Part shown: piece by piece, positions 1-64,000 of the stretch
How positions within the stretch are numbered: position 1 is the stretch's first letter
Layout: every line of letters starts with the position of its first letter
Assembly (NCBI RefSeq): GCF_014356525.2
Contig: NC_052504.1
Location: 100,341,940 to 100,405,939, forward strand
Direction: 5' to 3'
DNA length: 64,000 nucleotides
Source of the DNA: Nilaparvata lugens
Taxonomy: Eukaryota; Arthropoda; Insecta; Hemiptera; Delphacidae
Program-made: the position numbers and the translations under genes
Notes under the pieces: model-generated
Told to the model about the DNA's origin: nothing
Seen by the model: only the letters and a program-made list of their open reading frames with translations
Database searches by the model: none

Positions 1-768
1 ACTACAGTTACGTTGAAAAGTGGCCATTGCTGCACTGATTACAGAACGCAAAGAATCACTTTTCCGCTCTAGTGCGGGAAAAATTTTTCTGCACTCCAGA
101 TTTGCAACATGGCAACGCAAAATACTTAGTAGGTTATATGGAGCAACAGTGCAGCAAAATCAAAATGAAGTTGGTAACAGTGACTGCTGTGGCTGCTATA
201 GTGAGCAGAGGTGCAACCAAGCACAACGCGCTAATTATTATTCATTATATATTATAATGGAGGACAACGAGGACTTTAGGATTTTAGGATTAAGGTTTTT
301 ATCAATAATAAAATTACACAGAAAAACATTTGATGGATTTCAGGCAAATTTTACCCATAATTACACACTTTTCATATTCAATGGTAACTGTAGGAAAAAC
401 TTAATGTGAAATACGTGCGCAAAGTTCCTCTGCTGCACTCAAGAAACCATTCCGATGGTAAACGTTTCTTTCGGTGCAGCAAACTGTCACTTTGCGCACT
501 AGTTGCACAAATAACTATTGACGCGCCTCTCTTGAAGACAGGAAGTCACGATGCATTTTTCTTCATTGATCACTGTCACTGGACTAAAGTGACCCATTAT
601 TCTGACTCCAAATTCCTGGCAACCAACATTTGATAGGTGAAACTGTGAGGATTTGTCTAATACCAAAGATCAGCTTCGGAGCAAAACGGACAAGCAAAGT
701 TTGTTTTCAAGCGACAACCTTTGTCTACTTAGACAGGATTAGTCTACAATTTGTAAATAGCTGTAAGC
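1..768. other. Unassigned AT-rich sequence, no gene seen
   Basis: Open frames here (129, 61 and 75 codons) overlap each other in different frames, have no recognisable motif and no coding signature. The only structure I can support is the nested palindrome at 415-499, listed separately. It may be intergenic or intronic host DNA or an old repeat. Confidence 0.5.
415..499. repeat. Nested perfect-arm palindrome (hairpin)
   Basis: Three nested inverted pairs are visible: GTGCGCAAAG at 415-424 with CTTTGCGCAC at 490-499, TGCTGCAC at 431-438 with GTGCAGCA at 474-481, and GAAAC at 443-447 with GTTTC at 464-468. Together they make one ~85-nt hairpin with small internal loops. It may be a tiny foldback MITE or a structured element. 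No second copy was found in the window. Confidence 0.7.
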
Positions 769-867
769 TATAGTGAAGTTCACGTTATAATGGCAGTGGA
801 GAAAGATAGGAGAACAACGTTGCCGATCCTCTGTTTTGTCAATGCCTTCTGTGGAGGGTGACTGATA

Positions 868-1442
868 CAAATCAAATCAAATCAATTTATTTCCCATTTT
901 TACAATACATACAGAACATGAAATTACCATAGTTACTGAAATAATTACAATATAACCAAAAAATCACAATCATACCCTGAAGAACATTAACAAAACTCAA
1001 ATATACATTGAAAATAATTCTAAAGGTTACAAAAACCTGTTTGGGCAGAAAAAAACTACTTAGAATAAAAAAAAGTGTTACAGTTTACAAGGCAGATTGA
1101 GAAAGAGTAAAAAAAACTAAGAAAAAAAGGAAAAAGAACTTTAGTATCAGTTTAACATTATTGAATACTAACAATATTACACTATAAACAATAACATTAC
1201 AAACTAAAAAAAAATGTCGCGCTTACCAGTTATAAAAAAGTGTACTACTGTGGAGGCCTACAGTTTAAACAATATTTTCATAATAACCAGAAACATCTTC
1301 ATGTATCAGATGGCTATGTAATAATCTACAGATATTGAATGAAAAAGACTAAGAAATTTTCAAAAAACCACTGATTTATTGATAATTTGAAAGACCGGTT
1401 TCGGTTACTATCTACAGATAGTTGTCTTCTGTCTACACCTTT
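868..1442 (-). mobile_element. Retroposon-like insert inside MITE A
   Basis: The family A sequence stops at ...ctgatac and resumes at caggtttattgatg. The ~575-bp insert reads on the minus strand as a 3' tail: AATAAATTGATTTGATTTG, i.e. a polyadenylation-like AATAAA followed by a (GATTT)n tail at 868-890. That suggests a 5'-truncated non-LTR retroelement or SINE 3' UTR. No coding remnant is visible. A family B end (1,334-1,410) lies inside it. Confidence 0.6.
1334..1410. mobile_element. Family B terminal fragment
   Basis: The segment carries TTGAATGAAAAAGACTAAGA, then GATTTATTGAT and GACCGGTTTCGGTTA, the signature of the B-family foldback arms found complete at 52.1-52.8 kb. Only the outer ~75 bp of one arm is present. 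Confidence 0.7.
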
Positions 1443-1724
1443 ACAGGTTTATTGATGTAATATAAACTGTTCATTCTCGTTTAAAATACAAAATTATATT
1501 CTATTAAGCGAGGAATTACATTTTTCAATAATCTCCTAATGAAGTTCCATTCAGGATAGATTATTCTGTTAATTAATTATCAATTTTACATTGTTGAAAG
1601 ACGATCTGGCAAACAGAGCAAAGCGAGAAAGAGAGATAGCGCCATCCGCTTTGTTGAATGATAGACAAGGAAAGAAATACCATTGCTAATCAAACACTGC
1701 CATTATAACGTGGACCTCACTATA

Positions 1725-2514
1725 GTCATGAATGATATTATGACACTCACATGAAAAGGAAAAACAGGCTTATGCCAAAAAATTGTCCTTTCTCAAATTT
1801 ATACCACAGTCCAAATCAAAATCTATGTTAAGCTACTATCACCCATTAATATGAATTATGAAATATGAAATATTGATAAAAAAAGCAAAGGAACATACAG
1901 ACTTAATAGTTTACACAAGGCTACTGTTTTGGATCTCATTCATTCATAGACAATGAATACAATGCTGGCAAAAACAACAGGCACTCGCCCAAAACTACTT
2001 CAAACCTTAATTTGGAAAACACAGTTTAGTGAAACAGTTATGTAAACGATAACTTAATTCACACACTATTTTGAGTTTGTATGTACTACAATGTATGTAT
2101 GTAAAATGTATGTACTACAATAATTTTGGATTTATCAGATTAATTAACTTCAAAATCCAAACAAAAATCTTCCTCACAGAATATATAAAATATTCAACTT
2201 AAATCCACAAATTATACTCATGTTAAAATTCTGAACGTCAAAACATCACATGGATTTGGTTGAATTTGAATATTCTTCGGAGATAATATTGAAAATATTT
2301 CTAAACATCTATTAATTTATCTTTCGAAACATAATCTAAATCTGGAAGAGAAATATTACAAGAAGTATCCTTAGTTTTCATCTGTCATTCATTGCTTTCT
2401 TGTGAAAGTAGAAATAATGGATATATAATTTGGAGGAGGGTGAGAATGATTCGAAGGGATGTGGTGTGGAAAAGAAGAAAAATTCACATCAGAAATACTG
2501 GTCACCCTCTATAG
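1725..2514. other. AT-rich sequence, nothing recognised
   Basis: No repeat shared with the rest of the window and no coding signature was seen. A 69-codon frame at 2,430-2,639 runs into repeat-derived sequence and is not convincing. Confidence 0.4.
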
Positions 2515-2770
2515 AAGGTTGTGGCCAGCAAAAAATCGGCAACCTTGTTCTCTTATCTTCCTCCACTGCCATTATAACGTTGAAAGATGAATACTATCTC
2601 CTCCATGAAACAAAATTGATTACCAATTCTCTCTTGTAAGTTAAATCGACAACCTTGTCCTCCTATTTTTTCTCCACTGGTGCCATTATAACGTGGACCT
2701 CACTGTAGATGAATACTATCTCCTCCATGAAACAAAATCAACTTGCAATGTTGCCGAATCCCCTCTTGTA
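2515..2770. repeat. Tandem pair containing family A right ends
   Basis: A ~125-bp unit occurs twice in a row. Each unit has CTCCACTG..GCCATTATAACGT (the A-family right TIR) followed by GATGAATACTATCTCCTCCA and a TTGTAA end. The second unit keeps the fuller TIR (gtggacctcactgtag). This is a tandem duplication that includes a MITE end and its flank. Confidence 0.6.
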
Positions 2771-2924
2771 ACTTATTGAATCTTCACAGTGCAATTACTA
2801 AGTACTTGAAAGCAGTCTGCTGCACATACAAGAGTACTCTACCCATTGTTTCCCTCATCAAAGTATACAGACACTATCGAACAGCTCTTGAGATATTACG
2901 AAGTTTGCTTCTAGGATTTCTCGT

Positions 2925-3190
2925 TCACCTTCTCCTTCTCCTTCTACATATTCTCCTCCTCATCCTTCTCCACATCCCCATTTTCCTCCTTCTCCTCCTT
3001 CAACACTAACTCATCCTCCTCATCTTCTTTCTCCTTCTCCTTCTCATCCTTATCCTTCCCCTCATCATCCTTCTCCTCCTCCTTCCGCTTTTTGTCATTC
3101 TCCTTCTCATTTTCCACCTTCATCTTCTCCTCCTCCTTCTCCTCCTCCTCCTCCTCCTCCTCGTCCTTATCACCATCCTCCTCTTCAACA
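2925..3190. repeat. (TCC/TTC)n polypyrimidine tract
   Basis: Dense CTCCTT / TCCTCC repeats. The minus-strand frame through it would encode an almost pure Glu/Lys peptide (94 codons), which is what such a tract gives by chance in all frames. I do not call a gene. Confidence 0.8.
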
Positions 3191-3730
3191 ATTATGAATA
3201 TTTCATCAACTGAGAAAATTATACTCATCCACGATTTTATGATAAATCCCTATAATGATTATATTTGAAATATAGTATTTTGGTAGTTCATTATATTTTT
3301 TTTATGACTAACTACTAGCAAATATATTATTTTTATTTTAAGATTTTGCATTTTCTTGTAAAGGAGACATGTTTGGGGGAACCCGTTGTCTCCATTGTAA
3401 ATGGATAAATAAATAAATACTATGCTACGACTACTATTTATAATTATTATATAATTTTCCATCTTTTCATTGGCCTTTTCATCTCTCCACTAACCTAACA
3501 GAATTCAGTGCATTCTAACCGAGTCAACCCGGCATAACCATGATAATATGTACAAAAACCGCTCCACAATCTAAAGTAAACCTTTAGTTGGTTACTAGAA
3601 GTAGTAGTCCTAATGATAACTACCAATCTTATTAATTCAACATCATAATGTTTTGGGAAAATTGCTTCTTAGACTTCCAGACAAGATTGCGATAAAAATT
3701 GGAAAAAACAAACTATAAATAAAAGTAAAT
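3191..3730. other. AT-rich sequence, nothing recognised
   Basis: No repeat family shared elsewhere in the window and no coding signature. Confidence 0.4.
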
Positions 3731-3732
3731 TT

Positions 3733-4145
3733 ATGGGATTTTCTCTTTCACTTCCTCTCTATGACTTCAACTTCACAATAATTTTTACTCTCACTGTCAT
3801 CCTCTCTGTCTTTCTTTCTCCGACATATCTTTCTTTCTCTGACAGTACTAGGCCTACAGAATATCTCACTACTCACTCTTTCTTCCTCAATTCCTCACAC
3901 TCTCTCTTTCTGTCATTCTCTCATTCTCTTTCTCTCTCACTATCCCTCTCTGAGATGAGAGAGATGATACTGATGCGGAACTGTTCAATAATGATTCATT
4001 TCTTATGTTTGATTTAATTTTTATTTTATATTGTCAATTTTTCTGTGAATGTTACCAGGGAACAGTCTTGTTACAATTATTGTAAATAATTATCTCATCT
4101 TATCTTCTCTCTCTGTCTCTACTCTCTCACCCTCTCTCTCTTTTT
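3733..4145. repeat. CT-rich simple repeat region
   Basis: Runs of TCTCTCTTTC and CTCTCACT with short unique interruptions lead directly into family E. The 94-codon frame (Ser/Leu-rich) is a product of the tract. Confidence 0.75.
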
Positions 4146-4421
4146 TGGAAGAGAGTTAGTGGGGAAAATATTTTGAATATTCTTTCCAAAGAATGGACAT
4201 TGATATGTCTAAAGATCCGCCAATTAATGTGGATGCATAACAATATTATCTTTAGTTATCACAAATTGCTTTTCTCATATCATATGCGGTTCAAAAATCA
4301 TTTTCTTAGTCTATATTATGTAAATTCATCTATAATTTTGCTGTATTGTAAGCTATTGTATAGAAGTGTAAAAGCCAGTATATATTGTAATCTACATAAA
4401 TAAAGTACTCAATCAATCAAT
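4146..4421 (+). mobile_element. Family E retroposon (SINE or LINE 3' UTR)
   Basis: Starts at GGAAGAGAGTTAGTGGGG and passes CTTTCCAAAGAATGGACATT and ATTGTAAGCTATTGTATA. It ends at ACATAAATAAAGTACTCAAT followed by a (CAAT)n tail. The AATAAA signal plus a short tandem tail indicates reverse-transcribed insertion. Full copies also lie at 27.0, 27.3, 38.1 (minus), 46.8 and 53.7 kb. No coding capacity was seen, and I could not see convincing Pol III boxes. Confidence 0.75.
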
Positions 4422-4494
4422 CTCTCTCTTGGAGCATACATAAATAGAGAAATTCAACACACATTGTTACATACATAAATGAAGAATTTATGTA

Positions 4495-4615
4495 ATCTAA
4501 TCTCTCTGTCTCTATCTCTCTCACTCATTCTCACACTCTCTCTCTCATTCTCTCTTACTCACTCTCTCTATCTCTCTACGTCTCTGCTTTTCTCTCACCG
4601 CAACTCCACAATAGA
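4495..4615. repeat. CT-rich simple repeat
   Basis: TCTCTCTGTCTC / CACTCTCTCT runs. The 64-codon frame through it is low-complexity Ser/Leu. Confidence 0.75.
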
Positions 4616-4680
4616 ATTTCTTATTGAGTCGCGTCTTTCGCTCAAGTCTTTGGGCTTCATTGTCTTCTTATGAAGGACGT

Positions 4681-4795
4681 TTACTCTTTAATGGCTGTCA
4701 CGTACCTACTCCCTCTAATCGCTGCCTCCTGCTTACTCCCTTTAATGACTGCCTACTTGCTTACTCCCTCCAATGGCTGCCTCCCTTTCTTATAT
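4681..4795 (+). repeat. ~28-bp minisatellite, about four units
   Basis: Units of the form TACTCCCT-(C/T)-(T/C)AATG(A/G)CTGCCT(C/A)C repeat with small changes. The first unit is the most diverged. Confidence 0.65.
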
Positions 4796-5218
4796 AGGCT
4801 ACACGTTCAAAACCCAAACAAAGTATGTACATCATGTCAAAATGTCACCGCACGTCTTTCTTATCGAAGCGAACATAATCCTTTTGCCGTCTTTGTTATG
4901 TCTTCTACAAATAAAATAAAGAGCTTGTAAAAGACGTGTGACGTGATTTGGGAGAATTATTCGTGTCACGTGTCTCGTGAGATCTATTCCAAGATGTCGG
5001 CATTTGTTGAATCAATCAGTCAATTTTTCTTCTATTATTTATATTCTATTGAAATTAAGTGGATTTCTACAATTTCTCAAGTTTCTTCAATCATTTATTT
5101 TTTATTTATTAAGTTTTATATCTAATTCTACATAGGATTCACCAAACATTATTCTTAAGATATGATTCAATAGTACGTCCAATTCATCGTTCCTTGTTAA
5201 CATTTAGAATGAGTTCCA
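4796..5218. other. No gene or known repeat seen
   Basis: Mixed sequence with a 79-bp stretch rich in ACGTG-type hexamers (gacgtgtgacgtg, cgtgtcacgtgtctcgtgag) at about 4,930-4,985, including one CACGTG E-box. Function is unknown. Confidence 0.35.
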
Positions 5219-5516
5219 GCATAGAGAAAAGATAGCATACGAGGATATCCCATGATATAGTTCGTTTATGTTAAAAATTTTTAACCGATTTCCTGTCAAC
5301 TCGAGCCAATTGCTGTCGACTACTGAAGCCTATAAAATTATTACTGTTTCATTTGGAGTGTAAGAGTGTAAGAAAGGCACAGTATGAGAAACTACCAGCG
5401 TCACATGGCTCTACGAAAAAGAACCACTAGGACTATCAGCCTGAGATGACATTGAAAATTAGAGAATAAACATCCTATACCATGGAATAGATTCTTGTTC
5501 TATCTTTTCTCTATTA
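5219..5516. mobile_element. Family H foldback MITE, diverged copy
   Basis: Ends are ATAGAGAAAAGATAGCATAC and the inverse GTTCTATCTTTTCTCTAT. Inner landmarks are GATATCCCATGATATAG and GGACTATCAGCCTGAGAT. It is more diverged than the copies at 6.2 and 55.2 kb, and its target duplication is no longer visible. Confidence 0.7.
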
Positions 5517-6185
5517 AGAAAGATCTCAAAGGGAAAATATTTCCTCAGATTTTTAAAGATGAGTGATTCCTCACTTTAGTGAAGTCCACTTTTTGTTGGC
5601 AGTGTTTGATTAGCAATGATATTGATATCCTTGTCTATCATTTAACAAAGCGGATAGCACCATCACTTTCTTGATTTGTTCTGTTGCCAGATCGTCCTTC
5701 AACAATATAGAATTAATAATTAATTTACAAAATTTTCCATCTTGATTATGACAATTCATTATGGGATTATTGAAAAATATAATCTCTTGTTCGATAAAGT
5801 AAATAATAATAATATTTATAATAATATAATAATATAATAATATTTATTCGACCAATCAACACACATTGTACAAAATATTTCAGAAAAAAAAACAATCTTA
5901 ACTGGTGTAGCAAACACCTTCGCATGCACAATACACTGTATATCAAAGTCTAAATGAAACCCCCAAGGTAATCCTGTGTGGGGCCCTTCTTCATACTTCT
6001 ATTCACAATAGAGAAAAAATGAAATGAAATAAGTAAAAAATCAAATGAAAATATAGTCATACATGTAAAATTTTTGAAAAAAAAATCACTGGAGAAAAAG
6101 TATTGAACATAAAAAATATAAAATCATGAAGCAATTAAACAGGATTTTGTGCGGGCAGCACATTCTGAGTGATCATTAGTATTAT

Positions 6186-6460
6186 CATAGAGAAACAATA
6201 GCGTAAGTAGATATCCCATGGTATAGGGCGTTTATGTCGCAACTTTTACTGTTATCTCAAGCCGATTACTGTCGATTATTGTCGATTTTTAATGTTTTGA
6301 CCAGATAAGAGTGTATGAACGGCACAATATGAGAGACTACCAGCGTCATAAAGCTTCACGGGAAAGAATTACGTGGACTATCAGCTTGAGATAACAGTAA
6401 AAGTTGCGACATAAACGCCCTATACCATGGGATATCTACTTACGCTATTGTTTCTCTATG
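6186..6460. mobile_element. Family H foldback MITE with 7-bp target duplication
   Basis: A 275-bp element with ~80-bp near-perfect TIRs starting CATAGAGAAACAATAGCGTA. It is flanked on both sides by GTATTAT (6,179-6,185 and 6,461-6,467). The copy at 55.2 kb has the same ends and a different 7-bp duplication. No coding capacity. The duplication length does not identify a superfamily on its own. Confidence 0.85.
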
Positions 6461-6608
6461 GTATTATTCAGTTAACAGAAAAAGCCATGTAAATTATAGG
6501 TGTTATGACAAATAATTACACAAAATTACATATAGAATTCACGTCTCCAAGCATATGATAACAATTGATACAAACATGTGAATATCGACCTTAGATTATG
6601 GAATACTC

Positions 6609-6870
6609 TTATAGAAATAATTGAATATCATCAATTTCAGCAATGCATTTTTTAAATTTGGCCTTGAACACTCGGCTATATTGACACTTTTGTAAGTCAG
6701 GTTGCAAGGCGTTAAAAAATCTAACACCCTACATACTTGAAAAATCGTCTGTTATGTTCAAGCCTAGGTGTTGGTATTTGAACTCTGTTTCTGTATCGAA
6801 CATTGTGATATGGGATATGAGGCTGTGTTATCAATTGATTTTTATTTATGAATGTATCTAGAACTGCTTT
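6609..6870 (-). pseudogene. LINE reverse-transcriptase C-terminal relic
   Basis: Two adjoining minus-strand frames, separated by a one-base frameshift near 6,727, encode the typical C-terminus of CR1/Jockey-like non-LTR ORF2 proteins. First comes an HN-x-R-x-RN stretch followed by RRFFKYVG, then VRFFNALQPDLQ, and finally a basic FKAKFKKCI segment before the stop at 6,609-6,611. In the family this is the tail after the reverse-transcriptase domain, usually of the form 'YxGxxLxNxLPxxI...FKxxLKxxL'. No RT catalytic motif is present. The assignment to a specific clade is uncertain. Confidence 0.7.
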
Positions 6871-7078
6871 AAACAAGAAAGAATGTCTGACCGTTAGTAT
6901 TATTGACCATCTTGAACTAGAGTGAACAGTTGATATTACATCAATGAACCTGTATCAGCTACCGTCTATGGAAGGCATTTACAAAACAGAGGAAACAGCA
7001 ACGTTGATCTCTTATCTTCCCCCACTGCCATTATAACGTGGACCTCACTATAGAACATCGAGATGTGCCTGTGTATAT

Positions 7079-7180
7079 GGTGAGGTCCACGTTATAATGA
7101 CAGTATTAAATTTGATTAATATTGGTGTTTCTATCCTTGTCTATCATTCGAAAAAACAGGTAGAACTATCCTTTTCCAGA
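7079..7180 (-). mobile_element. Family A partial copy
   Basis: TGAGGTCCACGTTATAATGA followed by the CCTTGTCTATCATTCG block, then sequence diverges. Only one end is present. Confidence 0.7.
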
Positions 7181-7469
7181 AACTGGGAAAAAAAGAAGTA
7201 GAGTAAGAGAACAATCCATCGAAAGTAGTCTCTCTCTAGATCAGTGATATATAATAATTCTTATTCCATGACCACCAAGACTTGAAACTACTACTGTAAC
7301 CTGTATTTGATGATAGAGTATGAGTACTCCATCATTATTATAGATGACCACTTGAGGTTCAAAGTGCTTTCTCTTGTAGACTGCAACATGAGTGTTGACC
7401 TCTCAACTCATGACATATTACTTGTGACGTCACAAAAATACTTTTGTGATACCTTCGGAGTAGGCCTAA

Positions 7470-8150
7470 TGTTACACAGATTGCAAGGCTTCTACGATCC
7501 GTTATTCATTAGTAAGGGTCCATATTTTCAGGAAATGGATAATTTTTCTCTGTTTCATTCATTTATTTATTTATCATTGGCACAGCCAAAGAATTATATT
7601 GTGGAGATTAGAAGGCTACAACAACCCATTATCCCTTCGAAAGGGTCCACCTTTCTAGAAAATGATCTGCTTTTATCTATTTTATTCATTTATTTCTGTT
7701 TTCATTTTTGAGTGGACAACAATTTTTAACTCAGCCTGAGAGCTATTCTTCACAGATTGTAAGGCTCCAATAGTCCCTTAATCTTTCTGAAGGGTCCATG
7801 TTTCTAGAGAATGGATAACTCTTCTCTATTTCATTCATTTATTTATTCCTTTATATTTTTAATGGACAACAATTTCCAACTTAGCCTTAGAGTTATGTTA
7901 TACCCCTTGTAAGGTTCCAACAATCCGTTATCCCTCCGGAAGGGTCCATGTTTTCAGAAAATGGATGATCCTTCTCTATTTTATTCATTTATTTCTTCCT
8001 TTATTTTTTGAGTGAACAACAATTTTTGACTCAGCCTCAGAGTAATATAATACAGATTGAAACTATTGTAAGGCTCAAATAATCCGTTACTCTTTCTGTA
8101 GGGTCCATGTTTTAATAAAATGAATTACTTTTCAATTCCATTCATTTATT
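7470..8150 (+). repeat. Diverged tandem array, five ~125-160-bp units
   Basis: Each unit has a (CAGATT)GTAAGGCT block, then AT(C)CCGTTATC...AAGGGTCCA, then AGAAAATGGAT, TTCTCTATT and CATTCATTTATTT, and finally a CAACAATTT(T)(T)AACTCAGCCT block. The start blocks lie near 7,484, 7,609, 7,762, 7,911 and 8,070. The 134-codon frame that runs through the first units follows the repeat and is not supported as a gene. Confidence 0.7.
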
Positions 8151-8159
8151 CATTTACCG

Positions 8160-8385
8160 GCATGTCACCCGTATCCCGCAAGGGGTCTAATTGGAAACTT
8201 GACAGACTGGAAAGTTGATCCTCCGAAATCTTCAAAAATTCTAAATAGGCTTATAACAATCCTTGGTCAATTAAGAGACTAAATAAAATATTTTGAGTTA
8301 ATCAGTCCAGTGTTTTAGACGTGATGATGCGTCATTCAAGAATTTCCTATTCTGTATGTGCATAAGCCAATTCTTCCCTTCATTA
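8160..8385 (-). mobile_element. Family I (Helitron-related) fragment
   Basis: On the minus strand it contains GACGCATCATCACGTCTAAA, TTGACCAAGGATTG, and ends in the CCCTTGCGGGATACGGGTG type hairpin. This is the same order as the complete Helitron at 53.4-55.0 kb. Confidence 0.6.
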
Positions 8386-8507
8386 TAAATCAATAAGATC
8401 ATTATAATTATTATTATTAATCATACTATTATCATTCCGGACATTTTTTGTGTCCAATGAATGTGAAATAAACCCTACCATAACATATTATGAATTTATA
8501 CTTACTC

Positions 8508-8672
8508 CTTATTCTCTATTGATTCATACAATAAGTACATCACCAAAAATTATAGGGAGAGAAAAATTAGGTCACCTTGTGCTATTCCTTTCTCAAATTT
8601 AGATGAGGTTACACCTAGTCTGTAATAGGTTAAGAGTCTTGTAGTTGTTCACTTCACAAAATTTCCAGTTTT
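8508..8672 (+). repeat. Family N repeat
   Basis: Shares TTGATTCATACAATAAGTAC, CTTGTGCTATTCCTTTCTCA and CTTGTAGTTGTTCACTTCAC with 14,932-15,081 and with 44,219-45,201, where it is interrupted by family D. Short, non-coding, origin unknown. Confidence 0.65.
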
Positions 8673-9011
8673 CATTTATTTCCACAAAAATTATTGCAAA
8701 ACGGTAATTTGTTATCAGCTATTGGTTGTCCACTCCTTCACCCCTCCAAACAATTTTCAGTGAATCTGGAAAATCCAACCGGCTGGAAAATCAGAGAAAA
8801 CTGTTGGAAGAAAGAGAGCCATGTTCTTGGAAGAGTTGATGAATTATTCAGATGTCCTTGGATTAGTCTAGAGCTTCTTGATTAAGTGATTTCATTATTT
8901 TATCTGGGTGACAGTGAACGCTAATTGCAGCTCTAGTTGAGATTTGTCAACTCGCAAAATCAAGCGTCTCTCAGCATTCACTTTTTCCCTTTCTCAAACC
9001 CTTTTTCCCTT

Positions 9012-9111
9012 NNNNNNNNNNNNNNNNNNNNNNNNNNNNNNNNNNNNNNNNNNNNNNNNNNNNNNNNNNNNNNNNNNNNNNNNNNNNNNNNNNNNNNNNN
9101 NNNNNNNNNNN
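9012..9111. other. Assembly gap (100 N)
   Basis: Exactly 100 undetermined bases, the usual placeholder for a gap of unknown size. Translated frames crossing it are meaningless. Confidence 0.99.
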
Positions 9112-9412
9112 TACTCCCATCCCTCTCATGATAATCTTATAGCATGAGCATTGTTCCCCCTCCCTTTGATATATCACCCCTAGTCTCATGACCACTTACC
9201 CCTCCAGTCATCCTTAGCGACCCCCACCCCTTGTCCTTAATAGCCAATTAGAGGGCGAGCTGAAAATAAACCCGGCCAGCCCTGGGGAAATCTTCTCCTC
9301 TAGCCTCCAACAGGGTATCACCACCCTGCTAGCCTCGTCACAAGTCTTAAGAGCCGCTTATTGTAATTAAATTTCTAATTAAGTTGACGGTCTTGAAATA
9401 GCCACTTATTCT
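9112..9412. other. GC-richer unique-looking sequence, no gene seen
   Basis: C-rich segments (e.g. cgacccccaccccttg) and a block around 9,270-9,350 are less AT-rich than the surroundings. No repeat family or convincing frame was recognised. Confidence 0.35.
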
Positions 9413-9705
9413 TTGTTTATTGTGTCACTTTCATTCTCTTTCTTCCTCTCTCACTTACACTGTCACACCCTCTCTCTCACTCACTCACTCTCTCTTATTC
9501 TTCCTTTCTCATTAACACTCTCACCCACACATCTCTCTAACTCTCGTTTTTCTTCCTCTCTTTCCCAGTCTCTCACACACTCTCTCTCTCTTTCACTCTT
9601 CCTCTCTCACTCCCTCTCTATCTCACTCCTTCCTCATAAATCTCTCACACACTCTCTCTTCCTCTCTCCTTCCTCACAATCACTCTCTCTCTCCTTACCC
9701 GGTCG
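9413..9705. repeat. CT-rich simple repeat
   Basis: TCTCTCACTC-type repeats. The 117-codon Ser/Leu/His-rich frame is produced by the tract. Confidence 0.75.
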
Positions 9706-9854
9706 TGTGTTTATGGGAAGAATATTATTTTATATCCTTCTTAAAGAATCGTCAATTATTTGTTGAAACACCGCCGATTTATGAAGTTACATTACAATTT
9801 TATATTATCGTTATTCTAATTGAATTTAATCTTTTCTACCCTTGATCAATTTTT

Positions 9855-9958
9855 TATACTTTGTAAAATTCGTTGAATAATTAGCATCACCGTCATTTAA
9901 TGTAAATTAGTGTATAAGCCAGTAATTATTGTATAACATACATAAATAAAGAAATCTC
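9855..9958 (+). mobile_element. Family E 3'-end fragment
   Basis: GTGTATAAGCCAGTAATTAT, TACATAAATAAAG and a tail-like end match the 3' end of family E. The rest is missing or too diverged to see. Confidence 0.5.
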
Positions 9959-9974
9959 ATCTGATCTATCTATC

Positions 9975-10330
9975 TCTCTTTAACTCATACTGTCTCACTC
10001 CCTCTCAATTCTTCTCCTTCCTCCTCTCTCACTCACACTGTTTCACTCCCTCTCAATACTTCTCCTTCCTCCTCTCTCACTCACACTGTCCGACTCCCTC
10101 TCAATCCTTCTCCTTCCTCCTCTCTCACTCATAGGCCTACTGTCTCACTCCCTCGCAATCCTTCTCCTTCTCCTCTCTCACTCACACTGTCTCACTCCCT
10201 CTCAATCCTTCTCCTTCCTCCTCTCTCACTCACAATGTCTCACTCCCTCTCAATCCTTCTCCTTCCTCCTCTCTCACTCTCAATGTCTCACTCACTCTCA
10301 ATCCTTCTCCTTCCACCTCTCTCACTCTGT
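9975..10330 (+). repeat. ~47-bp CT-rich minisatellite, about seven units
   Basis: Regular unit of the type CTCTCTCACTCACACTGTCT followed by CACTCCCTCTCAATCCTTCT and CCTTCCTC, with occasional changes. One unit carries an inserted TAGGCCTAC. Confidence 0.8.
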
Positions 10331-10644
10331 AGCAGCTGCTTACCACAAAATTAATCTGCTTACATAGCAGATTTTTCTGTTTATTAACAGATTAGGCTGT
10401 ATTACGCTGTCAACGTTGAAGTATTTTCTTGTAAACGAATGACAATTTTATTGTGAGAAAGAACTTGCGGACCTGTCATATTTCAATCTTGTAGTCACTT
10501 TAAGATGTGATCATTCACATTATCAGTTAGAATTTCTTCAAAATAATTATTATTACTTTCAATTTCACGTAACTTAGGCCTTCAAATGATTTCCTATCAT
10601 TTTTTGTGTAGTTGAGGAGTTGATATTGTGGTAATTGGTCACAG

Positions 10645-10665
10645 CTTCTTCTTCTTCTTCTTCTT

Positions 10666-10695
<30 letters not shown>
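10645..10695 (+). repeat. (CTT)n microsatellite, ~17 units
   Basis: Uninterrupted CTT repeat directly after a family B outer segment (gtgtagttgaggagttgat...). The antisense poly-Arg frame is an artefact of it. Confidence 0.95.
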
Positions 10696-10696
<1 letters not shown>

Positions 10697-10791
10697 TCAT
10701 TTTCGTGATAACAGACTCCAAAACAGTATACTATTATTCTCCCTTCCTCACTCTTAACTTTATAACTCATCATCCCCAGAATTTTCAATTA

Positions 10792-11420
10792 TTTTTCGCC
10801 ACACTGCACAGAAAGCAGCTGTTTTCCAGTCCCTACGTAGATCTGGAAGACCTTGTTTGCAGACGACTCTCGTCTGACGTCAGAAAAGGGTTTCTTTTCC
10901 GGTCTAGGCCAGAAAGTGGTCTCTTTTCAGCCGGTCATGGAAGTCCGTAGTTGATAAGTCATCCGCTAGATCGGGCGAGTGTCCACTTTCTTCATCAGCT
11001 GAAGTCGCCATGATCTCAATTCGAGTTTCAAATCGAACTAATTCAGCATTCGCTTCAGAACCAGTTTTATTCAATTATTTATTGTTGATTAGCGCATTCC
11101 AAATTTTCAAAAATGCTTGAAGATGACGACGCCCGTGATATTCCAAGTGAAATTTTAAAAGAATCTGAAATCCTGACTGCAAATCTTCTACCACTAAAAT
11201 CAAGAGATAGGTACGATAACAAGTATTCTTTTTTTTGTACTCTTCATTTTTTTTGTCAGCAATACCTGTAGTGTGGCGAAAAAATAATATCGTTCGCACC
11301 ACGGGCAAAAATGTTTTTCCGGCTCTCTTGATTTTTTTCTAGTCCTCGGCCTACGGCCTCGGACTTGAGAACCAATTTCGAGCCGGAAAGGTCTCATTTT
11401 CTGCTCTAGGTGCGAAATAT
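10792..11420 (-). mobile_element. Family C element, inverted copy
   Basis: The reverse complement matches the copies at 39.3 and 47.3 kb: TTTCGCACC at one end, TTCGCC near the other, a nested hairpin (11,342-11,364), a CRE-like TGACGTCA at about 10,877, and the CAGACGA/TCGTCTG hairpin. It abuts the long foldback starting at 11,425. Non-coding. Confidence 0.75.
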
Positions 11421-11424
11421 ACTA

Positions 11425-12331
11425 TTTCTCCTATTTGGAAAATTATTTCCTCATGTTGTTGTGAATTAGATGCTTCAGAATCTTATGGGAGGGTTAAGTG
11501 GGATAGAGGGCCGGCTGCGCCACAACTTCACCCTCTAGATTAAAATGAAGGTAGCCTATTTATATATCCATCTATTATGTTATCTATTCGATTAGGTTTT
11601 GTCAGCAGGTTTCCCTTAATTGGAATATCAGTCTGACACTTGTATTGTATTGTATTGATTAAACGAGGATATAAGAAATGATAGAAATAATAAGAAAAAA
11701 AACTAAAAAATTGTCAAAAAACAAAGATTTATTGATATATAGAAAGACTGTTTTCGCTTATTACACCATTGTTAATCTCTGATAAACTAAAACTGAATAC
11801 AAGAGCAGCTGAATACAAGTTAATTTAGTTATAATGGCGAGTCTGTTGCTTAAGCCGCCATTTTGTGACACCGTTGTGTGGGAGGAGACCAATGGCAGGC
11901 GTTCATGCCCTTGACCAATAGCAGTACTCGCCTACTAGTATAAATTCTTCTGCTCTTGTATTTAGTTTCAGTTTATCAGAGATTGACAATTGTGTAATAA
12001 CCGAAACCGGTCTTTCTAAGTACCAATAAATCTTTGTTTTTTTTACAATTTCTTAGTCTTTTTCTCAATATTTCTATCATTTCTCGGATCCTCGACTGAT
12101 CGATGCAATAAGTGTCAGACTGATATCCAAATTAAGTGAAACCTGCTAACAAAACCAAAACGAATGGATAATATAATAGGCGATGGATAGATAGATATGC
12201 TGCCTGTATTTTTACCTGGAGAGCGAATTTAGGGCGCAGCCGGCCCTCTCTCCACTTTACTCTCCTATGAAAAATTCTGAAGCATTTAAATTACAACAAC
12301 ATGAGGGAATAATTCCCCAAATAGGAGAAAA
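11425..12331. mobile_element. Large foldback element with ~385-bp arms
   Basis: The left arm (11,425-11,815) and right arm (about 11,955-12,331) are inverted copies, by eye roughly 85% alike. Shared landmarks in order are TTTCTCCTATTTGG, CTCATGTTGTTGT, AGAGGGCCGGCTGCGCC, CAGCAGGTTTC, ATATCAGTCTGACACTT and GAAATGATAGAAAT, then the B-family block AAAGACCGGTTTCGG and TCTGATAAACT. The ~140-bp loop holds CCAAT boxes and a TATAAATTC, as in other B copies. It looks like a B foldback whose inverted repeat has been extended by longer outer arms. Confidence 0.8.
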
Positions 12332-12654
12332 ATAATTGAAAATTATGATTATGATCAATTATAAATTTCTCTAATAAGTGAGTATTCTCTATTTTAAAAA
12401 TAGCTGAGTGTCATAAATTATTTTTATTTTGGTATACGGAACATCCAAATAAAACAGAATGGATTTTATAAATATTTTTGGACAGGAAATTCTGTGGAAA
12501 TCTAGAAGACATAACCTCATTTGAACTTCCAATGTTACCTAAATTTGGGAGAAAAATAGAACAAGGTATACTCAGTTTTTCTCTTCCGATCTTTGCTTCA
12601 TTGTAAAAAAAAAAAAAGAATAAATAAGGTTATGAGTCATGAAAGTGAGAATAA
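12332..12654. other. AT-rich sequence, nothing recognised
   Basis: No gene or shared repeat seen. The minus-strand frames over 12,572-13,024 follow the AATATCGAT repeats to the right. Confidence 0.35.
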
Positions 12655-12975
12655 TATACAGTTTTGAAATAACGGAAATGAATTGTTCGATAAACGACAA
12701 TATCGATCGTTCGACAAATAATAATATCGAGTTCCTCAATATCGATTTCACCAAATTACATCGATAAATGTTTTGCTTTATAAACGATAATATCGATTGT
12801 TGACAGATGATAATATAGATTTTCACCAAATTATATCAATGGTATTTTATTGCTCGATAAATGGCAATATCGATTGTCGATAAATAATAATATCGATTGT
12901 TCGACAAACAATAATATCGATCTCCATGAAGTCTATTCTCAACAAAAATTATATCGAGATTATATCGAGATAGAT
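12655..12975. repeat. Degenerate AATATCGAT-rich tandem region
   Basis: The words AATATCGAT and TTCGACAAA(C/T)AATAATA recur many times at 12,660-12,970, spaced roughly 25-60 bp apart (for example near 12,700, 12,745, 12,790, 12,868, 12,890, 12,915). This is an old satellite or a cluster of sites. The CGAT core resembles DREF/BEAF-type sites in flies, but the exact TATCGATA is not repeated, so a regulatory reading is speculative. Confidence 0.6.
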
Positions 12976-13134
12976 CGATCTCTGTTGCTGTTGCTAGCTC
13001 AAAATACAAGCAATCAAACTTCAATAAACCTCGAAAATGTTCTCTTTAAAGAAACCCTACGCAATGGCCAAGAAGGGGTTATGAATCTTTAAAACAATCA
13101 GAAAATGGAAGTTGGATTCCATAACGAACAGGAA

Positions 13135-13525
13135 TCGAACAATTTATAGAAAGCAGAACGAAAACAACATCAAAAATATATCTGCAACTTGGAAAGGATC
13201 GAGATGGCCGCCATTTTGTAAATGTGATTGCCGGCAAATCCAATACAGCTGACTTTATTCTGATGGCATGAGCTGCAAGAAGAAGAAGAAGAAGAAGAAG
13301 AAGAAGAAGATGAAGGAGAAGGATAAGAAGAAGATGGAAAACAGGCAAAAATCAAACTAAATCAAACAACTAATAGAAAGCAGAGCAAAAACAACATCAA
13401 ACATATATCTGCGACTTGGGGAAACGAGATGGCAGCCATTTTGTAAATGTGATTGCCGGCAAATTCAATACAGCAGCTGACTTTATGGTGATGGCCTCTG
13501 AGCAGCCTGAGCAGCTAAAGCCTAT
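13135..13525 (+). repeat. Tandem duplication with (GAA)n spacer
   Basis: The block AGAAAGCAGA...AAACAACATCAAA, GAGATGGC(C/A)GCCATTTTGTA and GATTGCCGGCAAAT is present at 13,145-13,290 and again at 13,375-13,520. Between them is a (GAA/AAG)n run at about 13,276-13,345. The 84- and 89-codon frames over this are not supported as genes. Confidence 0.7.
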
Positions 13526-13679
13526 CCAACAAGTGCATCAAGTAATAATAACAACATCACTGCTCTGGAGCCGCAATAAAAGTTGCCAACTTTCTGTTGC
13601 TGTTTTCAAAACTTTTCCTCAACTTCCGAGAATAACTGCTGCAGTTCCACAAACGAGGCTCGAGCGATAGAGTTCTTTC

Positions 13680-13765
13680 CTCTTCTTATTCTACTTTTTC
13701 GTCTCCCTTCTCCTTCTTCTTCTTGTTCTTCTTCTTCTTCTCCACCTTCTTCTCTTATTATTCGT
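13680..13765. repeat. (CTT/TTC)-rich tract
   Basis: Polypyrimidine run dominated by TTCTTCTTC. It accounts for the Ser-rich frame at 13,583-13,870. Confidence 0.7.
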
Positions 13766-13852
13766 CAACAAGTACCCTGTAGTGCGTTTTCTGTTCTAAA
13801 GTCACAATCTGATCCCAGTCTGATGTCTGTATCCCAGTCAGGAATTATAATA

Positions 13853-14005
13853 ATGTGGTCCAAGCTATAATGGCAGTATTTGATTACAATTGGTGTTGCT
13901 ATCCTTGTCCATCATTCAACAAATCTGATAGTGCTATCCTTTACTAGCTCTCCAACGTTGCTTGATCGTTAACAATTGAGAAATTATATAAATCAACAAA
14001 ATACT
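13853..14005 (-). mobile_element. Family A partial copy
   Basis: Begins TGTGGTCCAAGCTATAATGG (diverged TIR), then GTTGCTATCCTTGTCC and AACGTTG. The other end is missing. Confidence 0.65.
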
Positions 14006-14352
14006 TTTCAAAGATACAGAAACATTTATTTTTTACCTCCAAATCAGGTTAATTAGAATGTTTGACTGGGAAAGGCTCAGTAGAGAACTGGTATAGTACT
14101 CACCTGGAACAAAATATTCAAATGAATTAGTGATGAATATTGTTGTGAAAATTAGGCTAGTGATTGATGATAATCAAATAGTGAGGATAATCCATCAAAT
14201 CATCAATATTCAATAATCAAATTATAGAATAAGAATGCTGCCCAATCCAACAAATTAATACTCTTAATCAATTGAACGGGTGTAGCAAGTTCCTACTTTC
14301 GACTCTAAACTCTCTCGATTCATATGTTTGTATGATTTTATCAATCAACATA

Positions 14353-14885
14353 CTAGTGACCCCCTGATTTGGAGAACTCGCTCAGGAACTGTTTTATTGT
14401 AATCTTTGAAACTCGCAACTTTTAAAACAGGTTTTCCAGCTGGGGATTCAGCTAAGTTCTAGACTTTAAACAGCTGAAGTCAGAAAATTGGCTTTCCGAA
14501 ACGGGACGTTGTCGTAGTTTTTATGATAACCTCTATTTTCTCATTTCTATAATATTGGGAACGTTTTTTCTCAACGAAATGAAACATTCCTGAATAATTC
14601 AACATAGCTGAAACATTAGACCATTTTACTTTATTTTATTTTGTGTTCAATTTTCTAGTTTTTCGGAATTTGATTTAAACGTGGACTGGGACTAGGCCCC
14701 GTTTCGGAAAGCCAAATTTCTGACTCCAGCTGTTTAAAGTCTAGAACTTACCCAAATCCCGGACTCAGAAACCGGCCTTCAATTATCTATACAGAGTTGG
14801 AAAAGAATATTGTAAACTGGTAGTATTCCTCCTACAAGAATAATTTGACTGTGGGTTTCATTGGGGATCCTATTTGAAATGAAAA
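14353..14885 (+). mobile_element. Family L repeat, split by MITE M
   Basis: ACTAGTGACCCCCTG...CTCAGGAACTGTT...TTGTAATCTTT on the left and ACAGAGTTGG...GTGGGTTTCATTGG and GATCCTATTTGAAATGA on the right match the continuous copy at 39,128-39,315. The middle (14,430-14,780) is a separate palindromic element. Confidence 0.7.
14430..14780. mobile_element. MITE M, ~350 bp, ~75-bp TIRs, nested in L
   Basis: Left arm: GGTTTTCCAGCTGGGGATTC, AGTTCTAGACTTTAAACAGC, GGCTTTCCGAAACGGG. Right arm: CCCCGTTTCGGAAAGCC, GCTGTTTAAAGTCTAGAACT, CGGACTCAGAAACCGG. Non-coding, and no other copy in the window. Boundaries are approximate. Confidence 0.75.
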
Positions 14886-14931
14886 ATCACTCTGTCGCTT
14901 CTACATTTCTGTCCTCCATATAGTTCTTCAT

Positions 14932-15081
14932 TCCTTATTGATTGATACAATAAGTACATCATGAAAATGATAGGGAGAGAAAAAAAGGTAACCTTGTGCT
15001 ATTCCTCTCTCAAATTCAGATAAGGTTACACCTGGTCCGAAATGGGTTGAGTCTTGTAGTTGTTCACTTCACACAATTTTC
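14932..15081 (+). repeat. Family N repeat
   Basis: Second copy of the 8,508 repeat: ATTGATACAATAAGTACATC, CCTTGTGCTATTCCTCTCTC, TCTTGTAGTTGTTCACTTCA. Uninterrupted, so it serves as the empty-site reference for the D insertion at 44.3 kb. Confidence 0.65.
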
Positions 15082-15282
15082 AGTCCCTAAGTATTTACAC
15101 AAATTAGATTTTCAAATTTAGATGCTTCAAAACTAAACATAGAAGAAATCTCATGGAAGATATCATAGAAGAGCTATCTAACATTATTATCACTGGGATA
15201 GGAAATATTCACATAATCAGAGAGATAATTTTGCAGGACCGTAAAACAAACTTAATATTCTGAATATAGTCAAGTCAAGGAA

Positions 15283-15803
15283 AGGTTATAGAGGGAAAAG
15301 TTGAGAAGACAATTTTTGACCCTGCAGTTCTGTTCAGGGTAGTAACGAGATGAACATATCAAAAGGTGTGTAATCATACAGCAAATGGGAGAAAATTGAA
15401 TGCTTTATAAGCTCATAATCAATATTGATTTTTCCCATCGATTCTTAGAAAGTTATGAGAGCAAAAATAGAAAAAAATTGGTGGCAAACGTGTTTTTTTT
15501 TTCAAAAATGTCACACATTCAAGAGCGGATATCTCGAAAGCTAAAGGAGATATAAAAAAAGTTGTGAGATAAATATTGTAGGAGATTATGTAAGCTTTAA
15601 TTTGTTATATGACAGTCGAGTACTTAAGATACATAGTTTTTGAGTTTTATGCGAGAAACCAAAAAGTTGTACCTCTAAACCACCCCTATCCCCTTAGCAC
15701 AGTGGGTAGCGTTGGGGACTTTTGATAAGTTTACCTCCTTACTACCCTAAACAGAACAGCGAAGTCCAAAATTGTCTTCCAAACATTTCCCTCTATACCC
15801 TTT
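15283..15803. mobile_element. Family O element, ~520 bp with ~55-bp TIRs
   Basis: The left end, GGTTATAGAGGGAAAAGTTG plus AGACAATTTTTGACC and TTCTGTTCAGGGTAGTAA, mirrors the right end, TTACTACCCTAAACAGAAC, CCAAAATTGTCTTCC and TTCCCTCTATACC. Non-coding DNA-transposon derivative. Single copy here. Confidence 0.75.
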
Positions 15804-16095
15804 TTTGAGCATTCATTGCGTGGACTTATATAAATCCAAATTCATTTCTTTAAATTGTGGTCATGTGATACACGATTTTGATACAGAGGTAACCTTTACA
15901 TTGGTAACCTCTTGGTTCATTTGTAAACAGTCCACAAATACCATCTCCCCTCAAGCAATCAACCTTATCAGCCAATCTCCCACAGATCAACAATTGATTA
16001 CAACTCGGATCTATCCACTCCGTGACGTCACGTACATGACAATTCGAATCGTTCCAATTTGTCAGCTTGAATTGAATTAGAAACATGGATGTAAT
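15804..16095. other. No repeat recognised; overlapping frames on both strands
   Basis: A 102-codon plus frame (15,772-16,080) and a 78-codon minus frame (15,850-16,086) overlap. The plus frame starts inside element O, neither has a recognisable motif, and both cannot be right. This is possible unique host sequence. I do not call a gene. Confidence 0.4.
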
Positions 16096-16147
16096 CCATG
16101 AGGAGTACTGTCACTATGAAGATTTGAATTCCACCGAGGCTGGACTA

Positions 16148-16536
16148 TTGTGAGGTCCACGTTATAATGGCAGTGGAGAACAACGTAATAAAGATAGGAG
16201 AACAACGTTGCCGATCCTCTGTCTTGTCAATGCCTTCTGTGGAGGGTAGCTGATACAGGTTTATTGATGTAATATAACTGTTCATTCTAGTTCAATAATA
16301 ATCAATGATATTTTATTGAGCAAGAAATTATATTTTCCAATAATTTCATTATGAGTTTTAATGATTAGGACTATGTATTTTGTTAATTGGTAATTAATTC
16401 TACATTTTCGAAAGACGATCCAGCAACAGAGCAAAGCGAGGAAGAGATAGCGCTATCCGCTTTGTTCAATGATAAACAAGGATAGCAATACCATTACTAA
16501 TCAAACACTGCCATTATAACGTGAACCTCAATATAT
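16148..16536 (+). mobile_element. Family A MITE, complete (~390 bp)
   Basis: Begins TGTGAGGTCCACGTTATAAT and ends cattataacgtgaacctcaata, with both inner landmark blocks present (CAACGTTGCCGATCCTCTG; TAGCGCTATCCGCTTTG). Inserted in the ~95-bp satellite. Confidence 0.85.
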
Positions 16537-16664
16537 GAGGAATACTGCAACTAAGAAAAAAGGAATTTCACCGAGTTAAACTATACAAGATGATAGAATA
16601 GATTCCATGGTATGCATTGAGGTTTTGTTATGAGGATAAGTGACAGTTGAAATGATTCACAAAT

Positions 16665-17053
16665 TATAGTGAAGTCCACGTTATAATGGCATTGTTTGAT
16701 TATCAATGGTATTGCTATCCTTGTCTATCATTCAACAAAGCCGATAGAGCTATCTCTTCCCCTCTTTGCTCTGCTGCTAGATCGTCTTTTAAGAATGTAG
16801 AATTGATAATTAATCAACAAAATATCCCCTCTTTATTATAAAAATTCATGATTAAGTCATTGATAAATATAATATTTCTTGCTCTATAAAATGTCATTGA
16901 TTATTTTGAACGAGAATAGACAGTAGTTGATAGATATTACATTAATAAACCTGTATCAGCTACCGTCTATAGAAGGCATCGATATGATAGAGGATCGGCA
17001 ACGTTGTTCCCCAATCTTTCTCCACTGCCATTATAACGTGGACCTCACTACAG
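16665..17053 (-). mobile_element. Family A MITE, complete, inverted orientation
   Basis: Begins ATAGTGAAGTCCACGTTATA with the GTTTGATTATCAATGG side first, and ends cattataacgtggacctcactacag. Orientation is opposite to the copy 130 bp upstream, so the pair is an inverted repeat of ~390-bp arms. Confidence 0.85.
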
Positions 17054-17149
17054 CAAAACTATTCGAGGTGACAGCATAGATTCCATGGGATGCATTCAGG
17101 TTTTGTTATGAGGATTGGTGACAATTTAAAGTGATTTACAATTTTTTCC

Positions 17150-17312
17150 CTTTTTGTGTAGTTGAGAAGTTGATATTGTGGTAATTATTCATATTGAATG
17201 AAAAAGACTCTGATGAACAGAGATTGACAATGGTGTAATAACCGAAACCGGTCTTTCTAAGTATCAATAAATTTGTTGTTTTTTGACAATTTCTTAGTCT
17301 TTTTCATTCGAT
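17150..17312 (+). mobile_element. Family B, internally deleted miniature
   Basis: An outer segment (GTGTAGTTGAGAAGTTGATA), then TTGAATGAAAAAGACT, joins directly to GAGATTGACAATGGTGTAAT, AACCGAAACCGGTCTTTCTA, CAATAAAT and TTAGTCTTTTTCATTC. Both termini are kept and the middle is lost. Confidence 0.75.
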
Positions 17313-17714
17313 TCATCAAATTGGTTGAACTATTATTGAAGAGTGACAGTATTGATTCAATGGATGGGATTGAGGTTTTGTCATCGAGATTTCTGTCAGT
17401 TTAAAGTGATGTACAAATTGAATGCACTTGAGAGTGACAGCATGGGTTCCATGGGATGCATTGAGGCTTTGTTATGAGAATTAGTGACAATTTTAAGAGA
17501 TTTACAAATTGGCTAAACTATTCAAAGAGTTACAGCATAGATTCCATGGGATGTATTAAGGTTTTGTTATGAGGATTAGTGACAACTTCAAGTGATTCAC
17601 AAGCTAGCAGAACAATTCAAAGAGTTACAGTATTGATTCAATGGATGGGATTGAGGTTTTGTGATTGAGATTCATGACAGTTTAAAGTGATCTACAAATT
17701 GAATGCAGTTGAGA

Positions 17715-17924
17715 GTGAAAGCCGAACGCAGTTTGGCATTCAAATGGCTGGCATTTCTGTTGTTAACTGATTTCCGCAATCCCATACCATCGTGCTACAC
17801 ACAAGGGAGGCTGGAAATGAGAGAGGGGAGCGCTGCTACAGCCGCTCAATGCATGCATAATTATTAGGGCTGAATGCTGTGTTATCCCCCGCTATTATAT
17901 CATGACAGGTTTCACTTTACACTG
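17715..17924. other. Short unique-looking segment, GC-richer
   Basis: No repeat shared in the window. Contains GGCATTCAAATGGCTGGCAT and a run of moderately GC-rich sequence. No frame of note. Confidence 0.3.
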
Positions 17925-18670
17925 ACAGCAATGGTATTGCTATCCTTGTCTATCTCTTTCTCTCTTTGTTCTGTTGCCAGATCATCTATTAACAATGTAG
18001 TATTACTACTTTATAAACAATATAATATTTCATCTTGATTATGAAAATTCATTATAAAATTATTGGAAAATATAATTTCTTGCTCAATAAAATATAATTG
18101 TCTCTTTTAAACGAGAATGAAAAGTTATTAATTACATCAATAAACCTGTATCAGCTACCGTCTATAGAATGCATTGACAAGACAGAAGATCGGCAACGTT
18201 GATCTCCTATCTTTCTCCACTGCCAAATCTTGTTTCAACCATGTAGAATAAACAATTTATCTACAGAATATTATTTCATCTTGATTTTGAAAATTCATTA
18301 TGAAATTTTCAAAAAATATAATTTCTTGCTTGATGGAATATAATCGATTATTTCAAACGAGAATGAACCGATCAAGACAGAAGATCGGCAACGTTGATCT
18401 CCTATCTTTCTCCACTGCCAAATCTTCTATCAACCATGTGGAATAAACAATTCATTGACAGAATATTCCATCTTAATTATGAAATTATGAAAAAATATTA
18501 TTTCTTGCTTGATGAAATGTAATGGATTATTTCAAACCAGAATGAACCGTTAATATTACATCAATAAACCAGTATCAGCTACTGTATCAGAAGGCATTGA
18601 CACGGCAGAGGATCGGCAACGTTTTTCTCGTATCTTTCTCTACTGCCATTGTAACGTGGATCTCATTGAA
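17925..18670 (-). repeat. Family A inner region tandemly repeated (three units)
   Basis: Three successive units of ~190-300 bp each carry the AATATTTCATCTT / TTCTTGCT(C/T)(A/G)AT / AACCTGTATCAGCTAC or shortened block, then CGGCAACGTT(G/T)(A/T)TCTC and TATCTTTCTCCACTGCC. The first two units end CCAAATCTT and restart. Only the last reaches a TIR (CCATTGTAACGTGGATCTCA). This is amplification of MITE interior as a short tandem array. Confidence 0.7.
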
Positions 18671-19951
18671 GCTTCCCATCCAACCGGAGCAAAAAGTTTA
18701 GAGTAAATATCACTGAAGGCAGGTCATAGGGTTGAAAAGTATTACAATGTAACCAACCCAGAATAGGGGTAGATTTAAGAGATGCCCAAATTCTAAAGGG
18801 CGAGTCATGGGACTTTATTAAACAACAAACTTTAGCATTCTATTGAACTTGTAAAATTTTATTAAATGAATAAAACTGATTTTAATTTGGACAATAACAA
18901 AAATAATCTATATCGGTTCATTGCACATTCTAAAAATTCGAGATGACTGCATGTAAGATTTTGCTAACTGCTTATTTGGATTTTAACTGTTCACGAAGGT
19001 AGCGTGGACTTTACTCATTCCTCAATTACAAATTTATGATACTAGGGACTCGGCCATTCAAGGGTTTTTAGCATGAGCTAGAAAATAAAATGGCACTAAC
19101 AATCGATCAATATTTATAAATTCATTACTATTTAGAAATTTTCACTACACTGACTACTCCCGGATAACTTACTAATTTAAACAAACATAGACATATTCAC
19201 TTCAAATAATTAATAAACTACTTCAACTTAACTTACGGCGAAATATAATACATATTAACAAACTTAAACAGCAAACCAATTCAACACACACGTTAATTTT
19301 GAGCCCTGGAGGCCCGAGGCTACCTCAGGATTTCAAATGTGAATTCGGCCGCGGCTTGATTGGAACTGAACTATTCCACACAAATTATGTTCCCCTTCCA
19401 CCAACGAGACAACGGTCCACGTGGAGACGAGCATAATTCCGTGGGAAAGGAAAATAATGAAAGTTTGAAATATTCCCAAATACACGTGTATTTTTCATCG
19501 CTAACGGAAATACAGTTCCGTGAGAATACCTCAACCCTGCATAAAATTGGAGTCTTCCCGGACGCAAGTTAGCAAAATCTTAATGTGAGAAAATCATTTC
19601 TCAACAGAATAATAAATTTCTCACGATAAAAATTTACACACAAAATTCAGCTACAAGATCACTAATGTCTCATTGTTGAAGTCTTAATTCTACACTTTTC
19701 GAATTAACCCATACTAAATTTATCTCTATGAAAACACAAACCCATAATTAATTTATCTATTTCAATATTATCACCATCACAACAATATAAAGAATGATCG
19801 AAAATTCACGCACATCATAAAATGAGGAAGTATTGGAATGTATTCCGCAAACTTCATATATTTTCAGTACATTCAATCACGACTCACTCAGATTTTCACA
19901 AATGTTCAAAATATTTGCTTTTCACAATAATGTATCTATGAACTCGTATTA
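18671..19951. other. ~1.3 kb of low-copy sequence, no gene seen
   Basis: No family seen elsewhere in the window. Two short overlapping frames on opposite strands (19,360-19,572 and 19,385-19,567) lack any motif. It may be the degraded 3' flank of the transposase relic just to the right. Confidence 0.35.
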
Positions 19952-20110
19952 TCATTTTTGATGACACTTTTTTAGCACGTTCACATTGATGTTGTCTATG
20001 TCTGTTGTTATCTTGACCTTCAGTTCATCCAGTGTGTGTGGCCTGTTTTTATAAATACTACCTTTGAAGTAACCCCACAGTAAGTGAGTTTTATTCAGCT
20101 CACTTAACCT
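19952..20110 (-). pseudogene. Transposase C-terminal relic (Tc/mariner-like DDE family)
   Basis: The minus strand reads LLWGYFKGSIYKNRPHTLDE, then LKVKITTDIDNINVNVL and a stop at 19,952-19,954. The pattern LWGYLK..VY.N.P.TL(D/E)ELK..I...I..I....L is the well-known C-terminal tail of a large insect family of mariner/IS630-type DDE transposases. Known members continue another ~30 residues (an N/RRLxxCxxxxGGH tail) that is replaced here by a stop. Nothing recognisable remains upstream after about 20,110. It is a short dead fragment. Confidence 0.75.
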
Positions 20111-20169
20111 TACTTTCACCCCACTTCAAGGTAAAGCTCTTGAGAGAATGACATGCTTACAAAGCAGTA

Positions 20170-20650
20170 GTACTATCTTACGTCACATGGACGGGAAGAG
20201 GCCTTTTGCAGTCGAGAATGATGTTTTTAGTCGAGGTGTCAGCCGATACTGGAATTTCATTCGAGCACTGCAAGAGACATTCACGTCCAAATAACGTACA
20301 CTTTTCATGTCATAATAATCTAGAGAAGAAGAATTGAGAGATAGAAAACATTACCTGCTTGTGCTGAACTTACCACATGCATCCTATAAACATAGTCCAG
20401 TTTACAAATTCCGAATCAGGAATTTTGTGGAAGTTGACGAAACTTCCACCTGGAGCGCTGAAGATATCTTTGTTGTAACAGTTTTGCTGTTCCTATTCCG
20501 GAACTAGGAAACATACTCAACTGTAAGGTAAACATATGGTTTCATTACAGTAGAGTATGCTGTAATGAGAATCATATGTTTATTTGTTCTGCAAACAGCT
20601 GTTTACCAGCTGGTTTTCATGCATGGAGAACAGCTGAGATTGAAAGACTA
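20170..20650 (+). repeat. Family P repeat (~480 bp)
   Basis: Matches the inverted complement of 40,080-40,620. Shared blocks are ACGTCACATGGACGGGAAG, GCCTTTTGCAG, TTGCTGTTCCTATT, GAGTATGCTGTAATGAGAA, CTGCAAACAGCTGTTTACCAG and ATGCATGGA.AACAGCTGA. Only two copies are seen. Non-coding. Confidence 0.7.
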
Positions 20651-20689
20651 TGACAAAAAGTTCATTCACATTTACGTGACTGTTTAATC

Positions 20690-22150
20690 TCTCTGTACTT
20701 CTAGAACGGAGAAAATCGTTCGTCCAAAAATCGATGTTTGTGAAACCGGCTCAACTCGCTCAACTCTCTACTAAATTCAGTAAGAGGACAAAGTATAGGA
20801 GAAGAGGAGAAGTAGAAGAAGAGAAGTAGAAGGGGGAGAAGTAGGAGAGGAGAACAGAGAAGAAACAAGGTGGAAAGACCTGATAAAAACGATTATAAAA
20901 ATTTTGTACAACGATGGCTACTTGGTCCTTTTCGTGTCAATGACTTTAAGTTGTATAAATATACAACGATTGATAAAAACATGTAAACGATGTTATGTAC
21001 AAGGTTTTGTCAATTTTCAAAGGCACCAATGACTTTTAATCAACATGTCAACGACCAGGAAAATCTCTTGTTTTCCCTCTGAAAAACGTTAAAATTTCCT
21101 GCTAGATTTCCACTTCATGTCTTTTTTCCCGCTACTTTCTATTGTGAGGTCCACGTTATAATGGCAGTGGAGAAAGATAGCAGTAGCAGATCAACGTTGC
21201 TGATCCTCTGTTTTGTCAATGCCTTCTATAGACGGTAGCTGATACAGGTATATTGATGTAATATTAACTGCTCATTCTCGTTTAAAATAATCAATTATTA
21301 TTATTGTATAGAGTGAACAATAAAGTAGTCGTAAAAGAAAAAAACAAGCTATTGCCCAAAACTTCTTCAATTCCCCAATTTTGTCTCAAATTGTCCAAAT
21401 ATTATGTAGGTTATGTCCATTATCAAATTTATTTCATTGAGCTAGAAATTATATTTTTCAATAATTTCATGATGAATTTTCATAATCAAAACTTAATATA
21501 CTGATGATTAATCCAATTCTATATTGTTGAAAAACGATCTGGCAACATATCAAAGCGAGAAAGAGATAGCGCTATCAGCTTTGTTGAATGATAGACAAGG
21601 ATAGCAAAACCATTGCTAATCAAACACTGCCATTATAACGTGGACCTCACTATAGTACAATCAAACATGTATATCGTATACATGTATAACCAAGTACATG
21701 ACTTTTTCTCCCATTTTCAAAGGCATCGATGACTTTTAATCAACGATCTGAAACGTAGTCTCTTGTTTTTCCTGTGAAAAACGGTCAAATTTTCCGCCAG
21801 ATTTCCACTTCAAGTCCTTTTTTCCGCTACACTCTACTCTTAAAAAGTCGTATATCACTTTCTGGCCTGTTACCTGTAGTGGGAGAAGAATTAGAAAGAG
21901 AGAAGAAAGAGGTAACAATGTGGAAAAGTTAGAGAAATCTTAAAAATAAACATTTTGTACAATGTATAGGAGGAAAGAAGGAGAAGTAGAAGGAGAGAAT
22001 TGGAAGGGGAAGGATTAGAAAAAGACAACAAAGAAGAAACAAAGTGGAAAAGATTAAAAATTTTGTACAACGTACAGGGAAAAAGAAGAAGTAGAAGGTG
22101 AGAAGTGGAAGGGGAAGGATTAGAAAAAGACAACAAAGTCGAAAAGATAA
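20690..22150 (+). repeat. Segmental tandem duplication with GA-rich blocks
   Basis: The block TTTTCAAAGGCACCAATGAC...CTTTTAATCAAC...TCTTGTTTTCC...GATTTCCACTTCA occurs at about 21,008-21,135 and again at 21,712-21,835. GGAGAAGTAGAAG-rich blocks occur at 20,795-20,880 and 21,965-22,150, the latter itself doubled with ~105-bp spacing. A TTTTGTACAACG word marks each unit. A family A MITE sits between the two halves. Confidence 0.6.
21143..21655 (+). mobile_element. Family A MITE, long copy (~510 bp)
   Basis: TGTGAGGTCCACGTTATAAT to cattataacgtggacctcactatag. About 120 bp longer than typical because of extra sequence around 21,305-21,430 (including TTGCCCAAAACTTCTTC). Confidence 0.85.
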
Positions 22151-22559
22151 AGAAACTCATATTCATACTTCAAATTACAACATCTTTTATGAACTGCTAC
22201 CCATTGAACCGATGCCAAGCGGTGATTGGCCACTGGTTCTGACGTCAAATGAAGTGGACAAAAATCCTTTATCTCAAAGTGTCAGCCGGTTCCATTATAT
22301 CGAGTGCAAAGTGGGTTTCGTCCATATTTTGTGCATAGTCCATAGATTTTCGAGTCAATTTTTTGTGGCCTGTTGGTCACAGTGTGCGCATGCGCTATTT
22401 GTGTGCAAAATGTTGATTTATTGTTGGTGTAGCTTGTGAACTGTTAAGGACCGACATGAGTCTCTTTTTATTTATTCAGTTACCCCTCTTTTATTCTATA
22501 GAAATATCATGTTATATTCATCCTATGAATGATTTCGAAGAAAAAGATAAATAATACTA
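22151..22559. other. Unassigned sequence, no gene seen
   Basis: A 113-codon frame (22,098-22,439) begins in the GA repeat and has no motif. Some GC-richer sequence is present around 22,200-22,400. I see nothing else. Confidence 0.35.
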
Positions 22560-22922
22560 TAGTGAGATCCACGTTAAAATAGCAGTGGAGAAAGATAGAC
22601 GAACAACGTTGCCGATCCTCTGTCTTGTTTACCTTCTATAAACGGTAGCTGATACGGGTTCATTGATGTAGTATTAACTGTTCATTCTCGTTTAAAATAT
22701 TCAATTATATTTTATTGATCAAGAAGTTATATTTTTCAATGATTTCATAAAGGAGATACAATATTTTGTTGAATTATTACAAATTGTACATTGTTTAAAG
22801 ACGATTTGGCAACAGAGAAGAGCGAGAAAGAGATAGCCCTATCAGCTTTGTTGAGTGATAGACAAGGATGGCAATACCATTGCTAATCAAACACATCCAT
22901 TATAACGCGGATCTCACTATAG
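22560..22922 (+). mobile_element. Family A MITE, complete (~360 bp)
   Basis: ATAGTGAGATCCACGTTAAA to cattataacgcggatctcactatag, with the usual inner order. The TIRs differ from consensus at matching positions: gaGatcc/ggatctc. Confidence 0.85.
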
Positions 22923-22924
22923 CA

Positions 22925-23145
22925 GGTAACCAGTGCTCCACCAGGGTCCAATAATTGAAAACTTGACAAACTGAAAACTTGGGATACTGAAATCTTGAAG
23001 AATTTAAAATAGGCCTATAACCACCATCTTCGGTAATTTAAGAATCTATATGCTGAATTTCAAGTTAATCAGTTGAATAGTTGAGACGTGATGATGCGTC
23101 ATTCGTGAATTACCTATCCCCCACGTGTATAAGGCAATAATTGTT
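22925..23145 (-). mobile_element. Family I (Helitron-related) copy
   Basis: Starts right after MITE A with CAGGTAACCAGTGCTCCACC. Shares TTGAAAACTTGACAAACTGA, TAGGCCTATAACCA and GACGTGATGATGCGTCATTC with the copies at 24.2 and 25.1 kb. Confidence 0.65.
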
Positions 23146-23153
23146 TGTTATTA

Positions 23154-24210
23154 AGTTGATATTGTGTTAATTATCCATATTGAATGAAAAAGTCTGAGAA
23201 ATTGTCAAAAACCACACATTTATTGATACTTAGAAAGACCGCTAGACAGTCTCCTCCCACAAAATTCACTTTCAGTACAAAATAAGAACAATAAAATTAT
23301 CTTTCATACTTGTTTTCTTGGTTCTTATTTTGTACTGAGAGTAAATTTTGTTATCATGACGAGTCTGTCGCTTGAGCCGCCATTTTGTGACACCGTTGAG
23401 TGGGAGGAGACCGTCTAGCTGGGCCAATGGCAGGCGTTCATGCCCTTGACCAATAGCATCACTCGCCTACTAGTATAAATTCTGCTGCTCTTGTATTTAG
23501 TTTTAGTTTATCAGAGATTGACAATTGTGTAACAACCGAAACCGGTCTCCCTAAGTATCAATAAATCTGTGGTTTTTGACAATTTCTTATACTTCTTCAT
23601 TCCAGCTTTCACATCATCTTCAGTTCTTGAAATGAATTTTGAAGTCAAATTTTGAGTTGTGTTTTTAATCTGTAAATTCATATTGAAAACTTCTCGAAAA
23701 AAGGGTACGCTGATGTTATTTCATAGATATGAGATCATCATTAACAAGAGGCAAAAATATCAATATCATATCAGATATATCAGTTTATCAGTGATTGACA
23801 ATGATGTAACAACCGAAACCGGTATTTCTAACTATCAATAAATCTGTAATTCTTGACAATTTCTTAGTCTTAAGATAAAATCACAGCTATCTAGAGAGCG
23901 GTGAAAATAAAGAATCACCAACCATGCCGTCCTATCATATACACCGACTCATTAAACTGAATTACAATGTAGTATCCATTTGGTGACACCGTTGAGTGGG
24001 AGGAGACTGTCTATCTGAGCCAATGGCAGGCGTTCATGCCCTTCACCAATTATTAGCATTACTCGCCTACTAGTAAAAATTCTGCTGCTCTCGTATTCAG
24101 TTTTAGTTTATCAGAGATTGACAATGGTGTAACAACCGAAACCGGTCTTTCTAAGTATCAATAAATCTGTGGTTTTTTGACAATTTCTTAGTCTTTTTCA
24201 TTCAATTATT
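23154..24210 (+). mobile_element. Compound of three family B copies
   Basis: A rearranged foldback (23,178-23,605) is followed by a ~150-bp spacer (CATCATCTTCAGTTCTTGAA...). A B right end (23,755-23,873), ~110 bp of other sequence, and another B right half (23,985-24,210) complete the block. B right halves carry two CCAAT boxes, TATAAATTC, the AACCGAAACCGGTCTTTC block and AATAAATC. The part up to about 23,960 is repeated in inverted order at 57,735-58,920. Confidence 0.75.
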
Positions 24211-24232
24211 TTCTTCATAATATTATAGACTT

Positions 24233-24500
24233 GTATGTAACCCGTGCACCCCCAGGATTTTAATAAAAACTTGACAAACTGAAAACTTGGAATACCGGAA
24301 TCTTGAAGAACTTAAAATAGGCCTATAACCATCCTTGGTTGAGAATCTGCATGCAAAATTTCAAGTTAATCAGTCCAGTAGTTCAGACGTGATGATCCGT
24401 CATTCGTGAATTTCCTATCTTGTACGCGTACAAGCCGAATCTTTTCTTTCCTTCATTATCAATTTCCTCTCATGTACGTGTACAAGCCAATTCTTCTCTC
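24233..24500 (-). mobile_element. Family I (Helitron-related) copy with doubled end
   Basis: Begins GTAACCCGTGCACCCCCAGG. Its other end, TTTCCTATC(T)TGTACGCGTAC...AAGCC, is present twice, ~60 bp apart (24,410 and 24,468). Confidence 0.65.
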
Positions 24501-24514
24501 TCTCCTTCATTTAA

Positions 24515-24620
24515 AGATATACTGGTATCAGCGATCCAAAACAGTGCCAAGACAGAGAATCGGCAACGATGTTCTCTTATATCTTTCTCCACTGCCATGA
24601 TAACGTGTACCCCACTATAG
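24515..24620 (-). mobile_element. Family A partial copy
   Basis: GGTATCAGCGATCCAAAACA, CGGCAACGATGTTCTC and the end catgataacgtgtaccccactatag. Left side missing. Confidence 0.7.
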
Positions 24621-24960
24621 CTGCTTGTCAGCACTGCAAATTAGCAGCGACACTAGCGCTGTTTAACCAGTTGCGGTGACTGCCTGCACTACACAACAAA
24701 TACACTTAATTAAGTTTGTGTTGTCTCTGTGTCACCTCTGTGAATCTTCTTATGGGATCTCTCTCTGTTGCTGCTCTTTGGTGCGAATTCACTCCAGCGT
24801 CTTAATCACTCGGAAACAGTTTGTGGCAACTGAATCAACAGTAACTGGTTACTGGACTCGGTAACTGGTTACAGTGACTGTTACTCAGCAGTAGTTCAGG
24901 TAGAGAAGGGATTTATCCACGGTTAACTCGACTTGTGAGTATTTACTTTCGTACTTAATG
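24620..24960 (+). other. Non-repetitive segment; possible untranslated first exon
   Basis: This ~330-bp stretch is less AT-rich than its surroundings and matches no repeat in the window. It ends in CGACTT followed by GTGAGTATTT, a good 5' splice-site match. It also holds imperfect palindromes (AGTAACTGGTTACT; GGTAACTGGTTACAG). A promoter or 5' UTR exon of a host gene is possible, but there is no TATA box or coding start to support it. Confidence 0.2.
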
Positions 24961-25084
24961 TTTTTATCAATCGACTTGAGAAAATATACCTGTAGTTTTC
25001 CAGACGACAAAAATTTGATGAAGTGTCGAACATGTCTTTGCCCAAAAAGTGCAGAATCATTTCAATTGATCATGAAGTAATTTA

Positions 25085-25305
25085 ACAGGTGACTTGTGCT
25101 CCGCAAGGGTCAAATTGAAAAATTGACAATCTGGAAATTCTAAATACTGAAATCTAGAAGAATTTAGAATAGGCCTATAACCAACCATGGTAAATTGAGA
25201 ATCTATATGCGAAATCCCAAGTTAATCAGTTCAGAAGTTGAGACGTGATGATGCGTCATTCGTGAATTACCTATCCCGTACGTGTATAAGCCAATCCGCC
25301 CCTCT
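25085..25305 (-). mobile_element. Family I (Helitron-related) copy
   Basis: CAGGTGACTTGTGCTCCGCA, GACGTGATGATGCGTCATTC and CCCGTACGTGTATAAGCCAA. The 3' terminal hairpin on the minus strand is CCTTGCGGAGCACAAG. Confidence 0.65.
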
Positions 25306-25523
25306 ATTATATCATAGATTCATCCATTGGCGCTAGCCAAAAACTTATTCAGCTCTTAATTTTGTCAAAGTAGGGTTAAAATCATATCACAACAGTTTCC
25401 ACTTTGTACATGTATGAACTGATCGTTTCTTTCATTATAATTTAGTAGGCTATACAAAATATCGTGGACATACAAGGAAAATGCACTAAGTAAATTCTTC
25501 CAAACTTTGATTTGTATTAGTTT

Positions 25524-26184
25524 TTAACCCTAGAAAGACACACTGGGGTGTTTCACACCCCAGGGATTTTTTTCCTGTTCTGCAGTTGACAATATGAAAC
25601 AGATGTGAATTTTTGCCCATTCTAAATTAGGTTTGAAGCATTGTCTGCTCTCCACCACTTCCAGTCAGTAATAGCATTCTACAAGGTCACCAGCTCATCT
25701 TGTTCTTCGTTTGGGGTGTTCAACACCCCAGAGTGTCTTTCACGTAGGAATTTTATCAAATACTTTTTTACAAAGATTTACTTGTATTGATCACTACGGA
25801 TGTGGTATGGGATGATGGACCAGATTGGGATAAATGCTATGATTCTCTACAACTTGAGGTTCAAAACAATAAAATGAAGAGACGTGAGTTTTTGATGAAG
25901 TTGTCATTTGCAATGATCAAGCCATTCGTTCAAACCAGATTAGGAGCCCAACACTGAGGCGGAACATACGTACTTCTAGAATTGGTATAAATATTGATAA
26001 GCAGTGCTTCACTCTCGATTTCTGTATGCACTTGGAACAAAAATGATTAAGAAATTATGGAGTATGGGCTAAGTACTTTTTTCTCTATATTTTTCAGAGA
26101 AACAAGCAAAATTGAATTGGGGTGTTCAACACCCCAGTGTGTCTACTGTGTTAGCATATAGTAAGTGTCTCTCTGTAGGGTTAA
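25524..26184 (+). mobile_element. piggyBac-like element with TTAA ends
   Basis: TTAA at 25,524-25,527 is followed by CCCTAGAAAGACACACTG. The right end is GTGTCTCTCTGTAGGG followed by TTAA at 26,181-26,184. TTAA target sites and CCCTAGAAAGA-type ends are diagnostic for the piggyBac superfamily. Palindromes with GGGGTGT/ACACCCC arms lie near both ends and once more internally (about 25,543, 25,712 and 26,120). At ~650 bp it is a deletion derivative with a short transposase relic. A second copy lies at 50,787-51,430. Confidence 0.9.
25865..25957 (+). pseudogene. piggyBac transposase C-terminal relic
   Basis: In one frame the element reads REFLMKLSFAMIKPFVQTRL, then a stop at 25,955-25,957. In piggyBac transposases a helix of the type (V/R)FL..L...L..P...(R/K)RL follows the catalytic domain and precedes the cysteine-rich C-terminal domain. 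The rest is frameshifted and the zinc-binding region cannot be recognised. The element must be mobilised in trans, if at all. Confidence 0.65.
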
Positions 26185-26880
26185 TTAATGTTGAATCATC
26201 AAACAAATGAAGAATATTCAATTTCTTGCAGTATGAAATTATTTTGTGAGGAATCACTATAAGGAAATTATTATTGATGTTGAAAATTAGAAATTGATTT
26301 ACTAAAAGATTAACTTTCATGGACTTAGTAGATTTTTCTCGTAAGCCCACAAATGGGAAAAGGCTCTTCACTTTCTAATTCATGAAAAATTCTACACCAA
26401 CGAGAAAATTGGGAAAACATAGATTACCTTGGTTCATATCCACACTTTTTCGATCACCAAAAATCTGGTATCCTATCAGATTCCACCGATAATCGTTACC
26501 AAAAAAGTTGCGAATCAGCGTTTTCGGCATCACATGCCTCCTGTATCGGAATGTAGCTTGTTAGTCGCATACTTAGTTGCGGCTGGCTGAAATGTGGTTT
26601 TGCTGACTGTGCGTTATTGAACTGAGGCACAAGTTGTGATGAGGTGAGGCACGAGCTGCAATGAGGTGAGAGGAGTATGAGCAAAGTTTGGTGAGTGCGA
26701 TAGATGTCAGCATTTGTTGGATGGGGAGTGAGAGGGTTGTTTGTGGGGGATATGCCGACAGTTTGGGGTGAATTTGGATGTAATATACGCTGAGGTGTGA
26801 ACCAACGTGTTTTATGCTGTGGAAGCTAGTCTGTTCAACCTCATACGCGCAAAATCGGTCGTCTGTTGAAAGTGATCTTT
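26185..26880. other. Low-copy sequence, no gene seen
   Basis: Minus-strand frames at 26,126-26,371 and 26,496-26,684 have no motif, and the first overlaps the piggyBac-like end. Between about 26,600 and 26,810 the plus strand is G-rich (GGATGGGGAGTGAGAGGG and similar). I see no repeat family. Confidence 0.35.
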
Positions 26881-27007
26881 CATCTCTTCTGATCTCTTCC
26901 CCTCCTTTTCTCTTTCGAGCTCTTCCTCCTTCTCATCCTACATCTCCTCCTCCTCCTCCTTCTCCTACTTCTTCTCCTACTACTTCTCCTCCTTCTCCTT
27001 TTCTTTT

Positions 27008-27298
27008 GATAGAGAGTTAGTGGGAAGGATATTCTAAATATCCTTTTCGAAGAATGGACATTGATAAGTCCAAAGCTCCGCCAATTCATGTAGATGGTTT
27101 ACAATATAATTATCTATAGTTATTTTATTACAAATTGCTTTTTCATATCATATACAGTTCAACAATCATTTTCTTGATCTCTATTATGTAAATTCATCTA
27201 TAATTTAGCTGTATTGTGAGCTATTGTATATAAGTGTATAAGTCAGTATATATTGTAATCTACATAAATAAAGTACTCAATCAATCAATCAATCAATC
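27008..27298 (+). mobile_element. Family E retroposon, complete
   Basis: GATAGAGAGTTAGTGGGAAG to CATAAATAAAGTACTCAATC followed by (AATC)n. Preceded by a TCCTCCTTCTCC tract (26,900-27,005). Confidence 0.8.
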
Positions 27299-27341
27299 CT
27301 ACTTCCTCTCCTACTTCTTCTCCTCCTTCTCCTTTTCTTTT
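27299..27341. repeat. CT tract between two E copies
   Basis: TACTTCTTCTCCTCC run ending in TTTTCTTTTGGTAGAG, almost the same sequence that precedes the upstream E copy. The unit duplicated in tandem is therefore CT tract plus E. Confidence 0.65.
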
Positions 27342-27634
27342 GGTAGAGAGTTAGTGGGAAGGATATTTTTAATATACTTTCCGAAGAATGGACATTGATA
27401 TGTCCAAAGCTCCGCCAATTCATGTAGATGGATTACAATATAATTATCTATAGTTATTATATTACAAATTGCTTTTTCATATCATATACAGTTCAACAAT
27501 TATTCTCTTGATCTTTATTATGTAAATTCATCTATAATTTAGCTGTATTGTAAGCTATTGTATAAAAGTGTATAAGCCAGTATATATTGTAATCTACATA
27601 AATGAAGTACTCAATCAAAATCAATCAATCAATC
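27342..27634 (+). mobile_element. Family E retroposon, complete
   Basis: GGTAGAGAGTTAGTGGGAAG to CTACATAAATGAAGTACTCA followed by (AATC)n. The polyadenylation word is AATGAA here. Confidence 0.8.
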
Positions 27635-27639
27635 AGTTT

Positions 27640-28141
27640 CTTTCTCCTTCTTCCCATTCTTACTCAACTTCATTATTTCACCATATCTCTTCGTTCTTCA
27701 TCATATCTCTTTCTCTTCTCATAGCTCTTCATCTCTTACAATCTCATCATCTTCATCTTCTTTTTCTTCTTTTTCTTCTTCTTTTTCTCCTTCTTCTCTC
27801 TTCCAACATCCTCCACCTCCTCCTTTCCATCCACTCACAACTTAATTCTCTCTTCCTTTCCCCATCCTTCTCCGATCACACCTTTTTCTCCGCTCTATCA
27901 ATCCTCCTCTTCATCTTCCTTCTTATTCTCCTCTCCCTTTCTTTTCCTTCACCTCCTCACCATTCTCCTCCTCATCCTCCTCCTCTTCCTACTCATCCAC
28001 ACTCAATTTCATTCTCTCTTTCTTTTTTGTTCTTCAACTTCAAATCTTCTCACCATTCAATCATTGATTCGATAGTTGCTTTTCTGCTGGATTTCTCTTT
28101 CCTTTCCTCTTCCGATCATTCTTATCATCCATCCTCTTTTC
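27640..28141. repeat. Polypyrimidine region (~500 bp)
   Basis: Long CT/CCT/TCTT-rich stretch. It yields a 192-codon Ser/Leu/His frame that starts inside the E copy (27,568). Composition fully explains the frame. Confidence 0.75.
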
Positions 28142-28230
28142 ACTAGTGGGGGATATTTCAAGTATTCTCTCCGAAGAATGGACATTGGTATGTACAAAGC
28201 TCCGCCAATTTATGTGGATACAAAAATAAT
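28142..28230 (+). mobile_element. Family E 5' fragment
   Basis: AGTGGGGGATATTTCAAGTA, CTCCGAAGAATGGACATTGG and AAGCTCCGCCAATTTATGTG. Again directly after a CT tract. Confidence 0.65.
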
Positions 28231-28317
28231 CAAATAATCTCATAGTAATAATTCTAAAGCTGCATTTAGAACAAACGAGCTATTGCTCGTTCTGAACAGA
28301 CTGATATCAATGGAAAA

Positions 28318-28984
28318 TCTATATATATATAAAAGCGAAATGGCACTCACTCACTGACTGACTGACTGACTCACTCACTCACTCGCAGAACTAAAAATCT
28401 ACCGCACCAAAAACGTTCAAATTTGGTAGGTATGTTCAGTTGGCCCTTTAGAGGCGCACTAAGAAATCTTTTGGCAATATTTTAACTCTAAGGGTGGTTT
28501 TTAAGGGTTTGAAGTTCGTCTTTTAGCATGTATATTCTTCTTATTCCAATCTCCTAATTATAATTGAAAAATGTCCGTATCTTGATATAAAACCATAATC
28601 TAGAGAGAGTACCTCTTCGAAACAGTTGTTAACTGGTAACTGAATTAATAATTTTGTCAGGTTGGCATTAAGTTGTGTTGACTTTGTTAGGTTGGCACCA
28701 AGTTGAAGATTGAGATGCATTTATCGCGGAAGAATTGATTGGGCACTGCTACTTCAATCAGAGCTATTTCTGGGAATATTATATCACCAGCCGTCAGGCT
28801 CGCTTCGCTCGCCATATCCGTTTAGCCAGACGTTTAGGCTGGACCTCCGACTGGATCGTCCTAACATATGATAAAAATGCTCAAATGAAAAATTCGAAGC
28901 GAGCCTGCTGATCCCATTCTTGGACGACCCAGTCGGGGGTCCAGGCAAAACGGATATGGCGAGCGAAGCGAGCCTGACGGCTAG
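28318..28984 (+). mobile_element. Non-autonomous Helitron, complete (667 bp)
   Basis: The 5' end is TCTATATATATATAAAAGCG followed by (CTCA/CTGA)n, a typical animal Helitron start. The 3' end is a hairpin at 28,958-28,974 followed 6 bp later by CTAG. The element sits between A (28,317) and T (28,985), the AT target expected for Helitrons, with no target duplication. An inverted copy of the terminal hairpin with its flank (gccgtcaggctcgcttcg; 28,790-28,825) lies inside. No Rep/helicase ORF is present. Replication would depend on an autonomous partner. Confidence 0.9.
28958..28974 (+). promoter_or_regulatory. Helitron 3' hairpin with tandem G.A mismatches and GAA loop
   Basis: The 17-nt hairpin folds as GGC/GCC outer stem, GA/GA tandem mismatch, GC/GC inner stem and GAA loop. 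Helitron 3' hairpins mark the end of rolling-circle transfer. The inner seven nucleotides, GCGAAGC, are a DNA mini-hairpin known for very high stability. A mirrored copy is at 28,797-28,813. Confidence 0.7.
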
Positions 28985-29403
28985 TCAGTTTATAAAGTCA
29001 GATTGATACCTCCATGAGAACCAAAATTGGAACCATAAACGCTTGCAGACTTGATTTATCAGGCTTCTAATTATTAATGATGATGATCATGTTGGGTCAT
29101 TTTTATGTGTTTTACACTCTAGAATTCGTGCTTCAGATCTATGATCATGTTTGGTTCAACCCAGTATAACACAAACAATTCTATTCTGAAAAGTATTGTC
29201 ATTATACGGTAAAAGCACTAAGAAGAAAATGAGAATCAGCGGTTAATGTAACATTAGAGGCTGTAATTGGGTCCTTTCTGTGCGTTTAGTGATGTAGCCA
29301 TGGGGAGGGAAGGGGGGAGTGGACTTGTAAGCACTTAATTAAGTGCTGTACAACGATCATGCCAGAGAGAGAGAGACAGAGAGAGAGAGAGAGTGACAGA
29401 GTT
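28985..29403. other. Host flank ending in a GA tract
   Basis: No gene seen. A (GA)n run at about 29,363-29,400 continues after the LTR element at 37,747, so the retrotransposon landed in a GA repeat. Confidence 0.5.
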
Positions 29404-31394
29404 TGTCACGTTATTCTTTATATTTAAATAACGATTAGCCTCCTGCTTGGCATCAGTCGGTAAAGCATGAGATTTGATATAATTAGGGCGTGGTTTTCTA
29501 ATAGTATTCAGTCTTAAAAAATCTTGATAGGCCTAGATATGGGCTTCTCCAATAACTCTTGTAATTCAATAAATAATAAATATATATATATAAATGATAC
29601 TTATACTATAGTGTTGAGGAATAAAAAATAAATTGCACACCATGAAAAGTTATACATATATTACATAAATAATGCAAAGATCAGTCGAGGCAAAAAATAT
29701 ATATATAGAGCGATAAAAATATAATATAAAAATAGAACAATATTTGAAATCAATAAAAATATCACAGGCTAAACTTTATATTCTAGATTTGTGGCACGAA
29801 TCATTACCATGTGCCTTTATCTTGAAATCATATGCATTCCTTTGCATGTAGCTGTGACATGTACTTGCTAATACTTGTCGGCTTGGATAATTCAATCAAA
29901 AATATGTGCTCTAAGATCAGCTTGATAAATTAGCCACTAATAATCCAAATATATCTATATATTAAAATCTCTAGTATTTAGTAGATTTATTTGTATCGAA
30001 TATATATTTTTATCTCAGGGTGCAAGATTCGGCACCTGACGGAATAGGTAGAGCCATTCATCTAGTGAATTAGAACTATGATAAATTATCGCAAATTGTA
30101 TTGCAAAAAATTAAATATTGTATGCATACGTTTGATAGCCTAGATTTCGTACTTCTTTGATTAAATAGAAATTTCTAAAATATTGATCTATATATTTTTC
30201 TTTCAATTAAATACCTTTAATACTAATTTTTACTTGCGCAAGTATTACTCTTATTAATTTCTTAATTTATAATAACCCTTTCGGCGAGCTAGCTTTGATC
30301 ATCAGATTATTTCGAAGCACTAGGGCGCCCATCACTAATTCAAATTTAATCACTCACGTGTCGAAAATCTTCTTGTAAGCCGCCGATGTCGATCCAACTC
30401 CATGTGGTCCGGGAATATGGTAGCCGGAATCGTCTCCTCCAAGGGGTTATAAATTTAATTAAAAATGAGAATGACTTCTGCTTCACAATAGCATCACGAA
30501 GTCTTTTAAGAAATTTAATAATTTACTTTAACTTTAAATTTACAAAATTATTAACAAGGTACTTCGCTCTAAAATATTTGGGGTCCTCTTATGGTGGCAT
30601 CTGGTTGGCGAGTGCTGGTTCTTCCTTCTCAAGTTTTACAGATCCTCTTTCCGACTTTCAAATTAGCATAAAATTTAAATATCCCAATCCTCCGCCATTA
30701 AATTCAAATAGATCTTACAAAAAATGCCAAAATATTGCTTAGATTATATGATTAATAATTTCTTTGCATTCGAGCCATATTGATAACATAGATTACACAA
30801 ATTTTTACACAAAATCTAGTACATTTATATAAATATATATAAATATTTTTGAATTGGCCTACAGTTGCCGCCTATTAACTGCCGTTTTACTATTGGTGCA
30901 TGCAAATTTTATTAGGTATTCATGCGCCTGGTAACTCTTATTTCCTGAATACATTAAATTATTTTTATTTGGTTTTTTATTTATGCTCTTTGCATGCTAG
31001 TTAATATTCTATACATTAATATTAATTCCATGCTACCTAATAATTAGCCACGTGGACGGGTGTTTTTTCACATTGCACACCATCCGAATGCAATAAAGCT
31101 CTGCCAAGGGGTTTTGGTCAGATTCTACGTTCTTCGGTTTGATCGATCTCTAGGTCACCGATCCGTGAATACATCTATATAACCTCAATCTTCAAATATT
31201 TTATAAATAATCTATTTATGAGTAGTAAACTTCCTTCAAATCCTTTTTAAGTTCTTGTACCATTTAGCCAGAACAAGCTGATGCTATCTAATCTTGGTTA
31301 TTATCTGCTTGGCGATATTAGCCAATTACTTTATTTTTAGACCTATTACTATTTCTGTTAGGGCTTTTCATCTACCCAGATTTAATATGTTACA
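29404..31394 (-). repeat. 3' LTR (left copy)
   Basis: Begins TGTCACGTTATTC and ends ATATGTTACA on the plus strand. In element orientation it starts TGTAACATAT. It aligns throughout with 35,757-37,742, with only scattered substitutions and small indels. At the inner side, next to 31,395, the minus strand reads CCCAGGGGCGCG, the position of the polypurine tract. The tract is weak, with only short purine runs. Confidence 0.92.
29438..29498 (+). other. tRNA-Lys-like segment in the LTR
   Basis: CAGTCGGTAAAGCATGAGAT and, 16 bp on, AGGGCGTGGTTTTC align with insect tRNA-Lys(CUU): D-arm CAGTCGGTAGAGCATGAGAC, then variable/T-arm AGGGTCGTGGGTTCGAGC. The preceding GCC...GGCATCAG approximates the acceptor/D-stem start with a short insertion. 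The anticodon loop and B box are degraded, so it is not a working tRNA. Plus strand, i.e. antisense to gag. Confidence 0.6.
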
Positions 31395-32498
31395 CGCGCC
31401 CCTGGGTTTGAATTCAAAATATTTGAGAATCACAATGTTTTTAATGAAAACCCACCCTTCAATACATTGATATACACTATACTTTATTTATAAATTATAC
31501 TCTCCTACTTCTATCACAGTTCGCAGACATATTTGCTGCATCTCCTTTATACCTTTATCAAATACAATAACAAATTCTCCTCCTCAACACACATAAAATA
31601 TCATAAATATAAACTTCTAAACGTATTCCTCCTGACACCACTTAAAACATAGTAATTTTTAAATTCGCCGCTTGCAGGGCCGCCAACTTAACTACACACA
31701 TTTCATAATTCTCACAAATGATTCCTTTTAAACAATAATTTCGATTCATAAACTTCTGGGCTTATATCTTATAGTATTTCTTAGGTCTTAATATAAATAA
31801 TTTTCTATACATCAGGTACAATACTTTCTTTTGCTAATGGCTCTTTGGTTTTGGTAACTGGTATTCACTTTAAGTCTTTTCAGGTAACAAACGTGGCATA
31901 ATTAAAAGTAATAAATATAAAAACATATAAATAAATATATCGACATTAATAAATATAATAAATAACAATAATAAATAACTCTTTGGGTACAGTACTTCTT
32001 TTTATAAACATATGTTCAACAGACATTACATTCGTTTGATTTGGGTGGCTTTGGCAAGCTGGTCACTGGTTCTACAGAATTTGCTGTCGAGTTTCATAAC
32101 TATTAACCTAACTGCTCAATTTTTTCTCTTAAAAAGGTAATTAACAAATTTTAATTTTATTATCCCCGCTTGTGTCCTTTTTTATCTGATGTATATAATT
32201 TAATTACATATTTAAAAATTGTTCTTTTCCTTATTGCAGGCTTCTAACGGTTGGAAGGAAATTAAACATTGGATTGTTGCCACGAGGTCCTATACCAATA
32301 TTAAATTTATTAAGGAAGGTTAGTAATCGGTTTGATAATAATGTTTTCATTGATTTCTTATCATATTTATTTCAAATTCTGACGATATTTCATGTAGAAT
32401 TGTTGTGATTTTTCCCGTATCTTTGGGCTTTCTTCTTGTAGCTATACTGTAGGCTGGTTGGGTTATCTGCTATCCATTTGTTGATTGTTGAGGCTGTC
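31395..32498 (-). other. Interior downstream of gag, non-coding
   Basis: About 1.1 kb between the gag stop and the 3' LTR where pol would normally begin. AT-rich, stops in every frame, no RT or integrase motif seen. It may carry RNA signals, but nothing specific is visible. Confidence 0.6.
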
Positions 32499-35273
32499 CT
32501 ATCGATAATTTATCTTTATGAATTTAAAGCCCTTGTATCTGGTGTATCTTTTAAAACAATTCCTTGATCTGGTTCTGTTTTCTTCTTTATTATTTCTATT
32601 TATTCCGTTGAGTCTCGATATTTTCACTTTAGTGGCATTGTTTATAATTCTAGTTACACCAATAAACGACTTTATAATATAAAGCTTCCAATCATCTTCA
32701 TCCGATACTTTCCACTTAAATTCATTATTAGGCTTCATCATCATAATAAACAATTCAATAATATAACACTTCCAATCAACACTAATAAATTCTTTCAACA
32801 ATAACATGGTCTTAATTATAGCATCACTTTTCAATATTATCACAGCCATTATAACAAACATTAAACACCATATCAAAACATTTATCAACTTCCTAACAAT
32901 ATAATCACTCAACATATAGCCAGGTACTTCCATTTTATTAGTATAATTCCTTATTTCTCTCACTCTTCTTAGACACTTTCCATTCTTCATTAGCTCCCAC
33001 AAGTAATCCAATTTATTGTCCGCGCATGAATCGATAGTAGTCCTTCTAATAACTTCGGTTCTATCCCATTTATTTGATCCGTTTTTATCCCGTTTCCTTA
33101 GCCCATTCTTCCGGTCACATCGCTGATTGGCCCTCTTGAAGCGTATGTGCCGCGGATGCATGACGTTGGTCCCTTCCTGTCCTCCTCGGTGTCGGTCCGG
33201 TATCCTCCTCGGGCGTTTAAATCGTGCATGCGGCCTCCATCGGCGCGCGCGGTTCCTCCGTTTCTTCCGCCTCCGGGCCTTGCGATGCATGCTCCTTCGG
33301 TCATGTAGTCCGTTCTCCTCGTCCTGATGCCGGTCGGGTGTCCTCGGGCGCTTCCTTCTCCGGGCCTTGCGGTGGTCGCTCCTCTTATCCGGTAGTCCGT
33401 CCTCTTGGTCCTCTATTCTGGGTTCATTGGGGTGCCTTGGTGGGGTCGAATGATGCGCGGGTGCGGTGGCGGACTCTTGATGCGCGGGTGTGACGTGCAG
33501 ACACATGGTGGCGGTCTCTGGATATGCGGGCTGCTCTTCCTGCGGTGATGGATCGTCGGCGGGGAATATAAGGCTCAAGAGGGGTTGATGTTTTCGGGCT
33601 GTTTTAATTACATGTTGAGCGGCGGTTTTTGGTGGTGATTTATCTGGTATTGGCTTTTGTTCTTCTAATAATATTTCCGGTAAATCATTTCTAAAGGTGG
33701 TGTATGATGTTGAAATATCTGGATTTTCTTTGTTTGTTTCATTGGAGCTTGTAGGTGTTATATCAGGGGTATCATATAGTCCTGGTTTATTAGCTGTAGC
33801 TTTCTGTGTATCTGGTGGCGGGTTGTTGGGTGTTGGGTTCTGTGTTTTTTGGTGATTTGATCTGGACGCATGCTCTAATGTGTAGTTTGTACTTATTTGA
33901 TGAGGTGGCGGTTTGTAATTTTTGTCGTAATTATTCTGAGTGTTATCATTATTTGTGTTAAATCGATCACGGCCATAATAATACTTTCTTTCATAGGTTT
34001 GCTGTGGATAATGGTTTGTTTGACGATTCTGAAAACTTCTATTATTCCAGCTGTTATTTTGATTATGATTATAGCGGCGTTTAAATTGAGGGGTAGATCG
34101 TGAGCAATCATATGGTACTGATTCATAATTTTGGCTGTTATACTGATTAAATTTTGAGTTATGTTGATTTTGTGCGTATCTCTGGTCTGAACGGTGGTTT
34201 GACATTGCCATCACAGACTGTATGCCATATAGATGATTTATCAGCTGCTTGCAATCAGTAATGGGTTGTGTGGCGAGTGCCATTCTAACTTGATACGGTA
34301 GCTTCTTTAAAATAATACTAGCTAATGCCGATTCATTAATGGGCTCGCTCAATTGAGAATTTTTAAACTGTAGGGCAGTGATGAAAGTGGTACATGCACC
34401 GTCTAAGTTAGGGTTGAAATCGCATGATATAATGTCCGCTAGCACGTCCAACTGTTTACTTCTGCTCCAATACTGTTCCAGGAAGACAGCTACAAACTCA
34501 TCCAATGATGTAAATTCATGGACTCTACTCCGAAAGAACATCAGGGGTTCGCCAATCAATAAACTAGTCAAACGAAGACGCCAAAAATTCCAAGAGGTGG
34601 GTGTTAATGATTGAACTAGTTTTATCTGATCTATAAATTCTTTAGGTTGGAGATAGCGGTCTGTATTGTCAAAACGGCCTAATTCATTGAAACTGTGTAG
34701 TGAATCAAACGTTGCTATGGGAATAGGCTCTATATTCTCGTGCGGAAATTGATGTATTTGATTTTCAAGTTGTACTATGTTTTGATTTATATCAGAATTT
34801 GGGTGAGCTATTTCATGAATTTGCGAAGTGTTTTGTGCTGGTAGGTTATCTATTCTTTCGTTTAACTCACAAGTGACAGTATCTATTTTTGCTGTTAAAT
34901 CGGTTGTAATTAGTTCTTGATTTTCAGCGGTAGATGCTGATATTGTGTCCGCAGTTTGCTTACCCGTTCTTACCGATGTATCCTTCAATGATTCCCGCAT
35001 TTCCTTCATTTCCGCCTTCAAGTCCTTCATTACTCTGGTCATTGTTTTTTCTAAACTATTAGAAAATGACTTGATCATCCCCTCTACTATAACCCTTCTT
35101 ATTGCTTCTTGGGAGACATTTAACGGTTTATTACTGTTCACAGGATTCTTGGCGGTGATTGAAGAGATCTGGGCGTTGGACTCCATCGCGCCCCCCTCAG
35201 CGTCGATCTCCGCTACTATCGCCGTCTGCAGTGTGTCTGCTACCTTACTTTGCGTGGACGAAAAGAGACTCAT
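32499..35273 (-). CDS. gag: Gag-like polyprotein of the LTR element (924 aa)
   Basis: An intact frame of 924 codons. The ATG at 35,273 is the first after an in-frame TAA two codons upstream and lies ~480 bp inside the 5' LTR. Residues ~70-105 look like a coiled coil. Residues ~205-375 match the Ty3/Gypsy capsid (retrotrans_gag) pattern, with SWNFWRLRLTSLL then SLDEFVAVFLEQYW. Residues ~380-500 are Asn/Gln/Tyr/Arg-rich, and no CCHC zinc knuckle is visible. About 500-620 is Pro-rich. About 630-740 is extremely Arg/Lys-rich, built from repeated DxRSxHRKARRRK units on GC-rich DNA. Residues ~794-816 form a strong hydrophobic segment, and the end is basic. Presumed to package the element RNA. The basic and membrane-like tail is unusual. 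Confidence 0.85.
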   Translation of the reverse strand: MSLFSSTQSKVADTLQTAIVAEIDAEGGAMESNAQISSITAKNPVNSNKPLNVSQEAIRRVIVEGMIKSFSNSLEKTMTRVMKDLKAEMKEMRESLKDTSVRTGKQTADTISASTAENQELITTDLTAKIDTVTCELNERIDNLPAQNTSQIHEIAHPNSDINQNIVQLENQIHQFPHENIEPIPIATFDSLHSFNELGRFDNTDRYLQPKEFIDQIKLVQSLTPTSWNFWRLRLTSLLIGEPLMFFRSRVHEFTSLDEFVAVFLEQYWSRSKQLDVLADIISCDFNPNLDGACTTFITALQFKNSQLSEPINESALASIILKKLPYQVRMALATQPITDCKQLINHLYGIQSVMAMSNHRSDQRYAQNQHNSKFNQYNSQNYESVPYDCSRSTPQFKRRYNHNQNNSWNNRSFQNRQTNHYPQQTYERKYYYGRDRFNTNNDNTQNNYDKNYKPPPHQISTNYTLEHASRSNHQKTQNPTPNNPPPDTQKATANKPGLYDTPDITPTSSNETNKENPDISTSYTTFRNDLPEILLEEQKPIPDKSPPKTAAQHVIKTARKHQPLLSLIFPADDPSPQEEQPAYPETATMCLHVTPAHQESATAPAHHSTPPRHPNEPRIEDQEDGLPDKRSDHRKARRRKRPRTPDRHQDEENGLHDRRSMHRKARRRKKRRNRARRWRPHARFKRPRRIPDRHRGGQEGTNVMHPRHIRFKRANQRCDRKNGLRKRDKNGSNKWDRTEVIRRTTIDSCADNKLDYLWELMKNGKCLRRVREIRNYTNKMEVPGYMLSDYIVRKLINVLIWCLMFVIMAVIILKSDAIIKTMLLLKEFISVDWKCYIIELFIMMMKPNNEFKWKVSDEDDWKLYIIKSFIGVTRIINNATKVKISRLNGINRNNKEENRTRSRNCFKRYTRYKGFKFIKINYR
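33100..33550 (-). repeat. GC-rich coding minisatellite within gag
   Basis: A ~450-bp block of clearly higher GC in an otherwise very AT-rich element. Units of roughly 85-100 bp recur on the plus strand with CTCCGGGCCTTGCG(A/G)TG, then GTAGTCCGT(T/C)CTC and CCTC.TCCTG. On the coding strand they give Arg/His/Asp-rich repeats. Because of the composition, several other frames are also open here. Confidence 0.65.
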
Positions 35274-35692
35274 ATTTTAAAAATGGATTAAGTGTCAAGT
35301 GTTTGTTAAAAAAGTGAAAGTTTTGGCCAACAAGGCATTAATAAGGACACAAATGAGGATAGGCCTATGGACATTACAAGCCAGGTAACCTATTTATTAC
35401 TTAAGCTCTTATAATATAATAATACTATTCATTGATTTCTGACTAGCAGTTTAGGCCCATAAAATATAATAGCTCTCTCTATAAAATATATTTTTTACAG
35501 TACTAATAATATAAAATTTTCTTTAAAACATATAATTTCTCTTTATTTAAAGCTATTGATTCCCCAAAAAGTAATACAAATTTCCTTCGCCAGTTTTCCT
35601 CACAACTCGTATAAGTTATCTATAATTTTCAATATGGTTATTGACTTAATTTCAAATAATTATTCAATGAGCTTGGCTCTCATCATCAGTCC

Positions 35693-35760
35693 CACGTTGG
35701 TACGACATGTCTTTGTGTCGTATCCGTGGCCTATCACGTTGGGCGACATGTCTTTCTGTC
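35693..35760 (-). promoter_or_regulatory. Primer-binding region with two tRNA-Lys 3'-end copies
   Basis: Next to the 5' LTR the plus strand reads CACGTTGGGCGACATGTCTT at 35,735-35,754. About 42 bp further in lies a related copy, CCCACGTTGGTACGACATGT at 35,691-35,710. tRNA-Lys(CUU) ends CCCCACGTTGGGCGCCA, so each copy matches it with a few changes, and the minus strand would pair with the primer. Both copies are followed by TCTTT(C/G)TGTC, and TGTC is also the LTR edge. Neither is perfect. Confidence 0.65.
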
Positions 35761-37742
35761 ACGTTATTCTTTATATTAAATAACGATTAGCCTCCTGCTT
35801 GGCATCAGTCGGTAAAGCATGAGATTTAATATAATTAGGGCGTGGTTTTCTAATAGTATTCAGTCTTAAAAAATCTTGATAGGCCTAGATATGGGCTTCT
35901 CCAATAACTCTTGTAATTCAATAAATAATAAATATATATAAATGATACTTATACTATAGAGATGAGGAATAAAAAATAAATTGCACACCATGAAAATTTC
36001 ACACATATATTACACAAATAATGCAAAGATCAATCGAGGCAAAAAATATATATATAGAGCGATAAAAATATAATATAAAAATAGAACAATATTTGAAATC
36101 AATAAAAATATCACAGGCTAAACTTTATATTCTAGATTTGTGGCACGAATCATTACCATGTGCCTTTATCTTGAAATCATATGCATTCCTTTGCATGTAG
36201 CTGTGACATGTACTTGCTAATACTTGTCGGCTTGGATAATTCAATCAAAAATATGTGCTCTAAGATCAGCTTGATAAATTAGCCACTAATAATCCAAATA
36301 TATCTATATATTAAAATCTCTAGTATTTAGTAGATTTATTTGTATCGAATATATATTTTTATCTCAGGGTGCAAGATTCGGCACCTGACGGAATAGGTAG
36401 AGCCATTCATCTAGTGAATTAGAACTATGATAAATTATCGCAAATTGTATTGCAAAAAATTAAATATTGTATGCATACGTTTGATAGCCTAGATTTCGTA
36501 CTTCTTTGATTAAATAGAAATTTCTAAAATATTGATCTATATATTTTTCTTTCAATTAAATACCTTTAATACTAATTTTTACTTGCGCAAGTATTACTCT
36601 TATTAATTTCTTAATTTATAATAACCCTTTCGGCGAGCTAGCTTTGATCATCAGATTATTCGAAGCACTAGGGCGCCCATCACTAATTCAAATTTAATCA
36701 CTCACGTGTCGAAAATCTTCTTGTAAGCCGCCGATGTCGATCCAACTCCATGTGGTCCGGGAATATGGTAGCCGGAATCGTCTCCTCCAGGGGTTTATAA
36801 ATTTAATTAAAATGAAAATGACTTCTGCTTCACAATAGCATCACGAAGTCTTTTAAGAAATTTAATAATTTACTTTAACTTTAAATTTACAAAATTATTA
36901 ATAAGGTACTTCGCTCTAAAATATTTGGGGTCCTCTTATGGTGGCATCTGGCTGGCGAGTGCTGGTTCTTCCTTTTCAAGTTTTACAGATCCTCTTTCCG
37001 ACTTTCAAATTAGCATAAAATTTAAATATCCCAATCCTCCGCCATTAAATTCAAATAGATCTTACAAAAAATGCCAAAATATTGCTTAGATTATATGATT
37101 AATAATTTCTTTGCATTCGAGCCATATTGATAACATAGATTACACAAATTTTTACACAAAATCTAGTACATTTATATAAATATATATAAATATTTTTGAA
37201 TTGGCCTACAGTTGCCGCCTATTAACTGCCGTTTTACTATTGGTGCATGCAAATTTTATTAGGTATTCATGCGCCTGGTAACTCTTATTTCCTGAATACA
37301 TTAAATTATTTTTATTTGGTTTTTTATTTATGCTCTTTGCATGCTAGTTAATATTCTATATATTAATATTAATTCCATGCTACCTAATAATTAGCCACGT
37401 GGACGGTGTTTTTTCACATTGCACACCATCCGAATGCAATAAAGCTCTGCCAGGGGTTTTGGTCAGATTCTACGTTCTTCGGTTTGATCGATCTCTAGGT
37501 CACCGATCCGTGAATACATCTATATAACCTCAATCTTCAAATATTTTATAAATAATCTATTTATGAGTAGTAAACTTCCTTCAAATCCTTTTTAAGTTCT
37601 TGTACCATTTAGCCAGAACAAGCTGATGCTATCTAATCTTGGTTATTATCTGCTTGGCGATATTAGCCAATTACTTTATTTTTAGACCTATTACTATTTC
37701 TGTTAGGGCTTTTCATCTACCCAGATTTAAATATGTTACAAG
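35757..37742 (-). repeat. 5' LTR (right copy)
   Basis: Direct repeat of 29,404-31,394 with the same TG...CA ends, abutting the AGTT duplication at 37,743. It should carry the promoter for gag transcription leftwards, but I could not single out a convincing core promoter in this very AT-rich sequence. Confidence 0.92.
35790..35850 (+). other. tRNA-Lys-like segment in the LTR (second copy)
   Basis: Same segment as 29,438-29,498 with one visible change (gatttaatat for gatttgatat). It lies ~30 bp inside the LTR edge next to the primer-binding region, on the strand that would represent the tRNA itself. Confidence 0.6.
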
Positions 37743-38103
37743 TTGGAGAGAATGAGCATGAGGTAGAGAGTGTATACGAAGGGGTAGATGGACCAATGTG
37801 TAACAAGAGAGAGAGAGAGTGACTAAGTAGGGTGAGAGAGAAAGAGATGACAGAGTGAGAGATAGAGAACGAGCAATAAATATAGAGTGTAAGCGCGAAG
37901 GGGCAGGTGGAGAGGGAGTCGGCAAGAGAGAGTGAGAGAGGAAGAGAGCAAGAGAGAAGAGAGAAAGAGGAAGAGAACAAGAGAGAGTGTGTGAGTGTGA
38001 GAGAAATGGTGACAGAGAGAGACAGGGGTGAGATAGAGTGAGAGAGTGTGTGAGTGAGGAGAGAGGCGTGAGAGAGTAATGGCGATAAAGAGTGGGACAA
38101 GAG
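37743..38103. repeat. GA-rich tract flanking the LTR element
   Basis: GAGAGAGTG-type repeats. The minus-strand Ser/Leu/His frames (127 and 103 codons) are products of composition. Continuation of the GA tract at 29,363-29,400. Confidence 0.8.
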
Positions 38104-38372
38104 ATTGATTGATTACTTCATTTATGTAGATCACAATATATTGGCTTATACACTTATATACAATAGCTTACAATACAGCAAAATTATAGATGAATGTACA
38201 TAATATAGACTAAGAAAATAATTATTGAACTGTATATGTAATTTGTAATATAATAACTATAGATAATTATATTGTTATGCATCTACATAAATTGGCGGAG
38301 CTTTAGACATACAAAGGCCATTCTACCGAAAGAATATTAAAAATATCCTCCCTACTCACTCACTACCAAAAG
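38104..38372 (-). mobile_element. Family E retroposon, inverted copy
   Basis: Reads GATTGATTGATTACTTCATT on the plus strand, i.e. the tail, and ends at CTACTCACTCACTACCAAAA. Embedded in GA tracts on both sides, the mirror of E copies that follow CT tracts. Confidence 0.8.
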
Positions 38373-38905
38373 AGAGAGAGAGAGAGGTGTGTGAGAGAGA
38401 GCAAAAAAGAGAGAATGAGGAAAAGATAGTGAATGAGTGAGAAGAGGTGATGGAGAGGAAGTTGGCAAGAGAGAGAGAGAGAGAGAAAGATAAGAAAAAA
38501 GGAGAGAGATTGAGAGAGAGTGAATGTCAGAAAGACAGAGTGTGAGAGTGATGGTGATGAAGAGAGATACAAGAGAAAGAAAGAGTAAGAGAGAGTGTGA
38601 GTGGGAATGGGTGATGAAGAGGAAGTTAGCAAAACAGGGAAAGAAAGTGAGCAAGGGAGGGTAAATGAGAAAGTTTTAGAGAGCAAGTGTGAGGAAGAGA
38701 GAGTGTGTGAGAGATGATGACAAAGATAGAGAGACAAGAGAGAGAATGAGTGAGAGAGAGTGAGTGTCAGAAAGAGAGATGATGATAAAGAGAGAGACGG
38801 GATAAGTGAGAGTGAGTGTGCGTGTGAGAAGAAAACGGCATGAGAGAGAAAAGATGATGAAAAGAAAGACAGGTGAGAGAAAGAGTGTGAGAGAGCGTAT
38901 AATGA
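38373..38905. repeat. GA-rich tract
   Basis: GAGAGAGAAAGA / GAGTGTGAGAG repeats with diverged ~100-bp higher-order spacing. The 83-124-codon minus frames are not genes. Confidence 0.8.
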
Positions 38906-39127
38906 GCAATGACAATGCCCTAATCATTTGGCGGCGGCTCTCAGCTATTTAGGAGGATAGGTCAGGTTGGGTTAGGTTAACTCAGTTTAACCTCAATTAG
39001 TGAAGAGACAAGGCTCAGGTATAATGATCTCTGTTTTGAGGTAATCAATGTTCCCCACATCACTTCCTTCTCGATCCACTTTATACAGTCAGCATTGGTT
39101 ATATGGGAAGCGACATTGTAATCTATA
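38906..39127. other. Unassigned
   Basis: Unique-looking sequence with GGTTAGGTTAACTCAGTTTAACCTC near 38,970. No gene or repeat recognised. Confidence 0.3.
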
Positions 39128-39315
39128 AGAAATAACTAGTGACCCCCTGGGTGAGAGAACTCACTCAAGAACTGTTGCATTGTAATCTTTATAACACGAA
39201 ACTTTCAATAATACAGAGTTGGTGAGAATTATGGAAACAGCTGAATATTTCTTCTAAAGGAATAAGTTGACTTGACAGTGGGTTTTATTGGTGATCCTAT
39301 TTGAAATGAGATAGT
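39128..39315 (+). mobile_element. Family L repeat, continuous
   Basis: ACTAGTGACCCCCTGGGTGA, TTGTAATCTTTATAACACGA, ACAGAGTTGG and GATCCTATTTGAAATGAG match the split copy at 14.4 kb, and family C follows. Confidence 0.65.
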
Positions 39316-39914
39316 ATATTTCGCACCTATTGCAGAAAATGAGATTTTTCCGGCTCGAAATCGGTTTTCAAGTCCGAGGCCGTAGGCCGAGGACTAGAAA
39401 AGATTGAGAGCCGGAAAAAACATTTTTGCCCGTGGTGCGAGCGCTATTTTTCGCCTCACAAAAATAAACTTTATATAATATATGAGAATAGTTGTTCACT
39501 AAGCACTACCGAAAGCAGAAGTGGAAGGTGATAGCTCTTGCAAATCTGAGGTAATCTGAATATCAGGAAATTTTCCAAGTATTTTTATTTCCTATTCTGA
39601 TTTGTCTAAATAACCTGAAAGATGATGTTCAATTATGTGGGAAGTTGCGTTTATGCTTTTTTATTCTTTCAAATGACAATACGATGATATTATTATAAAT
39701 GTTTTTGATCATTGAATAATGAACACAAATAATGAAAAGCTTTTTGATCACCTTTCTTAGTCCCATGTTAGCGGCTGGAAAGGGTACTCTTTCCGGCCTG
39801 GCCGGAAAGAAACCTGTGCTGACGTCAGACGAGCGTCGTCTGCAAACAATATCTTCCAGATCTATGTAGGGACTGGAAAACAGCTGCTTTCTGTGCAGTG
39901 TGGCGAAGAATATT
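39316..39914 (+). mobile_element. Family C element (~600 bp)
   Basis: Starts ATATTTCGCACC. Next come a nested palindrome with TTTTTCCGGCTC/GAGCCGGAAAAA arms around a G.A-mismatch hairpin (39,372-39,394), a ~300-bp AT-rich middle, CTCTTTCCGG palindrome sequence, TGACGTCA and the CAGACGA/TCGTCTG hairpin. It ends near GTGTGGCGAA. Closely similar to 47,308-47,911. Non-coding. Confidence 0.8.
39372..39394 (+). promoter_or_regulatory. Hairpin: GTCC stem, GA/GA, GGCC stem, GTA loop
   Basis: Outer pair GTCC/GGAC, tandem GA mismatch, inner pair GGCC/GGCC, loop GTA. Same fold at 47,361-47,383, where one inner pair is a T.G wobble, and inverted at 11,342-11,364. Function unknown. Confidence 0.65.
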
Positions 39915-40079
39915 GCTCTTCAAAAATTAGTTTCACGCTCCAACATCTTGTTTGTCCCTCATATGAATCCTCCAGAGTTCCAAAAGAAAATGAATGGTGA
40001 AAACCGCACATTGATATCTCAACCCTTATCAGTTTGTTAATATTCAAAAGTTGTAAATTATGTTGTATATTGACCAGCT

Positions 40080-40620
40080 GAAATCAAGTGTCAGCGCATG
40101 AGGGAATTCATCTAATCTCAGCTGTTTTCCATGCATGGAATCAAGCTGGTAAACAGCTGTTTGCAGAACAAATTAACATAGGATTCTCATTACAGCATAC
40201 TCTACTCTAATAAAACCATAATTATCATGTTCTTCTGACAGTTGAGTATGTTTCATAGTTCCGTAATAGGAGCAGCAAAACTGCTTAAAAATAAATGAAA
40301 AAATGTTTCATAGTTACGAAATAGGAACAGCAAAACTGCTAAAGAAAAACAACTTCCACAAAATTCCTCATTCGGAATTTTCAAACTAAGCTATTTTTTT
40401 AGAATGCATGTAGTAACTTACGCACAAGCAGTTAATGTTCTCTATTTCTCAATTATTCTTCTCCAGATTATCTTGACAAAAAATTGTGTACGTCACTTGT
40501 ACGTGAATGTCCCTTGCAGTGATCGAATAAAATTCTAGTCTTGGCTAACGTCTCAACTAGAAACATCATGCTCGCCTGCAAAAGGCCCCTTCCCGTCCAT
40601 GTGACGTTAGATACTTTTCT
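40080..40620 (-). repeat. Family P repeat, inverted copy
   Basis: Inverted relative to 20,170-20,650, with an internal short tandem (GTTTCATAGTT(C/A)CG(T/A)AATAGGA twice near 40,250 and 40,305). Non-coding. A 92-codon frame at 40,468-40,746 is not supported. Confidence 0.65.
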
Positions 40621-41017
40621 TTCTGTGTAATAGCTTCCAAATAGCTTCAGCTGATGGCCTAACCTAACCGAACGCTCGCTCAATAAAGGAAAGAAAATTG
40701 TTGGCTTATTCACGCACGGAATAGGAAATTCACAAATGATCATCACGTCTGAACTACTGGATTGATTAATTTGTAATTTTGTTCAAATATCCTCAATTAT
40801 TCACCAAGAATGTTGAAGACCTATTTTTTCAACTCTTCAAGATTCTATAGTTAAGGTTTTCAGCCTTGTTCATTCCCAACTTTTAATTCTTGTTTGAAAT
40901 AATATATCATATTCCATTCACCCAGAATATATATAATATTTTCCAATGATTGAATGATAAACATTCAGAATTATTTTTTAATCGATTACATTCAAGTATA
41001 ATTGGAAATCAATCTGG
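40621..41017. other. AT-rich, nothing recognised
   Basis: Possibly a worn family A interior near the right side (catttcc/cattca words), but I cannot support a boundary. Confidence 0.3.
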
Positions 41018-41120
41018 CAACGTTGCAGAGCTTGGAAAAGATAGCGCAATCTTCTATGTCGAATGATAGCAATACCATTGCTAATCAAACACTGTCATTA
41101 TAACGTGGACCTCTTTATAG
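41018..41120 (+). mobile_element. Family A partial copy (right end)
   Basis: TCTGGCAACGTTGCAGAGC, GCAATACCATTGCTAATCAA and the end cattataacgtggacctctttatag. Confidence 0.75.
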
Positions 41121-41557
41121 TGATCAGCAGTGTTGGGGCTTCGTTTTCAAATCGCAGATGAGTTGATGACAGCCATTCACTGTGCAATGGATTTTTGCAC
41201 AGTTGTGTGTGCAACGGGACTAATTGAACTGCCGCATTGTCAGTCAGTCATTGTACTCAATCACATTGTGCAATGGAACTGATTGGATTTGAAACCTGTT
41301 ATTGTCTGATTGGTTGGAGTTGCAAGTCATTGGGGAAATAATCATGTTGGTAGTATCACAACCAGGTAAAATTGAATGTCATGCCTAACGAATTGGCAAC
41401 ATTGTCATCTATGACAGAGGAATCCATTCTATTACTAGTAGTTCTGTGAACAGTTGACACCACACAGTTTTCTCATCCACTAGTATCTGATGTCACCTGT
41501 TCTAGTTGATTCAGTTCAATCATGATAATTTATTCTTGAAAACTGTCATTTGTTCGG
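41121..41557. other. Low-copy sequence, no gene seen
   Basis: Contains several ATTGG/CCAAT words and TGTGCAATGGA repeated twice (41,196 and 41,267). No frame of note. Confidence 0.3.
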
Positions 41558-41830
41558 TATTGAAATTTATAATAAATTACCAGATAGCTTGAAGTCGATT
41601 AATAATGATGCTTTGTTCAAAAAAGACCTTAAAAAGTTTGTTGTAGAAGGAGAGTTTTACTCGTTGAATGAGTTTTTGTTTGGCTGACTTTTTCTGACCT
41701 TTTATTATGTTAACTAAATACAAAAAAACATGTTACCTATGTGTATATATTTGTACTTATGACGACTGCGATATACAGACATTTCTTGTTATTGTATTTA
41801 TGCAGAAAAAAGAGAATTTGAATTTGTTTT
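41558..41830 (+). mobile_element. 5'-truncated LINE 3' end
   Basis: The first ~125 bp (41,560-41,684) encode GIEIYNKLPDSLKSI, then a LFKKDLKKFVV segment and a stop after FLFG. This is the standard tail of CR1/Jockey-like ORF2 proteins (xxLYNxLPxxL...FKxxLKxxL). A short 3' UTR and a (GAATTT)n-like end follow at 41,813-41,826. No RT domain. Dead fragment. Confidence 0.7.
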
Positions 41831-42027
41831 CCCCGAGATCAAAAACTGACTTATGTTAATAAACTCAGTTCACGTTTGAATTCGTATCACATATTATATT
41901 TTATTCAGTTCCGTGATAATCTGTCCATCTGATAGGAATACTTCTCAACTATTTTTTAATTGATTTCTTCGAATTGAGAATATTTTAATTTCTTCAGCAA
42001 TATTCAGTTCATTTATCCATTTTTACT

Positions 42028-42768
42028 TTCCTTTCCCTATTACCATAGGTGAGGAGAGTATTGCTTTCCGAAAAAAACTAAGGTACCCCAATTGTGTGTG
42101 TGTATGAATGTATGTGCGTCTGTGTACACGATATCTCATCTCCCAATTAACGGAATGACTTGAAATTTGGAACTTAAGGTCCTTCCACTATAAGGATCCG
42201 ACACGAACAATTCCGATCAAATGCAATTCAAGATGGCGGCTAAAATGTCGAAAATTTTGTCAAAAATAGGGTTTTTCGTGATTTTCTCGGAAACGGCTCC
42301 AACGATTTTGATCAAATTCATACCTAAAATAGCTATCGATAAGCTCTATCAACTGCCACAAGTCCCATATCTGTAAAAATTTCAGGAGCTGCGCCCCATC
42401 AATGCAGATAGATTCCCAATTATCAGGCTTCAGAAACAATTGGAACAAAAAAAATCAAGTGGAGTAGATTAAGCATGAAAATCTCTACAATTAATGTTCA
42501 GTAACATTTTCACCTAAAATTGAAAATAAGCTTTAAATTCGAGAAAATGTGATTATTCAATTGCAAATGAATGTTGATTCTATTAAATCATTCACTATGA
42601 AGAGATAGCAGACCTCATGTGTGTCTCCAGCGTTATTGCCCTGTCACCAGCTGGCTCAAATCTTTGAATAGTAGACTTGAGATGCGCGGGAACACTAGCG
42701 TCAGGTGATCAATTTTCATAACGGCAAGGAAAGTTGTATTAGTGCGCCACACCAGATTTTTTAAAATT
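42028..42768 (-). mobile_element. Family D element, inverted copy
   Basis: Plus strand starts TTACTTTCCTTTCCCTATTA and ends GTGCGCCACACCAGATTTTT. It shows GTGTGTGTGTATG (short here), GATATCTCATCTCCCAATTA, ATGGCGGCTAAAATG and AGCGTCAGGTGATCA in the inverse of the order at 44.3 kb. Confidence 0.75.
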
Positions 42769-43019
42769 AATTCCTTTCAATTGAGAATATTTTAATTTCT
42801 TCAGCATTATTCAGTTCATTTATCCATTTTTCATTTCATTTTCAATCACCTATCAAATTTGTTTTTCAAATGTGAGAATAGTTATACTGATGGGAAAGCA
42901 TCATAGAAAATATTGAAACCCTACCTCATAGAAATAGACACGGCCAGACATCATTCTGTGTAATGCATGCAATATATATATATATAAAATCTATTTTCAA
43001 TATACTCCGAATAATCTAC

Positions 43020-43306
43020 TTGTCAGCTGATTGATTATGAATAATTCTATAGTCTTATTGATCCAATCTTCAAAGTACGTGATATTATAAAGTGATACCA
43101 GAGTATGGAGGAATTCCTTTTCTTTTCATATTATCCTTAGAATGCCAAATTTCAGAAACCTTGTTTATACATCGACGCGCAGTTTAAATAGGAATATTCC
43201 TGCCAAATCCCATCGATTTCTATCAACGCGTTTGGCCGTAATCGCGTAACATATAGACATACAAAAGCAAATCCGAGTTAAAACATAGACCTCACTACGT
43301 TCGGTC
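43020..43306 (-). mobile_element. Family Q element copy
   Basis: On the minus strand it begins with the hairpin at 43,288-43,306, then TTTAAACTGCGCGTCGATGT, ACAAGGTTTCTGAAATTTGG, AAGGATAATATGAAAAG and ACTATAGAATTATTCATAAT to CAGCTGAC. The same order is found at 60,230-60,545. Non-coding. Confidence 0.7.
43288..43306 (-). promoter_or_regulatory. Family Q terminal hairpin (GTA loop)
   Basis: Folds as GACC/GGTC, GA/GA, AC/GT, GTA loop. The other copy (60,230-60,248) has GC/GT and a GAA loop, so the two differ only in ways that keep pairing and the GNA loop. Confidence 0.7.
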
Positions 43307-43588
43307 AATAATAAACAAAAATGTATTACATTTTTTTTGGTAATGTAACCTATGACATCACAGAAGAAATAATTCAATTTTGTGAAAATATATCCGTATT
43401 TGATTCATTTTGGGTTAGTTTTTCCCATAGAGAAAAGAGAACTTGAGAAGATAATGTCATGGTTTGTAGAAGTCATTCAAAGTTTTGTATCAAATTATGA
43501 TGTTGTGTATCAAGTTAAGATGATACTGTATCATTACATGTTGATACTGGATCATATTGTGTTGAAACTGTATCATTCATGGTGATAC
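43307..43588. other. Unassigned, with short degenerate repeats
   Basis: Words such as TATCA(A/T)(A/G)TT(A/G) and GATACTG(T/G)ATCAT recur around 43,490-43,585. No gene. Confidence 0.3.
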
Positions 43589-44070
43589 TATAGAGAAAAG
43601 ATAGCATAAGGAGATATCCCATGGTATGGGGCGTTTATTTTTAACTGAAGCCGATAGTCCTAGTAGTTGTTATTGATGAAGCTATGTGGCGCTGGTAGTC
43701 TCTTATACTGTGCCGTTCTAACACTCTTACACCCCCAACAACACAGTAATAATAGACAGTAATCGGCTTGAGTTGATAAAGAATCAACTTGACATTTGGA
43801 ACATGGACTACCTATACCACGGGATAACTTCTTATACTATAGTGAGGTTCACGTTATAATGACAGTATTTGATCAACTTTGGTATTGCTATCCTTGTCTA
43901 TCATTCGACAAAGCCGGTGGTACTCTCCTTTTCTAGGTCCAGAACGATGACAATTGTTATTTTTGACAGTGTAGAAATATGATTAATTAATGCAGAGAAT
44001 CGGCATCGCTATTCTTCTATCTCTATCCACTGCCATTATAACGTGGACCACACTATATCTCTTCTCCATG
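43589..44070. mobile_element. Family H foldback MITE, split by MITE A
   Basis: ATAGAGAAAAGATAGCATAA and GATATCCCATGGTATGG on the left. The inverted end ATACCACGGGATAACTTCTT is interrupted by a family A copy and resumes TCTCTTCTCCATG. Confidence 0.7.
43841..44055 (-). mobile_element. Family A short copy with TA duplication
   Basis: A 215-bp internally deleted copy, TAGTGAGGTTCACGTTATAA to ccattataacgtggaccacacta, inserted in the right TIR of the H copy. Compared with uninterrupted H ends (CTATCTTTTCTC), the site shows TA on both sides, so A duplicates TA on insertion. Confidence 0.8.
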
Positions 44071-44218
44071 GTTTTCCCTAGTTATTAAATGAATTTTCCT
44101 AGAATTCATAGCATTTGATAGACAATAATATTGAATAATTTTCCCTTAAAGTTCCACGAATCTATTCGCTTCCAATTTGGCAATGGATCTCCCACGACAT
44201 TTTAACTGAAAACTCTTG

Positions 44219-44922
44219 ATATTGATTCATACAATAAGTACATCATCAAAATGATAAGAGGAAGAAAATCTGGTGTGGCGCACTCACACAACATTTCTTG
44301 CCGTTATGAAAATTGATCACCTGACGCTAGTGTTCCCGCGCATCTCAAGTCTACTGTTCAAAGATTTGATCCAGCTGGTGACAGGGCAATAACACTGGAG
44401 ACCCGCGAGGTCTGCAATCTCTCCATAGTGAATCATTTAATAGAATCAACAGTTTCCAACACTTTGCAATTGGATAATCAAATTTTCTCAAATTTCGAGC
44501 TTATTTTTAATTTTAGGTTAAAATGTTACTGAACATTAATTGTAGAGATTCCCATGCTCAATTATTTGCACTCAAATTTTTTCGTTTAAATTTCATTTGA
44601 AGCCTGATAATTGAGAATTTAAGATCAAACTTTGCATGGATGGGGTGGAGCTCCTGAAATTTTTACAGATATGGGACTTGTGGCAGTTGATAGAGCTTAT
44701 CGATGACTATTTCAGGTTTATTTTATTTACAACGTTAATCAAAATCGTTGGAGCCGTTTTCGAGAAAATAGCGAAAAACCCGGTCTTTGACAACATTTTT
44801 GCCATTTTAGCCGCCATCTTGAATCGCATTTGATCGAAATTGTTCGTGTCGGATCCTTATATTGTAAGGACCTTACGTTCCAAATTCCAAGTCATTCCGT
44901 TAATTGGGAGATGAGATATCGT

Positions 44923-44972
<50 letters not shown>

Positions 44973-45201
44973 CAATACCCAAAAACCTTTTTTTGGACTC
45001 AGAGGACCTTGAAACGTATAGAAATTTAGAAATTGAGGTACCTTAATTTTTTTTCGGAAAGCAATACTTTCCTTACCTATGGTAATAGGGCAAGGAAAGT
45101 AAAAATAAGATAAACTTGTGCTATTCCTTCCCCAAATTCAGATAGGGTTACACATAGTCCGAAATAGGTTAAGTCTTGTAGTTGTTCACTTCACAAAATT
45201 G
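44219..45201 (+). repeat. Family N repeat split by family D
   Basis: ATTGATTCATACAATAAGTA up to GGAAGAAAA, then after the insert AATAAGATAAACTTGTGCTA, GGTTACACATAGTCCGAAAT and TTGTAGTTGTTCACTTCAC. The continuous copies at 8.5 and 14.9 kb define the junction. Confidence 0.75.
44269..45103 (+). mobile_element. Family D element, complete (~835 bp)
   Basis: Boundaries follow from the N repeat it interrupts. It starts TCTGGTGTGGCGCACTCACA and ends with a hairpin whose arms are ACTTTCCTT and AAGGAAAGT, followed by A-rich sequence. A (CA)n microsatellite (44,924-44,969) sits ~130 bp before the end. No coding frame. A TC start, internal microsatellite and 3' hairpin recall DINE-1/HINE-type (Helentron-associated) elements, but no CTRR end is seen and the class is uncertain. 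Confidence 0.75.
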
Positions 45202-45266
45202 ATGAATTGATTTTAATAACTACTATAGTCTGTATGAAATAAATTGAGACGAGGAGTATCCTATCT

Positions 45267-45426
45267 GTGTTGCCAAATTGTGCGAAATTTCAATCTTCTC
45301 ATGCAACCTCGTATGACTGGATGTAGTCGATCTGACAAAACAGTCGATGTGGAGTTGTCAATTTGAACACATCCAGTCATAAGTGCTTGTATAAAAAAAA
45401 TTGAATTCGGCACAAATTGGCAACAC
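45267..45426. mobile_element. Hairpin MITE R (~160 bp)
   Basis: The left arm GTGTTGCCAAATTGTGCGAA...TATGACTGGATGT mirrors the right arm ACATCCAGTCATA...TTCGGCACAAATTGGCAACAC. Almost the whole element is one inverted repeat. Single copy here. Confidence 0.75.
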
Positions 45427-45719
45427 CGATATTTTCCTCAGGACTCATCTTATTCAATACAAACTATGGATGGAATTCTTCCATCAATCATCATGCATAA
45501 ATGGATATATATATATAAATATACATGAATATCTGAGACTATGTACGGAGTTTTCAGTGAGGTATGGATATATATGTATAGATAAGATAGCTGTCCATGA
45601 TTATGTGCCGAGTTCTTTTCATGCAGTTCTCTATAGCAGAATTTTCTCTGAATGAGGCGGAAAGGACTGCATCATAAATAATATATATGTAACAGGCGTA
45701 TGTGAAACATAGATACAGG

Positions 45720-46035
45720 TATCTTCACATTATTTTCCTTCTTCTTCTTTTTCTCTCTCTTCCTCATCCCCTCCTCATCAACCCCCTTCTCCTCCTCCTA
45801 CTTCTTCATTTTCTACTCCTTCTTCTTTTTCTTCTCCTTCTTCTTTTTCTTTTTCTTCCCCTTCCCCTCCACATCCACCTCCTCCACCTCCTACTTCTTC
45901 CTCTTCTACTCCTTCTTCTTCTTCTTCTTCTACTCCTTCCTTTTCTTCATCTTCCACTTTTTATTCTTCTTCTTTCTCTTCTTCATCTTCCACTTTTTCT
46001 TCTTCTACACCTCCTTCTTCTTCTTCTCCATCTGA
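45720..46035. repeat. Polypyrimidine tract
   Basis: TTCTTCTTTTTC / CTCCTTCTTC run of ~310 bp. The 135-codon Leu-rich frame is a product of the tract. Confidence 0.8.
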
Positions 46036-46810
46036 TATCTTGGAGACGGGATGATTTAGTGAGTCATGAGTCTGAGATGCGCAATGCATTGGAAGGTACA
46101 GTGAGGTGATTCACTTCCATAGGTCAGCATTGCCTATATAGGTGGCAACGTTGCTACACATTCAGCCGATGCTGACAAGCTTTGCTAGGTGATTTCACTG
46201 TAGGCCGGTTGAGACCTTATTTTGTAGCTGAATCACAAGGTACTAACACTCTTTTATGTTCCTTTTTACTCTCGCTTTCATTCCTGACGTCTTTCTATTC
46301 ATCTCGTTCTGTCTCTCTCTTTTCCTTCTCATCTCTCTCTATCCCTTTCTCTCTCACTCTTCCTCCATCCCATCTCTCTCACTCACATGGAATGCACTTC
46401 CTGTTTCTATCAGGTCCATCAAGAGCCGAGCGAGCTTCATCCTGACTTTAAAAAACATCATTTGGAACAAATGACTGAAACTGTTTGGCCCTAGAACGAT
46501 CACATGACAACCATCCCCCACCCATCCAACAAATACAAACCTTTGAACCTGTTTTAGAATATTATATAAACTCATGTTTTTTTAATTATCCACTGCATAC
46601 TGCTGTATATTACTGAAAGTTGATTACCCTGATCTACTTTCAGCCTACTTCATTTTATTAATCAATAATTTGATCTTATCTACCTATATAATTTATTTTA
46701 CTCTATCAATTTTCTGTTTTTTTTTCTCTTAAATATTTATATTAATTAAAACTTTCACAAAATTTCCATTAATAAAATAAATCCATAGTTCAATTAATTA
46801 AATTAACGTT
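46036..46810. other. Mixed sequence, no gene seen
   Basis: A short CT tract at 46,305-46,385 produces overlapping frames on both strands (87, 72 and 73 codons). The rest is AT-rich. Nothing recognised. Confidence 0.4.
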
Positions 46811-47092
46811 TTGGTAGAGAGTTAGTGGGGAGGATATTTTTAATATTCTTTCCGAAGAATGGACCAAAGCTCCGCCAATTTATGTAGATGCTTAACAATA
46901 TAATTATCTATAGTTATTATATCACAAATTGCTTTTTCATATTATATACAGTTCAATAATTATTTTCTTAGTCCATATAATGTAAATTCATCTATAATTT
47001 TGCTGTATTGTAAGCTATTGTATATAATGTATAAGCCAGTATATATTGTAATCTACATGAATAAAGTACTTAATCAATCAATCAATCACTCA
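46811..47092 (+). mobile_element. Family E retroposon, complete
   Basis: TTTTGGTAGAGAGTTAGTGG to GAATAAAGTACTTAATCAAT followed by (CAAT)n, then CT repeats. Lacks the CATTGATATGT word after AATGGAC, a small deletion. Confidence 0.8.
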
Positions 47093-47209
47093 CTCTCTCT
47101 CGCTGTTTTTTTCATTTCCGTATCATTTGGAGGCCTAGAGTTCGACTGGAATTTCTGATACTTCTAAACTCTCTAAATGAAACACAAATGATATTATAAT
47201 CGAGGAAAG

Positions 47210-48302
47210 ACTTATTTCCATCGTTTTCACTCTTTGCAAAAGTTTATGAATTCCAATCGAAACGGAAGTGCTACAAAATCCTGAAAGATTATAAGATAAA
47301 AAGTATATTTCGCACCTAGAGCAGAAAATGAGATTTTACCGCCTCGAAATCGGTTTCCAAGTCCGAGGTCGTAGGCCGAGGACTAGAAAAGATTGAGAGC
47401 CGGAAAAACATTTTTGCCCATGGTGCGAATGCTATTTTTCGCCACACACAAAAAAAAAACAATATATATATGCGAATAGTTGTTTACTAAGCACTTCCGA
47501 AAGCAGAAGTGGAAGGTGATAGCTCTAGCAAATTTGAGGTACTCTGAATATCAGGAAATTGTCCAAGTATTTTTATTTTTTATTCTGATTTGTCTAGATA
47601 ACCTAAAAGATGATGTTCAATTATGTGGGAGGTTGATTTTATACTCTTTATTCTTTCAAATGACAATAAGATGATATTATCATAAATGTTTTGATTATTG
47701 AATAATGAACACAAATAATGAAAAGTTTTTTGATCAGCTGTTTTTCTATCACCTTCTTAGTTCCATGTTAGCAGCTGGAAAAGGTACTCTTTCCGGCCTA
47801 GGCCGGAAAGAAACCTGTTCTGACGTCAGACGAGAGTCGTCTGCAAACAATGTCTTTCAGATCTACGTAGGGACTGGAAAACAGCTGCTTTCTGTACAGT
47901 GCGGCGAAAAATATATAAATGGAGCCATTTTTAACTGAACGACCAATATAATTTATCCGGAAAAATGAACGGTCAAGTCTTGAAAGTTATTAAATTTCCC
48001 AATATTGTAAACAAAAAATGAAAACCGTTTTAAAAACAGTTTTTACGTGAAAAAAAAACCCCAATCCATCATCACTCGATTAATTCCAATCGAAAGGGAT
48101 GTATGCCTAATAGTGCTACGAAATCCTAGAAAAGGCTATTATAAGAAAAAAATATATAAATGGAACCATTTTCCAGTATTACGAGATCTATATCATTCCC
48201 GTTTTTCCGGTATGCAATCCACAAGTTGACATGTTTTGATGGGAACAAACGAACAAACGAACTCACGAACAAACACAACCCTACTCTCTCTTATTATATA
48301 GA
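47210..48302 (-). mobile_element. Helitron-like repeat, 5' end on the minus strand
   Basis: From 48,302 leftward the minus strand reads TCTATATAATAAGAGAGAGT followed by GTTTGTTCG repeats, a typical Helitron 5' end between A and T. Inside, the block CCAATCGAAA...GTGCTAC(A/G)AAATCCT...ATTATAAGA(T/A)AAAAA...TATATAAATGGA(G/A)CCATTTT occurs twice (about 47,257-47,930 and 48,085-48,175). The left one is interrupted by family C. A 3' CTRR end was not located. Confidence 0.6.
47308..47911 (+). mobile_element. Family C element with TATA flanks
   Basis: Inserted in the Helitron-like block. The empty version at about 48,150-48,165 lets the ends be read as TTTCGCACC and GGCGAAAAA, flanked by TATA (47,304-47,307 and 47,912-47,915). 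It contains the G.A-mismatch hairpin (47,361-47,383), a perfect 22-bp palindrome (arms CTTTCCGGCCT) at about 47,789-47,810, TGACGTCA at about 47,820 and the CAGACGA/TCGTCTG hairpin. Confidence 0.8.
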
Positions 48303-48439
48303 TTATTGTATCCTCTCTCAGAAAGGTGTTCTTTGAAGTTCCCCTCTGGTGCCTGGAACAGCTGATTTTTTGGCTTTATTGAGCATGTAATTGGAATGGT
48401 GATTCTCCTGTATTATGTGACTTATAAGTTTTATGAAAC

Positions 48440-48683
48440 AGGGCCCTGATATATTCACAGAATATTTCATCTTAATTATGAAAATTCATTATGGAATTAT
48501 TGTAAAATAAAATGTATTGCTGGATAAAATTAATTGATTATTTTAAACAAGAACGAACAGTTAATACTACGTCAATGAACCTGTATCAGCTACCGTCTAA
48601 AGCAGGCATTGTCAGGACAAAGGATCGGCAACGTTGTTCTCCTATCTTTCTCCACTGTCAATATAACGTGGACCTCGTTATAG
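48440..48683 (-). mobile_element. Family A partial copy
   Basis: ATATTTCATCTTAATTATGA, AACCTGTATCAGCTACCGTC and the end caatataacgtggacctcgttatag. Confidence 0.75.
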
Positions 48684-48732
48684 TATATAATAGAAGCCCA
48701 AAGTTTCAAATAATAGAGACCAGTGATAGACA

Positions 48733-49089
48733 CTATAATGATGTCCACGTTATAATGGCAGTACAGGAAGATAGGAGAACAACGTTGCCGATCCTCAGTC
48801 TTGTCAATGCCCTCTGTAGACGGTAGCTGATACAGGTTTATTGAAATAGTATTAACTGTCAATTCTCGTTTCGAAAGATCAATTATATTTTGTTAAGCAA
48901 TTTCGTAATGAATTTTCACAATTAAGATAAAATATTTTGTTAGATTATCAATATTCTACATTGTTAAAAGACGTACTAACAACAGAGCAAAGCGAGAAAG
49001 AGAGCGCTATCCGCTTTGTTGAATGATAGACAAGGATAGCAATACCATTGCTATTCAAACTCTGCCATTATAACGTGTACCTCACTATA
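48733..49089 (+). mobile_element. Family A MITE, complete
   Basis: TATAATGATGTCCACGTTAT to ccattataacgtgtacctcactata. Lies 50 bp from an inverted partial copy, forming an inverted pair that yields mirrored 90-104-codon frames. These are not genes. Confidence 0.85.
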
Positions 49090-49379
49090 TCAATTGAATT
49101 AGTTCAGAATCATACAGGCATGAAATTCAATTGATGATACATGGTGATATATATATGATGATGTTCGATTCGATTGTATTATATTATGTACTGTATGTAT
49201 CGGATACAGGATATAGGGATGCCACAATATATAACACATACAATAGAAGCCAAAGTTTGAAATAATGGGTCATAGTTATAATTAGCTCAGTGACATTCTC
49301 ACTTTATTCGGTCAGTATCAGTCAAATGAGGAATTTAGTTGTCAATTATGAAGGATACTGACTGAGTGAATTTTACTTT

Positions 49380-49860
49380 TGTGAGGTCCACGTTATAATT
49401 GCAGTTTTTGATTAAAATTAGTGTTGCTATCCTTGTCTATCATTCGTCAATACAGATAGCACTATCCTTCTCTACAACGTAGCCGAATCGTTGTCTAACA
49501 ATGTATGAATGGATAATGTTGTTATGGAGTTGCTATCCTTGTCTATCATTCGTCAAATCAGATAGCGCTATCCTTTTCCAGCTCTGCAACGTTGCCAAAT
49601 AGTTTTCTAACAATGTAGAAATATAATGTTATTATGGAGTTGCTATACTTGTCTGTCATTCGTCAAAGCATATGCCGCTATCCTCTATCACCTCTGCATC
49701 CCTTGCCAGATAGTTTTCAAACAATGGAGAAATATAATGTTATTATGGAGTTGCTATACTTGTCTATCATGCATAAATGTAGATAGCGCTATCCTTCTCC
49801 AGCTCTGCAATGTTGCCAGATGGTTTTCTATCAATGTAGAAATATAGTGTTTTTCTGGTA
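49380..49860 (-). repeat. MITE A end amplified into a ~110-bp x4 tandem array
   Basis: Begins with a full A TIR (TGTGAGGTCCACGTTATAAT). The adjacent subterminal block TTGCTATCCTTGTCTATCAT...TAGCGCTATCCTT...CTCTGCAACGTTGCC...AACAATGTAGAAAT is then repeated four times, starting near 49,426, 49,530, 49,640 and 49,750. Later units keep a shared ATAATGTTATTATGGAG junction, so they arose by tandem duplication and not by separate insertions. Confidence 0.8.
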
Positions 49861-50084
49861 TATCCTGAAAGAGAACGATGTGAGTTGACCTCGTTGTTTA
49901 ATGAACTTCTGTTCGGAAAATACATGTGTTTAAAATACAAGCTGGTTAATCAAATCGTTCGAAAGTTATTGTAGAAAATACGGGCTGACAAACAAACAGA
50001 CGAACATCGATTCTGGATGTAGTCAAAAGTGAAAACTCGCTGACGCTCGTTCAATGATAGATAATAAAGAGAAGCATTTCAATT
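49861..50084. other. Unassigned, with G.A-mismatch hairpin at 50,034-50,051
   Basis: The segment reads AAACAAACAGACGAACATCG then TTCTGGATGTAGTCAAAAGT and a hairpin. On the minus strand it folds as AAC/GTT, GA/GA, GC/GC with a GTCA loop. It looks like the end of an unidentified repeat. Confidence 0.45.
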
Positions 50085-50470
50085 TACATCAATTTGTCGT
50101 ACATTTATGTACGTCATTTATTGTGTACTTGCAGATAACCCGTGCTCCGCAAGGATCCTATTGATAACCTAAGAAACAGAGAACTTGGCATAATGTAATC
50201 TTGAAGGATATTGAAAATTCGGCTTTAACCATTCTCGGTGAATTGAGAATCTATATGCAAAACTCCAAGTCAATCAGTCCAATAGTTCAGAGGTGATGAT
50301 TGAACTACCAAACTACCAAACGTAAACTACCAAAAACCTACTACCAAACTTTAAACTAGCAAACTCATTAACTTGACATTTCGCATGAGGATTCTTAATC
50401 TACCGAGGATGGTTATGGTTATTGGCGTATTTTGAACTCCACAAGAATGATTAAGGTCTATGAGTATACC
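50085..50470 (-). mobile_element. Family I (Helitron-related) copy, rearranged
   Basis: TTTGTCGTACATTTATGTAC, GATAACCCGTGCTCCGCAAG and GAATCTATATGCAAAACTCC. After a (ACTACCAAA)n stretch at 50,300-50,375 an inverted piece (CATGAGGATTCTTAATCTAC) follows. Confidence 0.6.
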
Positions 50471-50786
50471 TTATAAAATCATGGATATATCTCTAAAAGC
50501 AATTTTCTCAACTTTGATATATTTAATCTATTTTAATTATTATTTATTAAGTTAAGTTTTGCTTGTTTTGAACTGTCCTTTAGTTCTGTTCAGTGATGCT
50601 CCTGCAATGCGAACGTGACCTTGTCAGCAAGGTCTTTGCATGCAGTATTTTATTTCGTGCATTAATTATGGTGTATTTTTGTAAAACAGAGTAGCTGTGC
50701 TAGATTACATTCCATCATCCTATAATGAGAATAAATACAATCAGTATTATCAGCAAATTTCATATTTATTCGGTTAAAAAGTTGTC

Positions 50787-51430
50787 TTAACCCTACAGAG
50801 ACACACTTACTTTATTCTAACACAGTAGACACACTGGGGTGTTGAACACCCCAATTTAATTTTGCATGTTTCTTTGAAAAATATAGAGAAAAAAGTACTC
50901 AGCCCATACTTAATAATTTCTTAATCATTTTTGTTCCAAGTGCATACAGAAATCGAAAGTAAAGCACTGCTTATCAATATTTATACTAATTTAGAAGTAC
51001 GTATGCTCCGCCTGAGTGTTGAAGCTTCTAATCTGGTTTGAAGGAATGGCTTGATCATTGCCAATGACAACTTCATCAAAAACTCACGTCTCTTCATTCC
51101 ATTGTTCTGAACCTGAAGTTGTAGAGAATCATAGCATTTATTCCAATCAGATCCATCATCTCATAACACATTTGTAGTGGTCAATACAAGTAAATCTTTG
51201 TAAAAAAGTATTTGATAAAAGTCCTAAAAAACACCCCAAACGAAGAACAAAGATGAGCTGGTGACCTTGTAGAATGCTATTACTGACTGAAAGTGGTGGA
51301 GAGCAGTTGACAATGCTTCAAACCTAATTTAGACTAGGCAAAAATTCCCATCTGTTTGATATTGTCAACTGCAGAACAGAAAAAAAATCCCCGGGGTGTG
51401 AAACACCCCAGTGTGTCTCTTTAGGGTTAA
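50787..51430 (-). mobile_element. piggyBac-like element, second copy
   Basis: TTAA at 50,787-50,790 then CCCTACAGAGACACAC. The other end is GTGTGTCTCTTTAGGG then TTAA at 51,427-51,430. Same internal sequence as 25.5 kb in inverse orientation, including GGGGTGTTGAACACCCC and GGGGTGTGAAACACCCC palindromes. No intact transposase. Confidence 0.9.
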
Positions 51431-51539
51431 GTATTGTTCTATTATTATTATTTGCTATTTTTTTTTTTAGTTTTGTGCGCTATTTTGTTGTTGTGAATTG
51501 GATGCGAAATAAAGAATCTTATCTTATCTTATGATAAAA

Positions 51540-51805
51540 AGGAAAGAATTGTCTTGTACGGGATAGGAAATCCACGAATGACGCATCATCACGTCTCAAC
51601 TACTCAACTGATCTACTTGAAATTTTTTATATAGATTCTCAAAATTACCGAGGATGGTCATAGGGCTATTTTAAATTCCTCATGATCCCATTATGCCAAG
51701 TTTTCTGTTCCTCAAGTTATCAATAGGACCCTTGCGAAGCACGGGTTACCTGCAAGTACATGATACATGTCGTACATAAATGTACGACAAATTGATGTAG
51801 ATGGT
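51540..51805 (+). mobile_element. Family I (Helitron-related) copy
   Basis: GACGCATCATCACGTCTCAA, TACCGAGGATGGTCATAGG, CCCTTGCGAAGCACGGGTTA and CCTGCAAGTAC, followed by GTCGTACATAAATGTACGAC. Inverted relative to 50,085, with shared flank. Confidence 0.7.
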
Positions 51806-52049
51806 GACTGGATGAAGCGACGTGATTTATCTATAATTTCGCGGTCTGCCACATGCTGTGTGAGGTTACTAGCTATTATACAGTTATCATTTATGGCTAA
51901 TTGAGTTGTCAGCTGTGTGAAGGCTTCCATGCTTTTCAATGAGTCACCTATTGACGTGAAATTCTGAGTGCATAAGCGTCAATTCTGCATAAGGGTCAAC
52001 CCACACGAAGTGCTTTTTCAGGCGTTTTGTACTGGCGGCGACTGTATTG

Positions 52050-53260
52050 TGGCGAAACGTCTCGTATTATAGAACAACACTTGTTAAGTCAAGATCTATT
52101 CATAGCCCGAGTATCAACCAAATCTGGGAGATTTGCATTTTTGAATGAAAAAGACTAAGAAGTTGTCAAAAACCACTGATTTAATGATAATTAGGAAGAC
52201 CGGTTTCGGTTATTACACTATTGTCAATCTCTGATAAACTAAAACTAAATACAAGAGCAGCAGAATTTATACTAGTGGGCGAGTACTGCTATTGGTCGAG
52301 GGCATGAACGCCTGCCATTGGCCTAGCTAGACAGTCTCCTCCCACTCAACGGTGTGACAAAATGGCGGCTTAAGCAACAGAATCGCCATGATAATAAAAT
52401 TTACTTTCAGTACAAAATAAGAACCAAGAAAACAAGTGTGAAAGATAATAAAACAAATATGTAAATGGAGAAACTATCGACTAATGTATGCTTACAATTA
52501 TCATGCAATTATTATTTATATATTATAAATTTTATTATCATGGCGATTCTGTTGCTTAAGCCGCCATTTTGTCACACCGTTGAGTGGGAGGAGACTGTCT
52601 AGCTAGGCCAATGGCAGGCGTTCATGCCCTCGACCAATAGCAGTACTGTATACTAGTATAAATTCTGCTGCTCTTGTATTTAGTTTTAGTTTATCAGAGA
52701 TTGACAATGGTGTAATAACCGAAACCGGTCTTTCTAATTATCAATAAATCAGTGGTTTTTGACAACTTCTTAGTCTTTTTCATTCAATATGAATAATTAC
52801 CACAATATCAACTTCTCAACTACAAAAAATGTGATTTGCATTTTTCATGGGATCCATGAATTGAATCATGGATTTCTGCAAAAATGGCCAAAAATTGAAA
52901 TCGCTCAAACTCTAAGAAATGACAGTACTTGATGAAAGGAACAATAAAATGTCATCACATTGGCGAAATTCACTACTATTCTTGAGTTATAAGCATTTGG
53001 AGATGAATGATTTCTGTGATCTGTGAATGGAGAAAAGATTCTATGTTTCAGTGGATAACTCACCCTGTATTGTAGCAAAACGTCGCATATTATAGCACAA
53101 CACTAGTTTGGTCAACCTCTATTCATAGCCCAAATGTTGAGCAAATTTAGGAGATTTACATTTTCCATGAAATCCATGAATAAATTATAATCATGAATTT
53201 TCGCAAAAATGGTCGAAAATCAATATCGCTCAAACCTTCAGGAATGATACTTTCTTTTTA
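52050..53260 (+). repeat. Tandem ~300-bp repeat interrupted by a B foldback
   Basis: GTATTGTGGCGAAACGTCTC...CAACACTTG...TTCATAGCCC...GAGATTTGCATTTT precedes the insert, and CATGGGATCCATGAATTGAA...GCAAAAATGGCCAAAA follows it. The continuous version begins at 53,071 (TGTATTGTAGCAAAACGTCG...GGAGATTTACATTTTCCATG). So the first unit was split by the element at 52,149-52,835. Confidence 0.65.
52149..52835. mobile_element. Family B foldback, complete
   Basis: Arms of ~260 bp (52,149-52,408 and about 52,529-52,790) surround a ~120-bp centre. Each arm, read outward from the centre, has ATGGCG(A/G)TTCTGTTGCTTAA, AAGCCGCCATTTTGT, two CCAAT boxes, TATAAATTC, ACCGAAACCGGTCTT, TCAATAAATC and TTAGTCTTTTTCATTCA. 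An extra ~45-bp tail (ATTACCACAATATCAACTTC) is on the right only. No coding frame. Promoter-like and polyadenylation-like words in each arm suggest a degenerate LTR-like or inverted-repeat retroelement, or a palindromic MITE. Confidence 0.75.
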
Positions 53261-53431
53261 CATGAAAAAGGGTCATCTAACCATCTATGGTTACCCAATA
53301 AAGTTGATAAGATTAGATTTCATCCTCACTTCACTATTAAAGATATCTTTGGGTCTATAATTATAATATTTTTTTCTTATTTATTGATATAAAAACCCCC
53401 TTTACAAGAGGAACAATATTCCAGTGTTTTA

Positions 53432-54991
53432 TCTATACTATAGTAAAAGAGAGAACTGGCTTATACACGTACGGGATAGGAAATATTCACGAATGACACA
53501 TCATCACGTCTGAAATACTGGACTGATTATCCTTCCGGCAGTCGCGCTGTTGTAAAAAGTACATCAGTGTCCGTTTTTTTGCTGCACAAAACTATTGAAT
53601 GGGGTGGTGACAGTGAATGAGTCACCTATGCATTCCAAAACTCTCCCCTATCACTCCACTTTGGTAGAGAGTTAGTGGGGAGGATATCTTAATTATTCTT
53701 TCCGAAGAATGGGAATTGATATGTCCAAAGCTCCGCCAATTTATGTAGATGCATAACAATATAATATCTATAGTTATTATATTACAAATTACTTTTTCAT
53801 ATCATATACAGTTCAATAATTATTTTCTTAGTCTATATTATGTAAATTCATCTATAATTGTGCTGTATTGTAAGCTATTGTATATAAGTGTATAAGCCAG
53901 TATATTGTAATCTACATAAATAAAGTACTCAATCAATCAATCAATCAATCAATAGTAGAAGAGAGAACTTGCTTATACGGCATAGGAAATATCCACGAAT
54001 GACACATCATTACGTCTGAAATACTGGACTGAATATCCTTCCGGCTGTCGCGCTTTTGTAAAAAGTACATCAGTGTCAGTTTTTTTGCTGCACAAAACTA
54101 TTGAATGGGGTGGTGTCAGTGAATGAGTCACCTATGCATTCCAAAACTTTCTGCCTATCACTCCACTGAGTTGCAGTATCAACCGAGCAATGGTTCAGTC
54201 TTTAGGTGCCGTTTAGTCGCCACAGTGCATAAGTCGCACTGTGCATAAAATAGGGAAATACTGTTGGGAAAATAGGGAAAATACTGCATAAAATAGGGAA
54301 ATACACTGTATACGTGGACTGTAAACGAACCAATAACACAGAATTGATGGCTTTGCTTGATGTACCTTATTGGGCTATGAAATGGTAATCATCTAAATGT
54401 TCATAGGCGGAAAATAATACGAGAAGATGGGAAAGGTAATTATACAATTAATTAATATGTTTTGACAGTAAACAGAGTACATAGCACTTGGAAGATTGGA
54501 TGTTGTACAACATACAACACGCGACTGCTCGTGTGATTAAATGGGGCGCGACTTCCGGAAGGTTAACTTGAAATTTCCCATATAGATTCTTGATTAATTC
54601 TTGATTCTTCGATTAACCGAGGATGTAAACGAACCAATAACAAAGAATTGATGGCTTTGCTTGATGTACCTAATTGGGCTATTAAATGGTAATCATCTAA
54701 ATGTTCATAGGCGGAAAATAATACTAGAATATGGGAAAGGTAATTATACAATTAATTAATATGTTTTGACAGTAAACGGAGTACATAGCACTTGGAAAAT
54801 TGGATGTTGTACAAAATACAACACGCGACTGCTCGTGTGATTGAATGGGGTGCGACTTCCGGAAGGTTAACTTGAAATTTCTCATATAAATTCTTGATTC
54901 TTCGATTAACTGAGGATGGTTTTCAATTTTTTAGAATTTCATTTAGTCAAGTTTTGAAATAGACCATTGCGAAGCACGGGTTACCTGCTAG
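53432..54991 (+). mobile_element. Helitron, complete non-autonomous copy (1,560 bp)
   Basis: Begins TCTATACTATAGTAAAAGAG between A and T. It ends TTGCGAAGCACGGGTTACCT then GCTAG, with T following, i.e. a 3' hairpin followed by CTAG. Internally the ~210-bp segment from GAGAGAACTGGCTTATACAC to CATTCCAAAACT is present twice (53,450-53,655 and 53,958-54,165) with a family E copy between. A ~300-bp segment (AACGAACCAATAACACAGAA...CTTCCGGAAGGTTAACTTGA) is also doubled (54,325-54,620 and 54,627-54,915). No Rep/helicase ORF. Defines family I. Confidence 0.85.
53661..53953 (+). mobile_element. Family E retroposon inside the Helitron
   Basis: TTTGGTAGAGAGTTAGTGGG to CATAAATAAAGTACTCAATC and (AATC)n. 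Sits exactly between two Helitron segment copies. Confidence 0.8.
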
Positions 54992-55069
54992 TCAATTATA
55001 TGTTATTTGTCAAGGGAATGTACTTTTCAATGATCAAATAATAGATTTTCATAATCAAAATAGAATATT

Positions 55070-55840
55070 TCAAATTCAAATTCATTTATTTGCCATAAAA
55101 TAATAGAGATTGATAAAATAAATATTTCAACTTACAAAATGGCACTACCGGCAAAGAAAACTTGTGCGCCGGCAGTGATTTCGAACAACTAGGTACGGTC
55201 ATAGAGAAACAATAGCGTAAGTAGATATCCCATGGTATAGGGCGTTTATGTCGCAACTTTTACTGTTATCTCAAGCTGATTACTGTTGATTATTGTCGAA
55301 TTTTACTGTTTTGTTGGGGTGAGAGTGTATGAACGGCACAATATGAGAGACTACCAGTGTCACACAGCTTCAAGGGAAAGAATTACAGGAACTATCGGCT
55401 TGAACAGTAAAAGTTGCGACATAAACGCCCTATATCATAAGATATCTACTTACGCTATTGTTTCTCTATGGTACGGTACAGCAAACATGTCAATAGAAAG
55501 AAAAAGAGCTTATTCAAACCACTAGAATAACTAAAATTATGGAAACCAGGTTACATCTCAAAACTTACAAACGATAAGACCAATTCTAGGAAACCATGAC
55601 AATTTTTTTTTAAATTTATAACACATGAATGAAACACTACATAATGGATATAGATAATTTTAAATAAACATTCATCCTAATCCAATCCAGTAAAAGATTC
55701 ATTATGGATTTTTTAATTCTATTAATAATGAATTCAGTTGGGACTTTATTCATAAACAAGTAACACTGATATTCAAACTGACGTCTACATACACTGGTAA
55801 AGTCAATATCAAATTGTAATGGATTGGAGGGAAGCAAATT
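55070..55840 (-). mobile_element. Probable LINE 3' end carrying an H MITE
   Basis: The minus strand ends GCAAATAAATGAATTTGAAT, resembling a LINE tail. A 66-codon frame at 55,637-55,837 includes LFMNKVPTEFIINRIKKSI, loosely like the LYNKLP... tail of LINE ORF2 proteins. The MITE at 55,200-55,470 lies in the presumed 3' UTR. The LINE assignment is tentative. Confidence 0.45.
55200..55470. mobile_element. Family H foldback MITE with 7-bp duplication
   Basis: CATAGAGAAACAATAGCGTA to its inverse, flanked by GTACGGT at 55,193-55,199 and 55,471-55,477. Very similar to 6,186-6,460. Confidence 0.88.
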
Positions 55841-55924
55841 ATAAATTATTCCTTAAGTTGTCACTATTCTTATTAATGAATAATATTTCTTGGTTAATAA
55901 TTGTACTCCAAACTACTAAAAGCG

Positions 55925-56130
55925 ATCCAACTTATACAGTTACTGGATAGAAAATTCAAGAATGACGCATCATCACGTCTCAACTACTCAACTGAATAAA
56001 CTTGAAATTTTGCACATAGATTCTTAATTAACCGAGGTTGGTTATAGGCATATTTTCAAGATTCCATTATGTCGAGCTTTATGATTGTCAAGTTACCATC
56101 AATTGGAACTTTTCGGAGCACGAGTTACTG
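55925..56130 (+). mobile_element. Family I (Helitron-related) copy
   Basis: AATGACGCATCATCACGTCT, TTAACCGAGGTTGGTTATAG and TTTCGGAGCACGAGTTAC. Confidence 0.65.
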
Positions 56131-56339
56131 GCCAGTTATCAATCAATTATTAATTTATATTTATCGTTTACAATCAACGTAAGGACAAAGAAACAGACAA
56201 CAGTCCAAAACTTCTTTTTATCTCAATTTCATAAAAGGAATTGTCCAAATGAAGGTTATATGCGACTTTCCAATTCTTCACTAATTTCCACATTGAAAAA
56301 ATCGGTCAAGTCATTTTTGAGAAAATCGTGATAGAAATT

Positions 56340-56912
56340 TAACAAAATTCATTTTTCTCGGGAATATTATGGAGCTCCTGCAATTCTCCCAGGAATGAGA
56401 CTCATGTCAGTTGATAGAGCTTATAAAAAGCTATATAGGTTATAAATTTGAAGAAAATCGTTAGAGCCGTTTTTTGAGAAAACCGTGAAAAATATGGTTT
56501 TTTAGCCATTATCCGCCATTTTAGATTGAATTCCATTGTATTTCTCATTGCCGGATCCTCATGGTATAAGGTCCTTAAGTTTAAAATTTCAAGTCAATCG
56601 GTTAATTAGGAATGGAGTTTTCGTGTTCACAGACACACACACATACACACACACACATATACACACACACACATACACACACACAGACCAACACCCAAAA
56701 ATCATGTTTTTGGTCTCAGGGGACCTTGAAACGTACAGAAAACATGAAATTAGGGTACCTTAGTTTTTTTTGGAAAGCAATACTTCCCTTACCTATGGTA
56801 ATAGGGCAAGGAAAGTAATGAAACGTATGGAAAACATGAAATTAGGGTACCTTGAATTTTTTTGGAATGCAATACTTCCCTTACCTATGGTAATAGGGCA
56901 AGGAAAGTAACA
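56340..56912 (+). mobile_element. Family D 3' part with tandemly doubled end
   Basis: GGAGCTCCTGCAATTCTCCC, GTTAGAGCCGTTTTTTGAG, (CA)n-rich 56,630-56,690 and CAATACTTCCCTTACCTATG. The last ~91 bp (ATGAAATTAGGGTACCTT to the AAGGAAAGTA hairpin) is repeated in tandem at about 56,730-56,818 and 56,821-56,910. Confidence 0.7.
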
Positions 56913-57734
56913 AAACACAAACACTTGAAACAATTAATTTTGAATTTAGAAAGATTAGGATCCGAATTGGTAACAAATTTCCTTCTACTTCGTACTCAAA
57001 ACTGTAAAATAAATATCGATTTGAAATATTTTGTTCCGGAAATTATCTATTTCTAATTGATGATGTGTTATGAATTCGGGAGAGAAATAGTACAAGGAGT
57101 ATCCTTAGTTTTTCTCTCCCAATCAGTGTTTCTTTGTAAAAAATATAAATGAATAAAATAAATAAATAAATGAAATAAATAAATATCATAATATCCCACC
57201 AAAAACAGTATCTGAGAACAACATCAATCCTTTCCTCCCAACCAATTCTGACAGTAGAAAGTAAATCAGATGAGTCACAATCTCACAAACCTAATCAACA
57301 CACAACATTTTTCGATAAATCACTTCCACACAAGTAACACGGCTGAGAGATGAACGAGACGACAACGATAGTGTCCCCCTCTAGCGGTTTCAGGGTTCAG
57401 GGGGTACAGGGGGGCATCCCATCAACTCCTCTGCCCCCATAAAGGGCACGCACGCTTGCATTGATTGGATTAAAGCGAGCGAAATCATGCAGGTCAGTGC
57501 GCTGAATATTCCATCATGAAACGTATCTATCGGCTTCACAGACCGCTACGCTTAGGGGGGCTCTTTACCTCCCTATTCGCCCCTTTCGACCCCTTATTTA
57601 CCCCCATTTACCCCCTCCATGAACCCCGTTTTCCACCCCCTGCACCACTGGAAACCATCTGCCAATGACAGCAGATACTCGAGTCGGAAAGAGTTACGGC
57701 GACAAAATTCACTGATCCTACATTGTGATATAGG
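56913..57734. other. Low-copy sequence with a C-rich stretch, no gene seen
   Basis: Apart from AAATAA(A)TGAAATAAATAA runs near 57,140-57,185, this looks unique. 57,370-57,660 is GC-rich and dominated by runs of C. No frame over 60 codons with any motif. Confidence 0.4.
57580..57640 (-). promoter_or_regulatory. Potential G-quadruplex (minus strand)
   Basis: Plus-strand C runs at 57,580-57,615 are CCCC, CCCC, CCCCC and CCCCC with spacers TTTCGA, TTATTTA and ATTTA. The minus strand therefore has four G4-5 runs with 5-7-nt loops, plus two more C runs to 57,640. This fits the usual G-quadruplex rule. Function unknown. Confidence 0.6.
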
Positions 57735-58960
57735 TTATTGAGTCGGTGGATATGATAGGACGGCGTGGTTGGTGATTCTCTTTTTTCACCGCTCTCTATA
57801 ATGGTGGATAGCTGTGATTTTATTTATTCATTTATTTGATTATTCATAATTACACCACTCATAGAAAAGTAGCACAGGCTCACTTACGCCCAAAACGGTT
57901 TCAATTCTAATTTATACAACAGTCCAAATGTATCTAGTTCATGTGTCACTTCAAAATTTTTCAGTTACACACTCAATTTACAATTTGAAACAAACACAAA
58001 CAAAAGAAGTCTTCAAATTTAAGAAATACCTCTGAATTGAATTATATCGATCACAAATTTCCACTGATTATCAAGGAATATCTGATATTTCATAAAAAGA
58101 CTAAGAAATTGTCAAAAACTACTAATTTATTTTATAGTTAGAAAGACTGATTTTGGTTGTTACACCATTGTCAATCTCTGATAAACTGATTTACCTGATA
58201 TGATATTGATATTCTTGCCTCTTGTTGATCATGATCTCAAATCTATGAAAAAACATTGTAGTAGGCCTACCCTTTTTTGAGAAGTTTTCAATATAAATTT
58301 ACAGATTAGAAACACAACTCAAAATCTGACTTTGAAATTCATTTTAAGAAGTGAAGATGATGTGAAAGCTTGAATGAAAAAGACCAATAAATTGTCATAA
58401 ACCACAGATTTATTGATACTTAGAAAGACCGGTTTCGGTTATTACACCATTGTCAATCTCTGATAAACTAAAACTAAATACAAGAGCAGCAGAATTCATA
58501 CTAGTAGGCGAGTCATGCCATTGGTCAAGGGCATGAACGCCTGCCATTGGCCCAGCTAGACAGTCTTCTCCCACTCAACGGAGTCACAAAATGGCGGCTC
58601 AAGCAACAGACTCGGCATGATAACAAAATTTACTCTCAGTACAAAATAAGAGCCAAGAAAACAAGTATGAAAGATAATTTTATTGTTCTTATTTTGTACC
58701 AAAAGTAAATTCTGTGGGAGGAGACTGTTTAGCTGGGCCAATGGCAGGCGTTCATGCCCTTGACCAATAGCAGTACTCGCCTACTAGTATAAATTCTTCT
58801 GCTCTTGTATTTAGTTTTAATTTATCAGAGATTGACAATGGTGTAATAACCGAAACCGGTCTTTCTAAGTATCAATAAATATGTGGTTTTTGACAATTTC
58901 TCAGCCTTTTTTATTCAATATGAACTTACCAAAATATCAACTTCTCAACTACACAAAAAA
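57735..58960 (-). mobile_element. Compound B block, inverted copy of the 23.2-24.0 kb block
   Basis: In order: AGTCGGTGGATATGATAGGA (matches 23,960 inverted), a B end (58,095-58,205), the spacer with CATCATCTTC inverted (58,205-58,375), and a B foldback (58,381-58,918) with CCAAT boxes and TATAAATTC in both arms. It is followed by the outer tail ATCAACTTCTCAACTACAC. Confidence 0.75.
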
Positions 58961-58965
58961 TCTGG

Positions 58966-59825
58966 TGTGGCGCACTCACACAACTTTCCTCGCCCTTATG
59001 AAAATTTATCACCTGACGCTAGTGTTCCCGCGCATCTCAAGTCTACTATTCAAAGATTTGAGCCAGCTGGTGACAGGGCAATAACGCTGGAGACACACGA
59101 GGTGAGCTATCTCTTCATAGTGAATCATTTAATAGAATCAACAGTTGCCAACAGTTTGCAATTGTCACAGTTTTCACATTTTCTCGAATTTCGAGCTTAT
59201 TTTTAATTTTAGGTGAGAATGTCACTGAACATTAATTGTAGAGATTCTCATGCTCAATCTATTCCACTCCAAATTTGTTGTTTGAATTGTATCTGAAGCC
59301 TGATAATTAAGAATCTAAAATCAAACTTTGCATAGATTGGGCGGAGCTCCTGAAAATTTACAGATATGGGACTTGTGGTAGTTGATAGAGCTTTTCGATG
59401 ACTATTTCAGGTATAACTTTAAGCAGAAACGTTGGAGCTTTTTTCGAGAAAATCGCGAAAAACCCCGTTTTTGAAACCATTTTTGCCATTCTAGCCGCCA
59501 TCTTGAATCGTATTTGATCGAAATTGTTCGCATCGGATCCTTATATTGTAAGGACCTTACGATCTAAATTTCAAGTCATTCCGTTAATTGGGAGATGAGA
59601 TATCGTGTACACAGACGCACATAATTATACTCATACACACACACACAAACACACACACAGAGACACACACACACACACACACATACATATAGACCAATAC
59701 CCAAAAAATACTTTTTTGGACTCAGGGGACCTTGAAACGTATAGGAATTTAGAAATTGGGGTACCTTAATTTTTTTCGGAAAGCAGTACTTCCCTTACCT
59801 ATGATAATAGGGCAAGGAAAGTAAA
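58966..59825 (+). mobile_element. Family D element, complete
   Basis: TCTGGTGTGGCGCACTCACA to the AAGGAAAGTA hairpin, with (CA)n at about 59,630-59,690. Two short overlapping frames at its start (67 and 107 codons) are not supported as genes. Confidence 0.8.
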
Positions 59826-59844
59826 AATGATGTGAAACATCGGT

Positions 59845-59980
59845 TAAGTTGATATCACATAAACAAGCCTGTATCAGCTACCATCTATACATCTATAGAA
59901 GGCATTGACAAGACAGAGGTTCGGCAACGTTGTTTCCCTATCTTTCTTCACTGTCATTATAACGTGGACCTCACTTTAGC
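59845..59980 (-). mobile_element. Family A partial copy
   Basis: CCTGTATCAGCTACCATCTA, CGGCAACGTTGTTTCC and the end cattataacgtggacctcacttta. Confidence 0.7.
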
Positions 59981-60224
59981 TGTATGGAGTGCGGAAAGTG
60001 CTGACGCATGCAATTTACATGAAACGCTGAGACAATGTGCTCTTACCAGCTAATTGGCAATTCATGTCAAGGAATCCTGCATTCCTATTGGCCCACAATT
60101 CCAATGCATGCTGATGTAATGATGACTAACATCTCCGTCTATCATCAAGACTGCTCACACACCGATTAGTCAAGACAAGACTAGTCACGTTTAGTCACAA
60201 TACTTCACATACTTGCTTATGAAG

Positions 60225-60545
60225 TAATTGACCGAGCGAAGTGAGGTCTAAGATTCAAGTCGACGGTTTGGCATTTCTCTTAATGTTTAAAAGGTTGAAT
60301 GTTCAAATGTTTATTATGTTTTCATGTAGCGCATTTACAGCAAAACGCGGTAATAGATTTTCATGACATTCGACAGGTATGTTCCTTTTTAAATTTCGCG
60401 TCGACGTACATACAAGGTTTTTGGGAATTCCGCATTTCAAGGATAATATAAAAGGAAGAAGGAGCCTCCTTCATACGCCAATATTACCATAAAAATCAGA
60501 CTATAGAATTATTCATCATAAATCAGCTGTCTAGTGGACTATAAT
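60225..60545 (+). mobile_element. Family Q element copy
   Basis: Hairpin at 60,230-60,248, then TTTAAATTTCGCGTCGACGT, ACAAGGTTTTTGGGAATTCC, AAGGATAATATAAAAGG, CTATAGAATTATTCATCATA and CAGCTGTC. Same order as 43,306 to 43,020 (minus). Confidence 0.7.
60230..60248 (+). promoter_or_regulatory. Family Q terminal hairpin (GAA loop)
   Basis: GACC/GGTC, GA/GA, GC/GT (one G.T wobble), GAA loop. See 43,288-43,306 for the compensating copy. Confidence 0.7.
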
Positions 60546-60690
60546 ACAACTCGTTCAAAAACATCGAACATCTTGAAAATGTATCTTTCCATCAACGTTG
60601 TAGACAGTTTTGACTATAATACTACCCGTTCCAAAACATAAAACATCTTGAAAATTGTATGTTTCCATCAACGTTGTAGACAGTTGCAGC
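60535..60690 (+). repeat. ~77-bp tandem pair
   Basis: GACTATAATAC(A/T)AC(T/C)CGTTC(A/C)AAA...CATCTTGAAAA...TTTCCATCAACGTTGTAGAC occurs twice in a row. Confidence 0.7.
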
Positions 60691-60789
60691 CAGACCTGAT
60701 AACAGCGCTCACACTCACATTCCGGGACGATGGGACAGAAGGCTCTATGTTTATTTAGGATTTTTTCTAGACGTTTTTAATTGATAAAT

Positions 60790-60949
60790 TATTCGTCATA
60801 TCAAGTACAGTTCAATTATTATTTTCTTAGTCTATATTATGTGAATTCATCTATAATTAAGCTGTATTGTAAGCTATTGTAGTGTAAGCTATACACTCAT
60901 AGTATAAGCCAGTATATATTGTAATCTACATGAATAGAGTACTCAATCT
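60790..60949 (+). mobile_element. Family E 3' fragment
   Basis: CAAGTACAGTTCAATTATTA, TTGTAAGCTATTGTA and ATATATTGTAATCTACATGA then AGTACTCAATC, followed by a CT tract (60,950-60,985). AATAGAG replaces AATAAAG. Confidence 0.7.
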
Positions 60950-60985
60950 CTCTCTATCACACTCTCTCTCTCTCTCTCTCTCCAA

Positions 60986-61374
60986 TTATAAACCAAATAT
61001 CACACTGACATTGTTGTGTTCTGCTATTTATCGAATTCTCCATTACTCCAATAATATCGAATTATCTTCTAATAATATCCAATTATGATTTCAATTTTCG
61101 AGCTTCATTATAATTAAAAAAAAGACTGTCCGACTAATTAGTTTGGGTTGAAACGCGAGTGAAACAATTCCAATCACTTCCAAGAGCGGCTTGTTGTTGG
61201 CATCGTATTATCGCTGATAATCGAATATTGTAATCTGACTATAATGAGATCTCTTCACATTGTCAGTATTTCTAATAATTTGAATCAACAATCCAATGTC
61301 CAATCTTTTCAACACTGTACTGGGGTTTTAATGTGCCTGCAAATGACCAATATTTATTATCACAGGGAAATGAT
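60986..61374. other. AT-rich, nothing recognised
   Basis: No gene or shared repeat. Confidence 0.3.
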
Positions 61375-61570
61375 AGCAGAAAAAGATATCTCATGGTATA
61401 GTGCGTTTTTTTTTTAAGTTCAATGTTAACTCAAGCCGATAGTCGTAATAGTTATTTTTGGTGAAGCTTTGTGCCACTGGTAGTCTCTTATACTGTGCCG
61501 TTCTAAAGCTGCGTTCACACTAAAGCTATTAACAAAATGTGAATAAATAATAGTTATTTGTATATCTAGA

Positions 61571-61672
61571 GTGAAAAGTACCACTTTTTCTCCCTGAGGG
61601 AAAAGTTTGAAGCCCGAGGCGAAGCCGAGGGCAACAATTTTCCTGAGGGAGAAAAAGTATTTTTCACTCGTG
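61571..61672. repeat. Nested hairpin with G.A-mismatch core
   Basis: Arms AGTGAAAAGTAC.ACTTTTTCTC / GAGAAAAAGTA.TTTTTCACT and CCCTGAGGGAAAA / TTTTCCTGAGGG surround a core at 61,612-61,632. The core folds GCCC/GGGC, GA/GA, GGC/GCC, GAA loop. Family C has the same layout with a different sequence. The 101-codon minus frame over it is not supported as a gene. Confidence 0.7.
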
Positions 61673-62553
61673 ATGTACACAACATTTTTCCTCCATCTAC
61701 ATTTTTTTATAAAAACTGCAAATAAAAGCATTCTTATAACTTACGTATTGGTGACAATGTTTCCTAACAACATAACCTAATAATCTAAAACCTAAAAACC
61801 GGTCGTCTGATTGGCACTGCCGATTGCGCTATCTATCGGCCAAAGTTGTAACAATTATATCAGCTGGGCAGGCTACCAAAAATGGCTGACTCCAGATCAC
61901 GCGGTTCAGATTTGAATTGCAGAATGCAGATCAAAAATATTTGTTGGCTGGTATTTTGAATAGAATAAAATATTTTATAAATTGTATAAATTTTTATCGT
62001 CTACTAATACTAGGAATATAATATCATACAAACATATATTTCATGAGTTAATGAAATTTCTGGTTGTGGTATTGAATTCAGTTGACTCAATGACAGACAC
62101 CTCTTTATGCTTTCTCATCTGAGCTTAGACCTTCTGAACTATTATAATGTAAGTTTTCAAAATAGAGATGCTTCCCATGTTATTTAAATGGAGTCACTTT
62201 TACTCCATAGGGAGTTTTTCTGTTTTTTACTACCGAGAGCGAAAAAGTGACACTTTAGTATTATGTTTCAGAGAGTAAAGTAAGTACTTTAGCCAGTAAG
62301 TGGAGGAAAATAAATTTTTATTGTCATTAAGCAACATTGGCAATAGACAAAGTCAAAACTATACTAACATTATGCAAGTCAGAAGGTTATAAGTTAATGT
62401 AAATGAAAGTATATACGATATACATAATAAACACATAAACATAACTACATTCAAAGTAAGAAATCAAATATTCATCACTATACAAACAACAGTACAAACA
62501 AGGCCCTGTCAAATTGTTAAAACAAGAAAGAAAAGCTTTAAGCAATCAAGGAA

Positions 62554-62705
62554 TCAAACATCAATAATCATATCGGAATCCAAGAGCTCTTGTATAGGAT
62601 ACATTGGTGTTTCCACTAACCAGTTGGAAAGTTTCATTTTAAATCTATCTGTGGACTCATTTATTGAGCTTAGAGGTAACTTATTATACAGTTTCAGACA
62701 TTCTT
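62554..62705 (-). pseudogene. LINE ORF2 C-terminal relic
   Basis: Minus strand: CLKLYNKLPLSSINESTDRF, then a KMKLSNWLVE segment and a stop at 62,554-62,556. This is the LYNKLP...FKxxLxxWL tail typical of CR1/Jockey-like LINE proteins. A 3' UTR follows to about 62,310, where AATAAATTTT (plus-strand view) marks the end. No RT domain. Confidence 0.65.
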
Positions 62706-63124
62706 GTAGATTACATAATCCTCATAGATTCTATTAGATTGAGCATAACTTATCATATACATGATGAACATAATATGTGTTAGTCAAGTTCCGTTCAATC
62801 TAATAGAATCTATAAGAATCAAGTTATTGACATTTTGTTTATAACTCTGGTGTAAATCCAGCTTCGCACTCTCACCCGAACAGCACAGTAATAATAGATA
62901 GTACACGACAGTAATTGGCTTGAGTTAACAAGAAATCGGCTTGAAACTTGGGACATGAACTACCTTTACAATATCTTCTTATGCTATCTCTTTTCCATTA
63001 TAATTATTTCTTCATTCTCTTATATATGGTTTTATTCCTGTAAATATCTGGGAGTATTTGTTCAGCTCAGCGTTGCTTGCAAAGTTGGATTTCATTTATA
63101 TAGAATAATTTCGGCAATCCTCTA

Positions 63125-63210
63125 TGAAAGTGACAATGCAGAGAGAGAATCGGCAACGTTGTTCGTCTGTCTTTCTCAACTGTCATTTCAAGGTGGACCT
63201 CACTATAGCA
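63125..63210 (-). mobile_element. Family A partial copy (right end)
   Basis: GAGAATCGGCAACGTTGTTC and catttcaaggtggacctcactatag. Confidence 0.7.
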
Positions 63211-63469
63211 TCAACTCAGTAGCTCATTACTGCATGAGGAGCCAACTAAATTTTATAGTTCAATAGTATTATAATAAAAGCAATATTTACAACCTCAAAT
63301 GAAAATATAATATCAAGTACCGGGCCTGGCTCTGGAGTACAGAAGCATAGGAAGTTCATTATGAGAGAAGAAATTATAAAATTATTTATAGTTCATACAG
63401 AAATGTTCTACTCAATTACAGTGAAATGAGACTAATTCCTAGAAGAATGCAAAAATTTTCCTCAGGAAT

Positions 63470-63605
63470 GCCCGGTTGAACAGAAGCCGGTTGAATTTTC
63501 ATCCTGATTAATTTCACTTGAACTAAATCAGAGAAGACCATTTCAAAAAATGGTTCCACTGGAATTAATGGGGATTGAAAATAACCCGGCTTTTTTGCAA
63601 CCGGC
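63470..63605. mobile_element. Hairpin MITE S (~135 bp)
   Basis: GCCCGGTTGAACAGAAGCCG, TTTTCATCCTGATTAATTTC and GAAGACCATTT mirror AAATGGTTCCAC, GGAATTAATGGGGATTGAAA and CCCGGCTTTTTTGCAACCGG. Nearly the whole element is one inverted repeat. Confidence 0.7.
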
Positions 63606-63819
63606 ATCAAGTACCTGATTGAATGATTACAAAAGTTTAACACCTGAGTCATAATTTTGACTCAGTCCCACACACATGAACTCGCTCACTCACTTCCACC
63701 ATCATCAGACGACGAAATAATTATTATCATCTGTTTTCCCAAGGATGAATAATAATAATTATCATTCTAATGTCATCCAGCGATTCTTCCCAGGGATGAG
63801 ACCTAGTGCAATCGAATTT

Positions 63820-64000
63820 TGATATTATAAACCAACTATGATCTGAATTTCGTGAGAATCGTTAGAGCCGTTTTCGAGATCCGGTGAAATACAAACTAAA
63901 TAGAAATTGCTCGTTTAATAGTATAGGATGGAGGTGTAATGCGGGTTGCATATACGTCTCCTTACCAATTTTTAGTGTAATGCGGGTTGCATATACGTTT
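63820..64000 (+). repeat. Family D-like piece and terminal tandem pair
   Basis: GAATCGTTAGAGCCGTTTTC matches the D/LINE-like conserved block. GTGTAATGCGGGTTGCATAT occurs at about 63,933 and again at 63,976, 43 bp apart, running off the end of the window. Confidence 0.55.

Follow-up and report, generated by a model that had tools for sequence, protein, structure and literature searches.

Why should repeats with unlike sequences carry hairpins of one irregular design? The question is raised by a 64,000-nucleotide stretch of the Nilaparvata lugens genome (hereafter the window, whose first letter is position 1), in which an initial annotation had described hairpins with GA opposite GA between an outer and an inner stem. 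We scanned both strands with pairing enforced, for an outer stem of at least 3 Watson-Crick bp, GA opposite GA, an inner stem of 2-4 bp and a G..A loop of 3-4 nt. Seven such hairpins are present in the window, at 28958, 39371 and 61612 on the plus strand and at 11341, 28797, 43288 and 50034 on the minus strand, against a mean of 0.11 and a maximum of 1 in 100 dinucleotide shuffles. Tolerating one G.T pair raised the count to 10 (0.4 in shuffles, maximum 3) by adding 47360 and 60230 on the plus strand and an A+T-rich match at 4414 on the minus strand, and the hairpins that the annotation had placed were recovered. The shuffle comparison it had proposed also gave an excess in a regular sample of the same chromosome (20 x 10 kb, 200 kb), with 5 hairpins against 0.5 (maximum 2, 20 shuffles).

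The excess belongs to a particular kind of hairpin. Hairpins with 2x2 mismatches of all classes showed no clear excess in the window (294 vs 275), and the commonest class was GA/GA, taken with its reverse complement TC/TC (13 vs 2.5 in 20 shuffles). In the named window families the loop is closed by C-G throughout (C-GAA-G, C-GTA-G, C-GTCA-G) and C precedes the 5'-side GA every time, in keeping with the pyrimidine-GA-purine context and the GAA, GTA or GTCA loops noted earlier. All window families carry the features of a GNA mini-hairpin with tandem G.A, namely a C-GNA-G or C-GNNA-G loop and a Py-GA-Pu step; d(GCGAAGC) as a mini-hairpin, and tandem G.A in the Py-GA-Pu context, are known from model-oligo chemistry. 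Perfect stems of at least 8 bp are also in excess in the window (29 vs 10.9 in shuffles), but none of the 29 carries a C-GNA-G loop, and therefore this loop marks these repeats rather than every local hairpin. Fully paired C-GNA-G triloops showed no clear enrichment in this genome (8 vs 2-6 in five shuffles). DNA energy tables, which lack a GNA bonus, give the short hairpins here no advantage in folding over shuffled sequence, and the GA strand gains only 0.1-0.9 kcal/mol over its complement. A gag-like frame yielded neither a Pfam family nor relatives.

One setting is element H (28787..28984), a 198-bp palindromic element with an outward-facing Helitron-type 3' end at each terminus. Its right hairpin, GGC GA GC GAA GC GA GCC (28958..28974, plus strand), is followed by CTAG at 28981-28984; its left hairpin (28797..28813, minus strand) is identical in all 17 letters and is followed, in the minus reading, by CTGG at 28790-28787. 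The position 28958 had been read as a Helitron 3' end, and it is an end of that type, though not a solitary one, as the inverted copy at 28797 makes the element a palindrome. Each terminus runs from the hairpin through 6 nt to CTRR and then T, and the distance from the hairpin end to CTAG|T is 10 nt. The Helitron1 trait of CTRR with a palindrome about 11 nt 5' of it was found at both ends of H, as CTAG or CTGG; the 5'-TC end, another Helitron1 trait, is absent from H, where the opposite end is an inverted 3' end. A T followed CTRR at all four H ends seen (the window H and copy L337). Genome-wide, a non-T base follows CTAG in 297 H copies, a figure that covers the non-T class alone; the genome pattern for the T class, its counterpart, is GCGAAGCGAGCCTGACGGCTAGT. 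The exact 17-mer of H occurs 24,037 times in this genome and its reversed control not once.

A second setting comprises elements C, K and N. C1 (10790..11428, minus strand) differs from C2 and C3 in its middle, and its hairpin (11341..11365, minus) is identical in letters to that of C2, AGTCC GA GGCC GTA GGCC GA GGACT (39371..39395, plus), which lies at the tip of a foldback of about 150 nt. C2 spans 39308..39913 (plus) from its start to the far terminus, and C3 (47297..47914, plus) has one G.T pair in its hairpin (47360..47384, plus). K1 (61545..62310, plus) carries a nested foldback whose tip is GCCC GA GGC GAA GCC GA GGGC (61612..61632, plus). The window copy of N (287..519, minus), a family missing from the initial annotation, has 4 nt in place of the hairpin near 455; N1 matches itself at 664-686/1561-1582 of its extract. 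Over 84 nt at their starts K and N agree at 72.6%, with different hairpin stems, whereas C resembles both in layout yet has no significant BLAST match to either. C, K and N all have a palindrome near one terminus, in a foldback built from the first ~75 nt, and the ends of C and K, like the self-match of N1, show asymmetric inverted repeats, one terminal and one subterminal. In the flanks of five C/K/N copies neither a duplication nor a TT rule stood out clearly. With this layout the GA strand may be the one that is not transferred, and transcripts of K, C and N would be long foldback RNAs.

The remaining hairpins belong to Q and U. The Q hairpins lie at the repeat start, as GACC GA AC GTA GT GA GGTC in Q1 (repeat 43103..43309, hairpin 43288..43306, both minus) and as GACC GA GC GAA GT GA GGTC, with one G.T pair, in Q2 (repeat 60227..60476, hairpin 60230..60248, both plus). 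U is AAC GA GC GTCA GC GA GTT (50034..50051, minus), of which a second copy was not found in 264 kb of this genome. Q and U stand apart from H and from C/K/N. The earlier description of at least five families as sequence-unrelated is partly wrong, in view of the start common to K and N and the layout that C has in common with them, and the number comes down to about four groups (H, C/K/N, Q and U). The hits do not all trace to one ancestral repeat. Among the copies seen, the mismatch keeps its position rather than drifting freely, though decayed copies occur, such as L340:4411 (reverse-strand numbering), in which the loop G and outer pairs are gone.

The fold recurs beyond this genome, in microbial and viral genomes. 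The exact H 17-mer is present in at least 120 viral contigs, compared with 10 viral stretches for its Watson-Crick version, 30 and 15 for its AG/AG versions and 0 in viral contigs for a loop mutant with TAA. For a test of pairing, frames with a 2-bp inner stem were divided into paired and unpaired, and those with a fully paired outer stem were counted. The outer stem was fully paired in about a third of frames whose inner stem paired (42/129 viral, 30/86 genome, 3/6 window) versus about 2% otherwise (16/648, 9/490 and 2/44). An AG/AG-ANG control with a paired inner stem gave 2/65, 1/43 and 0/4, and a 3-bp inner stem gave a weaker test (5/15 viral, 1/12 genome). The next outer base pair past the seed was paired in 60 of 109 cases (30.4 expected, p 2e-9) and in 50 of 116 (35.9 expected, p 0.004); away from the seeds, other sequences of the same architecture were also in excess. 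A bacterial repeat fetched by its flanks alone yielded 40 distinct inserts (48 copies), of which 18 were GA/GA and 2 more were re-read as GA/GA; its stems vary, and an internal mismatch other than GA/GA was hardly ever held. In a second genome all three inserts were C-GAA-G, one by way of a paired G-C to A-T exchange. Pairs picked by structure served as leads alone, and flank-matched variant sites (20 non-seed, 6 retained, several misplaced by one base or through overlap) were excluded from the counts. The proposal of a selected fold draws support from the pairing tests, the variant counts and the flank-fetched copies, but not from the energy tables.

This recurrence is patchy, since none of 55 control viral loci (1.4 in shuffles) contains a GA/GA hairpin and the opening 50 kb of HF2, like that of N4, is without one; a fold universal to all genomes is thereby ruled out. 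Viral hairpin regions had no relatives in phage records and two weak places in plasmid records. Many seed matches lay inside open frames (83 of 336 deduplicated, on the sense or antisense strand, with 85 as the figure for the genome set alone).

What the viral loci add is a putative cut site. A rolling-circle Rep profile, built from 8 of the same 11 loci, matched 11 of 120 seed viral loci versus 0 of 55 controls. The Rep gene lies on the hairpin strand in all 11, Pfam PF23343 is found in 9, and some relatedness exists among the Reps, with identities of 24-87%. In 8 of the 11 a phiX174-like nick site follows the hairpin by 7-10 nt, each reached in at most 4 of 500 shuffles, and among other matches the frequency was 1/121. 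In H the hairpin adjoins CTAG, and in viral loci it adjoins nick sites of the phiX type; these are mobile DNAs of two unrelated kinds, and in both it stands beside the place where a rolling-circle cut would be expected. A link to nicking or stopping in rolling-circle elements, as first suggested for the window, is supported for H and the 11 Rep loci, but a rolling-circle Rep was the nearest gene for just 4 of 110 non-coding prokaryotic and viral matches. For the hairpins of C/K/N, terminal position and layout hint at such a role.

We favour, with somewhat better than even confidence, a model in which HUH rolling-circle enzymes read the motif as a single-strand DNA signal, specific to one strand, that marks element ends. 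From tip to base the signal would comprise a C-GNA-G or C-GNNA-G loop, the short inner stem that bears it, a tandem GA/GA step and an outer stem. By DNA chemistry, loop and step would both be sheared G.A pairs; with both irregular parts of this kind, the GA strand is expected to fold well and its complement less so. Lying just 5' of the cut and folding on the displaced strand, the hairpin would signal the enzyme to cut and stop, marking the end of H for an HUH-type nuclease and, by extension, perhaps those of C/K/N, Q and U. If the fold and its irregular parts are read rather than the stem letters, stems could drift and similar hairpins could arise independently in unrelated replicons. A bolder form of the model, which we consider possible but doubtful, is that the GNA loop with tandem sheared GA was reinvented in bacteria, in Rep viruses and in an animal as a sequence-independent and strand-specific end-and-stop signal 7-10 nt from an HUH cut, with the irregular pairs read and the stems free, so that non-autonomous families would be easily born.

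An alternative, which we regard as unlikely, is a supercoiling-driven switch in double-stranded DNA that serves regulation, replication or recombination, as in N4 promoters, with no rolling-circle part. Such a switch would account for the many matches without a Rep, and it has a precedent in N4 promoter hairpins, which have a 3-nt loop with sheared G.A and, according to the available part of the source, extrude at physiological supercoiling (PMC4496689); we located 7-bp C-GGA-G hairpins in N4 at 557 and 4546, both on the minus strand. However, it predicts neither the strand and the 7-10 nt spacing at nick sites nor the end position in H.

Less probable again is a structure working in transcripts, through stability, processing or small RNAs. 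RNA, too, forms stable tandem GA pairs, intergenic matches favour the sense over the antisense of both neighbours (29 vs 19 viral, 25 vs 12 genome), and K, C and N would supply foldback transcripts. However, the window loops and most locus loops are GNA or GNNA with a pyrimidine, which is a DNA rule, rather than the GNRA of RNA; no Rfam family matched the window; and the excess between convergent genes expected of terminators was not seen (7/80 viral, 13/61 genome), which rules out a terminator reading. Least probable of all is that one or a few ancestral motifs were mostly spread by transposons, with palindromes from copying errors and an unselected architecture: the exact copies of the single family H, the leader common to K and N, the fixed C-GA-R and C-GNA-G letters that make all families look alike and the patchy distribution would fit it, but copying errors predict perfect stems, whereas in viral contigs GA/GA outnumbers the Watson-Crick 17-mer by a factor of at least 12, stems vary without loss of pairing around an unchanged GA/GA mismatch, and same-architecture sequences exceed chance away from the seeds.

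In our judgement, the definition of Helitron-like ends and the low sequence sharing of their terminal hairpins are poorly understood. If the part they share is a non-canonical DNA fold, ends could be found by structure, families could be grouped, and the stop step could be tested with few oligonucleotides. DNA-only folding rules, GNA loops and tandem G.A, would then reach natural biology past phage N4.

The model of an end-marking single-strand signal can be set beside several known systems; the open-licence literature, to the extent available, yielded no report of this GA/GA hairpin at Helitron ends or rolling-circle cuts. The d(GCGAAGC) mini-hairpin resembles the window families in loop and mismatch context, with data from model oligos and no genetic element. 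With phiX174-type origins and filamentous-virus Rep (G2P) the viral loci have in common the nick-site letters, which in these loci lie directly 3' of the hairpin, and a Rep gene on the same strand; such a hairpin was not seen in 250 bp of phiX174 read by eye, and this origin, unlike the families here, is not an animal element. The available parts of PMC8266576 and PMC2817692 describe REP/TnpAREP and IS200/IS605 systems in which an HUH enzyme reads a one-strand hairpin in which a mismatch or a loop base is required, and some listed REPs have GAA/GGA/GCA-type tips. These differ in having an AA/GC mismatch and a GTAG guide beside the hairpin (PMC8266576, PMC2817692). As GTAG is absent directly 5' of the window hairpins (GGATAT precedes H, for example) and no Y1 transposase was found among the 25 commonest of 74 neighbour families, membership of REP or IS200/IS605 is ruled out. 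The N4 vRNAP promoter hairpin shares the C-GNA-G triloop with the window hairpins, but its stem is fully paired and its function is that of a promoter, as given in the available part of PMC4496689. Helitron2/FoHeli and Helentron/HINE/DINE-1 resemble C and K in their asymmetric inverted repeats and terminal stem-loop, and the 5' hairpins of FoHeli1 and FoHeli2 are C-GAA-G triloops; FoHeli stems are fully paired, whereas C/K/N have the ~150-nt foldback (PMC5148889 and PMC4067079, available parts). Closest to H are Helitron1 and Helraiser, with a palindrome ~10-11 nt before the CTRR end and then T, although both ends of H are 3' ends, inverted to each other, with no 5'-TC, and the Helraiser loop is ATT rather than GNA, with a GA/GA step going unmentioned in the available part of PMC4778049. 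There, a swapped stem in the Helraiser 3' hairpin keeps ~90% of activity while an altered loop acts like a deletion (PMC4778049), so that the loop counts more than the stem letters, in line with the reading of fold over letters that we propose.

Every hairpin that the initial annotation had listed, each with an outer stem, GA opposite GA (GA/GA), an inner stem and a GNA or GNNA loop, is present in the window, where seven pairing-enforced hairpins compare with a mean of 0.11 in 100 shuffles. GA/GA is also the top 2x2 mismatch class in the window (13 versus 2.5 in shuffles). A regular sample of the same chromosome (20 x 10 kb) held five hairpins versus 0.5 in shuffles: one H element with two hairpins, one copy of repeat family K and, twice, a previously unlisted family named N (hairpin CCC GA GCC GTA GGC GA GGG). 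The exact letters of the H hairpin, a 17-mer that served as seed, occur 11,976 + 12,061 times in the assembly containing the window (1,085,386,871 bases), in which the reversed 17-mer has 0 occurrences. Among the first 100 matches listed (G000:C1), many follow one another on a single strand at intervals of ~84-85 bp, as though a portion of the H end had turned into a tandem array.

The H element (28787-28984) is a 198-bp palindrome, each end of which reads hairpin, 6 nt, CTRR and then T, and a copy in another N. lugens locus (L337) has an identical end layout. The "Helitron 3' end" reading thus holds for the composition of the end and fails for its being a lone one, since a second 3' end lies inverted: the H termini are two outward-facing Helitron-type 3' ends. 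The CTAG end lies 10 nt 3' of the hairpin, and the following base is other than T in 297 genome copies, the non-T class alone having been counted. Inside one arm of the L337 copy (9422-9436, minus strand) lies a fully paired GGGGGC GGA GCCCCC with a C-GGA-G loop. Elements of families C, K and N begin 72-75 nt left of the hairpin centre, with a nested foldback of ~150 nt that bears the hairpin at the tip. They extend over roughly 600 bp (C), 770 bp (K) and 1,060 bp (N), and their far terminus is inverted relative to a repeat lying just within the foldback. The initially listed families had been described as unrelated in sequence; N and K do differ in their stems, but share 84 nt at 72.6%. C was grouped with them through layout and by-eye alignment, and BLAST did not join it to K/N. 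One N copy (window about 287-519, minus strand) retains both arms with 4 nt in place of the hairpin, and could be a hairpin-deletion event. Family Q carries the hairpin at the very start of the repeat, and five further copies retrieved via the right flank all kept it (identical letters in four, a GGA loop in one); element U has one copy in 264 kb of N. lugens sequence. Elsewhere in the window, 300-nt direct repeats (29645-29944 and 35994-36293, 98%) flank an open 925-aa gag-like frame (32499-35276, minus strand). The region looks like an LTR retroelement; for the frame, neither a Pfam family nor related proteins turned up.

By known DNA chemistry, tandem GA steps and GNA loops would give these hairpins special stability. 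Several counts bear on whether the fold matters. The H 17-mer occurs in at least 120 stretches of viral contigs and at least 119 of bacterial and archaeal genomes; in viral contigs, a fully paired version occurs in 10 stretches, AG/AG versions in 30 (GAA loop) and 15 (AAG loop), and a TAA-loop version in 0, although this string contains stop codons and its rarity may be partly coding. With seed letters masked in frames of the viral and genome loci, the outer stem was fully paired in 42/129 viral and 30/86 genome cases given a paired 2-bp inner stem, versus 16/648 and 9/490 without one, and in 2/65 and 1/43 AG/AG-ANG controls; with a 3-bp inner stem it was paired in 5/15 viral and only 1/12 genome cases. 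Pairing extended past the seed in 60/109 cases (30.4 expected, p 2e-9) and 50/116 cases (35.9 expected, p 0.004), with no excess in AG/AG controls (2/13, 8/21); the few Watson-Crick copies do extend it (5/8, p 0.035). More than 500 bp away from seeds, hairpins of the same architecture and other sequence numbered 32 versus 2.5 (viral) and 18 versus 4.5 (genome). Since 55 control viral loci (499 kb) held 0 versus 1.4 in shuffles, the trait is confined to some genomes.

A clean example comes from a bacterial genome, that of L200 (G001, Bradyrhizobiaceae record). A repeat there, retrieved by flank pattern only, has 48 copies (reversed control, 0) with constant flanks, GGGGAGGGT..GGGTGGGG, around hypervariable, always hairpin-like inserts; arrangements of two copies facing one another are common. 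Stems vary widely among the 40 distinct inserts, which were scored by script as GA/GA (18), GA/AG (2) or without 2x2 mismatch (20), with loops GNA (16), GNNA (12) or other (12). Both GA/AG inserts become GA/GA on re-reading with an alternative loop, and most of the 20 are paired throughout, but two have only 3 bp paired beside the loop plus other irregularities. In this repeat, GA/GA takes the place of base pairs. Copies in a second genome carry C-GAA-G in 3/3, including one paired G-C to A-T exchange.

Rep_ORF2/G2P was the top family among the nearest genes of 110 non-coding hairpins (from 111 candidates), yet with only 4 members. A profile derived from eight such Reps picked up 11/120 seed loci of the viral set versus 0/55 control loci, whose neighbours likewise included no Rep (0/55); a Pfam scan that left out L089 and L090 confirmed 9/11. 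In 11/11 the GA-bearing strand of the hairpin is also the strand of the Rep gene, and the hairpin lies 36-238 nt upstream of the Rep open frame in 10/11 and within a long frame in L075. A further weak Rep (L028) has the hairpin downstream, on the same strand. Because these Reps are 24-87% identical, the loci represent several lineages, not 11 independent events; a gene upstream in L090 encodes a protein of the Zot type, which filamentous viruses also have. Some viral contigs (L026, L042, L044, L046, L096 and others) share 'CCTATCCCCCC' 5' of the hairpin and form another intergenic hairpin family. Directly 3' of the hairpin, 8/11 Rep loci have a segment that resembles the phiX174 origin (J02482) and is matched by at most 4/500 shuffles in each case; L011 (18/500), L054 (45/500) and L089 (322/500) were not distinctive, and 1/121 other seed hairpins scored equally high. 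Judging from this sequence likeness, the cut site would be 7-10 nt 3' of the hairpin. The principal finding is that the viral replication loci and the animal repeat end agree in fold, strand and distance.

We infer that the hairpins of the window would be read by an HUH enzyme on single-stranded DNA. Against this reading, most neighbours of the hairpins are not Reps, many hairpins lie inside open frames (61/169 viral, 85/167 genome), H has no 5' end, the GA strand of C/K/N may be the wrong strand for the mechanism, and by energy tables the GA strand and its complement differ by 0.1-0.9 kcal/mol. Known systems offer analogies. The Helraiser 3' hairpin is a stop signal, in which a swapped stem retains ~90% activity and an altered loop behaves like deletion (PMC4778049); TnpAREP and IS200/IS605 enzymes recognise, on a single strand, the bases of a mismatch or a loop (PMC8266576); and in N4 a hairpin whose 3-nt loop contains a sheared G.A forms in cells (PMC4496689). 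The layout of C/K/N resembles that of Helitron2/Helentron elements as described in PMC5148889 and PMC4067079, and the 5' hairpins of FoHeli1 and FoHeli2 quoted there are C-GAA-G triloops.
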